Assembly (NCBI GenBank): GCA_023105745.1
Contig: JALGQZ010000001.1
Coordinates: 51,583,662 to 51,647,661, forward strand
DNA: 64,000 nt
Direction of reading: 5' to 3'
Origin: Austropuccinia psidii
Taxonomy: Eukaryota > Basidiomycota > Pucciniomycetes > Pucciniales > Sphaerophragmiaceae
Positions 1-64,000 of this stretch are shown here, piece by piece (position 1 is the first letter of the stretch; each line of letters opens with the position of its first letter). A program made the translations under genes and the position numbers. The notes beneath the pieces were generated by a model. The model was given only the letters and a program-made list of their open reading frames with translations, did not search any database and was not told where the DNA came from.

Positions 1-374
1 ATCGTTCAATCAACCCAAAAACCCTTATTTTTGGTGTGTTTTACATATATAAACACTTTAAGCCTTCAATAATGTCCATCTTTCAATTAAAAAGGACACC
101 TCTTACTGTAGAACCAAGAGTATTAGAGGCATGGTTAGGTATATTGAGAATTTCAATTGCCCTTTACAGAACCACTTTTTTGATGATACTTGCTAATTAC
201 AAGCTTATCTGTGAGATACTGGTATACAAACCATGTGCCAGATATCCTGAAGCTGTATTTCTGACGTGTAATTGTTAATTTTAATTGCACTGTCATAATA
301 CAAGGGTACAATATAGAAATATATTTCCAAGAGGCCATTCTTAGACATGAAAACAGCCTTTTCAGAGGTCTCAA

Positions 375-737
375 GTGGAATTAAGCCCTCTTTTCCTGTT
401 TGATTCAGTGGAAGAAAACTACATCCCACTTGAGACCCAGTCACAGGCCAACACACCAGTGACACCCTCAGAACCAGAGGGAAGCAAGGGAAAAGGAAAG
501 AGGCACAGAAAAGGCCTTATAACATCCAAAAGGTGGACACCAATTGCCACTCAGAGGATTAGAAAAGCACCAAACTCTGAATCAATACAAGGTAAACCAA
601 CCTTAACCACTTATACAGGGAAGATTAAAATCATTAACCTAGTTTTAACCTCTAAACGCAAATTGCCAAAATATGTAGACAGAAAATTTGTACAAGGCAC
701 CGTCACAGGTAAATACCTAAGAAAATTAAGTTGTTGA
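375..737 (+). CDS. Short upstream reading frame of the family-A element (120 aa)
   Basis: A Lys/Arg- and Thr-rich open frame lying 5' of the gag frames. A homologous frame exists at the same place in element B on the minus strand (about 39440-39130), sharing the TPVTPSEPEGSKGK-type segment and the KFVQGTV segment. Conservation between two copies suggests it is part of the element's coding design, perhaps the first part of Gag or a separate small product joined by splicing or frameshifting. It has no recognisable domain. It could also be leader sequence that happens to be open. Confidence 0.45.
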   Translation: MELSPLFLFDSVEENYIPLETQSQANTPVTPSEPEGSKGKGKRHRKGLITSKRWTPIATQRIRKAPNSESIQGKPTLTTYTGKIKIINLVLTSKRKLPKYVDRKFVQGTVTGKYLRKLSC

Positions 738-852
738 CTTTTTTCAAACACTGATATGTCACCTGTACACCTCAGAAACCTTGGCTTCCAAAGGAACCAG
801 CTAGAGGACAGAGAAGGCTTATCCAGAACCAGAAGACCTGGAGGAGGACATC

Positions 853-1416
853 TTGGACACAGTGGTGGATGGAAAGACATTGAGGGAAATCATACCCACT
901 CTTCCATTGACATTCCAATTCAACAGAGACCTCAGACCAGGGGACTGGAAGGATATGAATCAAGTTCTTCAGATACAACAACTTCTCAAAGACCTCTTTA
1001 AATTGAGAATGGACAACAAGAGGTTAAACCTAACACCCCACTGGGCAGAACTTGGGGCAAGTTGCCAGAAAATATGTCTCAAAGAGATAGAATTCAAAGA
1101 CCTTATGGTAATCACCAAAGGTTGGAATCCCACCAAACATTTCAGACTCCTGGAGATGAGGGAAAACAGGATAAGGCAGAATCAGGCCACTATCCCAGCT
1201 ATAGAAGAACAGCTGACCCAGACAGGGCATACTCAGATTCCTTCAGGCTCACAAGAAGCAGGCCAAACCAGCTCTCCAGTGGCTTCACACCATTCAGGAA
1301 CCAGAAGATCAGTGGCCAAGAGTCACCATTCTTCACAATCCCAGGTAGTTTCCAGGAGAAGACAAGGATACAAGGGCAAAAACAATACCTCTTTCAACCA
1401 AATGCAGAAAGAGTAA
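853..1416 (+). CDS. N-terminal Gag-region frame of element A, overlapping the second gag frame (187 aa)
   Basis: This frame reads as an amphipathic, protein-like sequence (the DGKTLREIIPTLP segment near its start, then WKDMNQVLQ and HWAELGASC). The same frame is open in element B at 39099-38701. It overlaps by over 350 bases a second open frame that starts as SPVHLRNLGF at 756 and continues, after a stop at about 1001, from 1062. Both frames are retained in both copies, so the overlap is probably a property of the family. The hydrophobic pattern suggests this is the structural N-terminal Gag domain. Downstream shifts in A make the product non-functional. Confidence 0.5.
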   Translation: MDTVVDGKTLREIIPTLPLTFQFNRDLRPGDWKDMNQVLQIQQLLKDLFKLRMDNKRLNLTPHWAELGASCQKICLKEIEFKDLMVITKGWNPTKHFRLLEMRENRIRQNQATIPAIEEQLTQTGHTQIPSGSQEAGQTSSPVASHHSGTRRSVAKSHHSSQSQVVSRRRQGYKGKNNTSFNQMQKE

Positions 1417-2371
1417 GACCAAATGATCCAGAAGCTGTTGGACTTGGTGGAAGAAGTACACAAGGACCAGAAATAGTTGTACATACTTCTAGAATCAGTA
1501 GCCCCATTAATAGAAATATTACCCCCACTCAGACTGAACATAATGTTGTTACACCTGAGAGTAACCTGAACAGTGATTCACTGTGGTTACAAATGTACCA
1601 ATTTTCTGAACAAACTCACAAGCAGCTTGCCGAACTCCAAGCAAGCCATGAGAGGATGAAAACATTAACAGCCTCCATGGATAAAATTGTAAAAATTCTT
1701 CAGGCGGAACATGCTCAATTGAGTAAAGCCTCTGAAGAGACAAACAAAAGACTGAATCAATTCTTTGAAGAACAATAGCACAGGAAAAGGGACAGGGATT
1801 GTCTGGATCAAGACAGGAACAAAGTTTTTAATGTACTCCATAACATGAAGCCCCAACCACAAGGCCACGTGATAGATAATCCATATCACCAAGAGGACAT
1901 CAAACCAGCTGGCATATTGGTGAATAAGCCAAGATCTCTGTCTCAATATCAGGATGGAGAAAATATGTCTTATTCTGAGAAGGAAGGCTTGAAACAGCTT
2001 CCAGAGGCCTCAGGCTGGCCCAAAATCTCTGGAACAGGAGCATATGATCAGATGGAGCCCATTGATTCTATTAATGGACTCTGAATTGATGTACCAAGCC
2101 TACCAGACTACTGGATTACTGCTAGAATCAATACAGAATTACAAGGACATGCTAGTATTAGGTACACAGAAATGAAAGAAATCCATGACAGGAGAAACTG
2201 GCCTTGGTGGAAGAGTCAAATAATTCACAAGTACAGTAATGGTGCTTGAAAATGGAAAAAGACCATGTCATTTGAAAACAAGACGTATTCTGTTGACAAA
2301 GCTCCATATGAATGGTGTCTTGGACAGTCTAAAAGACTTCAAGCCATTGTTCATCAAATGAACATTCAGAT
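1062..2371 (+). pseudogene. Gag (capsid region) of element A, broken
   Basis: The frame from 1062 to 1778 corresponds to the Ser/Gln-rich N-terminal half of Gag and ends in a coiled-coil-like segment (SMDKIVKIL to NKRLNQFFEEQ) at a stop near 1779. Homology continues beyond it in 1845-2084 and 2265-2371, through a segment matching the B capsid region (SEKEGLKQLPEASGWPK), so stops at 1779 and 2082 and a stop near 2250 are inactivating. The sequence is cut at codon MNIQ by the E1 insertion; the rest of this capsid, including the CCHC knuckle, is at 46012 onward. Family Gag proteins package element RNA in cytoplasmic particles; this copy cannot make one. Confidence 0.8.
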
Positions 2372-3977
2372 TGTCACAGGGGCTCTTATGGAAGCAAGAG
2401 TGGCCTGGAACTCAGGAATCAAGAACTCACTTGGAGGGCTCCAAAAGATATAAGGAATAATAAGGATTAAATTTCTTTAAAGAAGAATAGGGGAAAAGAC
2501 AAGTATGCCAAGGATAAAAGAGAAAGATAAGAAGCCAAAGGCCAAGAAGCCAACCAAGGAAATCCCCAATTCACTGTTTCAACCTGCCAGAAAAGAAAAT
2601 GGAATTAGTAAAGGATATGACCACCAATATCCACTGACAGGCAAGGAATAAAAAGAGAAAGGGTGCTTAATGACTGACTTAAGATTATCAGTATTAACTT
2701 TAATTAAGTAAAATAAAATAAAGATAAAAAGAAATCCAATATATTACTTAACTGGGGAAAGAATGACCAGGTGCTGAAAGGTGGCCAGTATATGTGACAA
2801 GTTGAAAGACTGATCATGGAAGGTGAATCACTTGCTGTATTGTCTGAATTGAGTCAATAAAGATCTGGCCATCTTGAAATTTTAATTATGTGACTGAATT
2901 CCCACAGTGGAATATAAATTGGCCCAATTGGGCCAAGTACATACAGGTTGATTGATTGCCACCTGTATGAACCAATTGAGTTGTCCGAGGAGTATTGAGA
3001 TACTTGATGCCTTGACAGCTGAATGAAAATATGTATACCCTCTGAGAATGTCCCTTGGAATAATCCTGTATGAATTGCCAACCCAACTCCTGCAGGGCCA
3101 GGTGATTGGGATCCTTGAATGGTCTTCTGATTGCCACCATGGATTGCCAGACTGATGAGTTAAGAAATCCTCCTTCAAAATGGGCGTTGGATTTTCAGAC
3201 CTTGATTTGGAAAGATGGAATTGGGTCCTGAAAACGTCACCATTGAATTTCTGAGCAAAAATGGTGCATAATGGTGTATAATACCATATATGCACCACTC
3301 CTGAAACCTTGAGTACAGAGTGCATGGAGGAATGGAAGAATTCCCCTTAAGGTGAGGGGAAAGCTTGAGTGGAGCTGATCTGGTGGTTATTGGCCAAAAA
3401 TGGGTCCTGAGGGTCCTATGGCAATTTTGGGTTTGGATGGGATTTGGGACCAAGATTGGCTCAGGTGGGCCCACCTGGCCTTGGGGGCTAATTGACTGCC
3501 CCCTTTGGTCCCTTTTGGCCCCATTGAATTAGGCCAAAAGGGGCCTAAATGGCCCACAGACCGCGGACCGCGGCGTATGGACTGTGGACCGTAGAAGCCA
3601 TAGGGGGCCTAAATGGCCCAAAAAGGCCATTTAGGCCCTAGACCCCCCAATGAAAAAGGGTGTCCCAGAAGGGCTGGTTCTGGCTAGAGGGCGCAAAACC
3701 CCCTAAGACACAAAAGGACACCCCCAGGCCCAAAAACAAGGATAAAGACCTGGGGGGTTGGGGATATGGAAGAATTGGCCAGGGAGGCCAAGGATGGCAG
3801 GATATGGCCTGAGGCCATAAAAGGCCAGGGGAGAGTGATATGGCCAAAATGCCATAGAGAACCAGAAGGGGTCAAATTGGCCATAAGGATATGGTGTGGC
3901 CAATTGGCCCCAACTTGGTCCCAGGTTGGAATTGCCACAACACCAATGGAGGAGGGTCATTATTTGTGGTTGTGACA
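2372..3977 (-). repeat. 3' LTR of E1 (1606 bp)
   Basis: On the plus strand it starts TGTCACAGG and ends TGTGACA, so it has TG...CA termini extended to TGTCACA/TGTGACA inverted ends. It is similar along its length to the LTRs at 29969-31618, 40883-42620, 44396-46011 and 58475-59994. A stretch at about 3530-3640 is rich in GGCC and CCGCGG and contains a hairpin of AAATGGCC and GGCCATTT. No protein is encoded; open frames across it are chance. Confidence 0.92.
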
Positions 3978-3990
3978 GTACCCCCTACCT
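3978..3990 (-). promoter_or_regulatory. Polypurine tract of E1
   Basis: Read on the minus strand, the bases just before the 3' LTR are AGGTAGGGGGTAC, a purine-rich run directly abutting the LTR start. This is where plus-strand DNA synthesis is primed in LTR retrotransposons, and it confirms the minus-strand polarity of E1. Confidence 0.75.
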
Positions 3991-4719
3991 TTAATGGCGA
4001 GCTCCTGAGAACCAAGATAAGGTAGAAGGCTATTGAGGATGTTGAGATGGATTGGATGTAGGGATTCCAGAGGTATTTGAGTGTTGAAAACAAAAATTTT
4101 GAACTGATAAAAGTCTTGGCATATGAATTGAGGTTGAATTGGTCTTCTCTTGACATTTGGCTTGAAAATGTTGAAGACATGATTTTGGTGTAAAGACTTT
4201 GGCATTAAGAGCTATAAGAAAATAAATGTTTACAAAATATAAAGAATAAAAAAGCAAAAGAAAATATTCATCAGGGATTTTGACAGTTGATTTTGAAAGT
4301 GGCCAAGGACCTGTATAACAGAATTTGATTCCAGATGCTCACAGAGTGGCCAAGGGGATGTCTTTAAAGATTGTAGACCCCTAAGGGAAGTGCACACCAG
4401 GAGAGGAACTTACTTTTGGTAGTTACCACTCCGGCCAGTGCCATAAATAAGAAACGTTTTGATAAAAGAATGTGTTGAAAGGATAATATCTTGGGAAGGA
4501 AAATAAGAAAGGAATGTTCCATTTGCCAAAGTGTAAATGGCTATAAATTGGAATTGATATTGAAAGCCAGGCCAAAGGATCTGTGTCCAAATTGCAAAGT
4601 GCTCACAGAGTGGCGAAGGTGATGCATACAACAGAAAAGAGTAGAATACCCCTAAAGGTGCATACCAGGAGTGGGAATCACTTTTGGTAATTCCTCTCCC
4701 CACCAAGCACCATTAAGAT
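3991..4719 (-). other. Noncoding tail of E1 with an imperfect direct repeat
   Basis: About 730 bases lie between the end of pol and the purine tract with no protein-like frame. A segment of roughly 110-130 bp occurs twice, about 270 bp apart: at about 4318-4437 and 4588-4700. Both copies contain GCTCACAGAGTGGC, then CCCCTAA, CACCAGGAG and ACTTTTGGTA. This looks like a tandem duplication of 3' untranslated sequence. Confidence 0.55.
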
Positions 4720-6811
4720 TCAAGCTTTTGAAGAATTGGGTCCTGGCTTGTAAGGATACAAAGAATGAAAATCTTTGACAAGTTCAGGACAATTCTTGAG
4801 GTTTTCAGCTGGTTCCCATGTGGATCTTTCTGAGTCTCGACTGAAACCTTCCCATTCCACCAGATACCATAACTTTCTTCTCTTGAGCTTTGAATCCAGT
4901 ATTTGAAAGAATTCCCATTCCTCTTCTTCTTAAATGATGATTGGAGGAGGAGGCTCTTGATGCAGATTTGGGATTGTTGATGTCTTGACTGGTTCCAAGA
5001 GTGAAATATGCAATACTGGGTGGATGGATTTCAATTGAGATGGTAAGCATGAGTACTGACTTTCTTCAAGATTGGAAAAGGACCCAACCATCTTTCAGAC
5101 AGCTTTTTGGTGGGTCTGGTTGAGTTGATGTTCTTGGAAGAAAGCCATACCATGTCACTGGGACTGAAAACAGGTGGACTTGCTCTACTTTCATCTGCAT
5201 ACCTCTTAAACCGGTTTATGGCAACTTCAAGTTCTCTCTTGACGTCTTGTTGTACTGATTGAATATCTGTTGATAACTTTCCACCAGGATTATATTGAGT
5301 GATGCAAACTGAGTCAAATTGTGGATCTCTTCCATAAACAGTGAAAAACAGGGATTGCTTGGTTAAAGAGTGATCAGAATTATTGTAGGCAACTTCAGCC
5401 AGAGGGAGTCAGGTGTTCCAATCATCTTGATGATAACTGACATACATCCAAAGGTACTGTTGCAGTATCTGATTTACCCTCTCTGTCTGTCCATCAGTTT
5501 CTGGATGGTAAGCAGTTGACAAATCTCTTGAAATCTTGAGCTGCTGACAAAGATTGGTCCAAAAGGAAGAAACAAAAAGGGGACCTCTATCACTGACAAT
5601 GCTTGAATGAAGGCCATGCTTTGGAAAGATATTATTGATGAATAAATGGGCCAAATCTAGTGAAGTGATTGAGTAAATTGTTGGAATGAAAACTGCCATT
5701 TTTGAGAATCTGTCCACTATGACAAGAATTGAGTCAAATGAGTTGGACAGTGGCAGTTGAGTGATGAAGTACATTGAAAGAAAAATCCAAGACCCATTTG
5801 GAATTGGAAGAGTTTTGAGGAGTATAAACTTTTTATGATGGATATTCTTGTTTCTTGAACACTGTTGACAGGATGAAACATAATCCTTGATGAATTGATT
5901 CATGCTGGACCAGTGGAAATCCCGCTTGACAAGCTTGAGGGTGTTGTCTTGGCCAGGGTGTCCAGCTAGAGGCAAGTCATGACGCTTTTGAAGAATGGTG
6001 AGTTGAATTGTGGGTTATTTGGGACCACCACCCAATCTTGGAAGAGAAGAAGTTGGGAAGAGGAATCAAGAGAATAATCCTGAATGGATTTACCTTTGCC
6101 CAATTTTTGAAGAATACTTCTGTACTGAGAATCTTGCAATAGGGCCTTCTGAATTGAATCAATAAAATTTGAGAAAGATTTCACCTTGACTGAAAAATTT
6201 CTTGAAGGTTGGACTTCATCCTTCTTGATGAGCTGTTGAAAGTTCATTGGATTCTTGCTGATAAAGTCCTCCCCCTCTCCGGATAAACGTTATCCCGACG
6301 TGATAAGGCATCTGGAAGAGTAGCTAGGCGGCCAGGGCAGTAAGTGATTGAGAAATGGAATTCATAAAGGAACTCAGCCCAGCAGGCTTGACGGCAAGTA
6401 AGGACTTTTGAAGACATAAAGTACTGAAGAGAGGAATCATTGGTGAGAACTTCAAAAGGAGAGGACAGACAAAGAAGAAAAGCCCTCCAGCGCTTGAAAG
6501 CCCAGACTATTCCAAGGAGTACATTGTCATGAATCTCATAGTTCAGCTCTTCTGGAATACACTTGCGGCTGTTGAATGAAATGGGATGTTTTCCTGAGTC
6601 AGAGACCTGACTCAGTACAGCACCCAAGGCATAATTGGATGCATCAGTCTCTACAATGGTGGGTAGGGAAGGATTGGAGTGGTGGTGAAAGCCTCTTTGA
6701 GTTGGTGAAACTGGCTGAGATCTTCCTCATTGAGGGGGAAACAGGAATCTTTCTTTAGGAAACTGGTGAGTGAACTGATCTTATTTGAATAATTCTTGGT
6801 GAAACAGTGGT
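4720..6811 (-). pseudogene. E1 pol, C-terminal part: RNase H, integrase and chromodomain
   Basis: Read from 6811 downward, the sequence picks up the RT thumb/connection (FTKNYS), then RNase H (about 6660-6244, ending in PDALSRRD), then integrase. The integrase keeps an H2C2-type zinc motif (GHPG...CQQC near 5960-5840) and the catalytic set: D in ILVIVDRFSK, D in IVSDRGP and E in DGQTERVNQ. A stop at about 5408 replaces a Trp codon (TGG to TGA); further shifts follow. The last 80 residues form a chromodomain (LWYLVEWEGF, STWEPAENL) that ends at 4720. Chromodomains at the Pol C-terminus define chromoviruses and are known to steer integration toward marked chromatin. The 5' end joins the RT at 27682 once the DNA transposon is removed. 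Confidence 0.88.
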
Positions 6812-6814
6812 AGA

Positions 6815-6860
6815 CACCGGGGCGAATCTCGTGTCAATCGTCGGCGATTGACTTCACGTC
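6815..6860 (+). repeat. Left terminal inverted repeat of the DNA transposon
   Basis: Forty-six bases that match the complement of 27633-27678 with two differences (positions 5 and 18 from the end). The repeat contains its own hairpin, TCAATCG-TCGG-CGATTGA at 6834-6851. It begins CACCGGGG directly after the AGA duplication. Confidence 0.93.
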
Positions 6861-6935
6861 AAGCAAACGTCAAGCAGGATAAAAGTCGAGCTCACGTCAA
6901 GCGAAAATCAAGCGAACGTCGAGCACACGTCACAC
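6855..6935 (+). promoter_or_regulatory. Left subterminal repeat array (CGTCAAGC-type)
   Basis: Just inside the terminal repeat, CGTCAAGC occurs at 6857, 6868 and 6894, with variants (ATCAAGC, CGTCGAGC, ACGTCAC) between and after. In plant CACTA elements, short subterminal repeats are the binding sites of the second element protein (TnpA). The matching role here is inference. Confidence 0.6.
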
Positions 6936-7146
6936 TCTGGTCTTACACCAAATCCTGTGACATCCAATAATATTGGTTCCCCTGTGCCTTCAACTCAGAT
7001 TCCTCACCGCCTGATCATCCCACAACCGTCCGATGATTGGTAAAAATTACACCAGACCCGCCTGTTTTCACACACACACATCAAAGATGTCCTTCAGCCA
7101 GTCTTGATGTAGGCGGGGGGTTTGACTTCACCAGGTCATCCATGAA

Positions 7147-7335
7147 GTGTGCGTGTGCATGCGTGGGGGCGGGTGCGTTTGCGTGTGCATTGGCGTGTGC
7201 GGGTGGGTTTGCGTGTGCATTGGCGTGTGCGGGTGGGTGTGCGTGTGCGGGTGCGTGTGCGTGTGCATTGGCGCGTGCTGGTGGGTGTGCGTGTGCGTGT
7301 GCATTGGCGCGTGCGGGTGCACATGCGGGTGTGGG
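7147..7335 (+). repeat. GT-rich minisatellite
   Basis: About 190 bp of imperfect tandem units built on GTGCGTGTGCATTGGC and GTGCGGGTGG. Purine-pyrimidine alternation is nearly continuous. Long frames through it on both strands consist of Cys/Val/Arg or His/Thr repeats and are artefacts. It lies in the 3' flank of the transposase gene. Confidence 0.85.
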
Positions 7336-7598
7336 TACGCAAAAGCCGATTCCGCTTCCAACATGATGATGGCGCAGTTAGAAATCTTGGATGCTGTGAA
7401 AGGTGAGTGTATGGGTCATTTGATCATTGGACTTGGCTTATTCACACTGTACCCAATGTCAAAATAGTAAGTTCTTTGTGGCAATGTGAAATAATGGGCT
7501 TTGCTTGTCACAATGGCATGTCTCTGTCACTAAATTTTGAGGCAATTATTTCACTAGCAAAATTGCTAATGAATCTGAGAGATTTGCATTTTAGTAGA

Positions 7599-10500
7599 CT
7601 AAATATCATGAAATAACGGCTTTATCATTACAAGCAGTCCACATGACAGAGCTTTGTTATCATACAATCCACAGTTACCTTCTATTTCTTCTTCAGATAT
7701 AATCAAGTGTCCATCATCAAAACCAACAGCTTTATAAATATTCAGATGCGGCCAATCTGGTAGGAAATTCACATCAATCTTCAAAGGCTTTAAAATCAGA
7801 AAGTTATTGTTCAGTATGCTAGATGGCTCAGAGACTTTGAAAATGCTATCAATAATACCAAATTGTCGTGAGTTGCCCCTCAGAAAACATATCACACTGT
7901 TGCTGATATTTTTGGATTCAGTTGAAAATATATTGTTCCCAATATTAATGTTTGAAACTGGAAAATACCAAGGTGAGACAATCCTTGAAGTGGGAGGACT
8001 TGTGGATTGCACGGTAGTGTCTAAGCTGATCCAATCAACTATTTCCCTTGTTGCATGAAAAGTCTGTAAGTACTCAACCAGGCAATCATAATTTTGTTGG
8101 TCATGGCGGGATGGCTTGTTATATTTATGGTGATTGAACACGGCAGGTGGCTGTGATTCGAAAAGCTGTTTTATTTCACATGGCACAGATGGGGATTTCA
8201 GGAGAACGGAAAGGTTGGAACATCGACAGATATGTTGAAGTAAGGTTTTATCTATATCATCTATTCAGAGTTGCAAAAAGTTAGTCTTATTCAGTTCAGG
8301 TGTTTAATCAATGTGAATATATTGATCTTATTAATTGACTTACATATCTTGTTATTTGTTGGCATCTTTGCAAATACTCCAATCAAGCGCTCATAACCCC
8401 ATGTGGCTGAGGCTTGTGCTGGGCCCCAACGTTGGAAGAGTTCGGGAATATGATCAGCAAAATGATGATTTGGTTTACTTTTCTGTTTTGGGAACAGGTG
8501 TTGATTGGAAAGGCGGAATTTTTTCCAATGTTCAGCAAATGCAGTCGCATCATCTATTGAAACAGTCCAGCTTGTGGCAATGTTGATAGCACTAATCAAA
8601 TGGAATGTATTCTTGGCTAGTTCATTTGCAAGTTCTTCTGACTGACCCATTTTTCTTTGAGTGTTGGCAGATTGGTGTGCATCTAATGACATCTGTTGAC
8701 TGAGCATTAGAAATGGAATATAGACCTTATATAAGAGAGCCCATTCAGCGGCTTTTAAGCTACCATGAGAGGGGGAACCCATTTTGCGGGGAACTCTTGT
8801 CCATGATGAGGGAATTATGGTCTCAGATATGATTTGTCGGAGATGCTCAAGAGCCTCACCCTTGATCTGGTGATCACTCAGTGCAGTGATATCCAATTCA
8901 GAGGGTATTTCAGAAGTGGGGATGTAATCGGCATCAAATGAAGGAATCTCCGCAGAACCACTAGATGGATGTTCTGTGTTAGGGGTGGGCATTGGGAAGT
9001 AGTTTTTTCGGGTGGAAGTAGTGGGGAGTGGCTCATTTATTATTTTTGCTGCGTCTCTTCTCAGGGAGCGGGCCTCTCTCAATGTGATTTTATCAAGAGA
9101 GCTGTTGGAGGTCATGGAATCTGAGTCTGAACTGTTGGTGTCATTGGATTTCCTGCGGGACCTGAAGTAAATTTTTGATTTCGCCTCTGGAATGCACAAT
9201 TTGAAAGTTGCATGATCCTTCAAAATTCCAAGTATTAAATTATGCATTATGTCAAGATTAACCATTCTGGTTGCATCCCAATACGGAAGGTCTTCCAAAA
9301 TTGAATATCGCACTCCATACTCAGAGAAAATTGCTTGTCTTTGTTGTGGGGTTGCCCGAAGCCATTTGGCAATGGTTGATTTATGACTTTGGTATGAGCG
9401 CGTGTAGTGAAATTGAGGACCAATTTCTTCAATTTGAGCTTTGTGAATGGTGCAAAAATTACAAAAGTGGTTTCCTGAATGGGAAATAAATCCAGTAAGC
9501 TTGCGCATGGCAACCACATCCTCAATGGCTGTGAGGATGGCAACACGGATAAAGGATCCTGATGGACCTGTTGAGGTGGGTGCAAAATGGTAACCTTGCC
9601 ATAGCTCTTTGAGCTCGTTGATGAGTGGCATTAATAGATAATTCAATTGAAGCGCAGTTGGCTCCTTCGGACCAGGGATGATTCCTGCAACATAGACATT
9701 CTCGGGCTTCAATCTTTCACTTGGGGGGAGATTAAGACAAATAAGCATGATAGGTCCAATGCTAGCCAACCGGGTTGACTTTCCATGTGCATTAAACCAG
9801 TCCACATATATGGAGAAGGCCAATGCACCAGGAATGGACATGAATGGGGGGTCATGGATATTTCTAGTGCCAGTGAAGCGTCTCCAGACCAATCCATCCC
9901 AGACGTCACGTTTTGGGGAATCTTCGGGAGTTTGGGATTGTTGATGTTGATGCAGAATGTCCATAATTCCAGCCTGCTGGAGGAATCTGGCAAGCCAATT
10001 TTTGAATGGTTGATAAATGAAATGTTTTGTTGGTATAAATTTTTGCTTCATGTTGGTTGTGTTTTGGGTTTGGGGTTCAGATGAATAGATGAATTTGCCT
10101 AATGATTGTGTGCAAGGGGGATCATGATCATTTGGGTCATTATGGCGTTGACAGTGGGGTTGGTCAGTTGTGACTGATTCAGTAAGGCCATTAAGAGAGA
10201 AACATTGAGGACAACATATATAGTTTTGAATCACTGGCTCCAATTGGAGATGTTCAAATATGGTACTCAGATCTTGAGGTATATGGAATGCAGGAGCGGG
10301 GGGACCAGCTGAGCTTGAGATACTGGACTTGATCAGCAGGTTCAGGGCGGGGTTGAGTATGCGTGAAGCCCTGCGGGGTAAATTATACCTTAATGATAGA
10401 ATGGCAGATATTATCATTCCTAGGTCTTGTGGGGGAAGGGTTTGACTGCCACTATATGGTTTCTGTGCAGTTGAATTGAGACCCGCAGGAGTTGAGAAAG

Positions 10501-10759
10501 TGCTTTGGGTCAAACGTGAATAATCAGCTGGGAAGATTTGATCCAATAGAATTTGTGGGCACCCAGATCCTGATGCAGAAGTAGGGATGTTTGGAAGGGA
10601 TTTGGGTGCAATGGTTGATTTGAGCTTTTTAATGTGCTGTTTATATTGGAAAGGTGTGAAGGCAACTCCTTGCCTATCACCCTCAGGGGAAGAATGTGTT
10701 TGAGTTGAGCAGTGTTGACACATGCATATACGCATTGAGGAATATGGCCGGGTTGTCAT
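7599..10759 (-). CDS. Tnp2-type (Transposase_21-like) CACTA transposase
   Basis: Two exons, 10759-8344 and 8260-7599, joined by an 83-bp intron (GTAAGT...TAG) whose removal keeps frame and gives 1025 aa. The family cuts and pastes the element in the nucleus by binding its ends. The N-terminus has cysteine pairs (CMCQHC at 12-17 and CCPQC at 182-186, with a later PHC), likely zinc binding. The catalytic core is recognisable: IYVDWFNAHGKS (Asp320), then AIEDVVAMRK (Asp414) followed by a HFCNFC knuckle (433-436), then NLDIMHNL (Asp503). These are candidate DDD/E positions; the final acid is not assigned with certainty. The start gives the expected Cys-rich head. It diverges from the gene at 11720 across 960 bp. 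No stop or frameshift is seen, so it may be active. Confidence 0.88.
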
Positions 10760-11719
10760 TGTTGCAGGAATTGGGAGTACGGTTGGTTTGTGTATAAATA
10801 TCTATGGTTGATGTGAAAGTGTTTAGGAGTGTTATTAATTGGAAATAAAATTCAGTGATTATTTATGAAGCGGGAGATGATTTGAGCCAGCTGAGGATTT
10901 TATCCCATTTGTAATGGAGCATGAGCTGCAGTGGATAAAGTTTAACATGTCTCATCTGGATGGCGGAATTGGTTAGGCGTTTAATTGGGTAAAATGCCAT
11001 GCTGCTCAATGCTCATACATATTCTAGTTTATTTACACATTGTGATAGTGCGGGTTTGACCATTGAGGGGGTTCCATTAGTGAAGTGTTACCATTGAATT
11101 GAGGGGATTAACATTTAATCCATGTACGCTGGCACGCCATCGTACATGGTTTAAACCTTATTACAGACATAACTATATAACTCTATTACATAAGGGGTTG
11201 GAGTGCAGCTAAAGTCTTGGTATTTGGTTTGAGTACGGCGGGCTTTGAATCAGTTGGAATGTGATTTGGATTGTCTTGCCTTTCGTGAAAAGGTGATGTC
11301 TCTTTTGTGGGTAAATCCTTCATGAATATACCCCTTTACAGATGTACAATGTTGGGGAATTTCAATGCATATATTGGCAGTTTGGATAATTCACAAAATG
11401 TGACAATGGGGAGGCGGAAATGTTACCAAATATGATTACCTATGGATGATGGGTCCCCTTTCAGATCAAGGAAATATCACATTATATGCTGGTAGGCCGT
11501 GCAGGGTGGTTTCCGACAAAAGCGGAGGAGCTCAAGAGGAGGCAGGGAGGATTCTCCTCAAAAGAGTCTTATCCGACTTCCACACAACACTTAGTTCCAA
11601 CTATTCATAGAATTTCTCTATTCTAAATTTGAAAAGATTTCATCTCATATCACTCTATTTTATCATAATACTGAGGTGTTTTATCTAGTTAAAAATATTA
11701 CTGTACTTTTTCGGCCCTT
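10760..11719. promoter_or_regulatory. Shared divergent promoter region of transposase and second protein
   Basis: No protein-like frame. The two core transposition genes diverge from here, so both promoters must lie within it. A GCTGAG hexamer occurs near 10890, and the palindrome at 11120-11149 lies roughly midway. The stretch before 11720 is AT-rich. No clear TATA box decides either start. Confidence 0.5.
11120..11149. repeat. Intergenic palindrome 1
   Basis: Thirty-base near-perfect inverted repeat with outer arms CCATGTACG and CGTACATGG and inner arms TGGC and GCCA. It is the longest of five related palindromes in the DNA transposon, whose half-site consensus is about TGTACGGTGGCA. Confidence 0.8.
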
Positions 11720-13781
11720 ATGTCATCTTTCAAGTCACATAAATCCCGTTCAGGTTCTGTTCATGACTCAAATAGTGAATCTAGCATAGAATATGTTCAA
11801 ACACAGTCACCATTGAGCCCCAACATTCCTCTCACAACCCCTATCGCATCCTCAATGAATGTATCAGGTCTTAACATTGATGTGGGCAATCCAAAGGCTC
11901 CAACTTCAAGCACTTGGTCGATCCCAAATATTTCCGTCACTCCAATTCCCCCGAATCCCACTAATACACAAATTCATGTGTCTCAGGGGCCAGAAGGCAC
12001 ACCTCAAATCTCCTCACACGCTAATCCCCAATCAAAATTTCCACGTGAGTTCCTCCTTAATCCCGGTCGGAGTCCAGTCGCATCCCAGGATCCCTTTGGC
12101 CAAAGTAAACAGCCAACCCTCAATATTCCATCAGGATCGCAGGTTCATGTGGGTGATGAAAGGCGCGTGGATGGGGGGCGACGAAAAAGACCTTTGGAAA
12201 ATGTAACTTGGAGCGGTCTGTCGGAGGGAAATCCAGTATTGACGCTTCATCAAAGTAAGTCATTTGAATTTTGGAGTAGAAACTTATTCATGATTTGATA
12301 TGTTTGTTTCATGGGTTAGATATGGCACCTAAAGGCAAGTCAGTCCGATCTCAGGAGCCAATTGAAGATCGTGAGGATGACCAGTCTTCATTAATGTTTT
12401 AATGTGTTAACTGATGATTTGCATAGCAGGGGATGAACTTTATGCGTCTTCACCTCTGGTCCATAAAGAGAAAGTCAGTGGACGTCATCATCCATATGCC
12501 TCCAAACCAAGAACGGGTCATGCCAGTACATCAAGAGAAACAATGGTGGATGATGAGGATGAGAACATGTCTCCGACTCAAAGTGAAAGAAATGATGAAC
12601 CAAGGAGGGACAATTTCACAGCGCATGAGCAAGGCACTCAATCAAATAGTGAGTTCACCCATCCTCAGCTGGGCCTCGCCCAGAGTATGCTTGAACAATC
12701 CGAGGTCAGACAGCAAAGGAACCAGGCCCGCAAAGCTCACAATGTGGCAAAACGTGCAAGCCAGAAGGAGCAACAAAAATGGCTGAAGGCAGAACTTCCA
12801 GAGAATGTCCATGGAATGAGATCAGCAGTACACGCACATTGCCTGTTCCTACTCAAAGTTAGGGATAAGGATTTTTCCTCACTACCAACACCACCCAGCA
12901 CAGAAGAGCGTGAAATTGCAATTCAAGTGGCTGGTCATCTCGGTTATGTCCCCGAGGATGTGTTCAATGAGCCATCAACACAGGTTCAGTCTCAGGGTTT
13001 CCAAAGCTACTGCGAAAATGAGCTCCACAAGCTAGGACTAAAGCGATTCACTTGGGACTGGGAGAGCTCATGGCAACATCCGTTCAACGAGCTGATGTCT
13101 ATGGTGTTTTACCGTACATTCCGTCTCGCACTTGTCAGCACTGAGTATCATCACTACTGTTGGAACAAGGATCATAACAACTATGGGGTCGTGGCGGCTT
13201 TAATGGAGCGATATTTCACTTATTTGAAAAGAGAATGGAAGTCTATTCAAAAGGATGCCGAGTATTTGGTAAAAAAGAAAGAGAATCAAAAGCTCGCAAA
13301 GATTCGTCAAAGAGTTAGTTACTGTATCTCTTCTTCATTGTGGACCAAGTCTGATGATGATCTACTTGATTATGTGCAGACCTGTGAGCGCCGTCGTGAA
13401 TGGTGTGATACGGCTAAATTTCCCATCCTAGCATCACAATTCAATGACCCTCGAGTATGCTCAGATACTGAGGAGGTACTGGAAAATGGCCGTCAAGTTT
13501 ACCGCAAAGTGGGATTACGCTGGCGCTCCCAGTTATTTAATGATTTGGTATTGAAAATGGATAGAGACATAGAGTTTTGTAATCGGATTAAAAAAAAGGG
13601 TAAAAAAACTATTGATAGATTGCCAGAATTACGATCGACAGATGATGGTGATATTCCGGAAGGCCTATCATTTCAGGTATTTGATCAAGATTGGCTCAAA
13701 GGCTGTAGTAAGATGCAGACTAGCGCCCTCAAGATACTTGACATGCCAGTTATTAGGCCTAATGGTGATGCTCTGCAATAA
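11720..13781 (+). CDS. Putative CACTA second protein (TnpA-like position), 645 aa
   Basis: Three exons, 11720-12254, 12320-12370 and 12430-13781, with GTAAGT and GTGAGG donors; joining them preserves frame and gives 645 aa. Residues 1-150 are Ser/Pro/Thr-rich and probably disordered, followed by a basic RRKRP cluster (154-158) suitable as a nuclear signal. The middle has a strongly charged, probably helical stretch (QQRNQARKAHN). The C-terminal 400 residues are a conserved-looking globular region rich in Trp, Tyr and charged residues (ELHKLGLKRF, TWDWESSWQHP). I do not recognise a named domain. Its position, divergent from the transposase and next to it, is that of the DNA-binding second protein of CACTA elements. 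That role is inferred from context only. Exon 2 is short, and its limits are the least certain part. Confidence 0.72.
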
Positions 13782-14087
13782 CTTAGTAATTGGTCACGGT
13801 ATAGCACTGTGACAAATTAAAATTTTGTGAATTATTTGTGCAGGTGTAATAAAATCTGATTATTATCTCTTAAGGATGCAACAACTTGCTAAATATGTTA
13901 GAATATAGACAATATGAATTGAAATGTATCACCGTCTCCCTTGCAATAATACTCTATTGCTCATTTTCATTGAGGAAATATTGAAGAAGTTTGATCCAGC
14001 TCATGGTGTTCATAATTGTGGACCTGTGCCAGAGTCAACAGGAGTTATCAACTTTGTCAATCACAAATTATATAATATCAGTAAGGC
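13782..14087. other. Gap between convergent genes
   Basis: About 300 AT-rich bases between the stop of the 645-aa protein and the stop of the SNF2 gene, which face each other. I see only the two 3' flanks; no gene or strong hairpin. Confidence 0.5.
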
Positions 14088-16520
14088 TCACGCAGTTAAT
14101 GATTTTTTCTTTTCTTGGACCTATTGGTAATTGGAATATGGCATTCCCATAAGGAATGATTTCAGAATAGTAATACAATCAAGTAAAAGATGAGCTTGAA
14201 AGGTACCTTCCGCATGTTGACCTCAACTGAATGAGGAGTGATATAGTGGATGACCTGTACAGGTCGTTGTTGGCCAATACGATGTAGACGATCAACAGCC
14301 TGAGCCTCAATGGCTGGGTTCCAATTGGGCTCCTGGAAATGTGGATGTCAGGGTCCGAAAATCAGGGGAGAATTTTGGGGGGCCCCTCACCATTAAATAG
14401 ACTACATTAGCACAAGTTATATTGAGGCCAGTTCCAGCCGCGGCAATGGATGCAATGAGTACTTCACATTCAGGATTATTGAAGAAATTCTCAAGCGCCT
14501 TGTCCTGCGCTCGTGGTGTAATTGTTCCATCAATTCGTGCTGAAAGGATAGAGTGATGGGCAAGAGCAATACCAATTCTACAATATAAAAAAGTCAGATG
14601 GAGTCAATTGGTAATGGATGCATATTAGAATTAACGCACAAATCTAGAAATTGGGTCCATTGGGTATAAACCACCGATTTCGTTGGACCACACCTTGTTT
14701 GTTTGTTCTTCATTAAGCTTTGTAGGAGGTGTGCAATTTTACTACTCATCATGCATGTTTCCACATCCACAATAGTTCGTGTGATTCTTGGGGAGTTATC
14801 CTGAGTGCTCCTGCCCTCGGGGTCTTCCAGCTCCGCCTCCGCAATTGTGTTAAGCATGATGTGATGGTTACAACATATTCGCAGCTTATTAATATTTCTG
14901 AAAAACTCTCCTGGTCCTTTGCTTTTGGATGATAGGAATTCTTCATATAATGTGGAATATTCTTGCTGCATGGTCGGGTTGAGTGGGAGCAGCTCATAAT
15001 GATGGCTAATAGTGGGGAGAGATTCGAGATGTGTGGTTTTGGTGCGGCGCAAACTTAAATGCCGCAATGCCAAATGCAAAATATCATTGCAACCTTTTGA
15101 AAGACTACTCAGGATGAATGGTGACCAGTTATCTTGATCGGCGCTCTGGGGTTGAGTGATGAAGGATATTATGCCCAAAAGGTCATAAATGGTGTTGTGA
15201 ATAGGTGTGCCCGTTAAACATATTCGACGGGATGAAAGGAGGCTATTAATGGCACGGTGAGTGGCAGTGTATTGAGAGCGAATATAGCTATAAGAGGGGG
15301 CAAGGGTTATTGGATATAAAAGGTAATTTGAATCATTTAAGCTCAGCCACTCACTGTGCTTCATCCAAGATTATACGATGCCAATTGATTTGAAAAATGA
15401 ATGATGTAGAGGGATTGGTTTGCTTAAATTCTTGGGTGATAGTATTGTAAGAAGTGATGATGATATCATATTTTAAGATGTCGGCTTGGGATAATGAGTG
15501 ACGAGTGGGACCATGGTAGATTTTGGCATGCAGTGCTCCAGCCTGAGCATGCTTGGATATTTCTGATTGCCAGTTGGTAATTAAGCGAGGGGGGCAGATG
15601 ATCATGGTGGGCGTGGAGCGATGGGGGTTTGCAATCATCCGCTCCTTGGAGGTACCAATTAGAGCAATGGCCTGAATGGTTTTACCTAATCCCATATCAT
15701 CCGCAAGCAGTCCTCCAAGAGGGGTATTGGTCGAAAGGGATTCAAATGAGCTAACGACCTTGTTTGTAATGATGTGCCTGGCATTAAAAGTGGATCCTGG
15801 GGGTGAGGTTGCCCAAAGGTTACGGGCTGATTGGCCATTGGGGATTTCTCGATCCCAGAGAAAAGCTAGTCCGGTCTTTTGATGAGGGAGGAGGGGGGTT
15901 TGAATAATGGCATGGGGCGGGGTCATCATGGGGAGGTCTGATCCACTGGGTAATTGTATCAGTTTTTGCTTGGAAATCAATGATGAAACAGCAGGATATG
16001 AAGCAGGCGTCGAGTTTGAAGCGGGAAATGTCGGAGTAAAGAGTTGACATTGACAATGAGTAGTACAGTCATATTCTTTGGGCATTTTAAGCTTGAAATC
16101 TTGTGTTCGAAAGCTTTCCATTATGAATAGAACGTTTGGATACCATGTGAAGAACATCAATGCTAAATTGGGTTTCTGAGATGAGGAGGGATCATTGGCA
16201 TCAGTCATAAATACTCCCTCAACGAATAATATTTGAGTAGGATTGGATTGGCAATTTTCAATCCATGCCCCACCAGGACCACAGTGCATGAACGTTTTGG
16301 GTGCCCCAAGGAATGGTATCAACGTTTGGGAAAGGGTTCCCGGGAGAGAGCCAATAGCATGCTGGTGATTGGGGAGATATACGAATATGTTGTGTTGATT
16401 GTGCCATAGGATAATCCAAGAACCTAAGTGGGAATTCTCAGGCTTTAAGGTTATATCACTATTTATTTGAATACGAATATTAATCATCCCAATGCAAAGT
16501 GGTTGTGAAGGGGTTGACAT
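14088..16520 (-). CDS. SNF2-family DNA-dependent ATPase, 719 aa
   Basis: Five exons (16520-15355, 15287-14640, 14577-14391, 14332-14207, 14120-14088); the four small introns, 58-86 bp, join in frame to 719 aa. The ATPase motifs are complete: GGLLADDMGLGKT (Walker A Lys280), LDEAH (386-389, the His codon split by intron 1), LTGTPIHN, VVYTQWTQFLDL, IAAAGTGLNIT and QAVDRLHRIGQQRP. The family uses ATP to translocate on DNA and remodel chromatin or protein-DNA complexes. The motif style resembles the Rad5/Rad16 branch, but I see no RING finger between the two lobes, so it is not a typical Rad5 or Rad16. About 200 N-terminal residues have no recognised domain. Carriage inside a DNA transposon is unusual. 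The gene looks intact. Confidence 0.88.
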
Positions 16521-18223
16521 GATGGCTATTTTGAATTATTTGGGGACAGTTGGGAATTATATGATCGGGAAGGGTTAGCTAAAGGGAATGAAGAGGAATA
16601 AGCGCAGGTGGGGAACTTATATGAGTGGCAGCAACAGGCCAAAAGGGGGATGGCCTGTGGTTACGTGCATGGTCTTGATGGAGGTGGGCCTCTTGGGCTC
16701 ATAATTTTCATATCCGGTTTGGGGCATATATCAAGGCAAGGTGGCCAAAATGTGGGTGCACCATTTGACTGCTGGATCTGCAGCGAGTTACGAAACCTTT
16801 GGTGGAACAAGGCTGACATTAGCACATCCGAAATTGGGTGGGTTGTAGCAGCTTATTGTGGAGGGCATATTAGAGGCATGCAGTCATGTTCGCTGGTGTG
16901 ACAGCGAACAATGAGCGTATCCTCCCCAGGTTAATTATTCACAGGGACCTACTGGGCAATGTTGGCAGTTTCAAAGGGCAATCTCACTGTGGGGATGTTT
17001 GTGTGTGGGCGGGTGAGATATGTTCGGTGGCATGCCACCAAACATGACTTTGGTTTGGCCTGAAGTTTTTTGCTGACTGATGCATACTGGGCGTTCAGGG
17101 GGGAATGTCTGGGATGATCAAAGGGGGCGCCAGCCGTGAGCCATGATCCACATATACATTCACCCCTATGGCGTTTGAGGCGAGTACTAATCCACCGAGA
17201 TTGGCATTGGCCTCTTTGCCTCACGCGCGTACAGAACTCCGGAGAAAGAGGCCACACGCCCGAGGAATTTTTTGGCTGCAAGCCAGGTGCCACAACTTGC
17301 GCGGGGCGTGTGAGAACGTGAAGAAAATGACCCGCGGTGGGAGATACCCACGCGAACATGACCAGCCTCAGCAATCATAGGCTGGGATTGTTATTCTAAT
17401 GTGGATGAGGCTGAAGCGAATCCACACTGATTGGCCTCAGGTTTCCACGCGCAAGCGGGTGAGCGTCTGCAGTCAAGCTGCCAACCCGACCAAGAAAATA
17501 GGCAGCTGGAAGACTGGCAGTGAAATGTCTTCCAGGCGTGTGAAAGTTGCCTGTGTATGACCCATCGGGGGTGCGTATGAAAGCGTGTGGCTGCCCGACA
17601 ATGAACAAGCGGGCCAGTCATTGTTTGCCCCAACAATGGCACCGGAGTGAATCAACTCTTTGTGTTAGACCCAAATATTAAGTCATCCCATTAAGACCCA
17701 CTTACATTAATTTGGATTACATGCGCATCTGTGCCGTAGTTAGGCAGAGCTGTCCAACAAGGTGCATCAAAGGGATGCAGGTGAGAGATATGACTCGATG
17801 GCTTGACGTTATTGCATGTTACATTGTTGAACAGCTTTTTGCTCTGCCCCGCAGTACATTTACAAAGGTGTACTGCGTACTACAGTGTCGACTGTACTGT
17901 ACAGATCAGGAAGGTGTAATACTACTTGAGCCTGCATCCATCTAGCAAATGTGCATGCACCTTCCGATCGTTTGCATTTACGTAGCTCATGTGCCACATG
18001 CTCAGCATTGCGTTTCACCCGATTTGCACACGCAAGCTGAGCATGTCATGGTCAAACGCACCGTGAGAAAGTGCTCAGTAAAGCCATGGAATGAACTCTT
18101 TTGCAATAGTTCATTGGAAGGCTCAGTTTGGAGCACTTCACCAAAGCGTGTGAAATGCTGCACCTGGCTGAAATGTCATCCGATGCTGTGCCAAATGCTC
18201 AGAGTGCGCGCATACAAAAACGA
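16521..18223. other. Long intergenic region without recognised gene
   Basis: About 1.7 kb of moderate GC content. Open frames are short, overlap on both strands and look non-protein-like. It holds palindrome 2 (17020-17045). From about 17990 onward, copies of GCTGAG/CTCAGC and TGCTCAG become frequent. The promoter of the SNF2 gene should lie in its first few hundred bases. Confidence 0.5.
17020..17045. repeat. Intergenic palindrome 2
   Basis: Twenty-six bases with arms ATGTTCGGTGGCA and its complement, one mismatched pair. Same core (GGTGGCATGCCACC) as the other palindromes. It lies 500 bp upstream of the SNF2 start. Confidence 0.8.
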
Positions 18224-19136
18224 CTGAGCAATGGCTCAGCATGGTGCATTTGATATTGTTATATCTATAGTTCAATCACTGTGCAATTCCAATGTTCAGC
18301 CACTGAGCATTTCAATTATGACCCGAAAGCAAACCTGAGCAATGGGTCGAGGCAAGCTCACGCTGTATTCACTTGTCTTACAGCCCCCCCCTTTGTTCAC
18401 ATACTATTACCAGGCCATATGGCCGGTAATCTCGCCGCGGTCACTTGTGACCAAATGCACCGGGTGCTTTTCTGCATGGGTCACTTGTGCATTGCACCCC
18501 CAATGCACATTCAACATGGGCCTCACGACCACCCTCCTGGGTGATCGGGTGACTATTTAAGGAAACAAAGGGGATGTGACTGAGCTTGACAATTCAATAA
18601 ATTGCAATACTCAGCGGTGCATTTGATATTGTTATATCAATTGTTCAATTACTGTGCAATTAAAATGTTCAGCCACTGAGCATTTCAATTATGACCCGAA
18701 AGCAAACCTGAGCAATGGGTCGAGGCAAGCTCACGCTGTATTCACTTGTCTTACAGCCCCCCCCTTTGTTCAAAGACTATCACCAGGCCATAAGGCCGGT
18801 GATCTTGCCGCGGTCACTTGTGCATTGCACCCACAATGCACAATCAATAAGGGCCTCACGACCACCCTCCTGGGTGATCGGGTGGCAATTTAAGGAAACA
18901 AAGGGGATTTGACTCAGCATGACAATTCAATAAATTGCAATACTCAGCTTGACAATTCAATAAATTGAAATACTCAGCCAGACCCCCATTGTTCTTCTGC
19001 CTCACGCGAGCATTTCACTTCTCAGTTGCAGCATTCGCTGAGACTCAGCTTCAATTTTGCCCACACGCCTTGAAGCTGAGACTTTTGCGGGTGCTGCAAC
19101 TGCTGAGATCGTCTCAGCTTCCCCTTGGTATAAAAG
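18224..19136 (+). promoter_or_regulatory. GCTGAG-palindrome cluster and TATA box upstream of the Zn-cluster gene
   Basis: Three inverted repeats of one hexamer occur: CTGAGC-AATG-GCTCAG at 18224-18239, GCTGAG-A-CTCAGC at 19037-19049 and GCTGAGA-TCG-TCTCAGC at 19102-19118, with many single copies between. The last lies about 10 bp before a TATA box (TATAAAAG, 19129-19136). A pyrimidine-rich leader follows, and a TTTTAG directly precedes the ATG at 19560, so a leader intron is possible. The palindromes look like operators; Zn(II)2Cys6 proteins commonly bind inverted repeats, so self-regulation by the next gene is a plausible guess. Confidence 0.6.
18244..18962 (+). repeat. Tandem duplication, period about 373 bp
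   Basis: A unit starting GTGCATTTGATATTG at 18244 recurs at 18617. Both copies share TTCAGCCACTGAGCATTTC, a run of cytosines, and an end with GACAATTCAATAAATTG, which is itself repeated again near 18950. The first copy has an extra piece of about 40 bp near 18450. Frames in both copies translate to the same peptide, but this follows from the duplication and is not evidence for a gene. Confidence 0.85.
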
Positions 19137-19559
19137 ACCATCTTCACACGACACGCACTTCACTTTCTTTCTCACCCGCTCCACTTCGCTCAACCTCACC
19201 CGCGTTTGTCCTTCTTGTGCGTATTCCCCCTTGTCTTCCTGCCTTTCCAGTCTTTTCTTTCGCACTCGACTAACCCCACTCCCCTTCCTGCTCGCTTTTT
19301 GTTTTTCCTGCTAATACTTTCAGAACCCCACTTCTATCTACTTTGTACGTTTTCTCCAATTAAACTTTAGTCAACATTATGTACCGATATTAATATTTTT
19401 CTTTCTTCACGACTTCCTTCCAGACTTTTAAAAACTTCCGACTAGAGCGTTTTTATATTGATTCCGTTTTAAATTTATATAAATCATCGTATGTCTTCCT
19501 TTTCTTTCTTGATTGCTTACTTTCTATTCAGTTACTAACCTGTTTTGTTTTGTTTTTAG

Positions 19560-20935
19560 ATGTCGTGCACGTTATGCACCAAGCGGGGTATCCCCTGCAT
19601 TCGCTCCTCGACGACGAACGACGCTTGTGATGCTTGCCGACAAGCACACAAGAAATGTTCGTTCGTTGTCCGCCCCTTCCGCCCACGAGGCCAGATGAGT
19701 TCTCGCCCAAGACGCCCTCGCGAGGACTCCTTTGTGGTCGACGATGATGAAACCATTTCCGAGCGTGAATGGACGCCAGGCCCCCAAACAGGCCAACGGG
19801 AACGATTCCGGACGATTAGCCCTGTCCCCTCCAGTATCGATTTGTCCACTCCCCCTCCTAGGCCACCATCCGATGGTCACTTCACTCCTCGACCGGAGCG
19901 AAGTGATTATCCGGCCGATGAAGGATGGCGATGGCGAGAGGACATTCGAGCTTGGGCTGATCGTCACCATGTCTTGTCACCGATGGGATTCAAACGCCAA
20001 AGTAAGTTTTATTTCTCCTCTTTATCTCATTTCTCTTCACGCAATAATACTGACTTTTTTCCATTACTCATAGAACCAAACCCCCCGAATCCCCCCCGAC
20101 ACGACTCTCCCGTTCCCAGTTTGCCTCGCGAGCAAACCCCCCGGCAACCCACTCCAGGCCCGAGTGGCACCCGATGGTCTGAGGAATTATTCCGTGGTAA
20201 GCAGCCAAAGTTTCATTTCATTTTCACTTTCACTTTCGAGTCGAGTGAACTGACTCTTACTCCTTTTTTAGAACCCTCCCGAACCGAAGAGCCACCTATT
20301 CCTGGCCCGAGTCCATCGTCCCAACCACCTGAGGACGATACGACTCGTGAGCCAGAACCTGAGGTGGCTCCTACGCAATCCACGGAGGAACCTTATGGTA
20401 AGTCACCCCTTCTTTCTCTTCGATCCATATTCACCTTTCCTCATTTTTTCTTCGACCGTCTCCAGATCGTCCCGCCACTCCTCGCTCAATCATCATCATC
20501 GACGATACGCCCGTGGGATCACCCCATCCCCCTCCCCCTCCCCCTCCCCCTTCTTCTTCACCGACTCCACCATCTTCCCCTTCCACTCCAACCCCGGTTC
20601 CCTCCCCAGAGATCCCTTCCAGTGCCCCCGAGAACCCCAACGCCTCCTCCCCCCCGGTGCCAAGCTCGTCTCATTCTCACGATGACGCTCGCCAGGAATT
20701 CACCGACCTGCGACCGACCCTAATGATTCCTCGAGCCATCGTCCACGATTCGATCAACCGAATCTTGTTGGAGCATCGTCGCTTGCTCCACATGATTCCT
20801 TTCGTGGATGCAACTCATCGAAATGAGATGCACCGGGAATTCCGGGAGGAACTAAACTCCCTCCTTGGCAAGGCAATGGAGGCTTATCCAAAGGAGGACA
20901 TCACCGGGATAGTCTCGAAATACTTAGAAAAATAA
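19560..20935 (+). CDS. Zn(II)2Cys6-pattern protein with SUMO-interaction-like motifs, 386 aa
   Basis: Four exons (19560-20001, 20074-20196, 20272-20397, 20466-20935) with clean GTAAG donors join in frame to 386 aa. Cysteines 3, 6, 13, 23, 26 and 33 fit C-x2-C-x6-C-x9-C-x2-C-x6-C, the fungal binuclear zinc cluster that binds DNA. Two hydrophobic-acidic stretches resemble SUMO-interaction motifs: SFVVDDDE (57-64) and SIIIIDD (238-244). The middle is Pro/Ser-rich and acidic, with a polyproline run, and probably disordered. The last 80 residues form a predicted helical domain (HDSINRILLEHRRLLHMIPF) of unknown function. It may be a transcription regulator of the element or a chromatin adaptor. The cluster has fewer basic residues between cysteines 2 and 3 than classical factors. 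The start is well placed after TTTTAG. Confidence 0.75.
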
Positions 20936-21370
20936 AAAAATTTAAAAAAAAATCATTATTTCCTCTATTTATTATTTGTAATACTTTCTTTCATATAAAT
21001 TTTTTGTATTGAATGATTGTTATTTTCCATTTCTATTACATTCTTTGCTCACGTTAAGTTATATTTTGTTCAATGGTTCAAATATCCTATTGCATGAGAA
21101 ACCGTTTTATAAGTGCCCTACCAAAGGTTTGAGTGAGTATTTGTTTGTGTGACCCTCTTTTTCTCAAAATGCCCCAATAGTTGCCGTTATCCTCTCCTAT
21201 ATTTTCTTCTCCCATGGTTTAGAGCCATACCCATTCTTAACTGTAAAAAAGCGGGAGGTTCCCGTATGTGAGCAATCGAGTCCAGATTCGTGAAACATGG
21301 CCTTTCCTATGGTCACACGCTATTAGTCTTACTCATGTATTGAATTGTTTAAATTGGCTAGAACCTTCAC
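20936..21370. other. 3' flank of the Zn-cluster gene
   Basis: AT-rich sequence starting with adenine runs directly after the stop codon (20936-20960), probably the 3' untranslated region and polyadenylation zone. No gene seen. Confidence 0.5.
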
Positions 21371-21910
21371 AAGCGTAAGGATTGGCGTGTGACTTGTCGG
21401 GAGGCTGCACAGGCGTAAGGATTGGCGTGTGAATTGTTGGGAGCCTGCACAGGCATAAGGATTGGCGTGTGAATTGTTGGGAGCCTGCACAGGCATAAGG
21501 ATTGGCGTGTGAATTGTTGGGAGCCTGCACAGGCGTAAGAATTTGTCAGCATTGCTGGCAACCCTCCCATGCGTAAGGATTGGCGTGTGAATCGTCGGAA
21601 GCCTGTACAGGCGTAAGGAATTTTAGCACTTTTGGGACCCTCCCCAAGCATAAGGATTAGCGTGTGAATTGTTGGGAGCCTGCACAGGCGTAAGAATTGG
21701 CGTGTGAATTCTTGGGATCCTGCACAGGCTAAAGAAAATTTCAGCATTGTGGGGAAGCTTCACAAGCGTAAGAATTGGCGTGTGAATCGTCGAAAGCCTG
21801 TAAAGGCGTAAGGATTGGCGTGTAAACTTTCGGGAGCCTGCACAGGCATAAGGATTGGCGTGTGTAGCGATGGCCCCCCGCATAGGCGTAAGGAACTTTT
21901 AGCATTGTCA
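21371..21910 (-). repeat. Minisatellite with 40-bp units
   Basis: Units of about 40 bp built on GCGTAAGGATTGGCGTGTGA and GAGCCTGCACAGGC start at 21377, 21417, 21457, 21497 and 21537. They continue, more diverged and with short spacers, to about 21910. Open frames on the minus strand through it (SHANPYACAG repeats) result from a period that is not a multiple of three combined with absence of stops; I do not treat them as a gene. The array ends about 70 bp before palindrome 3. Confidence 0.88.
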
Positions 21911-21981
21911 GAACCTGCACAAGCATGAGGATTCGCGTGTGAAGCATTGGCATCCTGGACAATAGCAACAAACCAGGACCG

Positions 21982-22007
21982 ATGTACGATGGCATGCCAC
22001 CGTACAT
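21982..22007. repeat. Intergenic palindrome 3
   Basis: Arms ATGTACG and CGTACAT around a TGGCATGCCA core. It sits between the 40-bp minisatellite and the 3' end of the Tet-like gene. Confidence 0.82.
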
Positions 22008-22131
22008 AATCCACTTCACCCCTTTTTCATGTGAGACACCCCATCTCCCGCACTCGAATCCATCCAATCCTGGTGTATATTGTCCTCTGCCTTACCTCAC
22101 CATTACTTACCCAACCCACTTGCAAATCTCC

Positions 22132-23343
22132 TCATTCTTTGAATCGGCATGAGATTGTATTACCATCCCTGATTTGATAGCCCGCTCTCTCGCCAATCTC
22201 ATAATAGCCATTGCTTTTTTGCCGCATTGTTTTTGCTAACCTGCTTGAGCATTGTGCGGACATACCCACTAGTGTCGTGCTTTCGTTGTCCTGTGCTGGA
22301 TCAGTATAATGAACAAATGTACTACTGGCCCACACTACCTGAATGAGCCCATGACATGTGGATAGATCAATCCAAAAATGCTCATTTGGGAAAATCAATT
22401 TTCCCCCTGTACACCGCTTTGACGCATCTCTTTGAATTTGGCCGGTCCGCTTATCAGCTTGAAACCACCATCCCGAAGCATACAGCGATGCATCCTTATC
22501 AACATGAGGTGCGTTTTTGAATCCATTCATGGTGAAAGTGAGTGCGGAAGCGAACTCGAATGCACCCTGATTTGCCGGAATATCGCCTTCATAGTTGACT
22601 TGATCAAAAGACGGAACCCCCAATGAGTTGTAGCAATTTTGAATCTTCTGAAATAAATTATCCCCAACATATCGTAAGGATTGACCTAGAATGCGACCCA
22701 CCGAGCTAAGATTGGCACCTCGGTCCCGCCATTCATCTTTTGCATTTTCAATTTTGCCAGCACTACCATACAGACCAAATTGTTCATTCTTCGTGGTGCA
22801 TTTGCGCCACCCAATCGCGAACATAAATCCCTCCAGTAATGCTCCATTTGTTGCAATAGGGTCAGTGAACCTCTTTTCGCGAAATAAGAATTGTGATAAT
22901 TCATCCCATTGATTGACCTCGACTTCACTCATTGTTGTGAATGGTCGGAATTCAACAAGGGCAATGAGTAATCCGGTTGAAGAGAAAATTGCCACACGGC
23001 CAAAGTGAATGCGTTTGATCTGATTGACATCCACAACCCTCCGAATTTCACTTGGGGTGATATTTGCTGATACTGGCATTGATATTTGTGCTGTTGGGCG
23101 AGAGGAGGAAAAAAACCTATTCATTCGGGTCGTTTTGCGCTCATTTGTCTTTTGGGATCTGCTACTATTCCCGAGTGGTTGCGGGATCACTATGTGTTGA
23201 AGCACACAAGATATCAGATACTGCCAAGGAGCTTTCTTCGGCACACATCCTTTGACTTCCCTGTTGGAGCCCACATGACATTGGCACAATCTGAACCGAC
23301 TAAAGCCCATGTTCTTCAGTGGGGCCCAATGAGGGTGCCACAT
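22132..23343 (-). CDS. Tet/JBP-like 2-oxoglutarate Fe(II) dioxygenase
   Basis: One uninterrupted frame of 403 codons; the conserved part starts near residue 95, so the true start could be Met74 (about 23124) or an upstream exon. The segment RIHFGRVAIFSSTGLLIALV is characteristic of the Tet-like oxygenases expanded in rust fungi. The double-stranded beta-helix has the iron ligands in APHVDKDAS (His280, Asp282) and FVHYT (His345), with a candidate 2-oxoglutarate Arg at 368 (SSRLA). GWWFQAD and GGKLIFP are typical of the family. Relatives oxidise 5-methylcytosine or thymine in DNA; which base this one uses cannot be read from sequence. The product would act in the nucleus. It has no recognised DNA-binding extension. 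All metal ligands are present, so it is probably active. Confidence 0.85.
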   Translation of the reverse strand: MWHPHWAPLKNMGFSRFRLCQCHVGSNREVKGCVPKKAPWQYLISCVLQHIVIPQPLGNSSRSQKTNERKTTRMNRFFSSSRPTAQISMPVSANITPSEIRRVVDVNQIKRIHFGRVAIFSSTGLLIALVEFRPFTTMSEVEVNQWDELSQFLFREKRFTDPIATNGALLEGFMFAIGWRKCTTKNEQFGLYGSAGKIENAKDEWRDRGANLSSVGRILGQSLRYVGDNLFQKIQNCYNSLGVPSFDQVNYEGDIPANQGAFEFASALTFTMNGFKNAPHVDKDASLYASGWWFQADKRTGQIQRDASKRCTGGKLIFPNEHFWIDLSTCHGLIQVVWASSTFVHYTDPAQDNESTTLVGMSAQCSSRLAKTMRQKSNGYYEIGERAGYQIRDGNTISCRFKE

Positions 23344-24053
23344 AAATGTGGAAGCATATATATATATCTATATATATACACTGAGATTAAGCGAGTAACT
23401 CACACTTTCCTTCCTCAGCCCGACGCTTTCTCGCGAGTTCCCTTTTACGCTCTTTTCCTTTTTTCGTGAATGGCATGCTTTCAGCAGAAAATGAAATGAA
23501 ACCGAATGATTACTGATTTCTTAATATCACCTAAATTGGATTGCGATGGATGAATCTTTTTTAATTGCGGCTAAAAAGAAAGCTCACGCCTGACCTTGGC
23601 AAATTCACGATCTCAAATACCTGAACCTGAAAATTGCAGTGGATAGTGCATTATTCAATTTTACACATTGATGTTCCCATGCAATCACTTTCCAATCCAG
23701 CAATTTGGAATATTGCAAGCACACGCAAATGCAATATGCATCCTGCTGCGGATCCCTAGTTATCCCACTCCTCTTGAAAGACACAGGAACCTTTTGCCTA
23801 TTATGGGCTGGCGGGAAGTGATAAACGCGACTTCCCGCAATGCCCCCGCATGTGCTACTCGCGGGCAAAATGCCTGACTCAGCTTGCGTCTTGTCGGAGT
23901 CTTTGCAATGATGTACGGAGGCATGCCGCCGTACAGTTACTATTGGTACTCAGACTGTGGCATCCGGGCAGTAGTAGGATAGGAAGTCATGATTATTAAA
24001 TTCATAAATCACTTTGCAAAATTAAATTACAATCTATCTAGTACAAAGCTAAT
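23344..24053. other. Intergenic region between Tet-like gene and orphan gene
   Basis: About 700 bp containing a TA dinucleotide run at about 23354-23380 near the start of the Tet-like gene, a CTCAGC hexamer near 23878 and palindrome 4. It should hold the Tet-like promoter and the orphan gene's 3' end. No further gene is supported. Confidence 0.5.
23912..23935. repeat. Intergenic palindrome 4
   Basis: Arms TGTACGG and CCGTACA around a GGCATGCC core, 24 bases with one mismatched pair. Lies between the Tet-like gene start and the orphan gene end. Confidence 0.82.
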
Positions 24054-26295
24054 CTAAAACGGGTCAATCCTGGTTGTGAGTTTAGCTGACCTGGGTACCG
24101 TCAAGGTGACCTCATCACTTGAACCAAGCCCGCGATTTGCCACCCAGGCATCACCAAAGTCTAATACTAAGCATCGTGCAAAATCAAATCTAAGAGGTAC
24201 AGTGGGGTTAAAAGACTCTGATGAGAAGAAACTTTTATTCAGTAAATTACATATATACTTATTAGTACGTAGCCACACTGGCTCCACTAGATTTTTACCC
24301 TCTGAAAGTTTTGCGGAAATGTCAATTAGTGCTAAAGCCCCTTTAACTGAGCTTGTTCTCCAGTCATCTGAGCATACCATCAAACCACGAACCCCCGCCG
24401 CACAGAATGCCGCTAATATACCATAGCAAATTCGATTGATTCCAAGATTCTTGTGACACGCCAAAAGATCTTTGATGGCCTCATTTTTTTTTGAGTTTGT
24501 GAGTTTGCCTTTGATGCCATTAACTTCGACCTTTGTATGTGCACGTACCATGTTGTATGCAATCATCAAATGGATAACTGTATCCATTAGATCCTCCAGG
24601 TTCTTGTGCGGCTTTGTGGATATCTCATTGTCAGCCCCGCCACCTTCAATGCTGAGTTGGGTTGCACGTTGCTTCGATTTACTCAAGCAGGAGGCAAGGT
24701 ATTCAACTGCTCCCCGTTCGAGTCCAAGAGGATCGGTTGAATTTGATGTTGGTGCAACATATGGTTTGGGTGCAATCACATCGTATGAGACTAAACTAAT
24801 GGATTCAAACATAACATTTGCCCAAAAATGTTTAACTGGATTGGCGGGGTAAAGAAGGCTCTGAACCATTTTGAAGAAGGAGTGTTCAGATTTTGCGAGA
24901 TTATCTGGAGGTTTAGCTGATTCCTTCATCAATTTGAGATTCCAAATGTTGTGATCAAAAAACGCTTCTGTTTCGGTTGGCTTAAAAAAATCTAACCCTG
25001 TATATTGCAATTTATATCACCAGTCAACAGCCAATAATCAAGTATCATGCACAAAGATAAAAAAAAACTCACCTGCCATCTCAAGGTCCTGCAGCCAAGC
25101 CGACATTTTAAGATCTCGGTTACTGATCACCTTAATACCAACGGGCAGGAATGTATGAGCATCCTTTGTTGGTAAATTGTCCCATCTATTTTTGTAAATC
25201 CTATTGATATTATCAAGCCCCCTTTTCCATGATTGTTGAGTAATATTGGAATGATAATTCAAAACGCCTGCAAACTCTTCCATGCGGGATAAAAATATTC
25301 CTTGAAAATTTGCAGCGGATGACACTTCGGGCTCAGCGTCGGGAATTATATCAGTCATATCTCGTCCCATTGTATCATGTTTAATTGTTTCCCTTTCTTG
25401 AAAGGCTTGAATATTCCGAGGAGAGGCGGGAGGGGTTGCATCATGCATTGTTTCATTGGGTATCGGGGGACTTTCAGTATGTGGAGCTTCATCATGGATT
25501 GTTTCATTGAGTATTGGGGGGGGTTCAGTATGCGGAGGTTCATTATCAATATGGTCCCCTTCAACATTGATAATTTCATCACCTTGATCGCGAGAATCGT
25601 TTGCGGCTTCAAAGGTACGGCGTTTTTTGTTTGTTTTTTTGGTCGCATGTATATTTGGTCTTTTTCCTAATCCTTTGCCTGGAAATCCAATTACGACTCG
25701 AGATCCTTCAGGTAGAGATTCTCCCACCTCCACACCTGCCCATATATTGTAAGCAGCTATTTTTATCAATTTTGTTTTGAATTAGTAATGGACTTACGGT
25801 TCAAATCCATTTTGAGCAGGCTCATGGCTTCAGCAATCTTTTGACGCACATAATCAGGAATTTTACTATCATTTTGGATTTTTTCGAGCCTTGGGATTGT
25901 TTGAGCAATGTTGGAGACAAATTGTTCCTTGGATATAATTTCCACCTCCCCACTGAAAATTACATCATTTTGCCCATCATCTTCTGTCGGTGCACAAGGT
26001 TCAACAGTCTTTTCCTTCTCATAACTTTTAAAATTCGGTTTCTGAGAGCTTGGAGGCTGCCCTGAAATAAAGGCTATGACACAATATCAGGTTTTGAGAG
26101 ATTTGAAATATTAAAGATGGATGCATACTCACATTCCGGAAGAACTGGTGGATCTTGATTATCTTCATGTGACTGGCTCTCTACTTCAATGCCTAATTCA
26201 CGACTACTGGCGATATCAGAGATTTCACTTCCACTCTCTGGGGCTGAAGTTGGTCGTTCATTGAATTCTGTTGAATTTCCCGGGGTTCGGGCCAT
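24054..26295 (-). CDS. Orphan protein of the DNA transposon, about 684 aa
   Basis: Four exons (26295-26133, 26061-25798, 25756-25073, 24997-24054) join in frame to about 684 aa. Intron 2 would be only 41 bp with this acceptor; an alternative AG 18 bp downstream is also in frame. The N-terminal half is acidic and Ser/Pro-rich, with a KKTNKKRR basic cluster and a tandem 17-residue repeat (PHTEPPPILNETIHD, then PHTESPPIPNETMHD). The C-terminal 400 residues look globular and helical (ISLVSYDVIAPKPYV, CYGILAAFCAAGVRG), with no motif I recognise. It could be an element-encoded accessory or a captured host gene. The frame is free of stops over 2 kb, which supports a real gene. No function is assigned. 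Confidence 0.7.
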
Positions 26296-26769
26296 AGCGG
26301 AGGTAGTTTATTAAGCAAATAGATGGTGACGAGTTGATTGCTAACTTGTTTGAAAATTTTTTGATAAAAGATCCAAATTCAAGAAAAAAGGTGCAAATGC
26401 GATTTGTCGGGAAATTGAAGGAGGCGATGTTTTGCAAATTATTTCATATCATGCAAATGAAATCACTTCCCTGTGAGACATTGAATAAAGTTGACTAGTG
26501 AGAAACCTACTAAAGTCAACTTTTGAACTATTCAATGCTCATGAGGTAAGGACTAAGCAAAGTGTTCATTTGATTGATATGAAATAAAATGGTTTTGTCG
26601 GCGAAACAGGAGACACAATTCTTGTCTTAAATAGTCCACTTATTAGGTTTTAATTTGTGAGTCTCATGATTTAAACCCTAGCCACAACATTGTGAATATA
26701 CTGACCAATTTCCCCTGAGGTCCTGTTGGCAGAGAAGGCCACTCAGCATATTTCGGCGATGGCGTCCAT
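26296..26769. other. Upstream region of the orphan gene
   Basis: About 470 bp, AT-rich, without protein-like frames. It should include the orphan promoter. A short inverted pair (AAAGTTGACTAGTG... and ...TAAAGTCAACTTT) around 26490-26523 can form a hairpin. Confidence 0.45.
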
Positions 26770-26797
26770 TGTGTACGCCAACAAGCCACCGTACACA
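26770..26797. repeat. Intergenic palindrome 5 (degenerate)
   Basis: Arms TGTGTACG and CGTACACA match the other palindromes, but the core (CCAACAAGCCAC) is no longer symmetric. It lies about 20 bp before the 84-bp minisatellite. Confidence 0.65.
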
Positions 26798-26814
26798 CTA
26801 TGGATGTAGTACGG

Positions 26815-27340
26815 AAGCTTAAGGATGGTAAGCGTTGTCGGAGGCATGTCGGGAGGGCACTACATGAGCGTAAGGATGGTAAGCAGTGTCGGGAGAATGT
26901 CGGGAGGGAGGGTAACTGTTGTCGGAGGCATGTCGGGAGGGCACTACATGAGCGTAAGGATGGTAAGCAGTGTCGGGAGAATGTCGGGAGGGAGGGTAAC
27001 TGTTGTCGGAGGCATGTCGGGAGGGCACTACATGAGCGTAAGGATGGTAAGCAGTGTCGGGAGAATGTTGGGAGGGAGGGTAACTGTTGTCGGAGGCATG
27101 TCGGGAGGGAACTACATGAGCGTAAGGATGGTAAGCAGTGTCGGGAGAATGTCGGGAGGGAGGGTAACTGTTGTCGGAGGCATGTCGGGAGGGCACTACA
27201 TGAGCGTAAGGATGGTAAGCTGTGTCGGAGGCATGTCGGGAGGGCACTACACAAGCGTAAGGGTCATCAGTGGTGTCGGAGGCATGTCGGGAGGGTATTA
27301 CACAAGCGTGAGGATGGTAGGGGCGGGGGTGTGAAAGCGT
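26815..27340 (+). repeat. Minisatellite with 84-bp units
   Basis: AAGGATGG recurs at 26872, 26956, 27040, 27124 and 27208, an exact 84-bp period, with shorter variant units at each end (first at 26821). Each unit contains GCGTAAGGATGGTAAGC, GTCGGAGGCATGTCGGGAGG and a related GTCGGGAGAATGTCGGGAGG, so it is itself a double 42-bp unit. Because 84 is a multiple of three, all frames stay open in both directions; there is no other evidence of coding. Confidence 0.92.
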
Positions 27341-27479
27341 AAGGAGTGGTGAGGACGGAGAGGGGCGGGCAGTGTCGGAGTCTCATCCGGATGGAGGGCG
27401 GTGCGGGTGCGTAAGCATGCTAAGCGTCGGGGAGGCGGAAGCCAATGAGGTGAAATTACACGAACGTTGCGCATAGTGT

Positions 27480-27632
27480 TGAAATGGGTTTGGGCTTTGA
27501 GTGACATTCTCATGTGACACATGTGAGACGATTGACGTTGTCTTGACGCTGACGTGACGTGACCCACTAAATCCAGTGACTATAAAGTGACACTAACGCG
27601 ACTGAAGCAAGATTTTATACTGACCGCGGTGC
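27480..27632 (-). promoter_or_regulatory. Right subterminal region of the DNA transposon
   Basis: Next to the right terminal repeat, short TTGACG/GACGTGA motifs recur (for example around 27529-27563). They are the reverse of the CGTCAA/ACGTCA motif at the left end, although less regular. The likely role is recognition by an element-encoded protein. Confidence 0.5.
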
Positions 27633-27678
27633 GACGTGAAGTCAATCGCCGACGATTGACGCGAGATTCGCCCTGGTG
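27633..27678 (-). repeat. Right terminal inverted repeat of the DNA transposon
   Basis: Complementary to 6815-6860 with two differences, and including the same internal hairpin. The AGA duplication follows directly at 27679-27681. Confidence 0.93.
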
Positions 27679-27681
27679 AGA

Positions 27682-28983
27682 AGTTGGTGAAGCCAAGGAA
27701 TGATTGAAGAGCCTTGAGGTTTCTTAGAGGTGGCCAATTGAAAATCTGCTCGACCTTTGCTTGGTTCATCTTGAGGCCTTCAGAAGAAACAACAGAAGCG
27801 AGGTATTCTACACTAGAGACATGAAATAGGCACTTTGAAGCCTTAGCAAAACGGTTATTGGCTCTGAGTCTGGAACGAACAGTGGACATATGAGTGACAT
27901 GTTCTTCCTCAGATTTGGAAAAGACCATAATGTAATCCAAATAAACCACAACATAAACATCCAGAAGATCTTGAAAAATATCATTGACAAGATTCTGAAA
28001 GGAGGCAGGAGCATTGGTGAGCCCAAATGGCATAATTAAGTACTCAAAACTGCCATATTTACTTCTGAAGCATGTCAAATGTTCATCACCCTCCTTGATT
28101 CTGGGCAGGTTATATGCACCATGCAAATCAATCTTGGAGAAGATAGAAGAACCATTAAGAACATTGAGAAGCTGATTCATAGGAGAAACAGGATACTTGT
28201 TGTTCCTAGTAACAGCATTGAGTTTGCGGTAATCAAGACGCAAACGGAGGCCACCATCTTTCTTTTTGACAAAGAGGGCAGGTGTTCCTGTTGAAGAGGA
28301 GCTTGGCTGGATGAAACCCTTCTCTACATTCTCTGAAATGTAGGCCCTGAGTGTATCTGACTCTTGTTTGGATAAAGAGTAGATCACCCCAACTGGAGGT
28401 AGAGAGCCCTCCAGCTCGATATGATGATCACAGGTGCAGTTAGGAGGACGTTTCTCTGCTTTCACCTCGGAGAATACATCCAAATATTGATGATAAGTAG
28501 AAGGAACAACCTTCATCACGGTTTCTATTTCTTCTGGCTCTTCCTCTTCATCCCACAACTCATCCAGGGAGTCATGATAAGATGAAGGAGGAAGGTCCAT
28601 ATTCCCAAAGAAGAGATGAAGTGAAGATACAGAATTATCTTCTCCAACATCTTGAATCTCTTTGAAGACTTCATCTCAGAAAATGGTAATGACTGAGGGG
28701 AATTTATGGAAGGAATATGGACAGAAGATGGGAATGATGGTGTTCTAGAATCACCAACCAGAGCTGCACATGATTTGGAAGAAGAAAAGTCATTACGGAA
28801 AGAATTAGAAGGATCCGAATAGTCCTTATGATCAGCATTAAAGGTGATCAGCCCTTGCCTCCAATCAATAGAAGGATTAAAATTATTTAGAAAGTCAAAG
28901 CCCAATATGAGGTCTTCTCCCTTGGGAGTATCAATGACAAAAAAGTCCCATTCAAAGCTTGGGAAGGAAGGAGACTCAACCAT
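27682..28983 (-). pseudogene. E1 protease tail and reverse transcriptase, inactive
   Basis: The frame from 28983 includes the end of the protease domain (DTPKGEDLILGFDFLNNFNP). The RT follows from 28600: LDYRKLNAVT, FSKIDLHGAYN, MPFGLTNAPASFQ and the palm motif. The palm reads VVYLDYIMVF, where the second catalytic aspartate of YxDD is replaced by tyrosine, so this copy cannot polymerise. The RT-connection segment (ALQSFLGFTNF) runs into the right end of the DNA transposon at 27681 and continues at 6811. Two frames overlap at 28525-28600, indicating a frameshift. Confidence 0.88.
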
Positions 28984-29968
28984 ATGTAGTATGGTGAGTC
29001 ACAAATAAGAAAGGGGCCTCAGAGGAGTCCAAAATGATGAGAGGAATCTTCTCTGGAAGATCTGAAGTAGTCAATGAGTCCTTGTGAACAAACTGCTTAG
29101 CAAAAAATGAGTGTGTAGCACCAGAATCAATGAGAATACTGTAAAAAACATCAGAAAGAGAAGAAAAAACAAAGAATTTAAGAGAATTCTTGACACCAGT
29201 ATTCAGAATGAACAATTGTGCTCTGGATGGAAAACAGTGAAGACTATTGAACACAGCATGATCTTCACTCAGGCTTTTCCCTGGCTGGGAAAACTGCCTG
29301 ACGGTTGGGTAAGCTTGTTTTGAGGCCTTTTGACACAAGACTCAAGTCTATGCTTCCCACCACAATAAGTACACAAGCCCTCCTTGATTCTTCTTTCTTT
29401 TTCAGAACCTTTCAACTTGAAGTCCTTATGAAATAAGGAAGAATGGGGCTTGTCCCGCTTTTGAGAATGAAAATTCTTCTTCTTATGATTTGAGCTTGAA
29501 GACTTTTGATGATGAGAAGAGTTTGACTTTGAGGCTTCAGGCTTCTTCTCTTGATGATGATTCTTCTCCTTTTGCCTCTCATGGTACCTGGTATCAAGTT
29601 CCAGGCTGACGTCCATTAAGTATTGAAGAGAATCAATATTTGAAGGATGGGAGGCCAATTGATCCAGAATCCTGGAGGCCAAACCCTTCCTAAAATGATG
29701 AATAAGAGCTCTTTAACCCCAATATCCAATTATTGAAACCAAACTCCTGAAATTGGAGATGTATAAGGCAACATGCCCTCTTTCTTTCAGTCTAAGGCCA
29801 TCCAGCTCTGCTTCAGCTTTTCCTAACTTCATTTGGGTCCCCAAACAGAGTGAAGAGTTGGGATTCAAACAATGCCAAAGAATTGAGAAGATAACTTGAG
29901 TCTTGATTAGTGACATGGGAAAGATAAGGCTCAATCCATTTTGCAGCCCTGCCAACTAAGAATGAAGT
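28976..29968 (-). pseudogene. E1 Gag C-terminal half and protease start
   Basis: From 29963 downward: capsid (GRAAKWIEPYLS, FGDPNE), with a frameshift near 29815, then a Lys/Ser/His-rich nucleocapsid ending in a C-x2-C-x3-H-x4-C knuckle (CTYCGGKHRLESC, about 29370-29335). The protease follows with its catalytic LIDSGATHSF motif (near 29125). Separate frames show at least two shifts. The same segments exist in element F at 56800-55775. The upstream capsid continues at 31781-31624 beyond the solo LTR. Confidence 0.85.
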
Positions 29969-31618
29969 TGTCACAACCACAAAGAATGACCCTCCTCCGT
30001 TGATGTTGCAGCAATTCCAACCTGGGACCAAGTTTGGCCAATTGGCCACACTATATATTTATGGCCAATTTGGCCCCTTCTGGTGCTCTATTAAATTTTG
30101 GCCATATCACTCTTCCCTGGCCCTTTATGGCCCCAATTATCATTTATGGCCTCAGGCCATATCCTGCCATCATTGGCCTCCCTGGCCAATTCTCATATCC
30201 CCAACCACCAGGCCTCTATCTTTGTTTTGGGCCTGGGGGGTCTCCCTGTCTTCTAGGGGGTTCTGGGCCCCCTAGCCCTCATCATTGTTCCTGGGTCACC
30301 CCTTTTCATTAGGGGTTCTAGGGCCTCAATGGCCTTTTAGGCCCCCTATGGCTTCTACAGTCTGTAGGGCACATACTGCGGTCCTTGGGCCATTTAGGCC
30401 CCTTTTGGCCTAATCCAATGAGTCCAAAAGGGTCCAAAGGGGGCAGCCCATTGATTCTCAAACCACAATTGGGCCCACCTGAGCCAGTCTTGGCCCCAAA
30501 TTCCAACAAACCCCAAAATGGCCATAAGAACCTCAGGACCCGAATTTGGCCAATTATCACCATGGACAACTTTTCAGCCTATGGCCTCTGGTAACCACCA
30601 GAGGCCACAAGATCAGCTCAGTTCAATATTTCCCCTAACCTTATGGGGAATTCTTCCACTCCTCCATGCACCCCGTACTCAAGGTTGCAGGAGTGGTGCT
30701 ATATGGTATTATATACCATTATGCACAATTTTTGCTCAGCAATTCAATGGTGACACTTTCAGGACCCAATTTCACCTTCCCAAATCAAGGTCCCAAAATC
30801 CAATGCCCATTTTGAAGGAGGAGTTTCTTAACTCATCACTCTGGCAATCCATGGCGGCAATCAGAAGACCATTCAAGAATCCCAACCACCTAGCCCTGCA
30901 GGAGTTGGGTTGGCAACTTCATTCAGGATTATTCTAAGGGCCATTCTCAGAGGTTATTCATAATTTCAATCAGCTGTCAAGGCATCAAGTATCTCAAGAC
31001 TCCTTGGACAACCCAATTGGTCCATGCAGGGGTAAATCAATCAACCTGTATGTACTTGGCCCAATTGGGCCAATTCATATTCCACTGTGGGAATTAAATC
31101 ACACAGTTCAAATTTCAAGACGGCCAGATCTGTATTGACCCAATTTAGACAATACAGCCGGTGACTCACCTTCCATGATCAGTCTTTCAACTTTTCACAT
31201 ACACTGGCAACCTTTCAGCACCTGGGGACTTTTTCCCTAGTTAATTGATATATTGGACTTATTTTTATCTTTATTTTATTTTACGTTATTAGAGTTAATA
31301 CTTATAATCTTAAGGCAGTCATTCAGCACCCTTTCTCTTTTTCTTCCTTGCCTGTCAGTGGATATTGGTGGTCATATCCTTTACTAATTCCATTTCCTTT
31401 TCTGGCAGGTTGAAACAGTGAATTGAGGATTCACTTGATTGGCTTCTTGACCTTTGGCTTCTTATCTTTCCTTTTATCTTTGGCATACTTGTCTTTTCTC
31501 TTATTCTTCCTTAAAGAAATTGAATCTTTATTATTCCTTATGTCTTTTGAAGCTCTCAAGTGAGATCTTGATTCCTGAGTGCCAGGCCACTCTTGCTTCC
31601 ATAAGAGCCCCTCCGACA
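29969..31618 (+). mobile_element. Solo E1-type LTR in the E1 gag
   Basis: 1650 bp starting TGTCACAACC and ending CCGACA, matching the E1 LTR but oriented on the plus strand, opposite to its host. Flanked by the 5-bp duplication GAAGT (29964-29968 and 31619-31623). Excising it with one duplication rejoins the capsid segment KVLYTTS to FLVGRAAKW. A single LTR with a perfect duplication is what remains after recombination between the two LTRs of a full insertion. Confidence 0.93.
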
Positions 31619-31623
31619 GAAGT

Positions 31624-31781
31624 GGTATAAAGGACTTTCCTTCTGTCTTGAGAGAAATTTGCCGCCACATTTTGAAAGATAAGTTGACAAGACTGAATGA
31701 AACTTCTGACTTTGAAGGGTTGAGTCCCAGCAAAACATTCCAGTGCCTTCATAGATGGAGTCTTGAAGGCTGGTGGTCTGG
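31624..31781 (-). pseudogene. E1 Gag capsid fragment between two insertions
   Basis: About 53 codons of capsid (PSMKALECFAGTQPF, FIQSCQLIFQN) left between the solo LTR and element B. The start joins to 43204 with one copy of TCTGG, and the end joins to 29963. F carries the same segment at about 57250-57143. Confidence 0.85.
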
Positions 31782-33206
31782 TGTCAGGTTGAGTCTATGA
31801 TAAAAGTAATATAATTGTATTTACAACTTTTAACTATGACTGTGACATGGTAAAAAGGATTTAAAATAGATTGATGAGGATTAAAGATGGTTTAATTTAA
31901 GAATAAAAGGGCTTTACTATATGAAATATAGTGGTGGTGAGTTCTGTTGAAAGCCGTGGGTGCAGCTTTACCTGTTGGATTACAATAATAAAGACTATAA
32001 TAATTCTAATATAAGAGTATACCTGATTATTTTCCAAGAGTATAACTGTTTTTGACAGTTGTACTACGTAGGGATTCAAGGGCAGGATGAGGAAAGCAAT
32101 TCTGGTTGTGAAAAGCCTCCTTCTTATCCTGAAATGGGGTGGAAAGGGTGCTAGACCTTTCCATGTGGAGGAAGTGAAGATTTTTCACTCTCTGAGACAG
32201 GCTTGTGGTTTGGAAAGACCTGTATTAGCCTGTATTGGGATCAGATGTGGTTTTGGAACCACATCTGGGCAGTTTTCACCAATACAGGTTGAAAGGTTTC
32301 ATCTGGGGACCTCACAGCCTGATTCTGACGTGTATTATGCGTAGCATGCTGTATAGAGACTTTTTGGGACCGCAGTATTGACTGACATATGAGGTATTGA
32401 AGTCAAAACAATCTCCTTTGTCTATTTGACACCTCATAGTCATGATTATGGGATATTATCCCATGGTGAGGCTGCATATGACAGCAGGTGGGAATCTGAC
32501 CTTAAAACAGCTATCACTTTGTCAATTCTTGGAATATCAACGTCAAAATTGGTTCCATGTGTAGCCCTCTATGTGCTCTACACAATGGTACCTCATTTGG
32601 TATGGGTATAATTAAATATAGCAAGGTTATCCCATGTACAAGATTTTTGTACATTTGCATGGTTGAGGCAAAAAGCTGTATTGAGCTTATTTGCTCCATA
32701 ACTTTTGTTCTAGTTGATCTATTCAGAAATGGATGAAATCATCATATAGACCTGATTTTGCTCTTTCCAAAAAGACCCCACTTTAGGTATCTCATGCTAA
32801 CACTGCAAAAGGTAGATGAGAGGTGAATGCTTTGTTTACCCTTATTTGGCCTGAATTTGGCCATAACTCAAGTAATACTGGTGCTAGCTCAGTTTGGCTA
32901 GTACCATTGGATGGCACTGGATTAGAGCTTCATTTTGAATACCCATTTGATGGGGTTAAGCCTCTCCTTCTGGATTTTGGATGAGAGGTAAAAATTAAGG
33001 TTTATGCTCAGAAATAACTTTATTATTCTTTGTCCTATGGTGATGGGACTTATATCTTCAGAGAGGGGTAAGTTTCCTCTTTCTTCTGATAAATTTTAAG
33101 CTGATTTAGCTCAGCTCCATGCTCTGGTGGTATCTTGACTATACCATTGGTTTTATGGTATTTTGGCTCTCATGCTTGTGCTCTGGTTTTCAGTCACAGG
33201 CTGACA
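31782..33206 (-). repeat. 3' LTR of element B (1425 bp)
   Basis: Plus-strand ends TGTCAGGTTGAG and CACAGGCTGACA. Matches 40020-43203 (without its inserted solo LTR) and, in the other orientation, 50279-51701. Directly next to it, on the minus strand, is a purine tract AGAGGGAGGGTA at 33207-33218 that primes plus-strand synthesis. Confidence 0.92.
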
Positions 33207-33314
33207 TACCCTCCCTCTAAAAAAGGCTCATCATGGATGAGAATTTTCAGTCCTCCTAGAGGCCCCAAATCTCCTTAAATGAAGGTTCCCATCTGTTATG
33301 GCATCTTCTGCCAT

Positions 33315-34599
33315 TCATTTGTCTTTATCAGCTGTTTGGTTCTTGAATCTGACTAAATATTGTCTTTGATCCTTCCCATTAAGTCTGATCTTCCTGGCCC
33401 TGATGATCTTACTCAAAGGTCCTGGGGAGTCCTCTAATTCCACCATTTCTGGTGGTGTGAGGTTTGTCTTCCTGGAGGGGAATTTACCCTCTTCACTTTG
33501 GAAGTATGGCTTGACCAACCCCACTGGAAAGACTGGGTGTTTCCTGGAAAGCTCCTCTGTGAGCTTGACTTCCACTGCATTCTTGCCTACCAACTTAATG
33601 ATAGTGAAGGGCCCTACAAATGAGTCTCTCATCTCCTTGGGTCCTTTAAGATTGTTGAAGTTCAGTGTAAACACTAAAACCTTGTCCCCTTCCTTAAAGT
33701 CAGGTTCCATGTGTGTCTTGTCCCACCTCTTCTTATTATAATCTTTTGCCTCAGATATGCATTTAGCAGCTGTGTCACAAGCTCTCTTCCACATATCATG
33801 GAAGGCTTTGGCTGTGGGGTGGATGGTCAGGAGATTCTTCTTCAAGTGATCCACAGGCAACAAGGGATTCCACCCTTTCTCTACCAGTGCAGGTGTTTTT
33901 CCTGTGGTAGAGTGCTGACTTGTATTATAAGCCAGTTGGACAGCTGGTAGAAGGGTAACCCAGTCATGGGCATATCCCTCATGGTGCTTATATTCCATGC
34001 CATAGGCACAGAACCTCCCAAGGATGTCCTCCATTCTTTGGATTATCCTCTCAGCTAGGCCCTCTGTTTGTGGATGGTAACCTGTGGAAAGAGCATGCTT
34101 GGTGCCAAGCATGTCATACAAGTTGGTCAAAAATTCAGATGTGAATTTTGGGTTCCTATCACTAATGATGATCTTAGAGACTCCACAGGTAGATATGATG
34201 TTATTCCAAATAAAACAGAGTAGTATCCATGGCTGTGTCCTCCTTGTAGAATGGTGGACACCTCATGCTCTTGCTGAACCTATCAACTATGATCAAGCAG
34301 GCATTGTAGTTTTCTTTGCCTCCTGGGACAAGTCCTGTAACCCAGTTTATGTTGACGGTTTCCCATGGATGTTTGGGTTCTTCTATATGTTGAAGTAACC
34401 CATACTTCTTCCCATGTTTCCTATTTTCCTTTTGGAATCTTTCACAAGTGTTGATGTATTCACTTAACTCTTGTTCCCACTTGGGCCACCAAGCTGTGCT
34501 TGCTACTCTCTCCTTGGTCCAATCCTCACTCATGTGTCCCATATAGGGGCAGTCATGGCATTCCTGCAGGATCAGAGAGATGTGGTACCTATCTACCAC
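33315..34599 (-). pseudogene. Element B integrase
   Basis: Two frames (34599-34201 and 34130-33315) divided by a frameshift near 34190. The zinc region spans HISLILQECHDC to NTCERF; the last residue of the expected CxxC is Phe here and in element A. Catalytic residues are visible: D in [11 protein letters not shown] in [10 protein letters not shown] and E in [10 protein letters not shown]. The C-terminal part has [10 protein letters not shown], then a basic tail without a clear chromodomain. Integrase would insert element DNA into the chromosome; the shift makes it inactive. Confidence 0.85.
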
Positions 34600-34689
34600 T
34601 GTGAGTGCACTTTTGTGTTTTTCTCTGTGATAGAGCAGGCCATCTATAAGGAAGAACTGGTTATCCTTATAGGCCCTTAACCAGGGTTC

Positions 34690-35319
34690 TTACAGCTGGG
34701 ATTCCAGTTCTGGACTCCTGTACTTTTGTTGAAGGAGTTGTAGTAATATGCTACACTGTTTGTGTTTGGCATAAGACTTTAGTACTGCACTATAAAATTC
34801 ATTGTGCAGTTCTGAGGAGCTTAACCCCAATATAGGAGTTTCTGTTTCCTCTGAATCAGTGTTTCCACTGTCAAGGGTACCACTTTCTGGTGCCCATTCA
34901 GGAAATCTGAAGTTCTTCCTCCTATCTATTTCCATGAAATGGATAGGGATCTTGGCTGCAACTTCAGGGTCATAAACTGGATTGCTCTTGACATTATCCA
35001 GTGGCCATCTGCTAAGGCCATCTGCATTGGTATGACTTTTACCTTCTTTGTATATGATGGTCATGTTCCCTCTATACTCCTGGATGGCTGTTTGCCATCT
35101 CAGCATGTGTCTATTTGTAGTCTTCATGTTTGGTAAAGACTTCAAGGCTGTGCAGTCTGTGTAGACTTCAAAGACTGCACCCTTGAGATAATAATAGAGT
35201 TTTTCTAGAGCCCAGACTAGACATAGACACTCAGTCTGGGTAGCCCCATACCTGGCTTCTGAATCTTTTAGTTTCCTGGAGATGTAACATATTACTCCCT
35301 CTCTTGGTTCACCATGCAC
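34690..35319 (-). pseudogene. Element B RNase H and connection
   Basis: The frame reads [16 protein letters not shown] (RNase H start), [11 protein letters not shown] with the acidic residue, then [11 protein letters not shown] at its end. It then enters the linker to integrase with many acidic residues. It is separated from RT by a one-base insertion near 35385 (PDF followed by stops, where element A reads PDFNLPFKL). Confidence 0.83.
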
Positions 35320-35391
35320 TATTTGTCTTTGGTGAAGGGCTTCTCCTAGGCCTTGGATACATGCTGCATCTATATATAACTTGAATCATAG

Positions 35392-36285
35392 TTAAAAGTC
35401 AGGCAAGATGAGTACAAATGCATTTGTGAGTTCATGTTTGATCCTATCGTATGCATCCCTTCTTTCCTTGGTAATTTCAAAAACTACATCTTTTGAACAC
35501 AACTTGTATATGCTACTAGTTATGTGGGCAAGATTCTTGATGTGGTTTCTATAGTAGCTAGCAAGCCCAAGGAAAGATTGCATCTCTTTGATGCTCTTTG
35601 CTACTGGCTTTTGCAGAACTGCTGCTACTTTGTTCTGGTCAATTGCCAGACTAAGACCTGAGACTTTATGTCCTAGAGCTAGTAGCTCTTGTTGGCCGAA
35701 ATTACCATTTGTTAGTGAAATCTTCAGATTAATGGGTGTACATTTACTTAGCACTCTGTCTATGTATTGTACATGGTCTTCCCATGTCTCTGAGTATATA
35801 ATGATATCATCAATATATACCACCATTCAGCCTTCCAATATTTCTTCTTGAAATATTGTGTCCATAATCCTTTGGAAGTGGGCTGGTGCATTTTTGATTC
35901 CAAATGGCATCCTGGTGTACTCATATATGCCCATATGGCATATTATTCTGAGTAATTTCATGGAGTTTGGTTCAACTCCATTTTGGTTGAAGCATTTCAT
36001 ACAATCCATCTTTGTTATGTATTTGGCTTTTGCCAGTTTATCCAAGGCATGAGGTATCCTGGGTATAGGGTACCTGTCTGCTTTAGTGTAGTTATTCAGA
36101 GCTCTGAAGTCTCCACAAAGTCGAGACTTGCCATCATTCCAGGTGATTAGGACAGGAGTGGTTATTTCCACTATTTCATTATGTCCAATCTTTCTGATTA
36201 AATCCATTTCCAGGAGTTTATTGATATTTTTCTCAATTTCTTTCCTGGTTTCCAGACTTTCTGGGTTAAGAGGTCGCTTGAGCAT
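35392..36285 (-). pseudogene. Element B reverse transcriptase
   Basis: Contains LITWNDGKSRLCGDFRALNN, ITKMDCMKCFNQNG, MPFGIKNAPAHFQ and an intact MVVYIDDIIIY palm motif, then the thumb (MQSFLGLASYYRNHI). A stop near 35828 replaces the Trp codon that element A keeps as EGWMVV (TGG to TGA). Otherwise the fold is complete. RT copies element RNA to DNA in cytoplasmic particles. Confidence 0.87.
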
Positions 36286-36345
36286 GGGTGGATAAGGTCT
36301 TTCAACATACAGATTTAGTTGTATATCATGGCCTCTAATCTTTTC

Positions 36346-36960
36346 TCATGGTTCTTCACCAATTGCAAATGCTGGTCTGTTCTTTCTCAGCATCTTTGGT
36401 AAACTTAGTTTTTGTTTACTGGTGAGGGTAGTGCTAAACTGTCCCTCCCTGAATTCATTCAGAAGTTCTTCTAGTGGATCTTGAGAAGATATATTGTATA
36501 TATCAAGTGAAAATTTCTTTTCCTTGTTGGTACCAATGGTAATGTGCCTATTTTTACTGTTGTAAATATCAATGCCATACATCCTCTGTAAGTCTGCTCC
36601 CAGGAAGAACCTTTGTATGTGGGCATCATCAAGCACTACAAACTCTAGATTGAGTCTGATATTACCCTTCCTGTGGGGTATAATTATCTCTTTGATAATT
36701 TTACCAATGGAGGCCATCTTCCCTGAGGCACTTTTAAAGTTCTTTGCCTTGGTGGGCAAGAGCTGTTTTTCCCAATTTGGGAAATGGTTATCCAGATAAT
36801 TTCTGGCCACTATGGAGCAGTGTGCCCCACTATTAATGATCAATGGATGTTGAGCATTGTCAATAAAGACAGTCATTTTGGTGGCTGTTCCATGTATATA
36901 TGCCATTCCTTTGGTTGGTGTAACCAGGAATGTTTGTGCATCTTGTGTGTGTTTGCACAA
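36346..36960 (-). pseudogene. Element B protease, catalytic Asp lost
   Basis: The active-site segment reads PLIINSGAHCSIV, where element A at 46640-46670 has IIDSGAH; aspartate to asparagine abolishes an aspartic protease. Around it are the flap-like and hydrophobic segments LGADLQRMYGIDIYN. A stop at about 36345 (TGA) separates it from RT. In the family this domain cleaves Gag-Pol. Confidence 0.82.
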
Positions 36961-36978
36961 GTTTTTATTGGCAGTATC

Positions 36979-38562
36979 CTATGGCATGCCTGCTTCCAAC
37001 TGTATGTCCTGAATTTCTAGTGGGGTTTCCTCTTGGTATTCTACTAGAAATTCTTCTCTTGGGTCTTGGCCATCATCAGATGGTTCTCTGATGGCATCAC
37101 CCATGGGGTCTGATTCATAATACTTTGTTTGGGATTCTTCCTCTGGGAATTTCTCAATGGCATAGAGTTTTTTGTTTGCCTTTGGACAGTTGTTGGCATA
37201 GTGGTCTGTTGAACCACAATTGTGACAAGAATTCTTCTTCTTTGTCACTTCTGCCACCCTTTCTCTGGTTTTGTCTTTAAAGTCCATCCTGAAAGGTTGT
37301 TTCTCTTTGAAACCACTGCTCTTATATGGGGTGAATTTCCCTATATTAGTTCTTTTCCTTATGTCTTGTAAGGTATTAGCAATGTCATCTAGAGTGCAAT
37401 TTTGGTTGCATCTGAATTTTACTGCATGCTCTAGCTCTCCTGGCAGTTGTATCAGAAGTTTGTGATTCCTCATTTGGATTTTCATCTGAAGGTCAATGGC
37501 TTTGAGTCTTTTAGACTGTCTAAGACACCACTCATATGGATCTTTGTCCACAGAGTATTTTTCATTGTCAAATGACATGGTCTTTTGCCATATCCAAGTA
37601 CCATTACTGTACATTTGGATGATTTGACTCTTCCACCATGGCCAATTTCTTCTGCCATCAATTTCTTTCATTTCTGTGTACCATATACTAGCATGACCTT
37701 TAAATGCTGTATTCAGTCTAGCAGTAATCCAGTAGTCTGATATGCTTGGTACATCAATGAAGAGCCCATCAATATAATCTATGAGTTCCATATGATCATA
37801 TTCTCCTGTTCCAGAGAATTTGGGCCAGCTTGAGGCCTCAGGAAGCTGTTTCAAGGCTTCCTTCTCTGAATAAGACATGCCATCTTCATCCTGGTATTGT
37901 GATAAAAATCTTGCCTTATTCATCAAAATGGCATCTGGTTTGATGTCATCTGGTTGATATGGATTTTCCATAACTTGGCCTTGTGGTTGGGGCTTCAAGT
38001 TATGGTAGACATTAAACAATTTTTTTATGTCTTGATCCAGACAATCCCTGTCCCTTCTGCTGTGGTGTTGTTCTTCAAAGACTAGATTCAGCCTTTTGTT
38101 GGTTTCTTCAGAGGCTTTGCTCAATTGAGCATGTTCTTCTTGAATATTTTTAATTATTTCATCCATGGAGGCTGTTAATTTCTTCATCCTCTCATGGCTT
38201 GCTTCAAGTTCTGCAAACTATTTTGCAGATTGCTCAGCATGTTGGGACATTTGTAACCACAAAGTATCACTGTTGATGTTACTCTCAGATGTGACAATGT
38301 TATGTTCAGTCTGAGTGGGGGTAATGTTTCTATTACTAGGACTACTGATTCTAGAGTGGTTTACAACTACTTCTGGTTCTTGTGCACTTCTTCCACCAAA
38401 TCCAACACCTTCTGGATCATGGGGTCTGATTCTTTCTGCCTTTGGCTGAAAGAGGTCTTGTTTTTCCCCTTGTATCCTTTTCTTCTCCTGGAAACCTCTG
38501 GAATTGTGAAGAGTGGTGACTCTTGGCATTGATATGTTGGTGTCTGAATGGTGTGAAGCCAC
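36979..38562 (-). pseudogene. Element B Gag (capsid and nucleocapsid)
   Basis: The 402-codon frame 38187-36979 is the longest Gag piece in the window. It has a coiled-coil start (KLTASMDEIIKN, KASEETNKRLNLVF), a capsid with SEKEALKQLPEASSWPKFSG and YEWCLRQSKRL, and a CCHC knuckle CHNCGSTDHYANNC (near 37225-37180). It ends just before the protease. An earlier piece at 38562-38218 carries the preceding segment, cut off by a TAG near 38217. This copy shows what element A should read across its insertion site (KIQMRNHKLL). Confidence 0.88.
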
Positions 38563-39099
38563 TGGAGAGCTGATTTGGCCTGCTCCTTGTGAACCTGAAG
38601 GAATCTGAGTAGGCCCTGTCTGGGTTAGCCATTCTTCTATAGCTTGGATAGTGGCTCGATTCTCCCTTATCCTCTGTGCCCTTGCCTCCAGGATTCTGAA
38701 CTACCTGGTAGGATTCCAACCTTTGGTGATTATCATAAGGTCTTTGAAGTCTATCCCTTTGAGACAGATCTTTTGGAAACTTTCTCCAAGTTCTTCCCAG
38801 TGAGATGCCAGGTTGAACCTCTTGTTGTCCATGCTCCATTGGAATAGGTCCTTGAGGAGTTGGTGGAGCTGAAGAACTTGATCCATGTCTTTCCAGTCCT
38901 CTTGTTTGAGGTCTCCATTGAATTTGAGTGTGAATGGCAGGGTTGATATTATCTCCCTCATTGTTTTGCCATCCACTAGTGTGTCCAAGGTGTCCTCTTT
39001 CAGGTCTTCTGGTTCTGGACAAACCTTCTCTGTCCTCTGGCTGGTTCCTTTGGAAGCCAAGATCTCTGAGGTGTACAGGTGACATGTTAGTGTTTGCAA
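38417..39099 (-). CDS. Two overlapping N-terminal gag frames of element B
   Basis: Frame one, 39099-38701, holds the DGKTMREIISTLPF and HWEELGESFQ segments; frame two, 39085-38417, starts SPVHLRDLGFQRNQ and runs 222 codons. Both correspond to overlapping frames at 756-1416 of element A. The first resembles folded protein; the second is rich in Arg, Gly, Ser and Gln. Which is translated, or whether both are, cannot be decided here. Confidence 0.5.
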
Positions 39100-39129
39100 G
39101 CAGTCAAAAGCTTTATGTTATTAGGGTAT

Positions 39130-40019
39130 TTACCTTTGACTGTGCCTTGTACAAATTTTTTGTCTGCTGATTTGGGCAATTTACCTTTAGAGGTTACAAC
39201 TGGGTTAATTATAGTAATTTTCCCTGTACAAGTGATCAAGGTTGGTTTACCTTGTATTGAAGCAGAATTTCATGGTTTTCTACTCTTCTGTGTGGCAATG
39301 GGTGTCCACTTCTTTGCTGTTATCAGGCCTTCACTGTGCCTCTTTCTTTTGCCTTTGCTGCCTTCTGGTTCTGAGGGTGTCACTGGTGTGTTGACCTGTG
39401 ACTGGCTTTCTAGTGGTATGAAGTTATCTTCCACTGAAATAAAACAGGAAAAAGAGGGCTTAATGTGAGTTAAGACTTCTTAAAATGCTATTTGCACGTC
39501 TAAGAATGGCCTTTGCGCTTGTATATTACTACAATATGCCCTTGTACAATGACAGTGTAATTGAATGAACAATTTCACGTCAGAAATACAGCTTACTGAT
39601 ATTTGGTATCGTGCTGTTTGTATACAAATATCCCACAGAATAACTTGTAATTAGCAAGTATAAACTGTCAAAAAGTGGTATGTAAGAGGGTAATTGAGTT
39701 AACAATCTGCCCAACCACGCCTCAACTGTTGGTTTATCAGTATGAGGTGTCTTAATTTAATTAGAAATTAAGACTGTATTAATGGCTGAAAAGTGTTTTT
39801 ATATACAAAACACACCAAGAATAAGCGTCTTGTGGTTATTAGCCACGTGAGAAGTACTCTTTTTGAATATGAGTATAGAGATAAATATATAAGAAATATA
39901 TATTTTAAGGAATAATTACGCCTAAAAAGATAAAACAAGTGTCAGAAAATAAAGAAAATAAGTAAAAAACTCCCTTATAAGGTCCAAATTGGTCAAAAAA
40001 CACAGCCACACCCCCAAAG
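39130..40019 (-). other. 5' leader of element B with the conserved upstream frame
   Basis: From about 39440 to 39130 the minus strand encodes the counterpart of the frame at 375-737. The remaining 570 bp up to the LTR have no protein-like frame, and I cannot identify a tRNA primer-binding site next to the LTR (the first minus-strand bases are TCTTTGGGGGTGTGG). Confidence 0.55.
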
Positions 40020-43000
40020 AGTCAGGTTGAGTCTATGATAAAAGTAAGATAATTGTATTTAAAACTTTTAACTATGACTGTGACATGGTAAAAAGGATTT
40101 AAAATAGATTTCTGAGGATTAAAGATGGTTTAATTTAAGAATCAAAGGTCTTTACTATATTAAATATAGTGGTGGTGAGCGGTGTTGAAAGCCCTGGGTG
40201 TAGCTTTACCCATTGGATTACAATAATAAAGACCACAATACTTCTAAATTAAGAGTATACCTGATTATTTTCCAAGAGTATAACTGTTTTTGACAGTTGT
40301 ACTATGTAGGAACTCAAGAGCAGGATGAGGAAAGCAATTCTGGCTGTGAAAAGCCTCCTTTTTATCCTGAAATGGTGTGGAAAGGGTGCTAGACCTTTCC
40401 ACGTAGAGGAAGTGAAGATTTTTCACTCTCTGAGACAGGCTTGTGGTTTGCAAAGACCTGTATTAGCCTGTATTGGGCTCAGATGTGGTTTTGGAACCAC
40501 ATCTGGGCAGTTTTCACCAATACAGGGTGAAATGTTTCATCTGGGGACCTCACAGCCTGATTCTGATATGTATGATGCGTAGAATGCTGTATAGAAACTG
40601 TATAGGACCCCAGTATTGACTGAAATATGAGGTATTGAAGTAAAAACAAGCTCCTTTGTCTATTTGACACCTCATATTCATGATTATGAGATATTATCCC
40701 ATGTTGAGGCTGTATATGACAGCAGGTGGGTATCTAACCTTAAAACAGCCATATGTTTCTCAATTCTTGAGATATCAACCTCAAGATTTGTTCGGTGTGT
40801 AGCCCTGTATGTGCTCTACACAATGGTTTGTCATTTGATATGGCTATAACTAAATATGGCAAAGTTATCCCATGTACAAGATTGTCACAGGGGCTCTTGG
40901 AAGAAGAGGGCCTGGCACTCAGGAATCAAGAACTCACTTGGAGGGCTCCAAAGATAAAGAATAATAAGAATGAATTTCTTTAAGAAGAATAAAGGGGAAA
41001 ACAAGTATTCCAAAAGATGAGATAAGAAAAGATGAAGCCAATGGCCAAGGATAATAAAGAAGCCAAAAGCCAAGAAGCCAACCAAGTGAATCCTCAATTC
41101 ACTGTTTCAACCTGCCAGAAAAGGAAATGGAATTAGTATAAGGATATGACCACCAATATCCACTGGACAGGCGAGGAAATAAAAGAAAAGGGTGCTGAAT
41201 GACTGACTTAAGATTATCAGTATTAACTTTAATAAGGTAAAAGAAAATAAGGATAAAATTAAATCCACTATATTAATTAACTGGGGAAAAAGTCCCCAGG
41301 TGCTGAAAAGGTGGCCAGTATATGTGAAAAGCTGAAAGGTTGATCCTGGAAGGTGGATCAATGACTGTATTGTCCGAATCGGGAAATACAGTTCTGGCCA
41401 TCTTGAAATTTGAACCGTGTGATGGAATTCCCACAGTGGAATAAGAAGTGGCCCAATTGGGCCAAGGCCATACAGGTTGATTGAATAAGGCCTGTACGGA
41501 TGAATTGGGTTGTCCAAGGAGTATTGAATACTTGATGTCTTGACAACTGATTGAATTTGTAATACCTCTTGAGAATTGATCTTAGAATAATCCTGAATGA
41601 ATTGTACCAACCCAACTCCTGCAGATACAGGTGGTTGGGATCCTTGAATGATCTTCTGAATTACCGCCATGGATTGCCAGACTGATAAGCTGAAAAGTCC
41701 TCCTTCGAAATGGGCGTTGGAATTATGGACCTTGAAATAGTAAGGTGGAAATGGGTCCTGAAAACGTCACCATTGGATTGCTGAGTAAAAATGGTGCATA
41801 ATGGTATATAATACCATATATGCTCCACACCTGCAATCTTGAGTACGGAGTACATGAAGGAAAGGGAAGAATTCCCCTTAAGTTGAGGGAACTGCTTGTT
41901 GAGATGATTTGGTGGCCTCTGGTGGTTGCCAGAGGCCATGGCAGTAAAGTTGGTCCATGGTGGTCCAGGGCCAAAAATGGGTCCTACGGGATTTGTGGCC
42001 AAAAATGGATCCAAGGTGTTTTTGGTCCAAATTGGGTCCAAGGGATTGGTGGCCAAAAAATGGCTCAGGTGGGCCCAATTGTGGTTTGGGACCCACCTGG
42101 CCTTGGGGGCTAGGTGGCTGCCCCCTTTGGCCCCTTTTGGCCTCATTGGATTAGGCCAAAAGGGGCCTAACCCGCCTACGGACCGCGGACCGCGGACTGC
42201 GTATTACGGCCCGCGGACCGTAGAAGCCGTGGGGGGCCTAAATGGCCCAAAAAGGCCATTTAGGCCAAAACCCCCATAATGAAAGGGGTGGCCAGGAAAC
42301 CAAGGAAGGTGGCCATGGGGCCTGGAAGCCCCTGGAAGACAAAGGGACCCCCCAGGCCCAAAAACAGTGATGGAGGCCTGGGGGTTGGTGAGGTGGAAAT
42401 TGGCCAAGAGGGCCAATGACGCAGGATATGGCCTGAGGCCATAAAGGATGATGGGGGCCATCAGTGGCCAATGGAATGGGTTATGGCATAAGAGCCATGG
42501 AACACCCAAAAGGGGTCAATTGGCCATAATTGATATGACATGGCCAATTGGCCCCAACTTGGCTCCAGGTTGGATTGCCGCCGCCATCAAGGAGGAGGGT
42601 CAAAATACGTGGTTGTGACAAAGATTTTTGTACATTGGCGTGGTTTAGGAAAAAAGCTGTATTGAGCTTATTTGCTCCATAACTTTTGTTCTAGTTGAGC
42701 TATGGAGAAATGGATGACACCATCAGATATCCCTGATTGTGCTCTTTCAAAAAAGACCCCACTTTAGGTATCTCACGCTAAAAATGCAAAGGTGAGATGA
42801 GAGGTGAATGTTGTGTTCACCCTTATTTGGCCTGAATTTGGCCATAACTCAAGTAATACTGGTGCTATCTCAGCTTGGCTAGTACCATTGGGTGGCACTG
42901 GCTTAGAGGTTCATTTTGAATACCCATTTGATAGGGTTAAGCCTCTCCTTCTGGATTTTAGATGAGAGGTGAAAATTAACGTTTATGCTCAGAAATAACT

Positions 43001-43203
43001 TTTAGCAGGAACAACTTTCTTATTCTTTGTCCTATGGTGATGAGACTTATATTTTCAAAAAGGGGTGAGTTTCCTCTTTCCTTTGATACCTTTTGAGCTG
43101 ATTTGGCTCAGCTCCATGTTTTGGTGGTATCCTGGCTATACCATTGGTTTTATGGTATTTTGGCTGTCATGCTTGTGCTCTGGTTTTGAGTCACAGGCTG
43201 ACA
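40020..43203 (-). repeat. 5' LTR of element B, interrupted
   Basis: Matches the 3' LTR at 31782-33206 along both flanks of the insert at 40883-42620. Without it, the LTR is about 1446 bp. Its inner end reads AGTCAGG instead of TGTCAGG. A short extra segment (AGCAGGAACAAC) near 43001 is missing in the 3' LTR. Confidence 0.9.
40883..42620 (-). mobile_element. Solo E1-type LTR in the 5' LTR of B
   Basis: 1738 bp beginning TGTCACAGGGGC and ending GGTTGTGACA on the plus strand, flanked by the 5-bp duplication AAGAT (40878-40882 and 42621-42625). It is the innermost insertion of the nest (A, E1, B, this). It is a little longer than the E1 LTRs because of repeated GGTCC/TTGGTCC segments near 41950-42070. 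Confidence 0.93.
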
Positions 43204-43688
43204 TCTGGAAACTTCAGAAGATGCAGCTTCTTGAAGATTGGCCATAATTTGGGTAATTTGCTGCACGATGGCCAATAAGGATGGTTCAGTCTGGTGGGAG
43301 ACAGGCTGATCACACTGGCCTAGAGTTGGTCCTCTGGTGCCTTCAGATGCTCCGACAGGAGCAGGAACAGCCTCAGTGCCATCAGACTCTTCCTCTTACA
43401 CATAATTCTTGTCCTCCTACCACCATCATCTGGACCTCTAAAAGTAGTCCTTGACATGCCTGGAAAACTGCCAACTACTCCTGAAAAAGAATTTGATCTT
43501 CTTGACACTCTTCCTTCCTTCCTGGATGGTGCTGCTCCCTCCTTGATTGGTCCTCTGTCAAATTGGGCCTTCAGTGGTGGAACTGCTGGGGTCCCATAAA
43601 GAGGAGCTCTTGGAGTGGGAGTGAGAACGGCCTGAGCTCGGGCCTGAGATCTTGTCTGTCTTGCAGGAGGCAAATGTTGGAGTGGCAT
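43204..43688 (-). pseudogene. E1 Gag N-terminus
   Basis: Starts MPLQHLPPARQTRSQ at 43688, the same start as in element F at 57760. After about 90 codons a frameshift leads out of frame (stop at 43320), while the homologous frame continues to MANLQEAASSEVSR at 43204 and then on to 31781. The basic, Pro-rich N-terminus is typical of this family. Element B cuts it within the codons for Ser-Arg. Confidence 0.85.
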
Positions 43689-44395
43689 GATTGAATAAAA
43701 ATAAAATTAAATGAAAATAATCAAAATGTGAATAACAACTTGAGGCCAAACAAAAATGCTCTTGAAGATCAAATCAAATCAAATCTTGAGCAAAAATCAA
43801 TAAGAAATGAATCAAAATCAATCAATCAATCAAAATCAAATGTAAAATCAATTCAAAATCAAACTCTTGCAAAGAATCAATCAATCAAAATGAATTCTTG
43901 AGGCAAATCAATTTATGTCAAAATTCTTGATGTGAACAATCAGCAAAATCAATCAAATCTTCAGGTCAATCAATTATCTTGAGGTCAATGTCAATTTATG
44001 TCAAATAAATCAGTCAAAATCAAAATCAAGTGAAATATTCTTGAAAAATCAAAATTCTTGAAGAACAGATCAAATGTGAATCTTGGTGTGAAGGAGTGTC
44101 TGAATGATAATAAAGATCAATTTGAATTTCAAAAATGGGGGCCTGAATACAAAGGATTTGATGGATTGAATGAAGATTAAAATGAGATAAGATTTCAAAA
44201 AAGAGAAACAAAAGATAAATTTGGGGTCAGCTTTCAATTTTCAGAATGACAAATGAATGAGAGAAAATTGAGAGGTGACGAAGAATCATAAGATCATAAA
44301 AAGTTAAAGAGTCATAATTCTTGATGAAGTGAAATGAATGAATTAAAATATAAGAATGGATGAACAGAAGAAAAATTATGATTTAATTAAGATAA
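43689..44395 (-). other. 5' leader of E1, AATCAATC-rich
   Basis: About 700 bp with many degenerate copies of AATCAATCAAA and TCTTGA. Element F has a similar leader at 57770-58474. No recognisable tRNA primer site follows the LTR. No gene is supported. Confidence 0.6.
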
Positions 44396-46011
44396 TGTCA
44401 CAGGGGCTCTTATGGAAGCAAGAGTGGCCTGGCACTCAGGAATCAAGAGCTCACTTGGAGGGCTCCAAAAGATATAAGGAATAATAAAGATTAAATTTCT
44501 TTAAAGAAGAAGACGGGAAAAGACAAGTATGCCAAGAATAAAAGAGAAAGATAAGAAGCCAAAGGCCAAAGTTAATAAGAGAAGCCAAAGGCCAAGAAGC
44601 CAACCAAGTGAATCCTCAATTCACTGCTTCAACCTGCCAGAAAAGGACATGGAATTAGTAAAGGATATGACCAGCAATATCCACTGACAGGCAAGGAAGA
44701 AAAAGAGAAAGTGTTCTGAATTACTGACTTAATATTATCAGTATTAAATTTAATACAGTAAAACAAAATAAAGATAAAAAGAAATCCAATATATTAATTA
44801 ACTGGGGAAAAAGTCCCCAGGTTCTGAAAGGTGGCCAGTATATGTGTAAAGTTGAAAGACTGATCATAAAAGGTGAATCACTGGCTGTATTGTCTTAACT
44901 GGGTCAATACAGATCTGGCCATCTTGAAATTTGAACTGTGCAACTGAATTCCCACAGTGGAATATGAATTGGCCCAATTGGGCCAAGTACATGCAGGTTG
45001 ATTGATTGCTGCCTGTATGAACCAATTGAGTTGTCCAACGAGTATTGAAATACTTTATGCCTTGACAGCTGATTGAAATGCTGTATACCCTCTGAGAATG
45101 GCCCTTGGAATAATCCTGTATGAATTTCCAACCCAACTCCTGCAGGGCCAGGTGATTGGGATCCTTGAATGGTCTTCTGATTGCCACCATGGATTGCCAG
45201 ACTGATGAGTTAAGAAATCCTCCTTGAAAATGGGCGTTGGATTTTGGGACCTTGATTTGGAAAGATGAAATTGGGTCTTGAAAACGTCACCATTGAATTG
45301 CTGAGCAGAAATTGTGCATAATGGTGTATAATACCATATATGCACCACTCCTGCAACCTTGAGTATGGGGTGCAAGGAGGAATGGAAGAATTCCCCTTAA
45401 GGTGAGGAGAAAGCTTGAGCTGAGGTGCTCTGGTGGTCTCTGGTGGTTACCAGAGGCCATGGGCTGAAAAATGGTCCATGGTGGTTATTGGCCAAAAATG
45501 GGTCCTGAGGGTCTTATGGCCATTTTGGGGTTTGATGGAATTTGGGGCCAAGATTGGCTCAGGTGGGCCCAATTGTGGTTTGAGGGCTGATGGGCTTCCC
45601 CCTTTGGTCCCTTCTGACCTCATTGGATTATTCCAAAAGGGGCCTAAATGGCCCATGGACCATAGAAGCCGTAGGGGGCTTAAATGGCCCAAAAAGGCCA
45701 TTTAGGCCTTAGACCCCCCAATGAAAAGGGGTGGCCCAGAGGGGCTGGTTCTGGCTAGAGGGCCCAAAAATAAGGATAAACACCTGGGGGGATGGGGATA
45801 TGGAAGAATTGGCCAGGGAGGCCAAGGATGGCAGGATATGGCCTGAGGCCATAAAAGGCCAGGGAAGAGTGATATGGCTAAAATTCCATAGAGCACCAGA
45901 AGAGGCAAAATTGACCAGAAAGATATGGTATGGCCAATTGGCCCCAATTTGGTACCAGGTTGGAATTGCTGCAACACCAATGGAGGAGGGTCATTCTTCA
46001 TGGTTGTGACA
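44396..46011 (-). repeat. 5' LTR of E1 (1616 bp)
   Basis: Ends TGTCACAGG and TGGTTGTGACA on the plus strand, very similar to 2372-3977, including the GGCC-rich zone at 45600-45720. The CAGAT duplication follows at 46012. Confidence 0.92.
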
Positions 46012-47249
46012 CAGATGAGGAATCACAAACTCCTGACACAAATTCCGGAAGAACTAGGTCATGCAGTGAAATGCAGATGCAACCACAATCGCACTCTGGA
46101 TGACATTTCAAATACCTCACAAGACATAAGGGAAAGAACAAATATAGGGAAATATTGCCCATTCAAAACCAGTGGTTTCAAAGAGAAAAAAACTTTTAGG
46201 GTGCAATTCAAAGACAAAACCAGAGAAAGAGTGGCAGAAGTGGCTAAGAAGAATAATTCTTTACACAATTTTGGTTCAACGGAGCATTATGCCAATAACT
46301 GTCCAAAGGCAAAGAAGAAAGTCTATTCCATTGAACAAGCCCAGAGGAAGAATCCCCCACAGAGGATTCTGAATCAGACTCTATGACTGATTCCATCAAA
46401 GAACAATCTGATGATGGTCAAGACCCAAGGGAGGAATTTCTAGTGGAGTACTCAGAGGAAACACCACTAGAAATTCAGGACATACAGTTAGAAGCAGGCA
46501 TGCCACAAGACACTGCAAACAAAAGCTTGTGTAAACACACACATGATGCACAAACATTCCTAGTTACACAAACTAAATAAAATGAATACATAAATGAGAA
46601 AGCCACAAAGATGACTGTTTGCATAGACAATTCTCAACACCCATTGATCATTGACAGTGGAGCACACTGGTCAATAGTGGTAAGAACTTATCGGGATGAT
46701 CACTTCTCAAATTGGGAAAATCAATTCTTGCCAACCAAGGCCAATAACTTCAAAAGTGCATCAGGGAAGATGACTTCCATGGGGACAATTATCAAAGAGA
46801 TAATTATAAGCCATAGGAAAGGAAATATCAGACTCAACCCAGAGTTTTTTGTGCTTGAAGATTCCAACATCCAAGGGATTTTACTGGGAACAGACTACCA
46901 GAGGATGTATGGCATTGACATTTACAATAGCAAAAACAGGCACATTACTATTGGTACAGACAAGGGAAAGAAATTTTCACTTGACATATACCAAATATCT
47001 ACCCATGGCCCACTAGAAGAATTACTGAATGAGTTCAGGGAGGGCCAATTTAGTACTACCCTCACCAGTAAACAGAAACTTGGTTTAATGAAGATTCTGA
47101 GGAAAAGTAGACCAGCATTTTCCATTGGTGAAGAACCATTAGGCAAAATCAGAGGCCATGATATAGAATTATATCTGTATGTGGAAAGACCCTATCCACC
47201 CATTCTGAGAAGTCCTTCATACCCAGAAAGTCTGGAAACTAGGAAGTAA
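46012..47249 (+). pseudogene. Element A nucleocapsid and protease
   Basis: 46012-46386 has the end of the capsid (HAVKCRCNHNRTLDD) and a damaged knuckle, LHNFGSTEHYANNC, where the first cysteine is Leu and the second Phe. A stop and shift near 46384 separate 46383-46580. The protease at 46611-47249 keeps the DSGAHWSIV active site and LLGTDYQRMYGIDIY, and the linker up to RT (EEPLGKIRGHDIEL). A TAA near 47248 ends the frame. Confidence 0.83.
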
Positions 47250-48178
47250 ATTGCAAAACACATCAATGAACTCCTAAAAGTGGATGTTATCAGGAAGATA
47301 GGACACAATTAAATAGTGGAAATCACCACCCCTGTCCTTATCACCTGGCATGATGGCAAATCTAGGCTGTGTGAAGATTTCAGAGCTCTGAATAACTACA
47401 CAAAAGCTGACTGGTACCCTATACCAAGGATACCTCATGCACTAGACAAATTGGCAAAAGCCAAATACATAACCAAGATGGATTGTATGAAAGCTTCCAC
47501 CAGAATGGAGTTAAACCAAACTCCATGAAACTACTCAGAATCATATTCCATATGGGCATATATGAGTACACCAGGATGCCATTTGCCATCGAAAATGCAC
47601 CAGACCACTTCCAAAGGATGATGGACACAATTTTCCAAGAATAAATATTGGAAGGATGGATGGTAGTATATATTGATGACATCATTATATACTCAGAGAC
47701 CTACGAAGACCATGTGAAGTACATAGAAAGAGTACTAAGTAAGTGCAAACCCATTAATCTGAATATTTCACTTAAAAATTGAAATTTTTTCCAACAAGAA
47801 GTAATGGCACTGGGACACAAAGTCTCAGGCCTTAGTCTGGGAATAGACCAGAACAAAGTAGCAGCAGTACTGCTAGAACCAGTACCAAAAAACATCAAAG
47901 AGATGCAATACTTCCTTGGGTTTGCTAGCTACTACAGAACCCACATCAGAAGTATTTCCCACATAACTAGTAGTGTATATGAGCTATGTTCAAAAGATGT
48001 AGTTTTTGAAATTACCAAGGAAAGGAGGGATGCATATGATAGGATCAAACATGAACTCACAAATGAGCCTGTGCTCATCTTACCTGACTTTAACCTACCA
48101 TTCAAGTTATGCATAGATGCAGCATGTAGCCAAGCCTTAGGTGCAGCCCTTCACCAGAGACAAATTGTAGATGGTTAA
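47250..48178 (+). pseudogene. Element A reverse transcriptase, multiply broken
   Basis: Recognisable in pieces: VEITTPVLITWHDGKSRL, RALNNYTKADWYPIPRIP, ITKMDCMKASTRM (frameshift in place of GFHQNG), then FAIENAPDHFQ (lysine lost), a stop before LEGWMVVYIDDIIIY near 47641, another stop near 47780, and the thumb LGFASYYRTHI to 48178. The palm YIDD is preserved but out of one continuous frame. It ends at a TAA within the sequence matching the RNase H start. Confidence 0.83.
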
Positions 48179-48190
48179 CGAAGAGAGGGA

Positions 48191-48548
48191 ATGATATGCT
48201 ACATCTCTAGGCAATTTAAAGATTCAGAAGTCAGGTATGGGACCCCCCAGACTAAATGTATATTCTTAGTCTGGGCTATAGAGAAACTCCCCTATAATTT
48301 GGAGGGTTCAGTCTTTGAAGTCTACACATACTGCACAGCCTTGAAGTCTTTACTGAACATGAAGACTACCAATAGACACATTCTGAGATGACAAATAGCC
48401 ATCCAAGAGTATAGAGGTAATATGACCATCTTATACAAAGAAAGAAAAGAGCCACATCAACACAGATGGCCTCAGAAGATGGCCACTGGACAATGTCAAA
48501 AGCAATCCAGCCTATGACCCTGAAGTAGCAGCCAAGATTCCTATTCAT
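48191..48548 (+). pseudogene. Element A RNase H fragment
   Basis: MICYISRQFKDSEVRY and EVYTYCTALKSL match B, with the acidic residue of VYTDC replaced by tyrosine. A stop near 48392 (TGA for TGG in LRWQ) and a frameshift near 48450 follow. Inactive. Confidence 0.78.
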
Positions 48549-48551
48549 TTC

Positions 48552-50254
48552 ATGGAATTAGATAGGAGGAAGAACTTCAGAATTTCTGAATGGGAACCAG
48601 GAAATGGTACCCCAGACAGTGGAGACACTGGCTCAGAGGGAACAGAAACTCCCATACTGGGAATAAGCTCCTCAGAGCTGCATAATGAGTTCTTCAATGA
48701 AATGATGAAGACATATGTTAAAAACAAACAGTGTGGCATATTGTTGCAACTCCTTCAACAGAAATACAGGAGCCCAGAATTGGAATTCCAGTTAGGGGAA
48801 CCCTGGTGGAGGGAATTCAAGGGCAGCAAGTTTTTCGTTATTGATGGCCTGCTATACCATAGAGAGAAGGACACAGGTGCACTCAAAGTAGTAGACAGGG
48901 ACCATATATCCCTGATCCTGCAAATATTTCATGGCTGCCCCTATATGGGACACATGAGTGAAGACAGGACCAAGGAAAGGGTAGCAAGCACAGCTTGGTG
49001 GCCCAAATGGGAAAAAAGGTTGAGTGAATATATAAACACCTGTGAAAGATTCCAGAAGGCAAACAGAAAACATGGGAAGAAGTATGGGCTACTTCAACAC
49101 ATAGAAGAACCCAAACATCCATGGGAAACCATCAACATAGACTGGGTACAGGAATTGTCCCAGGAGGCAAAGAAAACTTCAATGCTTTCCTGATCATAGT
49201 TGATAGGTTCAGCAAGACTGTGAGGTGCCTACCATGTCACAAGGAGGATACAGCAATGGATACTGCCTTGTTATTTTGGAATAACATAATATCCACCTCT
49301 GGAGTCCCTAAAATTATCATTAGTGATAGGGACACAAAATTCACATCAGAGGTATGGACCAAATTGTATGAAATACTTGGTACTAAACTTGCATTCTCTA
49401 CAGCTTATCACCCACAGACAGATGGTTTAGCTGAAAGGATGATCCAAACCATGGGGGACATCATCAGAGGATTCTTTGTATATGGCACAGAATACAAGGA
49501 CCATGAAGGATACACCCATGACTGGGTAACCCTTCTACCAGCAGTCCAACTCCCATATAACACAAGTCAGCATTCTACCACAGGGAAATCACCTTCACTG
49601 GTAGAAAGAGGGTGGAACCCCCTGTTGCCTGTGGATCAATTGAAGAGGAATCTTCTAACCTTCCACCCCACAGCCAAGGACTTCCATTACATGTAGAAGA
49701 AGGTTTGTGACACAGCTTCCAAGTGCATAGCTGAGGCAAAAGACAACAACAAACAGAGGTTGGACAAATCACACATGGAACCTGACTTCAAAGAAGGGGA
49801 CCAAGTGCTAGTGTCTACACTTAACTTTGAAGATCTTAAGGGACCAAAGGAAATGATATACTCACTTGTAGGGCCCTTAACTATCATTAAGCTGATAGGG
49901 AAGAATGCCGTGGAGGTCAAACTCACAGAGAATTTTTCTAGGAAACACCTAGCATTCCCAGTAGGTTTGGTCAAGCCATACGTACAGAAAGAGGTGGACA
50001 GGTTCCCCTCTAGGAAAAAGAATCCCACTCCACCAGAAATAGTGGAGGTGGAAGACTCCCCCAGCCCTGTGAAGAAAATCATAAATTCCAGGAAGATCAG
50101 ACTGAATGGTAGAGACCAAAGGCAATACTTGGTCAGATTTAAGAACCAGACAGCAGATAAAGACAAATGGTTGGCAGAAGATGCCATACCAGATGGAAAC
50201 CTTCATCTAAAGAGATTCAGGGCCTCTAGGAGGACTGAAAAGTCTGATAAATGA
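48552..50254 (+). pseudogene. Element A integrase
   Basis: Three frames: 48552-49193 (linker and zinc region HISLILQIFHGC, NTCERF), 49121-49696 (core with [20 protein letters not shown] and [10 protein letters not shown]) and 49760-50254 (C-terminal GPLTIIKLIG and basic tail). A shift near 49180 and a TAG near 49697 interrupt it. Catalytic residues are kept. The end precedes the purine tract by a few bases. Confidence 0.85.
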
Positions 50255-50260
50255 TGAGCC

Positions 50261-50278
50261 TTTCTTAGAGGGAGGGTA
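50261..50278 (+). promoter_or_regulatory. Polypurine tract of element A
   Basis: AGAGGGAGGGTA lies directly before the LTR start TGTCAGAC at 50279, identical to the tract of element B. Confidence 0.8.
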
Positions 50279-51701
50279 TGTCAGACAGTGACTCAAATCC
50301 AGAGCACAACCATGTCAGCCAAATACCATAAACCAATGGTAGAGCCAAGGTACCACCAAAACATGAAAATGAGCTAAATCAGCTCAAAAATTAACCAAAT
50401 GAAGAGGAAACTCACCAATTTCCAAAAATACAAGTCCCATCATCATAGGACAAAGAATAACAAAGTTATTTTTTCTCAAAGTTGTTGCTGAGCAGAAACC
50501 TTATTTTACACCTCTCATCTGAAATCCAGAGGAAGAGGCTTAACCCCATCAAATTAGTATTCCAAATGAAGCTCTAAGTCAGGGCTATCCAATTTTACTA
50601 ATCAAATTGAGTTGGCATCAGAATTACTGAAGTTATGACCAAAATAAGGTCAAATAAGGGGGAATAAAATATTCACCTCCCATCTAGCTTCTACAGTTTT
50701 AGTGTTAGATACCTAAAGAGGGTCCTTTTGAAAAGAGCACAATCAGGGCTATCTGATGGTGCCATCCATTTCCCCATGTCTCATCTAGAAATAAAGTTAT
50801 GGGGCGAACAAGCTCCATACAGGTTTTAAGTAAATCATACATATGTACAAAAAATCATGTACATGGCATAACCTTTCCATATTTAATGATATCCATACCA
50901 AATGAGGTACCATTGTGTACAAACCATTCAGGGCTACACAATGAACCAACTTTGGGCTTGATATCTCAAAAACTGACAAAGCTATGGCAGTTTTAAGGTC
51001 AAAATCCCACAATTAGACCAATACAGCCTTACTGTGGGATATTCTCCCAAAATTATGATTATGAGGTTTCAAAAAGACAAAGACACCTTTTCATAAATCA
51101 ATACCTCATATATTGGTCAATACTGGGCGCCTGTACAGGTTCTGTACAGCATTCTATGTGTCATACACGTCAGAAGAGGGCTATGTGGTCCCCAGATGAA
51201 ACATTTCACCCTGTATTGGTGAAAACGGCCCAGATGTGGTTTTTAAACCACATCCGAGCCCAATACATGTTATACAGGCCTTGTGAAAACCACAAGCCAG
51301 TCCTTGTAAGTGAAAATTCTTTACTTCCTCTACGTGTAAAGTTCTAGAAGCCTTTTACACTCAATTTTAGGATAAAAAGGGACCTTTTCTCCTGCAGAAA
51401 ATGTTTCCTAATCCTGCTCTTGAATTCCTATGTAGTACAGCTATAATCTTGGAAAACAATCAGGTATAATTATAATTCTTAATTATTGTAGTCTTTATTA
51501 TTGTAATCCAACATTTAAAGCTGTACCCAGGGCTTTCAACAGCACTCACCACCACTATTACTCAATAGTAAAGCCCAAATATTCCTTTAATACCCTTTAT
51601 CATCATGGAATAAACTTTTTATATTATTTTCAATGTGTCACAGTCATAGTTAAAGCTTGTCAATAGTTCTTAATAAGCTTCATCATAAACTCAACCTGAC
51701 A
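50279..51701 (+). repeat. 3' LTR of element A (1423 bp)
   Basis: Starts TGTCAGACAGTG and ends CAACCTGACA. It matches the B LTRs in reverse orientation across its length. No partner LTR is in the window because the 5' LTR lies before base 1. Confidence 0.9.
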
Positions 51702-52960
51702 AAAAATACAGAATTCACTTTAAATCCTCCTCCTCTTTACCCTCTGAGAGTATCTCCTCTTTATGCCCAGCTCTAAAAATATTTTGAGCCATCTATCTGC
51801 AGATCTTCACTGAAAACATAATTCCTTGACTAATATGATTCTATGTATTAAAGGGTTTCAGAAGTTTTGAAAAAAACATCTCTTGAATCATGAAGCTATA
51901 TCAAAGTTTCAAAAAAAGTCCCTACTGTTCAAAAAATTCTTAAACAACTTGAGCTCAAAACTATTTATTTATTCAATATAGACAAAAAATAAGTCCTTGA
52001 AATAAAAGCTTCCTCCAAGTAAAAGAATCAACTATTCTCAAAGCTAAAGCATAATGAAATAGGTCCTAGCGTAGAAAATGAACTATTTTAGATTTTTCCT
52101 TTAGATTTTTATGTTTATTATAGAAAAAAAACAATGATGAGTTTTTTATCTTATGGTTTTCTGTAGCTTTGAATCTTGGCTTCTTTTCTTTGAAAGTGAC
52201 CTCACCAGCACCATCCTATTTAATATGAAGTATTCCCTCAGTGCTTGGATTAAAAATTAATTCAAATTGAATTCAAGGGAGGAAGTAGTACTTCAAGTAA
52301 CAGCCTCTGAAGGTGATTAAAATAGCCAGTATTTTACTCTTGTACCACCAGCCATGAATCCCTTCTTTCATACAGCTGAATGTAATTATTTGATAAAGTT
52401 GGAAAATTTATGCTTCAACCTCAGGTCATGAAAAATGATCTGTTAACTAAATAAAAGCAAAAAGCATTTCTTAACAAAGTTATCAAAAGGGTATTATTAT
52501 CAAATCACAAGTAGCTTGGGTATGTGAGGAATAATATTGAGTAGAAAATGGGTCATTCAAGTGATCTATCAGATATCAATTTAATTACCTGTAATATATC
52601 CATAATGAACTGAATTACTTTTTCTGGTAAGATTTTAACTCCTCTTTCTCTTATTGAAATAGCTCAAAATTATGTAGGTGAGCTTATCATGCAAAAATAT
52701 CATGGTGGTAATAGATAAATTCTCCAAATAAGTGATTTTTTCATGTAGATGAGCTTCAACTTTCCACTCAAGATCAAATACAACTGCCTTGTAAATTTTG
52801 CTGAGTTGTTAATGATGGCTGAATATTACAACTATTGTTTTGAAAATGGCCCTGAGATCATAAATGAAATTTGTATGGAGATTTTTAAGCCCTATGTATT
52901 TGATAATATTCCTACAGGAATGTTCAATCCTCAACAAAATCCAATTTCCAGAAGGTTGAA
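51702..52960. other. AT-rich region without recognised feature
   Basis: About 1.26 kb after element A. No homology to the neighbouring elements is visible by eye. A 74-codon frame at 52749-52973 has no recognisable motif, and I do not call it a gene. Confidence 0.45.
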
Positions 52961-53840
52961 TCTCAGCCTGTGACTCAAAACCAGAGAACAAACATAACAT
53001 CAAAATACCATAAGCCAATGGTACAGAAAGATGCCCCCTCAAAAATTACACAAGTGCAAAAAAGATTGAAATGTCATTCACAGGAAGAGGAAAGTCACCT
53101 CATTTTAAATATACAACTCCCATGACCATAGGAAAAGGCATAAAAAAATTTTCCAGCTCAAAGCCAGAACTTATAATAAACCTTTATTTTCACCTCTTAT
53201 TTAAAATATGCAAAAGGAGGCAGAAGCCCTTCAAGTGGAGGTTAAAATATAAGCTCTCAATGAGGGTTATCAAATTGTACCAGCCAAATTGGGCTATCTC
53301 CAAAACCACAGAAGCTAGAAGAAACCATTGGCCAAATAAGTATGAAAAAAATATTGACACCTCATCCCACTTCTACGGTATTAGTGTGAGATACCTGGAG
53401 TGAGGTTTTTTAGAAGGAAAAAAAATATGATACTTCTGATAATACCCTCCATAACTCTGAATCTTTCCTAGAAAAAAGATTATCAAGGTATTAATCTTAA
53501 GACAGGATTAATATAAATCAACATTATCACTATGGAATTTTTAAGATGGTCTAGATTTTCCATTTGTGGTTCTATGCATACAAAATGAGTAGCCATTCTA
53601 TAGAGCCTGTTAAGGGCTACAAAATGAGTCACTCTAGACCTTTCAATCTTCAAAATTCAAAAATTTATAGCAGCTTCACTGAAAAAATCCCACCTTATTT
53701 AAAGAAACCAAATACTTTAGGATAGTCTTCCATAATATTGAATAAGATGTGTCAAGGCCATGGAAAGGATTTTTTGCCTTAAACAATTCATCATATGTGT
53801 GAACATTTGAGATATGACCACATACCCAAAAAGGTCACAA
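52961..53840 (+). repeat. Decayed family-A LTR fragment
   Basis: From about 52967, CTGTGACTCAAAACCAGAG and CCATAAGCCAATGGTA match the start of the A LTR at 50285-50345, and later pieces (TAGTGTGAGATACCTGGAG, CTACAAAATGAG) match further in. Divergence and loss grow toward 53840; no clear end is seen. Confidence 0.7.
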
Positions 53841-54360
53841 GAAATATTTAATATAATTATACATTAAAAATAAGTACCTTAAAACTACAAAAATACCATA
53901 AATTGGTATAAAACTTGGTTTAACTTAAAAACCAATGAATAAAAATGTGAAATAAATTACACCATTGGATTCTCCATGGTAAAATACACATATAGCATTT
54001 TTATGGCATATCTGTAAAGTCAATATTTAATAAGTTATAAGTACTAATACCTTATAAAAGACACAAATCCTGATTTATTTCAAACCCCAATGAAACAACA
54101 TGTTAAAATAAAGGTACCATTGGATTAAACATAAAAATCCACACATAAAACAAGTAATAAGCTAAGCTTCAAAATCAATACTTAAGGAATTAACCTGAAT
54201 ATATGCACTTTTTTGGTCAACGCATATATTCAAGGATTTTAGCTAATATCTCTTGAATTATGCATGATAGAGTGATGAACCAAAAGGAAAGTCATCACTT
54301 AATGACTGTAGGAATACAGATATGAAGTTTATTTCACAAGCTATAAACAAGGTTAAAACC
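53841..54360. other. AT-rich stretch, nothing recognised
   Basis: Repeated phrases such as ACCATTGGATT and CCATAAATTGGTATAAA suggest a very old transposon remnant, possibly more of the decayed LTR. No gene. Confidence 0.4.
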
Positions 54361-55774
54361 TGTAAGGAATTATTGATTAAAATCAACAGAGCTGTTGACC
54401 ACTTTGGTGTGAAAGTGGTCCAAACTTAAAAAAAAGTAGACAGTTGGATTCTACTAGTTAATTCCGTAAGAATGATGTATTTTTTATTATAATATTCAAG
54501 GTATAACCCCTTGAAATCATAGTTTGAAGTTTAAAGTATTAAATTTCAACAGAAAAGATGAGTTACAAGAAAAATCATCAAAAATAGAGTTTTGATGATG
54601 TAATAAAATTCTCTTGGAAGAATAATACGGTTATGCTAAGCTATTAGAATTCACTCTCTGAATGGCTGTAGCGTGTAAATCTTAAAAGTTATCAAGGATC
54701 AAAGTTTGAGCTCAATTTGATCATTTATGATCACTCACTGTAACCTTAAATTAAGTTTAACAGTCATATGAGTGATAGAATTGGTGAATACTATTAGTTT
54801 ATGATTAAAAGCAATGATAACCACGAATTTTGGGGTTCTGCCAAGTCTTTGACGTCATCAAACCTCGAGTTATAGTGATAACTCTAAATAATGGCATAAT
54901 AATGATGTAATATGGTTTGATCATGATGTAATCATCTCCAAACATTAAAACATTGATCAATCCTAGTGGATATGATCAGTACATGTCTACTAGAAGCCTG
55001 TTGGACTCTAGAAGGGAGGTATTTACTATAAATAGAGCTCTTTTTACTCTGTTTTCCCCTCAGACACATCAAAAACATTAAATAAATACAAACAAAAAGG
55101 TAATATCTTTATTCTTTATATATAAAACTTTTATATTATTAAAGACCAAAGTTCATCTTTAATATTTTTGACGTGATTAAACCATTTGTTTAACTGTTTT
55201 TGTTAAAAATCTCTCTAAAATCCCATTTCCACGTAAAAATCAAGAATATTTGTAATTTCTCTATTTTTTATTGTAAATACAATTTGGATAAGTTGTATTT
55301 ATATTATTTGGCGTAAAATATCTCAAAATTATTATATTAAGTATTAAAAGTAGCTTATTTTCTCTTATTATAATAATTTTCTCTCAATTATTCTTTTAAT
55401 AATTCTTTAATTAATATAAATAGTATTTATATTAATTTATAACTTTAATATTAGTAATATTATCATTATTAATTGTTTTTTATTAATAAAAAACAATTTT
55501 TTACGACTTTATTATTTGTTTGTAACAATAATAAAGTGCTTTGAATATATTAATTATTTTATATTAATATATTTATTTTATTATATTATATTTTATAGTA
55601 TAAATTATATTATTATATTTTATTAATAATATAATTATTTTTACGCCATAATTATAATAATTCTTTATTATCATAATCATTCTTATCTTATTTATTTCAT
55701 TTATAAGGACATTCATAGTACAATAAGTAAAATATTAGTAATTTTTACTTATTGTTTCATAGTCAAACCTTACA
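54361..55774 (+). mobile_element. Probable solo LTR of a third family (1414 bp)
   Basis: Begins TGTAAGGAATTATTG and ends AAACCTTACA, giving 7-bp inverted ends TGTAAGG/CCTTACA. A TATA box (TATAAATAG near 55027) fits plus-strand promoter orientation. The 5-bp flanks do not match (AAACC and ATATT), and the right side is the broken end of element F. It could be the product of recombination between two LTRs at different sites. Very AT-rich toward the end. Confidence 0.6.
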
Positions 55775-56559
55775 ATATTCCCAAAAAAGAGATTAAAGAA
55801 AGATACAAAATTCTCTTCTCCAACAAGTTGAATCTCTTTGAAGACTTCATCTCTAGATGATAGTAATTACTGATGGGAATTAAGGGAAGGAATATGGACA
55901 GAAGATGGAAATGATGGTGTTCTAGAATGACTAACCAGAGCTGCACATGATTTGGCAGAAGAAAATTCATTTGTGGAAGATTTTGAAGGATCATAATAGT
56001 ACTTATGATCAGCATTAAAGGTGATCCGCCCTTGCCTCCAGACAATAGATGGATTAAAATGATCAAGAAAGTCAAAGCCCAATATGAGGTCTTCTCCCTT
56101 GGGAGTATCAATGACTAAAAAGTCCCATTCAAAGCTTGCGAATTAAGGAAGCTCAACCATATATTTAGTATGATGAGTCACAAATAAGGAAGGGGATTCA
56201 GAGGAGTCAAAAATGATTAGAGGAACCTTCTCTGGGAGTTTTGAAATAGTCAAAGAATACTTGTCAACAAACTGCTTTGCAATAAATGAGTTGGTAACAC
56301 CAGAATCAATGAGAATACTGTAAAAAACTTCAGAAAGAGAAGAAAAAACAAATAATTCAAGAGAACTCTTTACACCAGCATTCAGAATGCACAATTGTGC
56401 TCTGGATGGAAAACAGTGAAGACCATTGAACACAACATGATCTTCACTCAAGCTTTTCCCTGGCTGGCTTGTTTTGAGGTCTTTTGAAACAGGACTCAAG
56501 ACTATGCTTCCCACCATAATAGGTACATAGACCCTCCTTGATTCTTCTTTCCTTTTCAT
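55775..56559 (-). pseudogene. Element F protease region
   Basis: Contains the active site LIDSGVTNSF near 56310 and the segment LGFDFLDHFNPSIVWRQG. A stop near 56145 and overlapping frames around 55867-56111 show shifts. Corresponds to 29200-28600 of E1. Confidence 0.8.
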
Positions 56560-57760
56560 GATTCATTAACTTTAAGTCTTTCTTCAGCAAAGAAGAATGG
56601 CGCTTGTACCTCTTCTGAAAATTCTTCTTCTTCTTTTGACTTGAGCTTGAAGAATTTTGAGGATGAGAAGACCTTGACTTTGAGGCTTCAGGCTTCTTCT
56701 CTTGATGATGCCTCTTCTCTTTTTGCCTCTCATGGTACCTGGTATCGAGCTCCAGGGTAATGTTCATTAAGTCTTGAACAGAGTCAATTCTTGAAGGATG
56801 GGAGGCCAATTGATCCAAAACCCTGGATGACAATCCCTTCCTGAAATGATTAATAAGAGCCCTTTCACCCCAATCTCCAATTCTTTAAACCAAACTTCTG
56901 AAATCAGCTATGAATAACAAAACATAGCCACCTTCTTTCATTATTAGAGAATCCGGTTCTGCTTCAGCTTTTCGCATTTCATTTGGATTCCCAAATTAGG
57001 TGAAGAGTTTGGATTCAAATAAGCTCCATGAATTTAGATGTCAATCTTGGTCTTGATTAGTGAGATTGGAAAGGTAAGGCTTAATCCATTTTTCAGCCCT
57101 GCCAACGACAAATGGAGTGGTATAGAGAACCTTCTTTCTGTCTTAAGAGAAGTTTGCCAGATCATTAATAAAGATTAATTGGCAAGACTGAATAAATCTT
57201 CTGACTTTGAAGGGCTGAGTCCCATGAAAGCATTCTTGTGCCTTCATAGATGGAGTACTGAATGCTGGTGGTCTTAATGACTCAGAAACTGAAGCTGCTT
57301 GAATATTGGCCATAATATGAGTCATCTGCTGCATAATGGCCAATAAGGATGGTTCAGACTGATGAGAGACAGGCTGATTAAACTGGGCCAGAGTTGGTCC
57401 TCCAGCACCTTGGGATGCCCCCACAGGAGCAGGAACACTTTCAGTACCATAGGAATCTTCCTCTTCCACAGAATTCTTCTCCTCCTCTTCACCATCTTCA
57501 CCTGGACCTTTGACAGTGGTCCTTGAAAGTCTTGGGAATCCGCCAACTACTCCTGAAAATAAATTTTATCTTCTTGGCCCTCTTCCTTCCTTCCTGGCTG
57601 GTGCTGCTTGTTCCATACAAGGTCGTCTATCTAATTGGGCCCTCAGTTGAGGAACTGCTGGGGTGCCATCAAGAGGAGCTCTTGGAGTTGGAGTAAGAAC
57701 ACATTGAGCTCTGGCCTGAGATCTTGTCTGTCTTGCAGGAGGTGAATTTTGAATGGGCAT
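56444..57760 (-). pseudogene. Element F Gag
   Basis: Pieces: start MPIQNSPPARQTRSQ (57760), stop near 57566, frame 57546-57322 and 57469-57143 with acidic linker and capsid (STPSMKAQECFHGTQPF), a degraded part 57140-56840, then 56833-56444 with a nucleocapsid rich in Lys/Ser. The knuckle reads CTYYGGKHSLESC, so the second cysteine is lost. It supplies an uninterrupted template confirming where element B and the solo LTR entered the E1 gag. Confidence 0.83.
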
Positions 57761-57769
57761 GATTCCAGG

Positions 57770-58474
57770 AATAAAATTAAAATAAATGAATAAAAATTTG
57801 AAAACTTCTTCAAGTCAAAAATCAACAATCAAATCAATTTCTGGAAGAAAAATCAATGAATCAAATGAAATCTTGAGGTAAATAAATAAATAAAGATCCA
57901 AATGAAAACTTCAAGTCAATAAATCAATAAGTCAAATCAATCAGAATCAAAAATTTTCAAAATAAATCAATCAATCAAATGAAGTCTTGAGGCAAAAGTC
58001 AATTAATTTCAAAATTGTTGATGTGAAAAATCAGCGGAACAATGAAATATTGAGGTCAATAAATTTTCTTGAAGTCAATATCAATCATATGTCAAATCAA
58101 TTCAAGTGAAATCTTCTTTAAAATAAAATATTCTTGAAGAATAATACAAAATGAATCTTGATATGAAGAGTGTGTCTGAACAATCTTGATGACCAATTTG
58201 AAAAAGTCAAATGAAAATGGGATTACGCCTGTATTATGAATGAAAATAATTTGATGATTTGAGATAAGATTTAAGAAGGAGAAACAAAGATAAAATTGGG
58301 TCATCTTTCAACTTCCAAAGTGAAGAATGAATGAGAGAAAATTGAGAGGTGACAAAAGATCATAATGTTCATAAAACATCATAGGGTCATAATTTTGATG
58401 AAATGAGTGAATCAGAATGTTAAAAAGAATTAATGAACCAAATGAAAAGAAATTATGAGTTAATTCATATAAAG
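57770..58474 (-). other. Leader of element F
   Basis: AATCAA- and TCTTGAGG-rich sequence like the E1 leader at 43689-44395. No gene. Confidence 0.55.
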
Positions 58475-59994
58475 GGACAAGGGCTCTTATGGAAGCAAGA
58501 TTGGCTTGGAACCCATGAATGAAGAGCTCACTTGGAGGGCTCCAAAAGAATAAAGAAATAAAAAGAATATATTTCTTTACAGAAGGCTAAAAATAAAGAA
58601 AATTATGCCAAAATAATAGAAAAGAAAAGGAAGCCAATGGCCAGGATAATAAGAAAGCCAAAAGCCCAAGAGCCAACCAAATGAATCCTCAATTCACTGT
58701 TTCAACCTGCCAAAAAGAACAATGGAATTAGTAAATGATATGACCACCAATCTCCACTGAAAGGCAAAAGGAAAAGTTGTAAATGACTGAATTAAGACTA
58801 TCAGTATTTACTTTAATAAAATAGAAGAAAATAAGGATAATTATTAATCTTAAATATTAATTAGCTGATGAAAAAGTCCCCAGGTGATGAAAGGTGGCCA
58901 GTATATGTGAAAATTTGAAAGGATGATCCTCAAAGGTGAGTCACCTGGCTGTATTGTCTGAAATGGGCCAATACAGTTCTGTCCATCTTGAGAATTGAAC
59001 TGTGTGATTGAATTCCCACAGTGGAATATGAATTGGCCCAAATGGACCAAGGCCATACAGGATGCTTGATTACTACCTGTATGGACCAATTGAGTTGTCC
59101 AAGGAATTCTGAGTACTTGATGCCTTGACAATGATTGAAATAATTGATAACCTCTCAGAATTTCCATTAGAATAGTCCTGATGAGAATTGACAACCCAAC
59201 TCCTGCAGGGCCAGGTTGGTGGGGTCCTTGAATGGTCATCTGGTAGCCACCAGGGAATTGCCAGACTGAATAACTAAAACATCCTGCTTCAAAGTTGGTG
59301 ATGGATTGAGGAATTGATTTGGAATCACCTCATTTGGTCCTGAAAATTTCACCATTGGATTGATGAGAAAAAATGGTGCATAATGGTATATTATACCATT
59401 TATGCACCATTCCTGGATCCTTGAGTATGGGGTGCATTAAGGAAAAGTCTTCCCCTGAACTTGAGGGGAATACTTGCCTGGAGCTGAGCTGGTGGCCTCT
59501 GGTGGTTGCCAGAGGCCATGGACTTGATTATAGCTATTTTGTGGTTCGTGGCCAATTCTTTGGGTCCTGAGGGTTTTATGGCCATTTCTGGGTTGATTGG
59601 TATTTGGGGCTAAAACTGGCTCAGGTGGGCCTACTTGTGGTTTGGGACCCACCTGACCTTGGGGGCTTATTAACTTCCCCCTTGGCCCCTTTTGGCTTCA
59701 TTTGATTTGGGCCAAAAGGGGCCTAATGGTACCATGTACCGTAGAGGCCATAGGGGGCCTAAATGGCCCAAAAAGGCCATTTAGGCCAAAACCCCCCTAA
59801 TATAAAGGGTTGGGCCAAGGGCCCTGGGGGTTGGTGAGGTGAAGAATTGGCCAATGAGGCCAATGAAGGCAGCATATGGCCAAGAGGGTACAATTGGCCA
59901 TAAAAATATTACATGGCCAATTGACCATAACTTGGGTTCAGGTTAGAATTTTTGCAACACCCATTGAGGCAGGCAATTATTTGTGGTTGTGACA
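58475..59994 (-). repeat. 5' LTR of element F (about 1520 bp)
   Basis: Inner end reads GGGACAAGGGCTC (mutated from TGTCACAGGGGCTC); outer end is GTGGTTGTGACA. It carries the same GGCC-rich zone (59690-59790). Confidence 0.85.
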
Positions 59995-60000
59995 AGGGGG

Positions 60001-62906
60001 CATCTGCACCCTTGGATGTAGAAGGAGTGAATATTTTCACTCCAGAATGTAGAGTTAATGCTTCCATGAACCTTTCTACCGTTTATTGGGATAAGATGTT
60101 GGTTTAAAACCACATCTGGTCACTTTCCCCAGTTCAGGCTGAAACATCTAGTCACTTTTCCCTGATTCAGGGTGAACGCTTTCATCAGAGGATCTCACAC
60201 ATATGTTCTGGTGTTTCAGATGCATAGAGCTGTTTAAATCACACCAAGGGGCATCTTTTGAGACATAATTTGAGTTTTTTCAAGTAAAAACCTTGTTGGC
60301 ATGGTTGTGACACCTATAATTCATTATTATGGAATATTATCCCACAGTTTAGGGTCTTTTCCAATTTTGTGGAGTTTTGACCTTGGTATCACTACAGATT
60401 TGTCCGTTTTGGAAATAAAGGACTCAAACATGGTTCATTTTGTATCTATTGGTGCATTCTACACAATTTTTACTCATTTTGTATCCCTAAGATTAAGTAT
60501 GAAAAATACATAGAAGTTCTTAATTCAATTATGAAGATTTGGACAGGTTATGAATCCTGTATTGAGCTAATATCCCCAATATACTTTTCTATAGATTAGT
60601 TAAAAATTAATTGAGGGTACCATCATGAAAATCAAAGTCTTATCACTTTGAAAAGACCACTTCAGGTATCTCACACCAAGTGTGAGCCTTAGAGGTATTT
60701 TCAGATACCCAAAAGACCAAAAATAATAAAATAATATACAATTATAAATAAAATAAATTTGTTTATATTATTAAAACAAAAATTAAAATATAAATATCAA
60801 TTTATACACAAAAATTAATATTGTGTTATGATTTAACATTACATTGAAATTCAAATTTGTGAAAACACATTTTTACTTGAAAAATTAAGTAAAAAGGAAT
60901 TTTCAACAAAAATACCAAAATTAAAATATTTTTGGAAAAAAGTTAAACAAAAACTATCACAGCTTTTTATCCTACAAATAAACATAAGAAAATCATTTCA
61001 CCATTGGACTCATAAAAAATAAGGTGGGGTCACCTCTGGGTAAAATTTCTGTAACCAATCTCTGAATAAGCTTAACTTAAGTTTTTAGTATTTTCTGTAT
61101 AAAAGGTGAAAATACTCAAAACCTTAATTTAATTCACAGCACATGTGGTGTTAAAAATAAATTTTTGTGTTAAAATTGAGGTGTTGTGTTTAGTTTAGAA
61201 GCTATGAGGAATTGACATATTTTCAATTGAAATGTCAAAATGTGTGTGTGTATTACATAAGTGAACTTTAATTTACATATGAGGTGTCAATTATTACAGT
61301 TGTGTACTGTAAAAACTCAATTGAATTAAATATATAGAATTATCAGTATAATACATGCTGAGGAATTAAAGAAAAAATAAATTGGAAAGATTGATTCTGG
61401 GGGGGAAAGGAATCTTGGCTCCAAGGGGAAGCTAGACCCCCAAATTACTTGCTGACAGGTGTTAGATGTCAAAATCCACGCAATACTTCATCACTTTTGG
61501 CCTGAAATTGAGTCACAGGGTCTTGGTCTCAATTGATGATGAGTTTTTGATACCAACAAGGGCAGTTTTAACTGTTGCCAAGAGAGTAAAACTACCCTTA
61601 AGATAAAGCAAACATTTTGAAAGAAGTTTTAACTGGTTTTTAGGTGTCTTACACACATTCTGACGTGTTTTGAAGTCTTAAAACAACGTATTACTATAGC
61701 AATGGCTGATTTGAGGGTCCAAAATGGCTAAAAACAGCCTCTTTTTGGTCTAAACCAGGGTACAATGATGCCATAATTGGCTTTTCTGTTTTCAGAGTGT
61801 TTTAAACTACTGAAAAGAGCAAACTTTACTTTTGGAGTAAGAGAATTTACAGCTATAAAAGAATGTCTTCTTTGCCCCACTTTTCTCTTCATGTTAAAAT
61901 CTTTTCCTTTTACAATCAGTTTAAACACTGTTAAACCAATCAATAGAAGATTCCAACCACCTTCTTTTGATCATTTTAAGCTTTTTAACCACATGAAAAA
62001 ATGATTCTAACAATTGTTTGTAATTCTTATAATCATTTTTACCCCTTGAACCACCCCATAAGTGAATTAAATCATCTTTCATCACTGTTAGCTTTGTCAC
62101 TTTGTTTCCAAATTCACTCTGGTCACTTTTGGGCGTGTTTTCTCTTTAATAATATTTTTAAATACTCTGTTATTATATTAATTGCCTGCAGTTCTCTGCT
62201 CAATTAATTCCAATTGAAATTAATCTTGAAGAAATCTCTTTGGTAGCCTTAAATATCTCTTGTAGAGTATTTTTGGATAAATTTTTATTGTTGGTAAAAC
62301 AATAAACCTCTATAGCATTATTGTTTCATACTAATAAAATTAAAAAAATATAAACTGGCGTTTTTTCTCTTAAAAATTCTATTTCATACTATTTTTAATC
62401 AATTTTTCCCTTAAACAAATTTTGAGGACAGGAAAAGTATTTGATTTTTAATCAAAGTTTCATATCCACACCTTACACCAAGATTGTAAACCTTATTTGA
62501 GAGATGAATATTTAATTCATTCTTGTTTGGCCTATTGTTGGCTCTGAATTATGTAATATTTTTTCTAGAAAATTTTTTCCAATACCATTGGATGGCCCTC
62601 ATCAAGAGCTTCAGTTTGAACCCCCACATAGTGGGGCTCTGCCTTTTTTTCTTCTTTTAAGATGAGAGGTGAAAACTAAGGTTTATTCCTAGTTTGGACT
62701 TTGATCTGGGAGGATAGATTTTTTATTCCTTTTCATATGGTTATGGGAGTTTTGTATTTGGGATAAGGTCACTTTCCTATTTGCTTTGGATGCATTTATG
62801 ATCCATTTTAGCTGAGGTCACTTTTGTGGTTGGAATCTAGCTTTACCATTGTTTTATAGCAATTTGGTGTGATGCTTGTGCCCTGGGTTTGATTCACAGG
62901 CTGACA
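60001..62906 (-). repeat. 3' LTR of element G, interrupted
   Basis: Segments 60001-60680 and 62478-62906 match the B LTR (for example the AAACCACATCTGG block and the end GATTCACAGGCTGACA). The first 350 bp expected at the outer end are absent, next to element F. Confidence 0.78.
60681..62477 (+). mobile_element. Solo LTR with CCAAG duplication (1797 bp)
   Basis: Starts TGTGAGCCTTAG, ends CACCTTACA, flanked by CCAAG at 60676-60680 and 62478-62482. The flanking A-type LTR is continuous once it is removed (TATCTCA joined to TTGTAAACC). A TATA-like TATAAAAGG lies near 61098. The end CCTTACA is shared with 54361-55774, so both may be from related families. Confidence 0.82.
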
Positions 62907-63545
62907 TAACCTCTCTCTCAAACACAATTATTATTTATTAAATGGTTAAGCCCTCTTTTAAACTCTCAATTTTCTCAGGTCAAGCTTTTAATCTAGTATT
63001 GAATCTTGTGTAAATAATTTTTCCTTATCAGCTCTCTTGTTCTTTAACCTGACAAGGGAGTGTCTGTGGTCTTTTCCATTAAGTCTGATATTCTTCCCTT
63101 GTCCATGAGAGTACTCATTATTCACTATCTCCTGTGGTTTATGAGTCTTGCTCCTGGTAGAAAGCCTATCTTTCTAAGTCTGGGGGTAAGGCCTTATCAG
63201 ACTCACTAGGAATGCTGTATGTTTCCTAGAGAATTCTTCTATGATTCTACCCTCTACTGAATTCTTTACTATCAGTATCATGATGGTAAAAGCTCCCAAA
63301 ACTGAGTCTCTCATTTTCTTTGGTCCTTTACACTTTCTGAGGTTTAAGGTTGAGGCCATTACTTATTCTCCTGCTTAATAGTCAGGTTCTTCATAAATTT
63401 TGCCATACCTCTGTTCATTATATTCTTTTTCTTCAGCTATTAATCTTTCTGATTTTTCATAGGCCTTATTCCAAATTATATGGAAGTCTTCAGCTGTGAG
63501 GTGGATGGTAAAAATTCTGTTATTTAGGTGATCTGGTTGATGATT
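62907..63545 (-). pseudogene. Element G integrase C-terminal remnant
   Basis: The clearest piece, 63359-63174, reads GPKKMRDSVLGAFTIM and EEFSRKHTAFLVSLI, matching the integrase tail of A and B. Neighbouring bases on both sides match the B sequence 33230-33860 with many stops. Confidence 0.78.
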
Positions 63546-64000
63546 TTGTCAATTATTGTCAGTATCACTGTATTTGAATGCTATTTAAATTTAGCACTCT
63601 GAGTGTGACACATAGAGAAATGTTGATATTGAGATTTGAAAGGGCTTTAATATGTTCCAAGAGTGTCTTTGAGTGCTACTGAAATCACTGGGTGTAGTAT
63701 TCAAAAATTTACCGACTTTAATAAAATACTCAAGTCATAAAAAACATTATTATACCTGATTATTTTTCAAGAGTAGAATTTAGGTAGCAATTTTACTACA
63801 TAGCAGTTCAAGTTAAGGATAGGAACTCCCCTTTGATACAGAGGAAGGGTCATTTTTCTCCTGAAAAGGTGTGGAGGAAGAATTTGAGCCCTGGCATGTA
63901 GAAGGGGTAAAGAAATTTCACTCCACAGGGTGGGCTGTGGCTTCTGCATCCCTGTATAGCCTTTATTGCGCGCATATGTGTTTTTGAAACCACATCTGGT
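63546..64000 (-). repeat. Start of the 5' LTR of element G (runs off the window)
   Basis: The sequence from about 63546 follows the order of the A-type LTR: a TGTGACA block, the GTGTAG...TAATAAA block, ATTATACCTGATTATTTTTCAAGAGTA, then the ACCACATCTGG block at the very end. The exact start is uncertain because TGTCA occurs twice (63546 and 63558). Confidence 0.68.

Follow-up and report, generated by a model that had tools for sequence, protein, structure and literature searches.

Background

TET-bearing Kyakuja/Dileera/Zisupton elements, fungal DNA transposons with Tet/JBP genes, were reportedly described by Iyer in 2014. Maize Spm/En is a CACTA element with subterminal repeats and a second protein, TnpA, and the VANDAL elements are Mutator-like. 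TnpA has been linked to demethylation, and VANDAL of Arabidopsis, a DNA transposon, encodes its own anti-silencing factor, VANC, whose targets are non-coding tandem-repeat regions (PMC10398659); both proteins are precedents for transposon-encoded anti-silencing. TET-carrying EnSpm elements of the Pucciniales have been published, together with related EnSpm families of Austropuccinia psidii (Kojima 2025, PMC12730594), so that the idea of a chromatin-managing transposon is partly not new. The lengths and gene contents of the A. psidii EnSpm families are given in Table S1 of that paper, where the family analysed here may figure.

The persistence of transposons under methylation and mutation by their host genomes is an open question. 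Fungal transposons are known to carry Tet genes, whose role is unproved. A Tet-like enzyme, a SNF2 remodeller and a palindrome that precedes genes, all found in the element described below, provide a concrete case of a possible anti-methylation kit and raise the question of whether its action would be restricted to the element itself. Such elements may further be where chromatin genes peculiar to one lineage come from, in a rust whose genome is of gigabase size.

Results

It is well supported that positions 6815-27678 of the window (the whole stretch of 64,000 nucleotides that was analysed, most probably from the myrtle rust fungus A. psidii) are a large CACTA-like mobile unit inside a decayed Ty3/gypsy element. 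The unit, a single insertion of 20,864 bp (~20.9 kb), has exact borders, as the preliminary description had claimed on the strength of 46-bp inverted repeats, an AGA duplication and restoration of the interrupted polymerase frame (Table 1). The terminal repeats match at 44 of 46 positions (96% complementary), with both mismatches, one G/A and one T/C, falling at CpG. As in EnSpm/CACTA elements, the ends read 5'-CAC..GTG-3' and a 3-bp target-site duplication, AGA, lies on either side. When the flanks are rejoined with a single AGA, the Ty3/gypsy frame is open over the insertion point and reaches a stop farther on, within the retrotransposon proper; the retrotransposon pol frames of the flanks are fragmented. 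No paralogous empty site was found in the window, the joined-flank query matching just a 79-nt stretch, and the window's flanks gave no further copy of the element at E 1e-5. The left end does not appear to form a hairpin, since it folds no better than shuffled sequence (z -1.18).

Table 1. Features of the element and its borders, in window coordinates
Feature	Position	Strand	Details
Left target-site duplication	6812..6814		AGA
Left terminal inverted repeat, 46 bp	6815..6860	+	5' start CACCGGGG
Subterminal direct repeats	6854..6935	+	~11-bp units, ACGTCAAGC-like
GT-rich tandem repeats	7147..7338		near left end
Transposase gene, 1025 aa	7599..10759	-	exons 10759-8344, 8260-7599
Palindrome copy	11123..11146		364 bp before transposase start, 574 bp before B start
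Orphan gene B, 645 aa	11720..13781	+	exons 11720-12254, 12320-12370, 12430-13781
SNF2 ATPase gene, 741 aa	13954..16520	-	six exons: 16520-15355, 15287-14640, 14577-14391, 14332-14207, 14120-14092, 14023-13954
Palindrome copy	16887..16910		367 bp before SNF2 start
Palindrome copy, one mismatch	17021..17044		501 bp before SNF2 start
Non-coding tandem duplication	18243..18978		
Possible zinc-cluster gene, 386 aa	19560..20935	+	exons 19560-20001, 20074-20196, 20272-20397, 20466-20935
Tandem array, ~40-bp units	21357..21972		downstream of TET
Palindrome copy	21983..22006		adjoins tandem array; before no gene start
Tet-like dioxygenase gene (TET), 330 aa	22132..23124	-	PU type by host; single open exon
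Palindrome copy	23912..23935		437 bp before possible TET exon 1 or 788 bp before 330-aa start
Orphan gene F, 677 aa	24054..26295	-	exons 26295-26133, 26061-25798, 25735-25073, 24997-24054
Tandem array, 84-bp units	26739..27326		near right end
Palindrome copy	26772..26795		477 bp before F start
Right terminal inverted repeat, 46 bp	27633..27678	-	terminates in CCCTGGTG
Right target-site duplication	27679..27681		AGA

Six genes are predicted within the element: a tnp2/EnSpm transposase, a Tet-like dioxygenase, a SNF2 ATPase, a possible zinc-cluster protein and two orphans, B and F, where orphan means only the lack of a Pfam, NCBIfam or PDB match. The earlier statement that these genes have clean introns and no disabling mutation was borne out, every model being stop-free and the 14 modelled introns, spread over five of the six genes, measuring 58-86 nt and all running GT..AG. 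The SNF2 ATPase and the Tet/JBP-like dioxygenase of the preliminary description were likewise recognised by their Pfam domains.

The transposase is of the tnp2-type DDE kind that marks EnSpm/CACTA (Transposase_21, PF02992: E 1.4e-15, 57.5 bits against a cut-off of 28.6, in the open frame 8291-10801). Its relatives in Phakopsora (47%) and Puccinia graminis (42%) are full-length. With 24 of 30 matches aligned and the D residues assigned by eye, the candidate catalytic residues are kept, among rows with a letter, in 20/21 (D320), 16/19 (D414) and 9/9 (E790). The C(2)C found in EnSpm/CACTA between the second D and the last E is also present, C433 and C436 being kept in 21/23 and 19/21 such rows. 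The Plavaka profile PF18759 gives the window's transposase 24.7 bits against a cut-off of 26.3, and the ends are CAC..GTG, not the TGT..ACA or CATCA..TGATG of Plavaka. Two relatives in strain MF-1, P0244 and P0251, bear a precomputed Plavaka label. Within the element, CpG depletion is strongest in the transposase gene (observed/expected, o/e, 0.37).

Two Pfam domains identify the SNF2 protein (SNF2-rel_dom, 1.2e-53; Helicase_C, 6.6e-16), and its closest solved structure is Rad5 (6l8n, E 7.3e-58). A Pfam scan of the spliced model found no RING between the helicase lobes of the kind that RAD5 and HLTF have, so that only the label Rad5/TTF2-like is used. At least nine relatives in MF-1, at 75-85% identity, make SNF2 itself a multicopy family. 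The C-terminal motif hinges on the modelled splicing of intron 3; all four MF-1 relatives inspected (P0121, P0123, P0128, P0129) read through this intron and then stop, and the motif VI arginine has a letter in no aligned MF-1 row.

The Tet-like protein carries a 2OG-Fe(II) domain with the HxD motif of Tet/JBP-like enzymes at H207/D209 (2OG-FeII_Oxy_6: E 4.7e-47, 161 bits against a cut-off of 27, open frame 22132-23367). Its 330-aa start is provisional, a possible basic first exon lying near 23475-23404. Among the 120 of 194 MF-1 TET matches listed, H207 is kept in 114 and D209 in 110; this is little over the median column (90%), and these copies are thus weak evidence of selection. Searches of the PDB gave no sequence match up to E 10, and a structure model built on 29 alignment rows reached a pLDDT of 35.3.

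Orphan B has no match of weight in Pfam, NCBIfam or PDB, and the exons of B and F have no credible PDB or NCBIfam match; a BimA match to an F exon (E 0.099) was set aside as low complexity. A structure model of the third exon of B alone gave a pLDDT of 39.7. The zinc-cluster protein listed earlier fared less clearly. It has a C-x2-C-x6-C-x9-C-x2-C-x6-C spacing, recognised by eye, whose two halves are reversed relative to their usual order in Zn2Cys6, and the Zn_clus profile (PF00172) stays below its cut-off (E 0.062, 13.9 bits against 21). The cysteines speak for the identification and the profile against it, making the zinc-cluster identity of the 386-aa protein a weak assignment from sequence features.

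A palindrome, TGTWCG-N12-CGWACA, occurs in six copies within the element and in none within 43 kb of flank. If the upstream TET exon is real, five of the six lie 364-574 bp before a gene start, the starts so preceded being those of the transposase, B, SNF2, F and, conditionally, TET; no palindrome stands before the start of the zinc-cluster gene. The element also contains tandem repeats, and 7 of the 120 listed MF-1 TET models extend into sequence matching the ~40-bp-unit array. That this array and the 84-bp-unit array consist of the same repeat was rejected, the two sharing only a 13-nt match.

CpG o/e is 0.66 in the element against 0.12 and 0.11 in the flanks. The outermost 250 bp at its two ends give 1.26 and 1.40, and the adjoining 250 bp outside 0.09 and 0.36. 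The block around the zinc-cluster gene (~17.0-22.0 kb) has a composition unlike the rest, with a CpG o/e of 1.03 and a TCG/CGA value of 1.90. Transposons of A. psidii carry methylation and become poorer in CpG as they age, and CpG is generally higher in the younger ones (PMC12774611, PMC8063080); the preserved CpG of the element may reflect youth alone.

Linkage of the genes was compared in MF-1 with short gene models excluded, on contigs mostly <15 kb long. Among the matches listed, no contig joins SNF2 (9 tags) to the transposase (18) or TET (120 of 194), and no two of TET, SNF2 and transposase share a contig. As the lists are incomplete and the contigs short, this missing co-linkage is weak evidence against linkage, yet it offers no support. 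F and TET are fused in two gene models of MF-1, and in P0018 a stretch of 31 identical transposase N-terminal residues precedes TET, the reverse of the order in the window.

Discussion

The sequence shows six stop-free gene models, matching ends, the AGA duplication, a restored frame and preserved CpG. We consider it fairly probable that a large EnSpm/CACTA element, itself probably autonomous, inserted here relatively recently and that its TET and SNF2 proteins counter methylation silencing. Judged by its family, the tnp2-type DDE transposase would cut and paste the element between its CAC..GTG ends, probably assisted by a subterminal-repeat-binding protein, for which B and F are candidates. 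The Tet-like enzyme is predicted to oxidise 5-methylcytosine and the SNF2 ATPase to open nucleosomes; jointly, they could protect expression from the element's promoters and ends against a host that uses CpG methylation to silence transposons. More tentatively, the palindrome would be the putative site of one element-encoded DNA-binding protein, which might co-regulate the genes or direct TET and SNF2 onto the element. The preliminary description had spoken of a self-contained unit possibly managing its own chromatin: the large CACTA-like mobile unit stands, and the chromatin part, read from the DNA, appears to agree with the genes, motifs, CpG and palindrome.

The SNF2 and zinc-cluster genes may instead be passengers, captured by chance or via nested elements and useless to the transposon, with CpG marking youth. 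The zinc-cluster block would suit such an origin, having its own tandem repeats, a distinct composition and no palindrome at the gene start, as would the lack of a SNF2-transposase contig among the MF-1 matches listed and the general CpG richness of younger A. psidii transposons. Yet SNF2 and B have the upstream palindrome just as the transposase and F do, SNF2 is multicopy in MF-1 and none of the six models contains a stop; we think passengers unlikely, if still a serious contender.

A bolder form of the favoured reading is an epigenetically self-governing transposon, in which an element-encoded protein, bound to the palindromes that precede the genes, brings in the Tet-like oxidase and the SNF2 remodeller of the element, so that methylation is erased and chromatin opened there alone. 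We hold this to be quite doubtful; if true, the element would stay CpG-rich and active amid a methylated, decaying genome, with demethylase, remodeller and target sites united in a single mobile unit.

That the locus is a composite of at least two nested or fused elements, with the outer ends derived from a TET-carrying EnSpm of lesser size and SNF2-B from another element, we regard as improbable. Internal tandem arrays resembling those near the ends, palindromes at 21983 and 26772 that adjoin arrays and the different gene order in P0018 would fit fusion; however, no internal inverted-repeat pair resembling the outer ends was found within the element, these ends and the AGA duplication enclose the entire 20,864 bp, and palindromes are common to both halves. 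A cluster of host genes, or an artefact of assembly, in which the inverted repeats arose by chance, a reading to which the presence of just one copy within the window might point, is for practical purposes refuted by the border evidence, since ends, duplication and restored frame agree to the base, composition shifts at both borders and the known EnSpm features are present.

Comparison with known systems

The insertion we favour as an autonomous EnSpm/CACTA element resembles the published TET-carrying EnSpm elements of the Pucciniales in its CAC..GTG termini, 3-bp duplication and Tet/JBP-like gene, and has in common with them an EnSpm-type transposase near Plavaka; it differs from them, as published, in its SNF2 gene, SNF2 having no occurrence in the main text of that report (PMC12730594). 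Among the openly licensed papers searched, we found no report of SNF2 in a rust transposon or a TET-type EnSpm element. With the Kyakuja/Dileera/Zisupton elements it shares Tet/JBP on a fungal DNA transposon, whereas the transposase family differs: Pfam gives no KDZ transposase match, and the duplication is 3 bp as against 8 bp in Dileera, which speaks against membership. Like maize Spm/En, it is a CACTA element with subterminal repeats, the second protein of Spm/En being tied to methylation loss; no search made found TnpA similarity in the element's proteins, and Spm/En, unlike the window's element, is not known to have a TET or a SNF2 gene. VANDAL has one anti-silencing protein and neither dioxygenase nor ATPase; its likeness to the window's element lies in element-encoded anti-silencing, for which the palindrome and the tandem arrays would here be candidate targets only.

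Results

The 46-bp inverted repeats, the AGA duplication and the restored Ty3/gypsy frame fall together at the same borders, which show that the element has been mobile in the past; its identity as an inserted EnSpm-type element is close to certain. The rejoined frame stays open for about 60 codons past the junction and then reaches a stop, which is part of the host retrotransposon's own decay. In 250-bp steps, the CpG observed/expected ratio rises from 0.09 outside to 1.26 inside the left border and falls from 1.40 inside to 0.36 outside the right border. The terminal repeats differ at two positions, both transitions at CpG, and no element sequence recurs in the window's flanks at E 1e-5. The gypsy element into which the insertion fell has another copy in the window, 86-90% similar, which ends short of the insertion site.

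Positions of features in the window and distances from palindrome to gene start
Feature	Position	Palindrome to gene start (bp)
Element	6815-27678	
Transposase gene	7599-10759	364
SNF2 ATPase gene (SNF2)		367 and 501
Orphan gene B		574
Possible zinc-cluster gene (Zn)	19560-20935	
Tandem array	21.3-22.0 kb	
Tet-like dioxygenase gene (TET)	22132-23124	437 or 788, depending on which start
Orphan gene F		477
Second gypsy copy	28678-29773 and 55855-56924	
Blocks with GGCCCAATTGGGCC palindromes	30.9-31.5, 41.1-42.3, 44.5-45.7 and 58.6-59.8 kb	
Segment of 28% G+C	52001-56000	

Six gene models lack stops, and five of these genes contain 14 GT..AG introns in total. The minus strand carries, in reading direction, F, TET, SNF2 and the transposase; B and Zn lie on the plus strand. 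The transposase matches Transposase_21 (Pfam, 57.5 bits), while Plavaka and DUF1258 profiles fall narrowly below cut-off. Full-length relatives occur in Phakopsora pachyrhizi (47%) and Puccinia graminis (42%), and A. psidii strain MF-1 supplies 18 of the 30 matches listed, including the best; judged by these matches, the family is common to several rusts.

TET matches 2OG-FeII_Oxy_6 (Pfam, 161 bits), and MF-1 proteins are up to 96% identical to it across 80% of its length; MF-1 is the source named for every one of the best 120 of 194 matches. Together with the best matches of the transposase and SNF2, likewise from MF-1, this makes A. psidii or a very close relative the most probable source of the window. 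The window's proteins are close to those of MF-1 without being identical, which is what a single member of a multicopy family should show. When 270 database proteins were compared against the window, two MF-1 models (P0080, P0093) started in F and finished in TET, three (P0019, P0045, P0103) ran from the F-TET spacer into TET, and seven (P0013, P0024, P0047, P0051, P0058, P0100, P0104) continued from TET into sequence resembling the tandem array; F, TET and the array thus form one group in other copies. In a further MF-1 model, P0018 (O181_024241), a 31-residue stretch identical with the transposase N-terminus is fused to a TET of 78% identity, with the gene order reversed relative to the window and identities oddly mixed; this could reflect rearrangement within a copy, elements lying side by side or faulty gene prediction. 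No MF-1 contig listed joins SNF2 to the transposase or TET.

A Pfam scan of the spliced SNF2 model found both helicase lobes and no RING match; among solved structures, the nearest relative is yeast Rad5. The top nine matches in a large protein database are from MF-1 (75-85% identity), followed by an ascomycete at 34%; among the best 120 of 4707, some of them nameless, no named row is from another rust. The gene therefore seems to have been gained in the A. psidii lineage, unlike the transposase family. Four MF-1 relatives terminate in LEPSH or a close variant, intron 3 being read through to a stop, and no MF-1 row in the alignment reaches motif VI. The window's spliced model runs on into a 26-residue stretch that we take to resemble the usual SNF2 motif VI and that lies inside the Helicase_C match (588-687), and we therefore take the predicted intron 3 as real.

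A repeat search of the window found a family of 26-nt near-palindromes. The pattern was derived from the sites themselves, so that the following shuffle figures are descriptive: TGTACGNNGGCATGCCNNCGTACA, with up to three mismatches, has five matches in the window, all inside the element (expected 0.00, 100 shuffles), and the looser TGTWCG-N12-CGWACA has five exact sites and one with a single mismatch, again all inside, against a mean of 0.17 and a maximum of 2 when the element is shuffled in 50-nt blocks. The 43 kb outside hold no TGTWCG-N12-CGWACA site. The palindrome at 21983 precedes no gene start, and none lies upstream of Zn. In P0019, P0045 and P0103 the starting ATG and next codons (MPLYT, MPLYT, MPPYT) match the right half of the pre-TET palindrome, at least that half of which seems to be kept in other copies. 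Flanking retrotransposons carry palindromes of other kinds; the repeated blocks with GGCCCAATTGGGCC are seemingly their long terminal repeats.

CpG observed/expected is 0.66 in the element versus 0.12 and 0.11 in the flanks, and TCG/CGA 0.64 versus 0.05 and 0.06. CpG is also retained in non-coding sequence, at 0.63 upstream of Zn and 1.01 at the right end of the element; coding constraint is thus insufficient as the sole explanation. Genes of the element are depleted to different degrees: the ratio is lowest in the transposase, at 0.37 (TCG/CGA 0.22), and stands at 1.03 in Zn (TCG/CGA 1.90). The segment of 28% G+C is far below its surroundings.

Discussion

The element combines six coding models, a shared palindrome and preserved CpG. 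In A. psidii, younger transposons are reported to be richer in CpG, which is lost through methylcytosine deamination (PMC12774611, PMC8063080); youth alone would therefore be enough to account for the preservation, to which TET protection might also have contributed. The transposase, from what is known of its family, would act by DDE cut-and-paste, the Tet-like protein would oxidize 5mC, SNF2 would remodel nucleosomes and the palindrome could place the element's genes under joint control. On balance we favour a young, probably autonomous EnSpm-type element whose TET and SNF2 would counter methylation silencing; the stronger proposal, that the palindrome targets TET/SNF2 activity, is rather unlikely.

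CACTA is described as the second most abundant transposon type of A. psidii, and the class of TET-bearing EnSpm elements is already known. Kojima 2025 (PMC12730594) describes TET+ EnSpm families of P. striiformis whose termini read CAC..GTG and which make 3-bp duplications, displays four clusters of transposon-derived Austropuccinia TET genes and lists related EnSpm families in six other species, including A. psidii, the passage leaving their TET+ status unstated. The main text of that paper makes no mention of SNF2, and a search of openly licensed papers returned none combining SNF2, EnSpm, transposase and TET. The same paper proposes that the TET genes of such elements counter methylation, and TnpA and VANC are precedents for anti-silencing proteins coded by transposons (PMC10398659).
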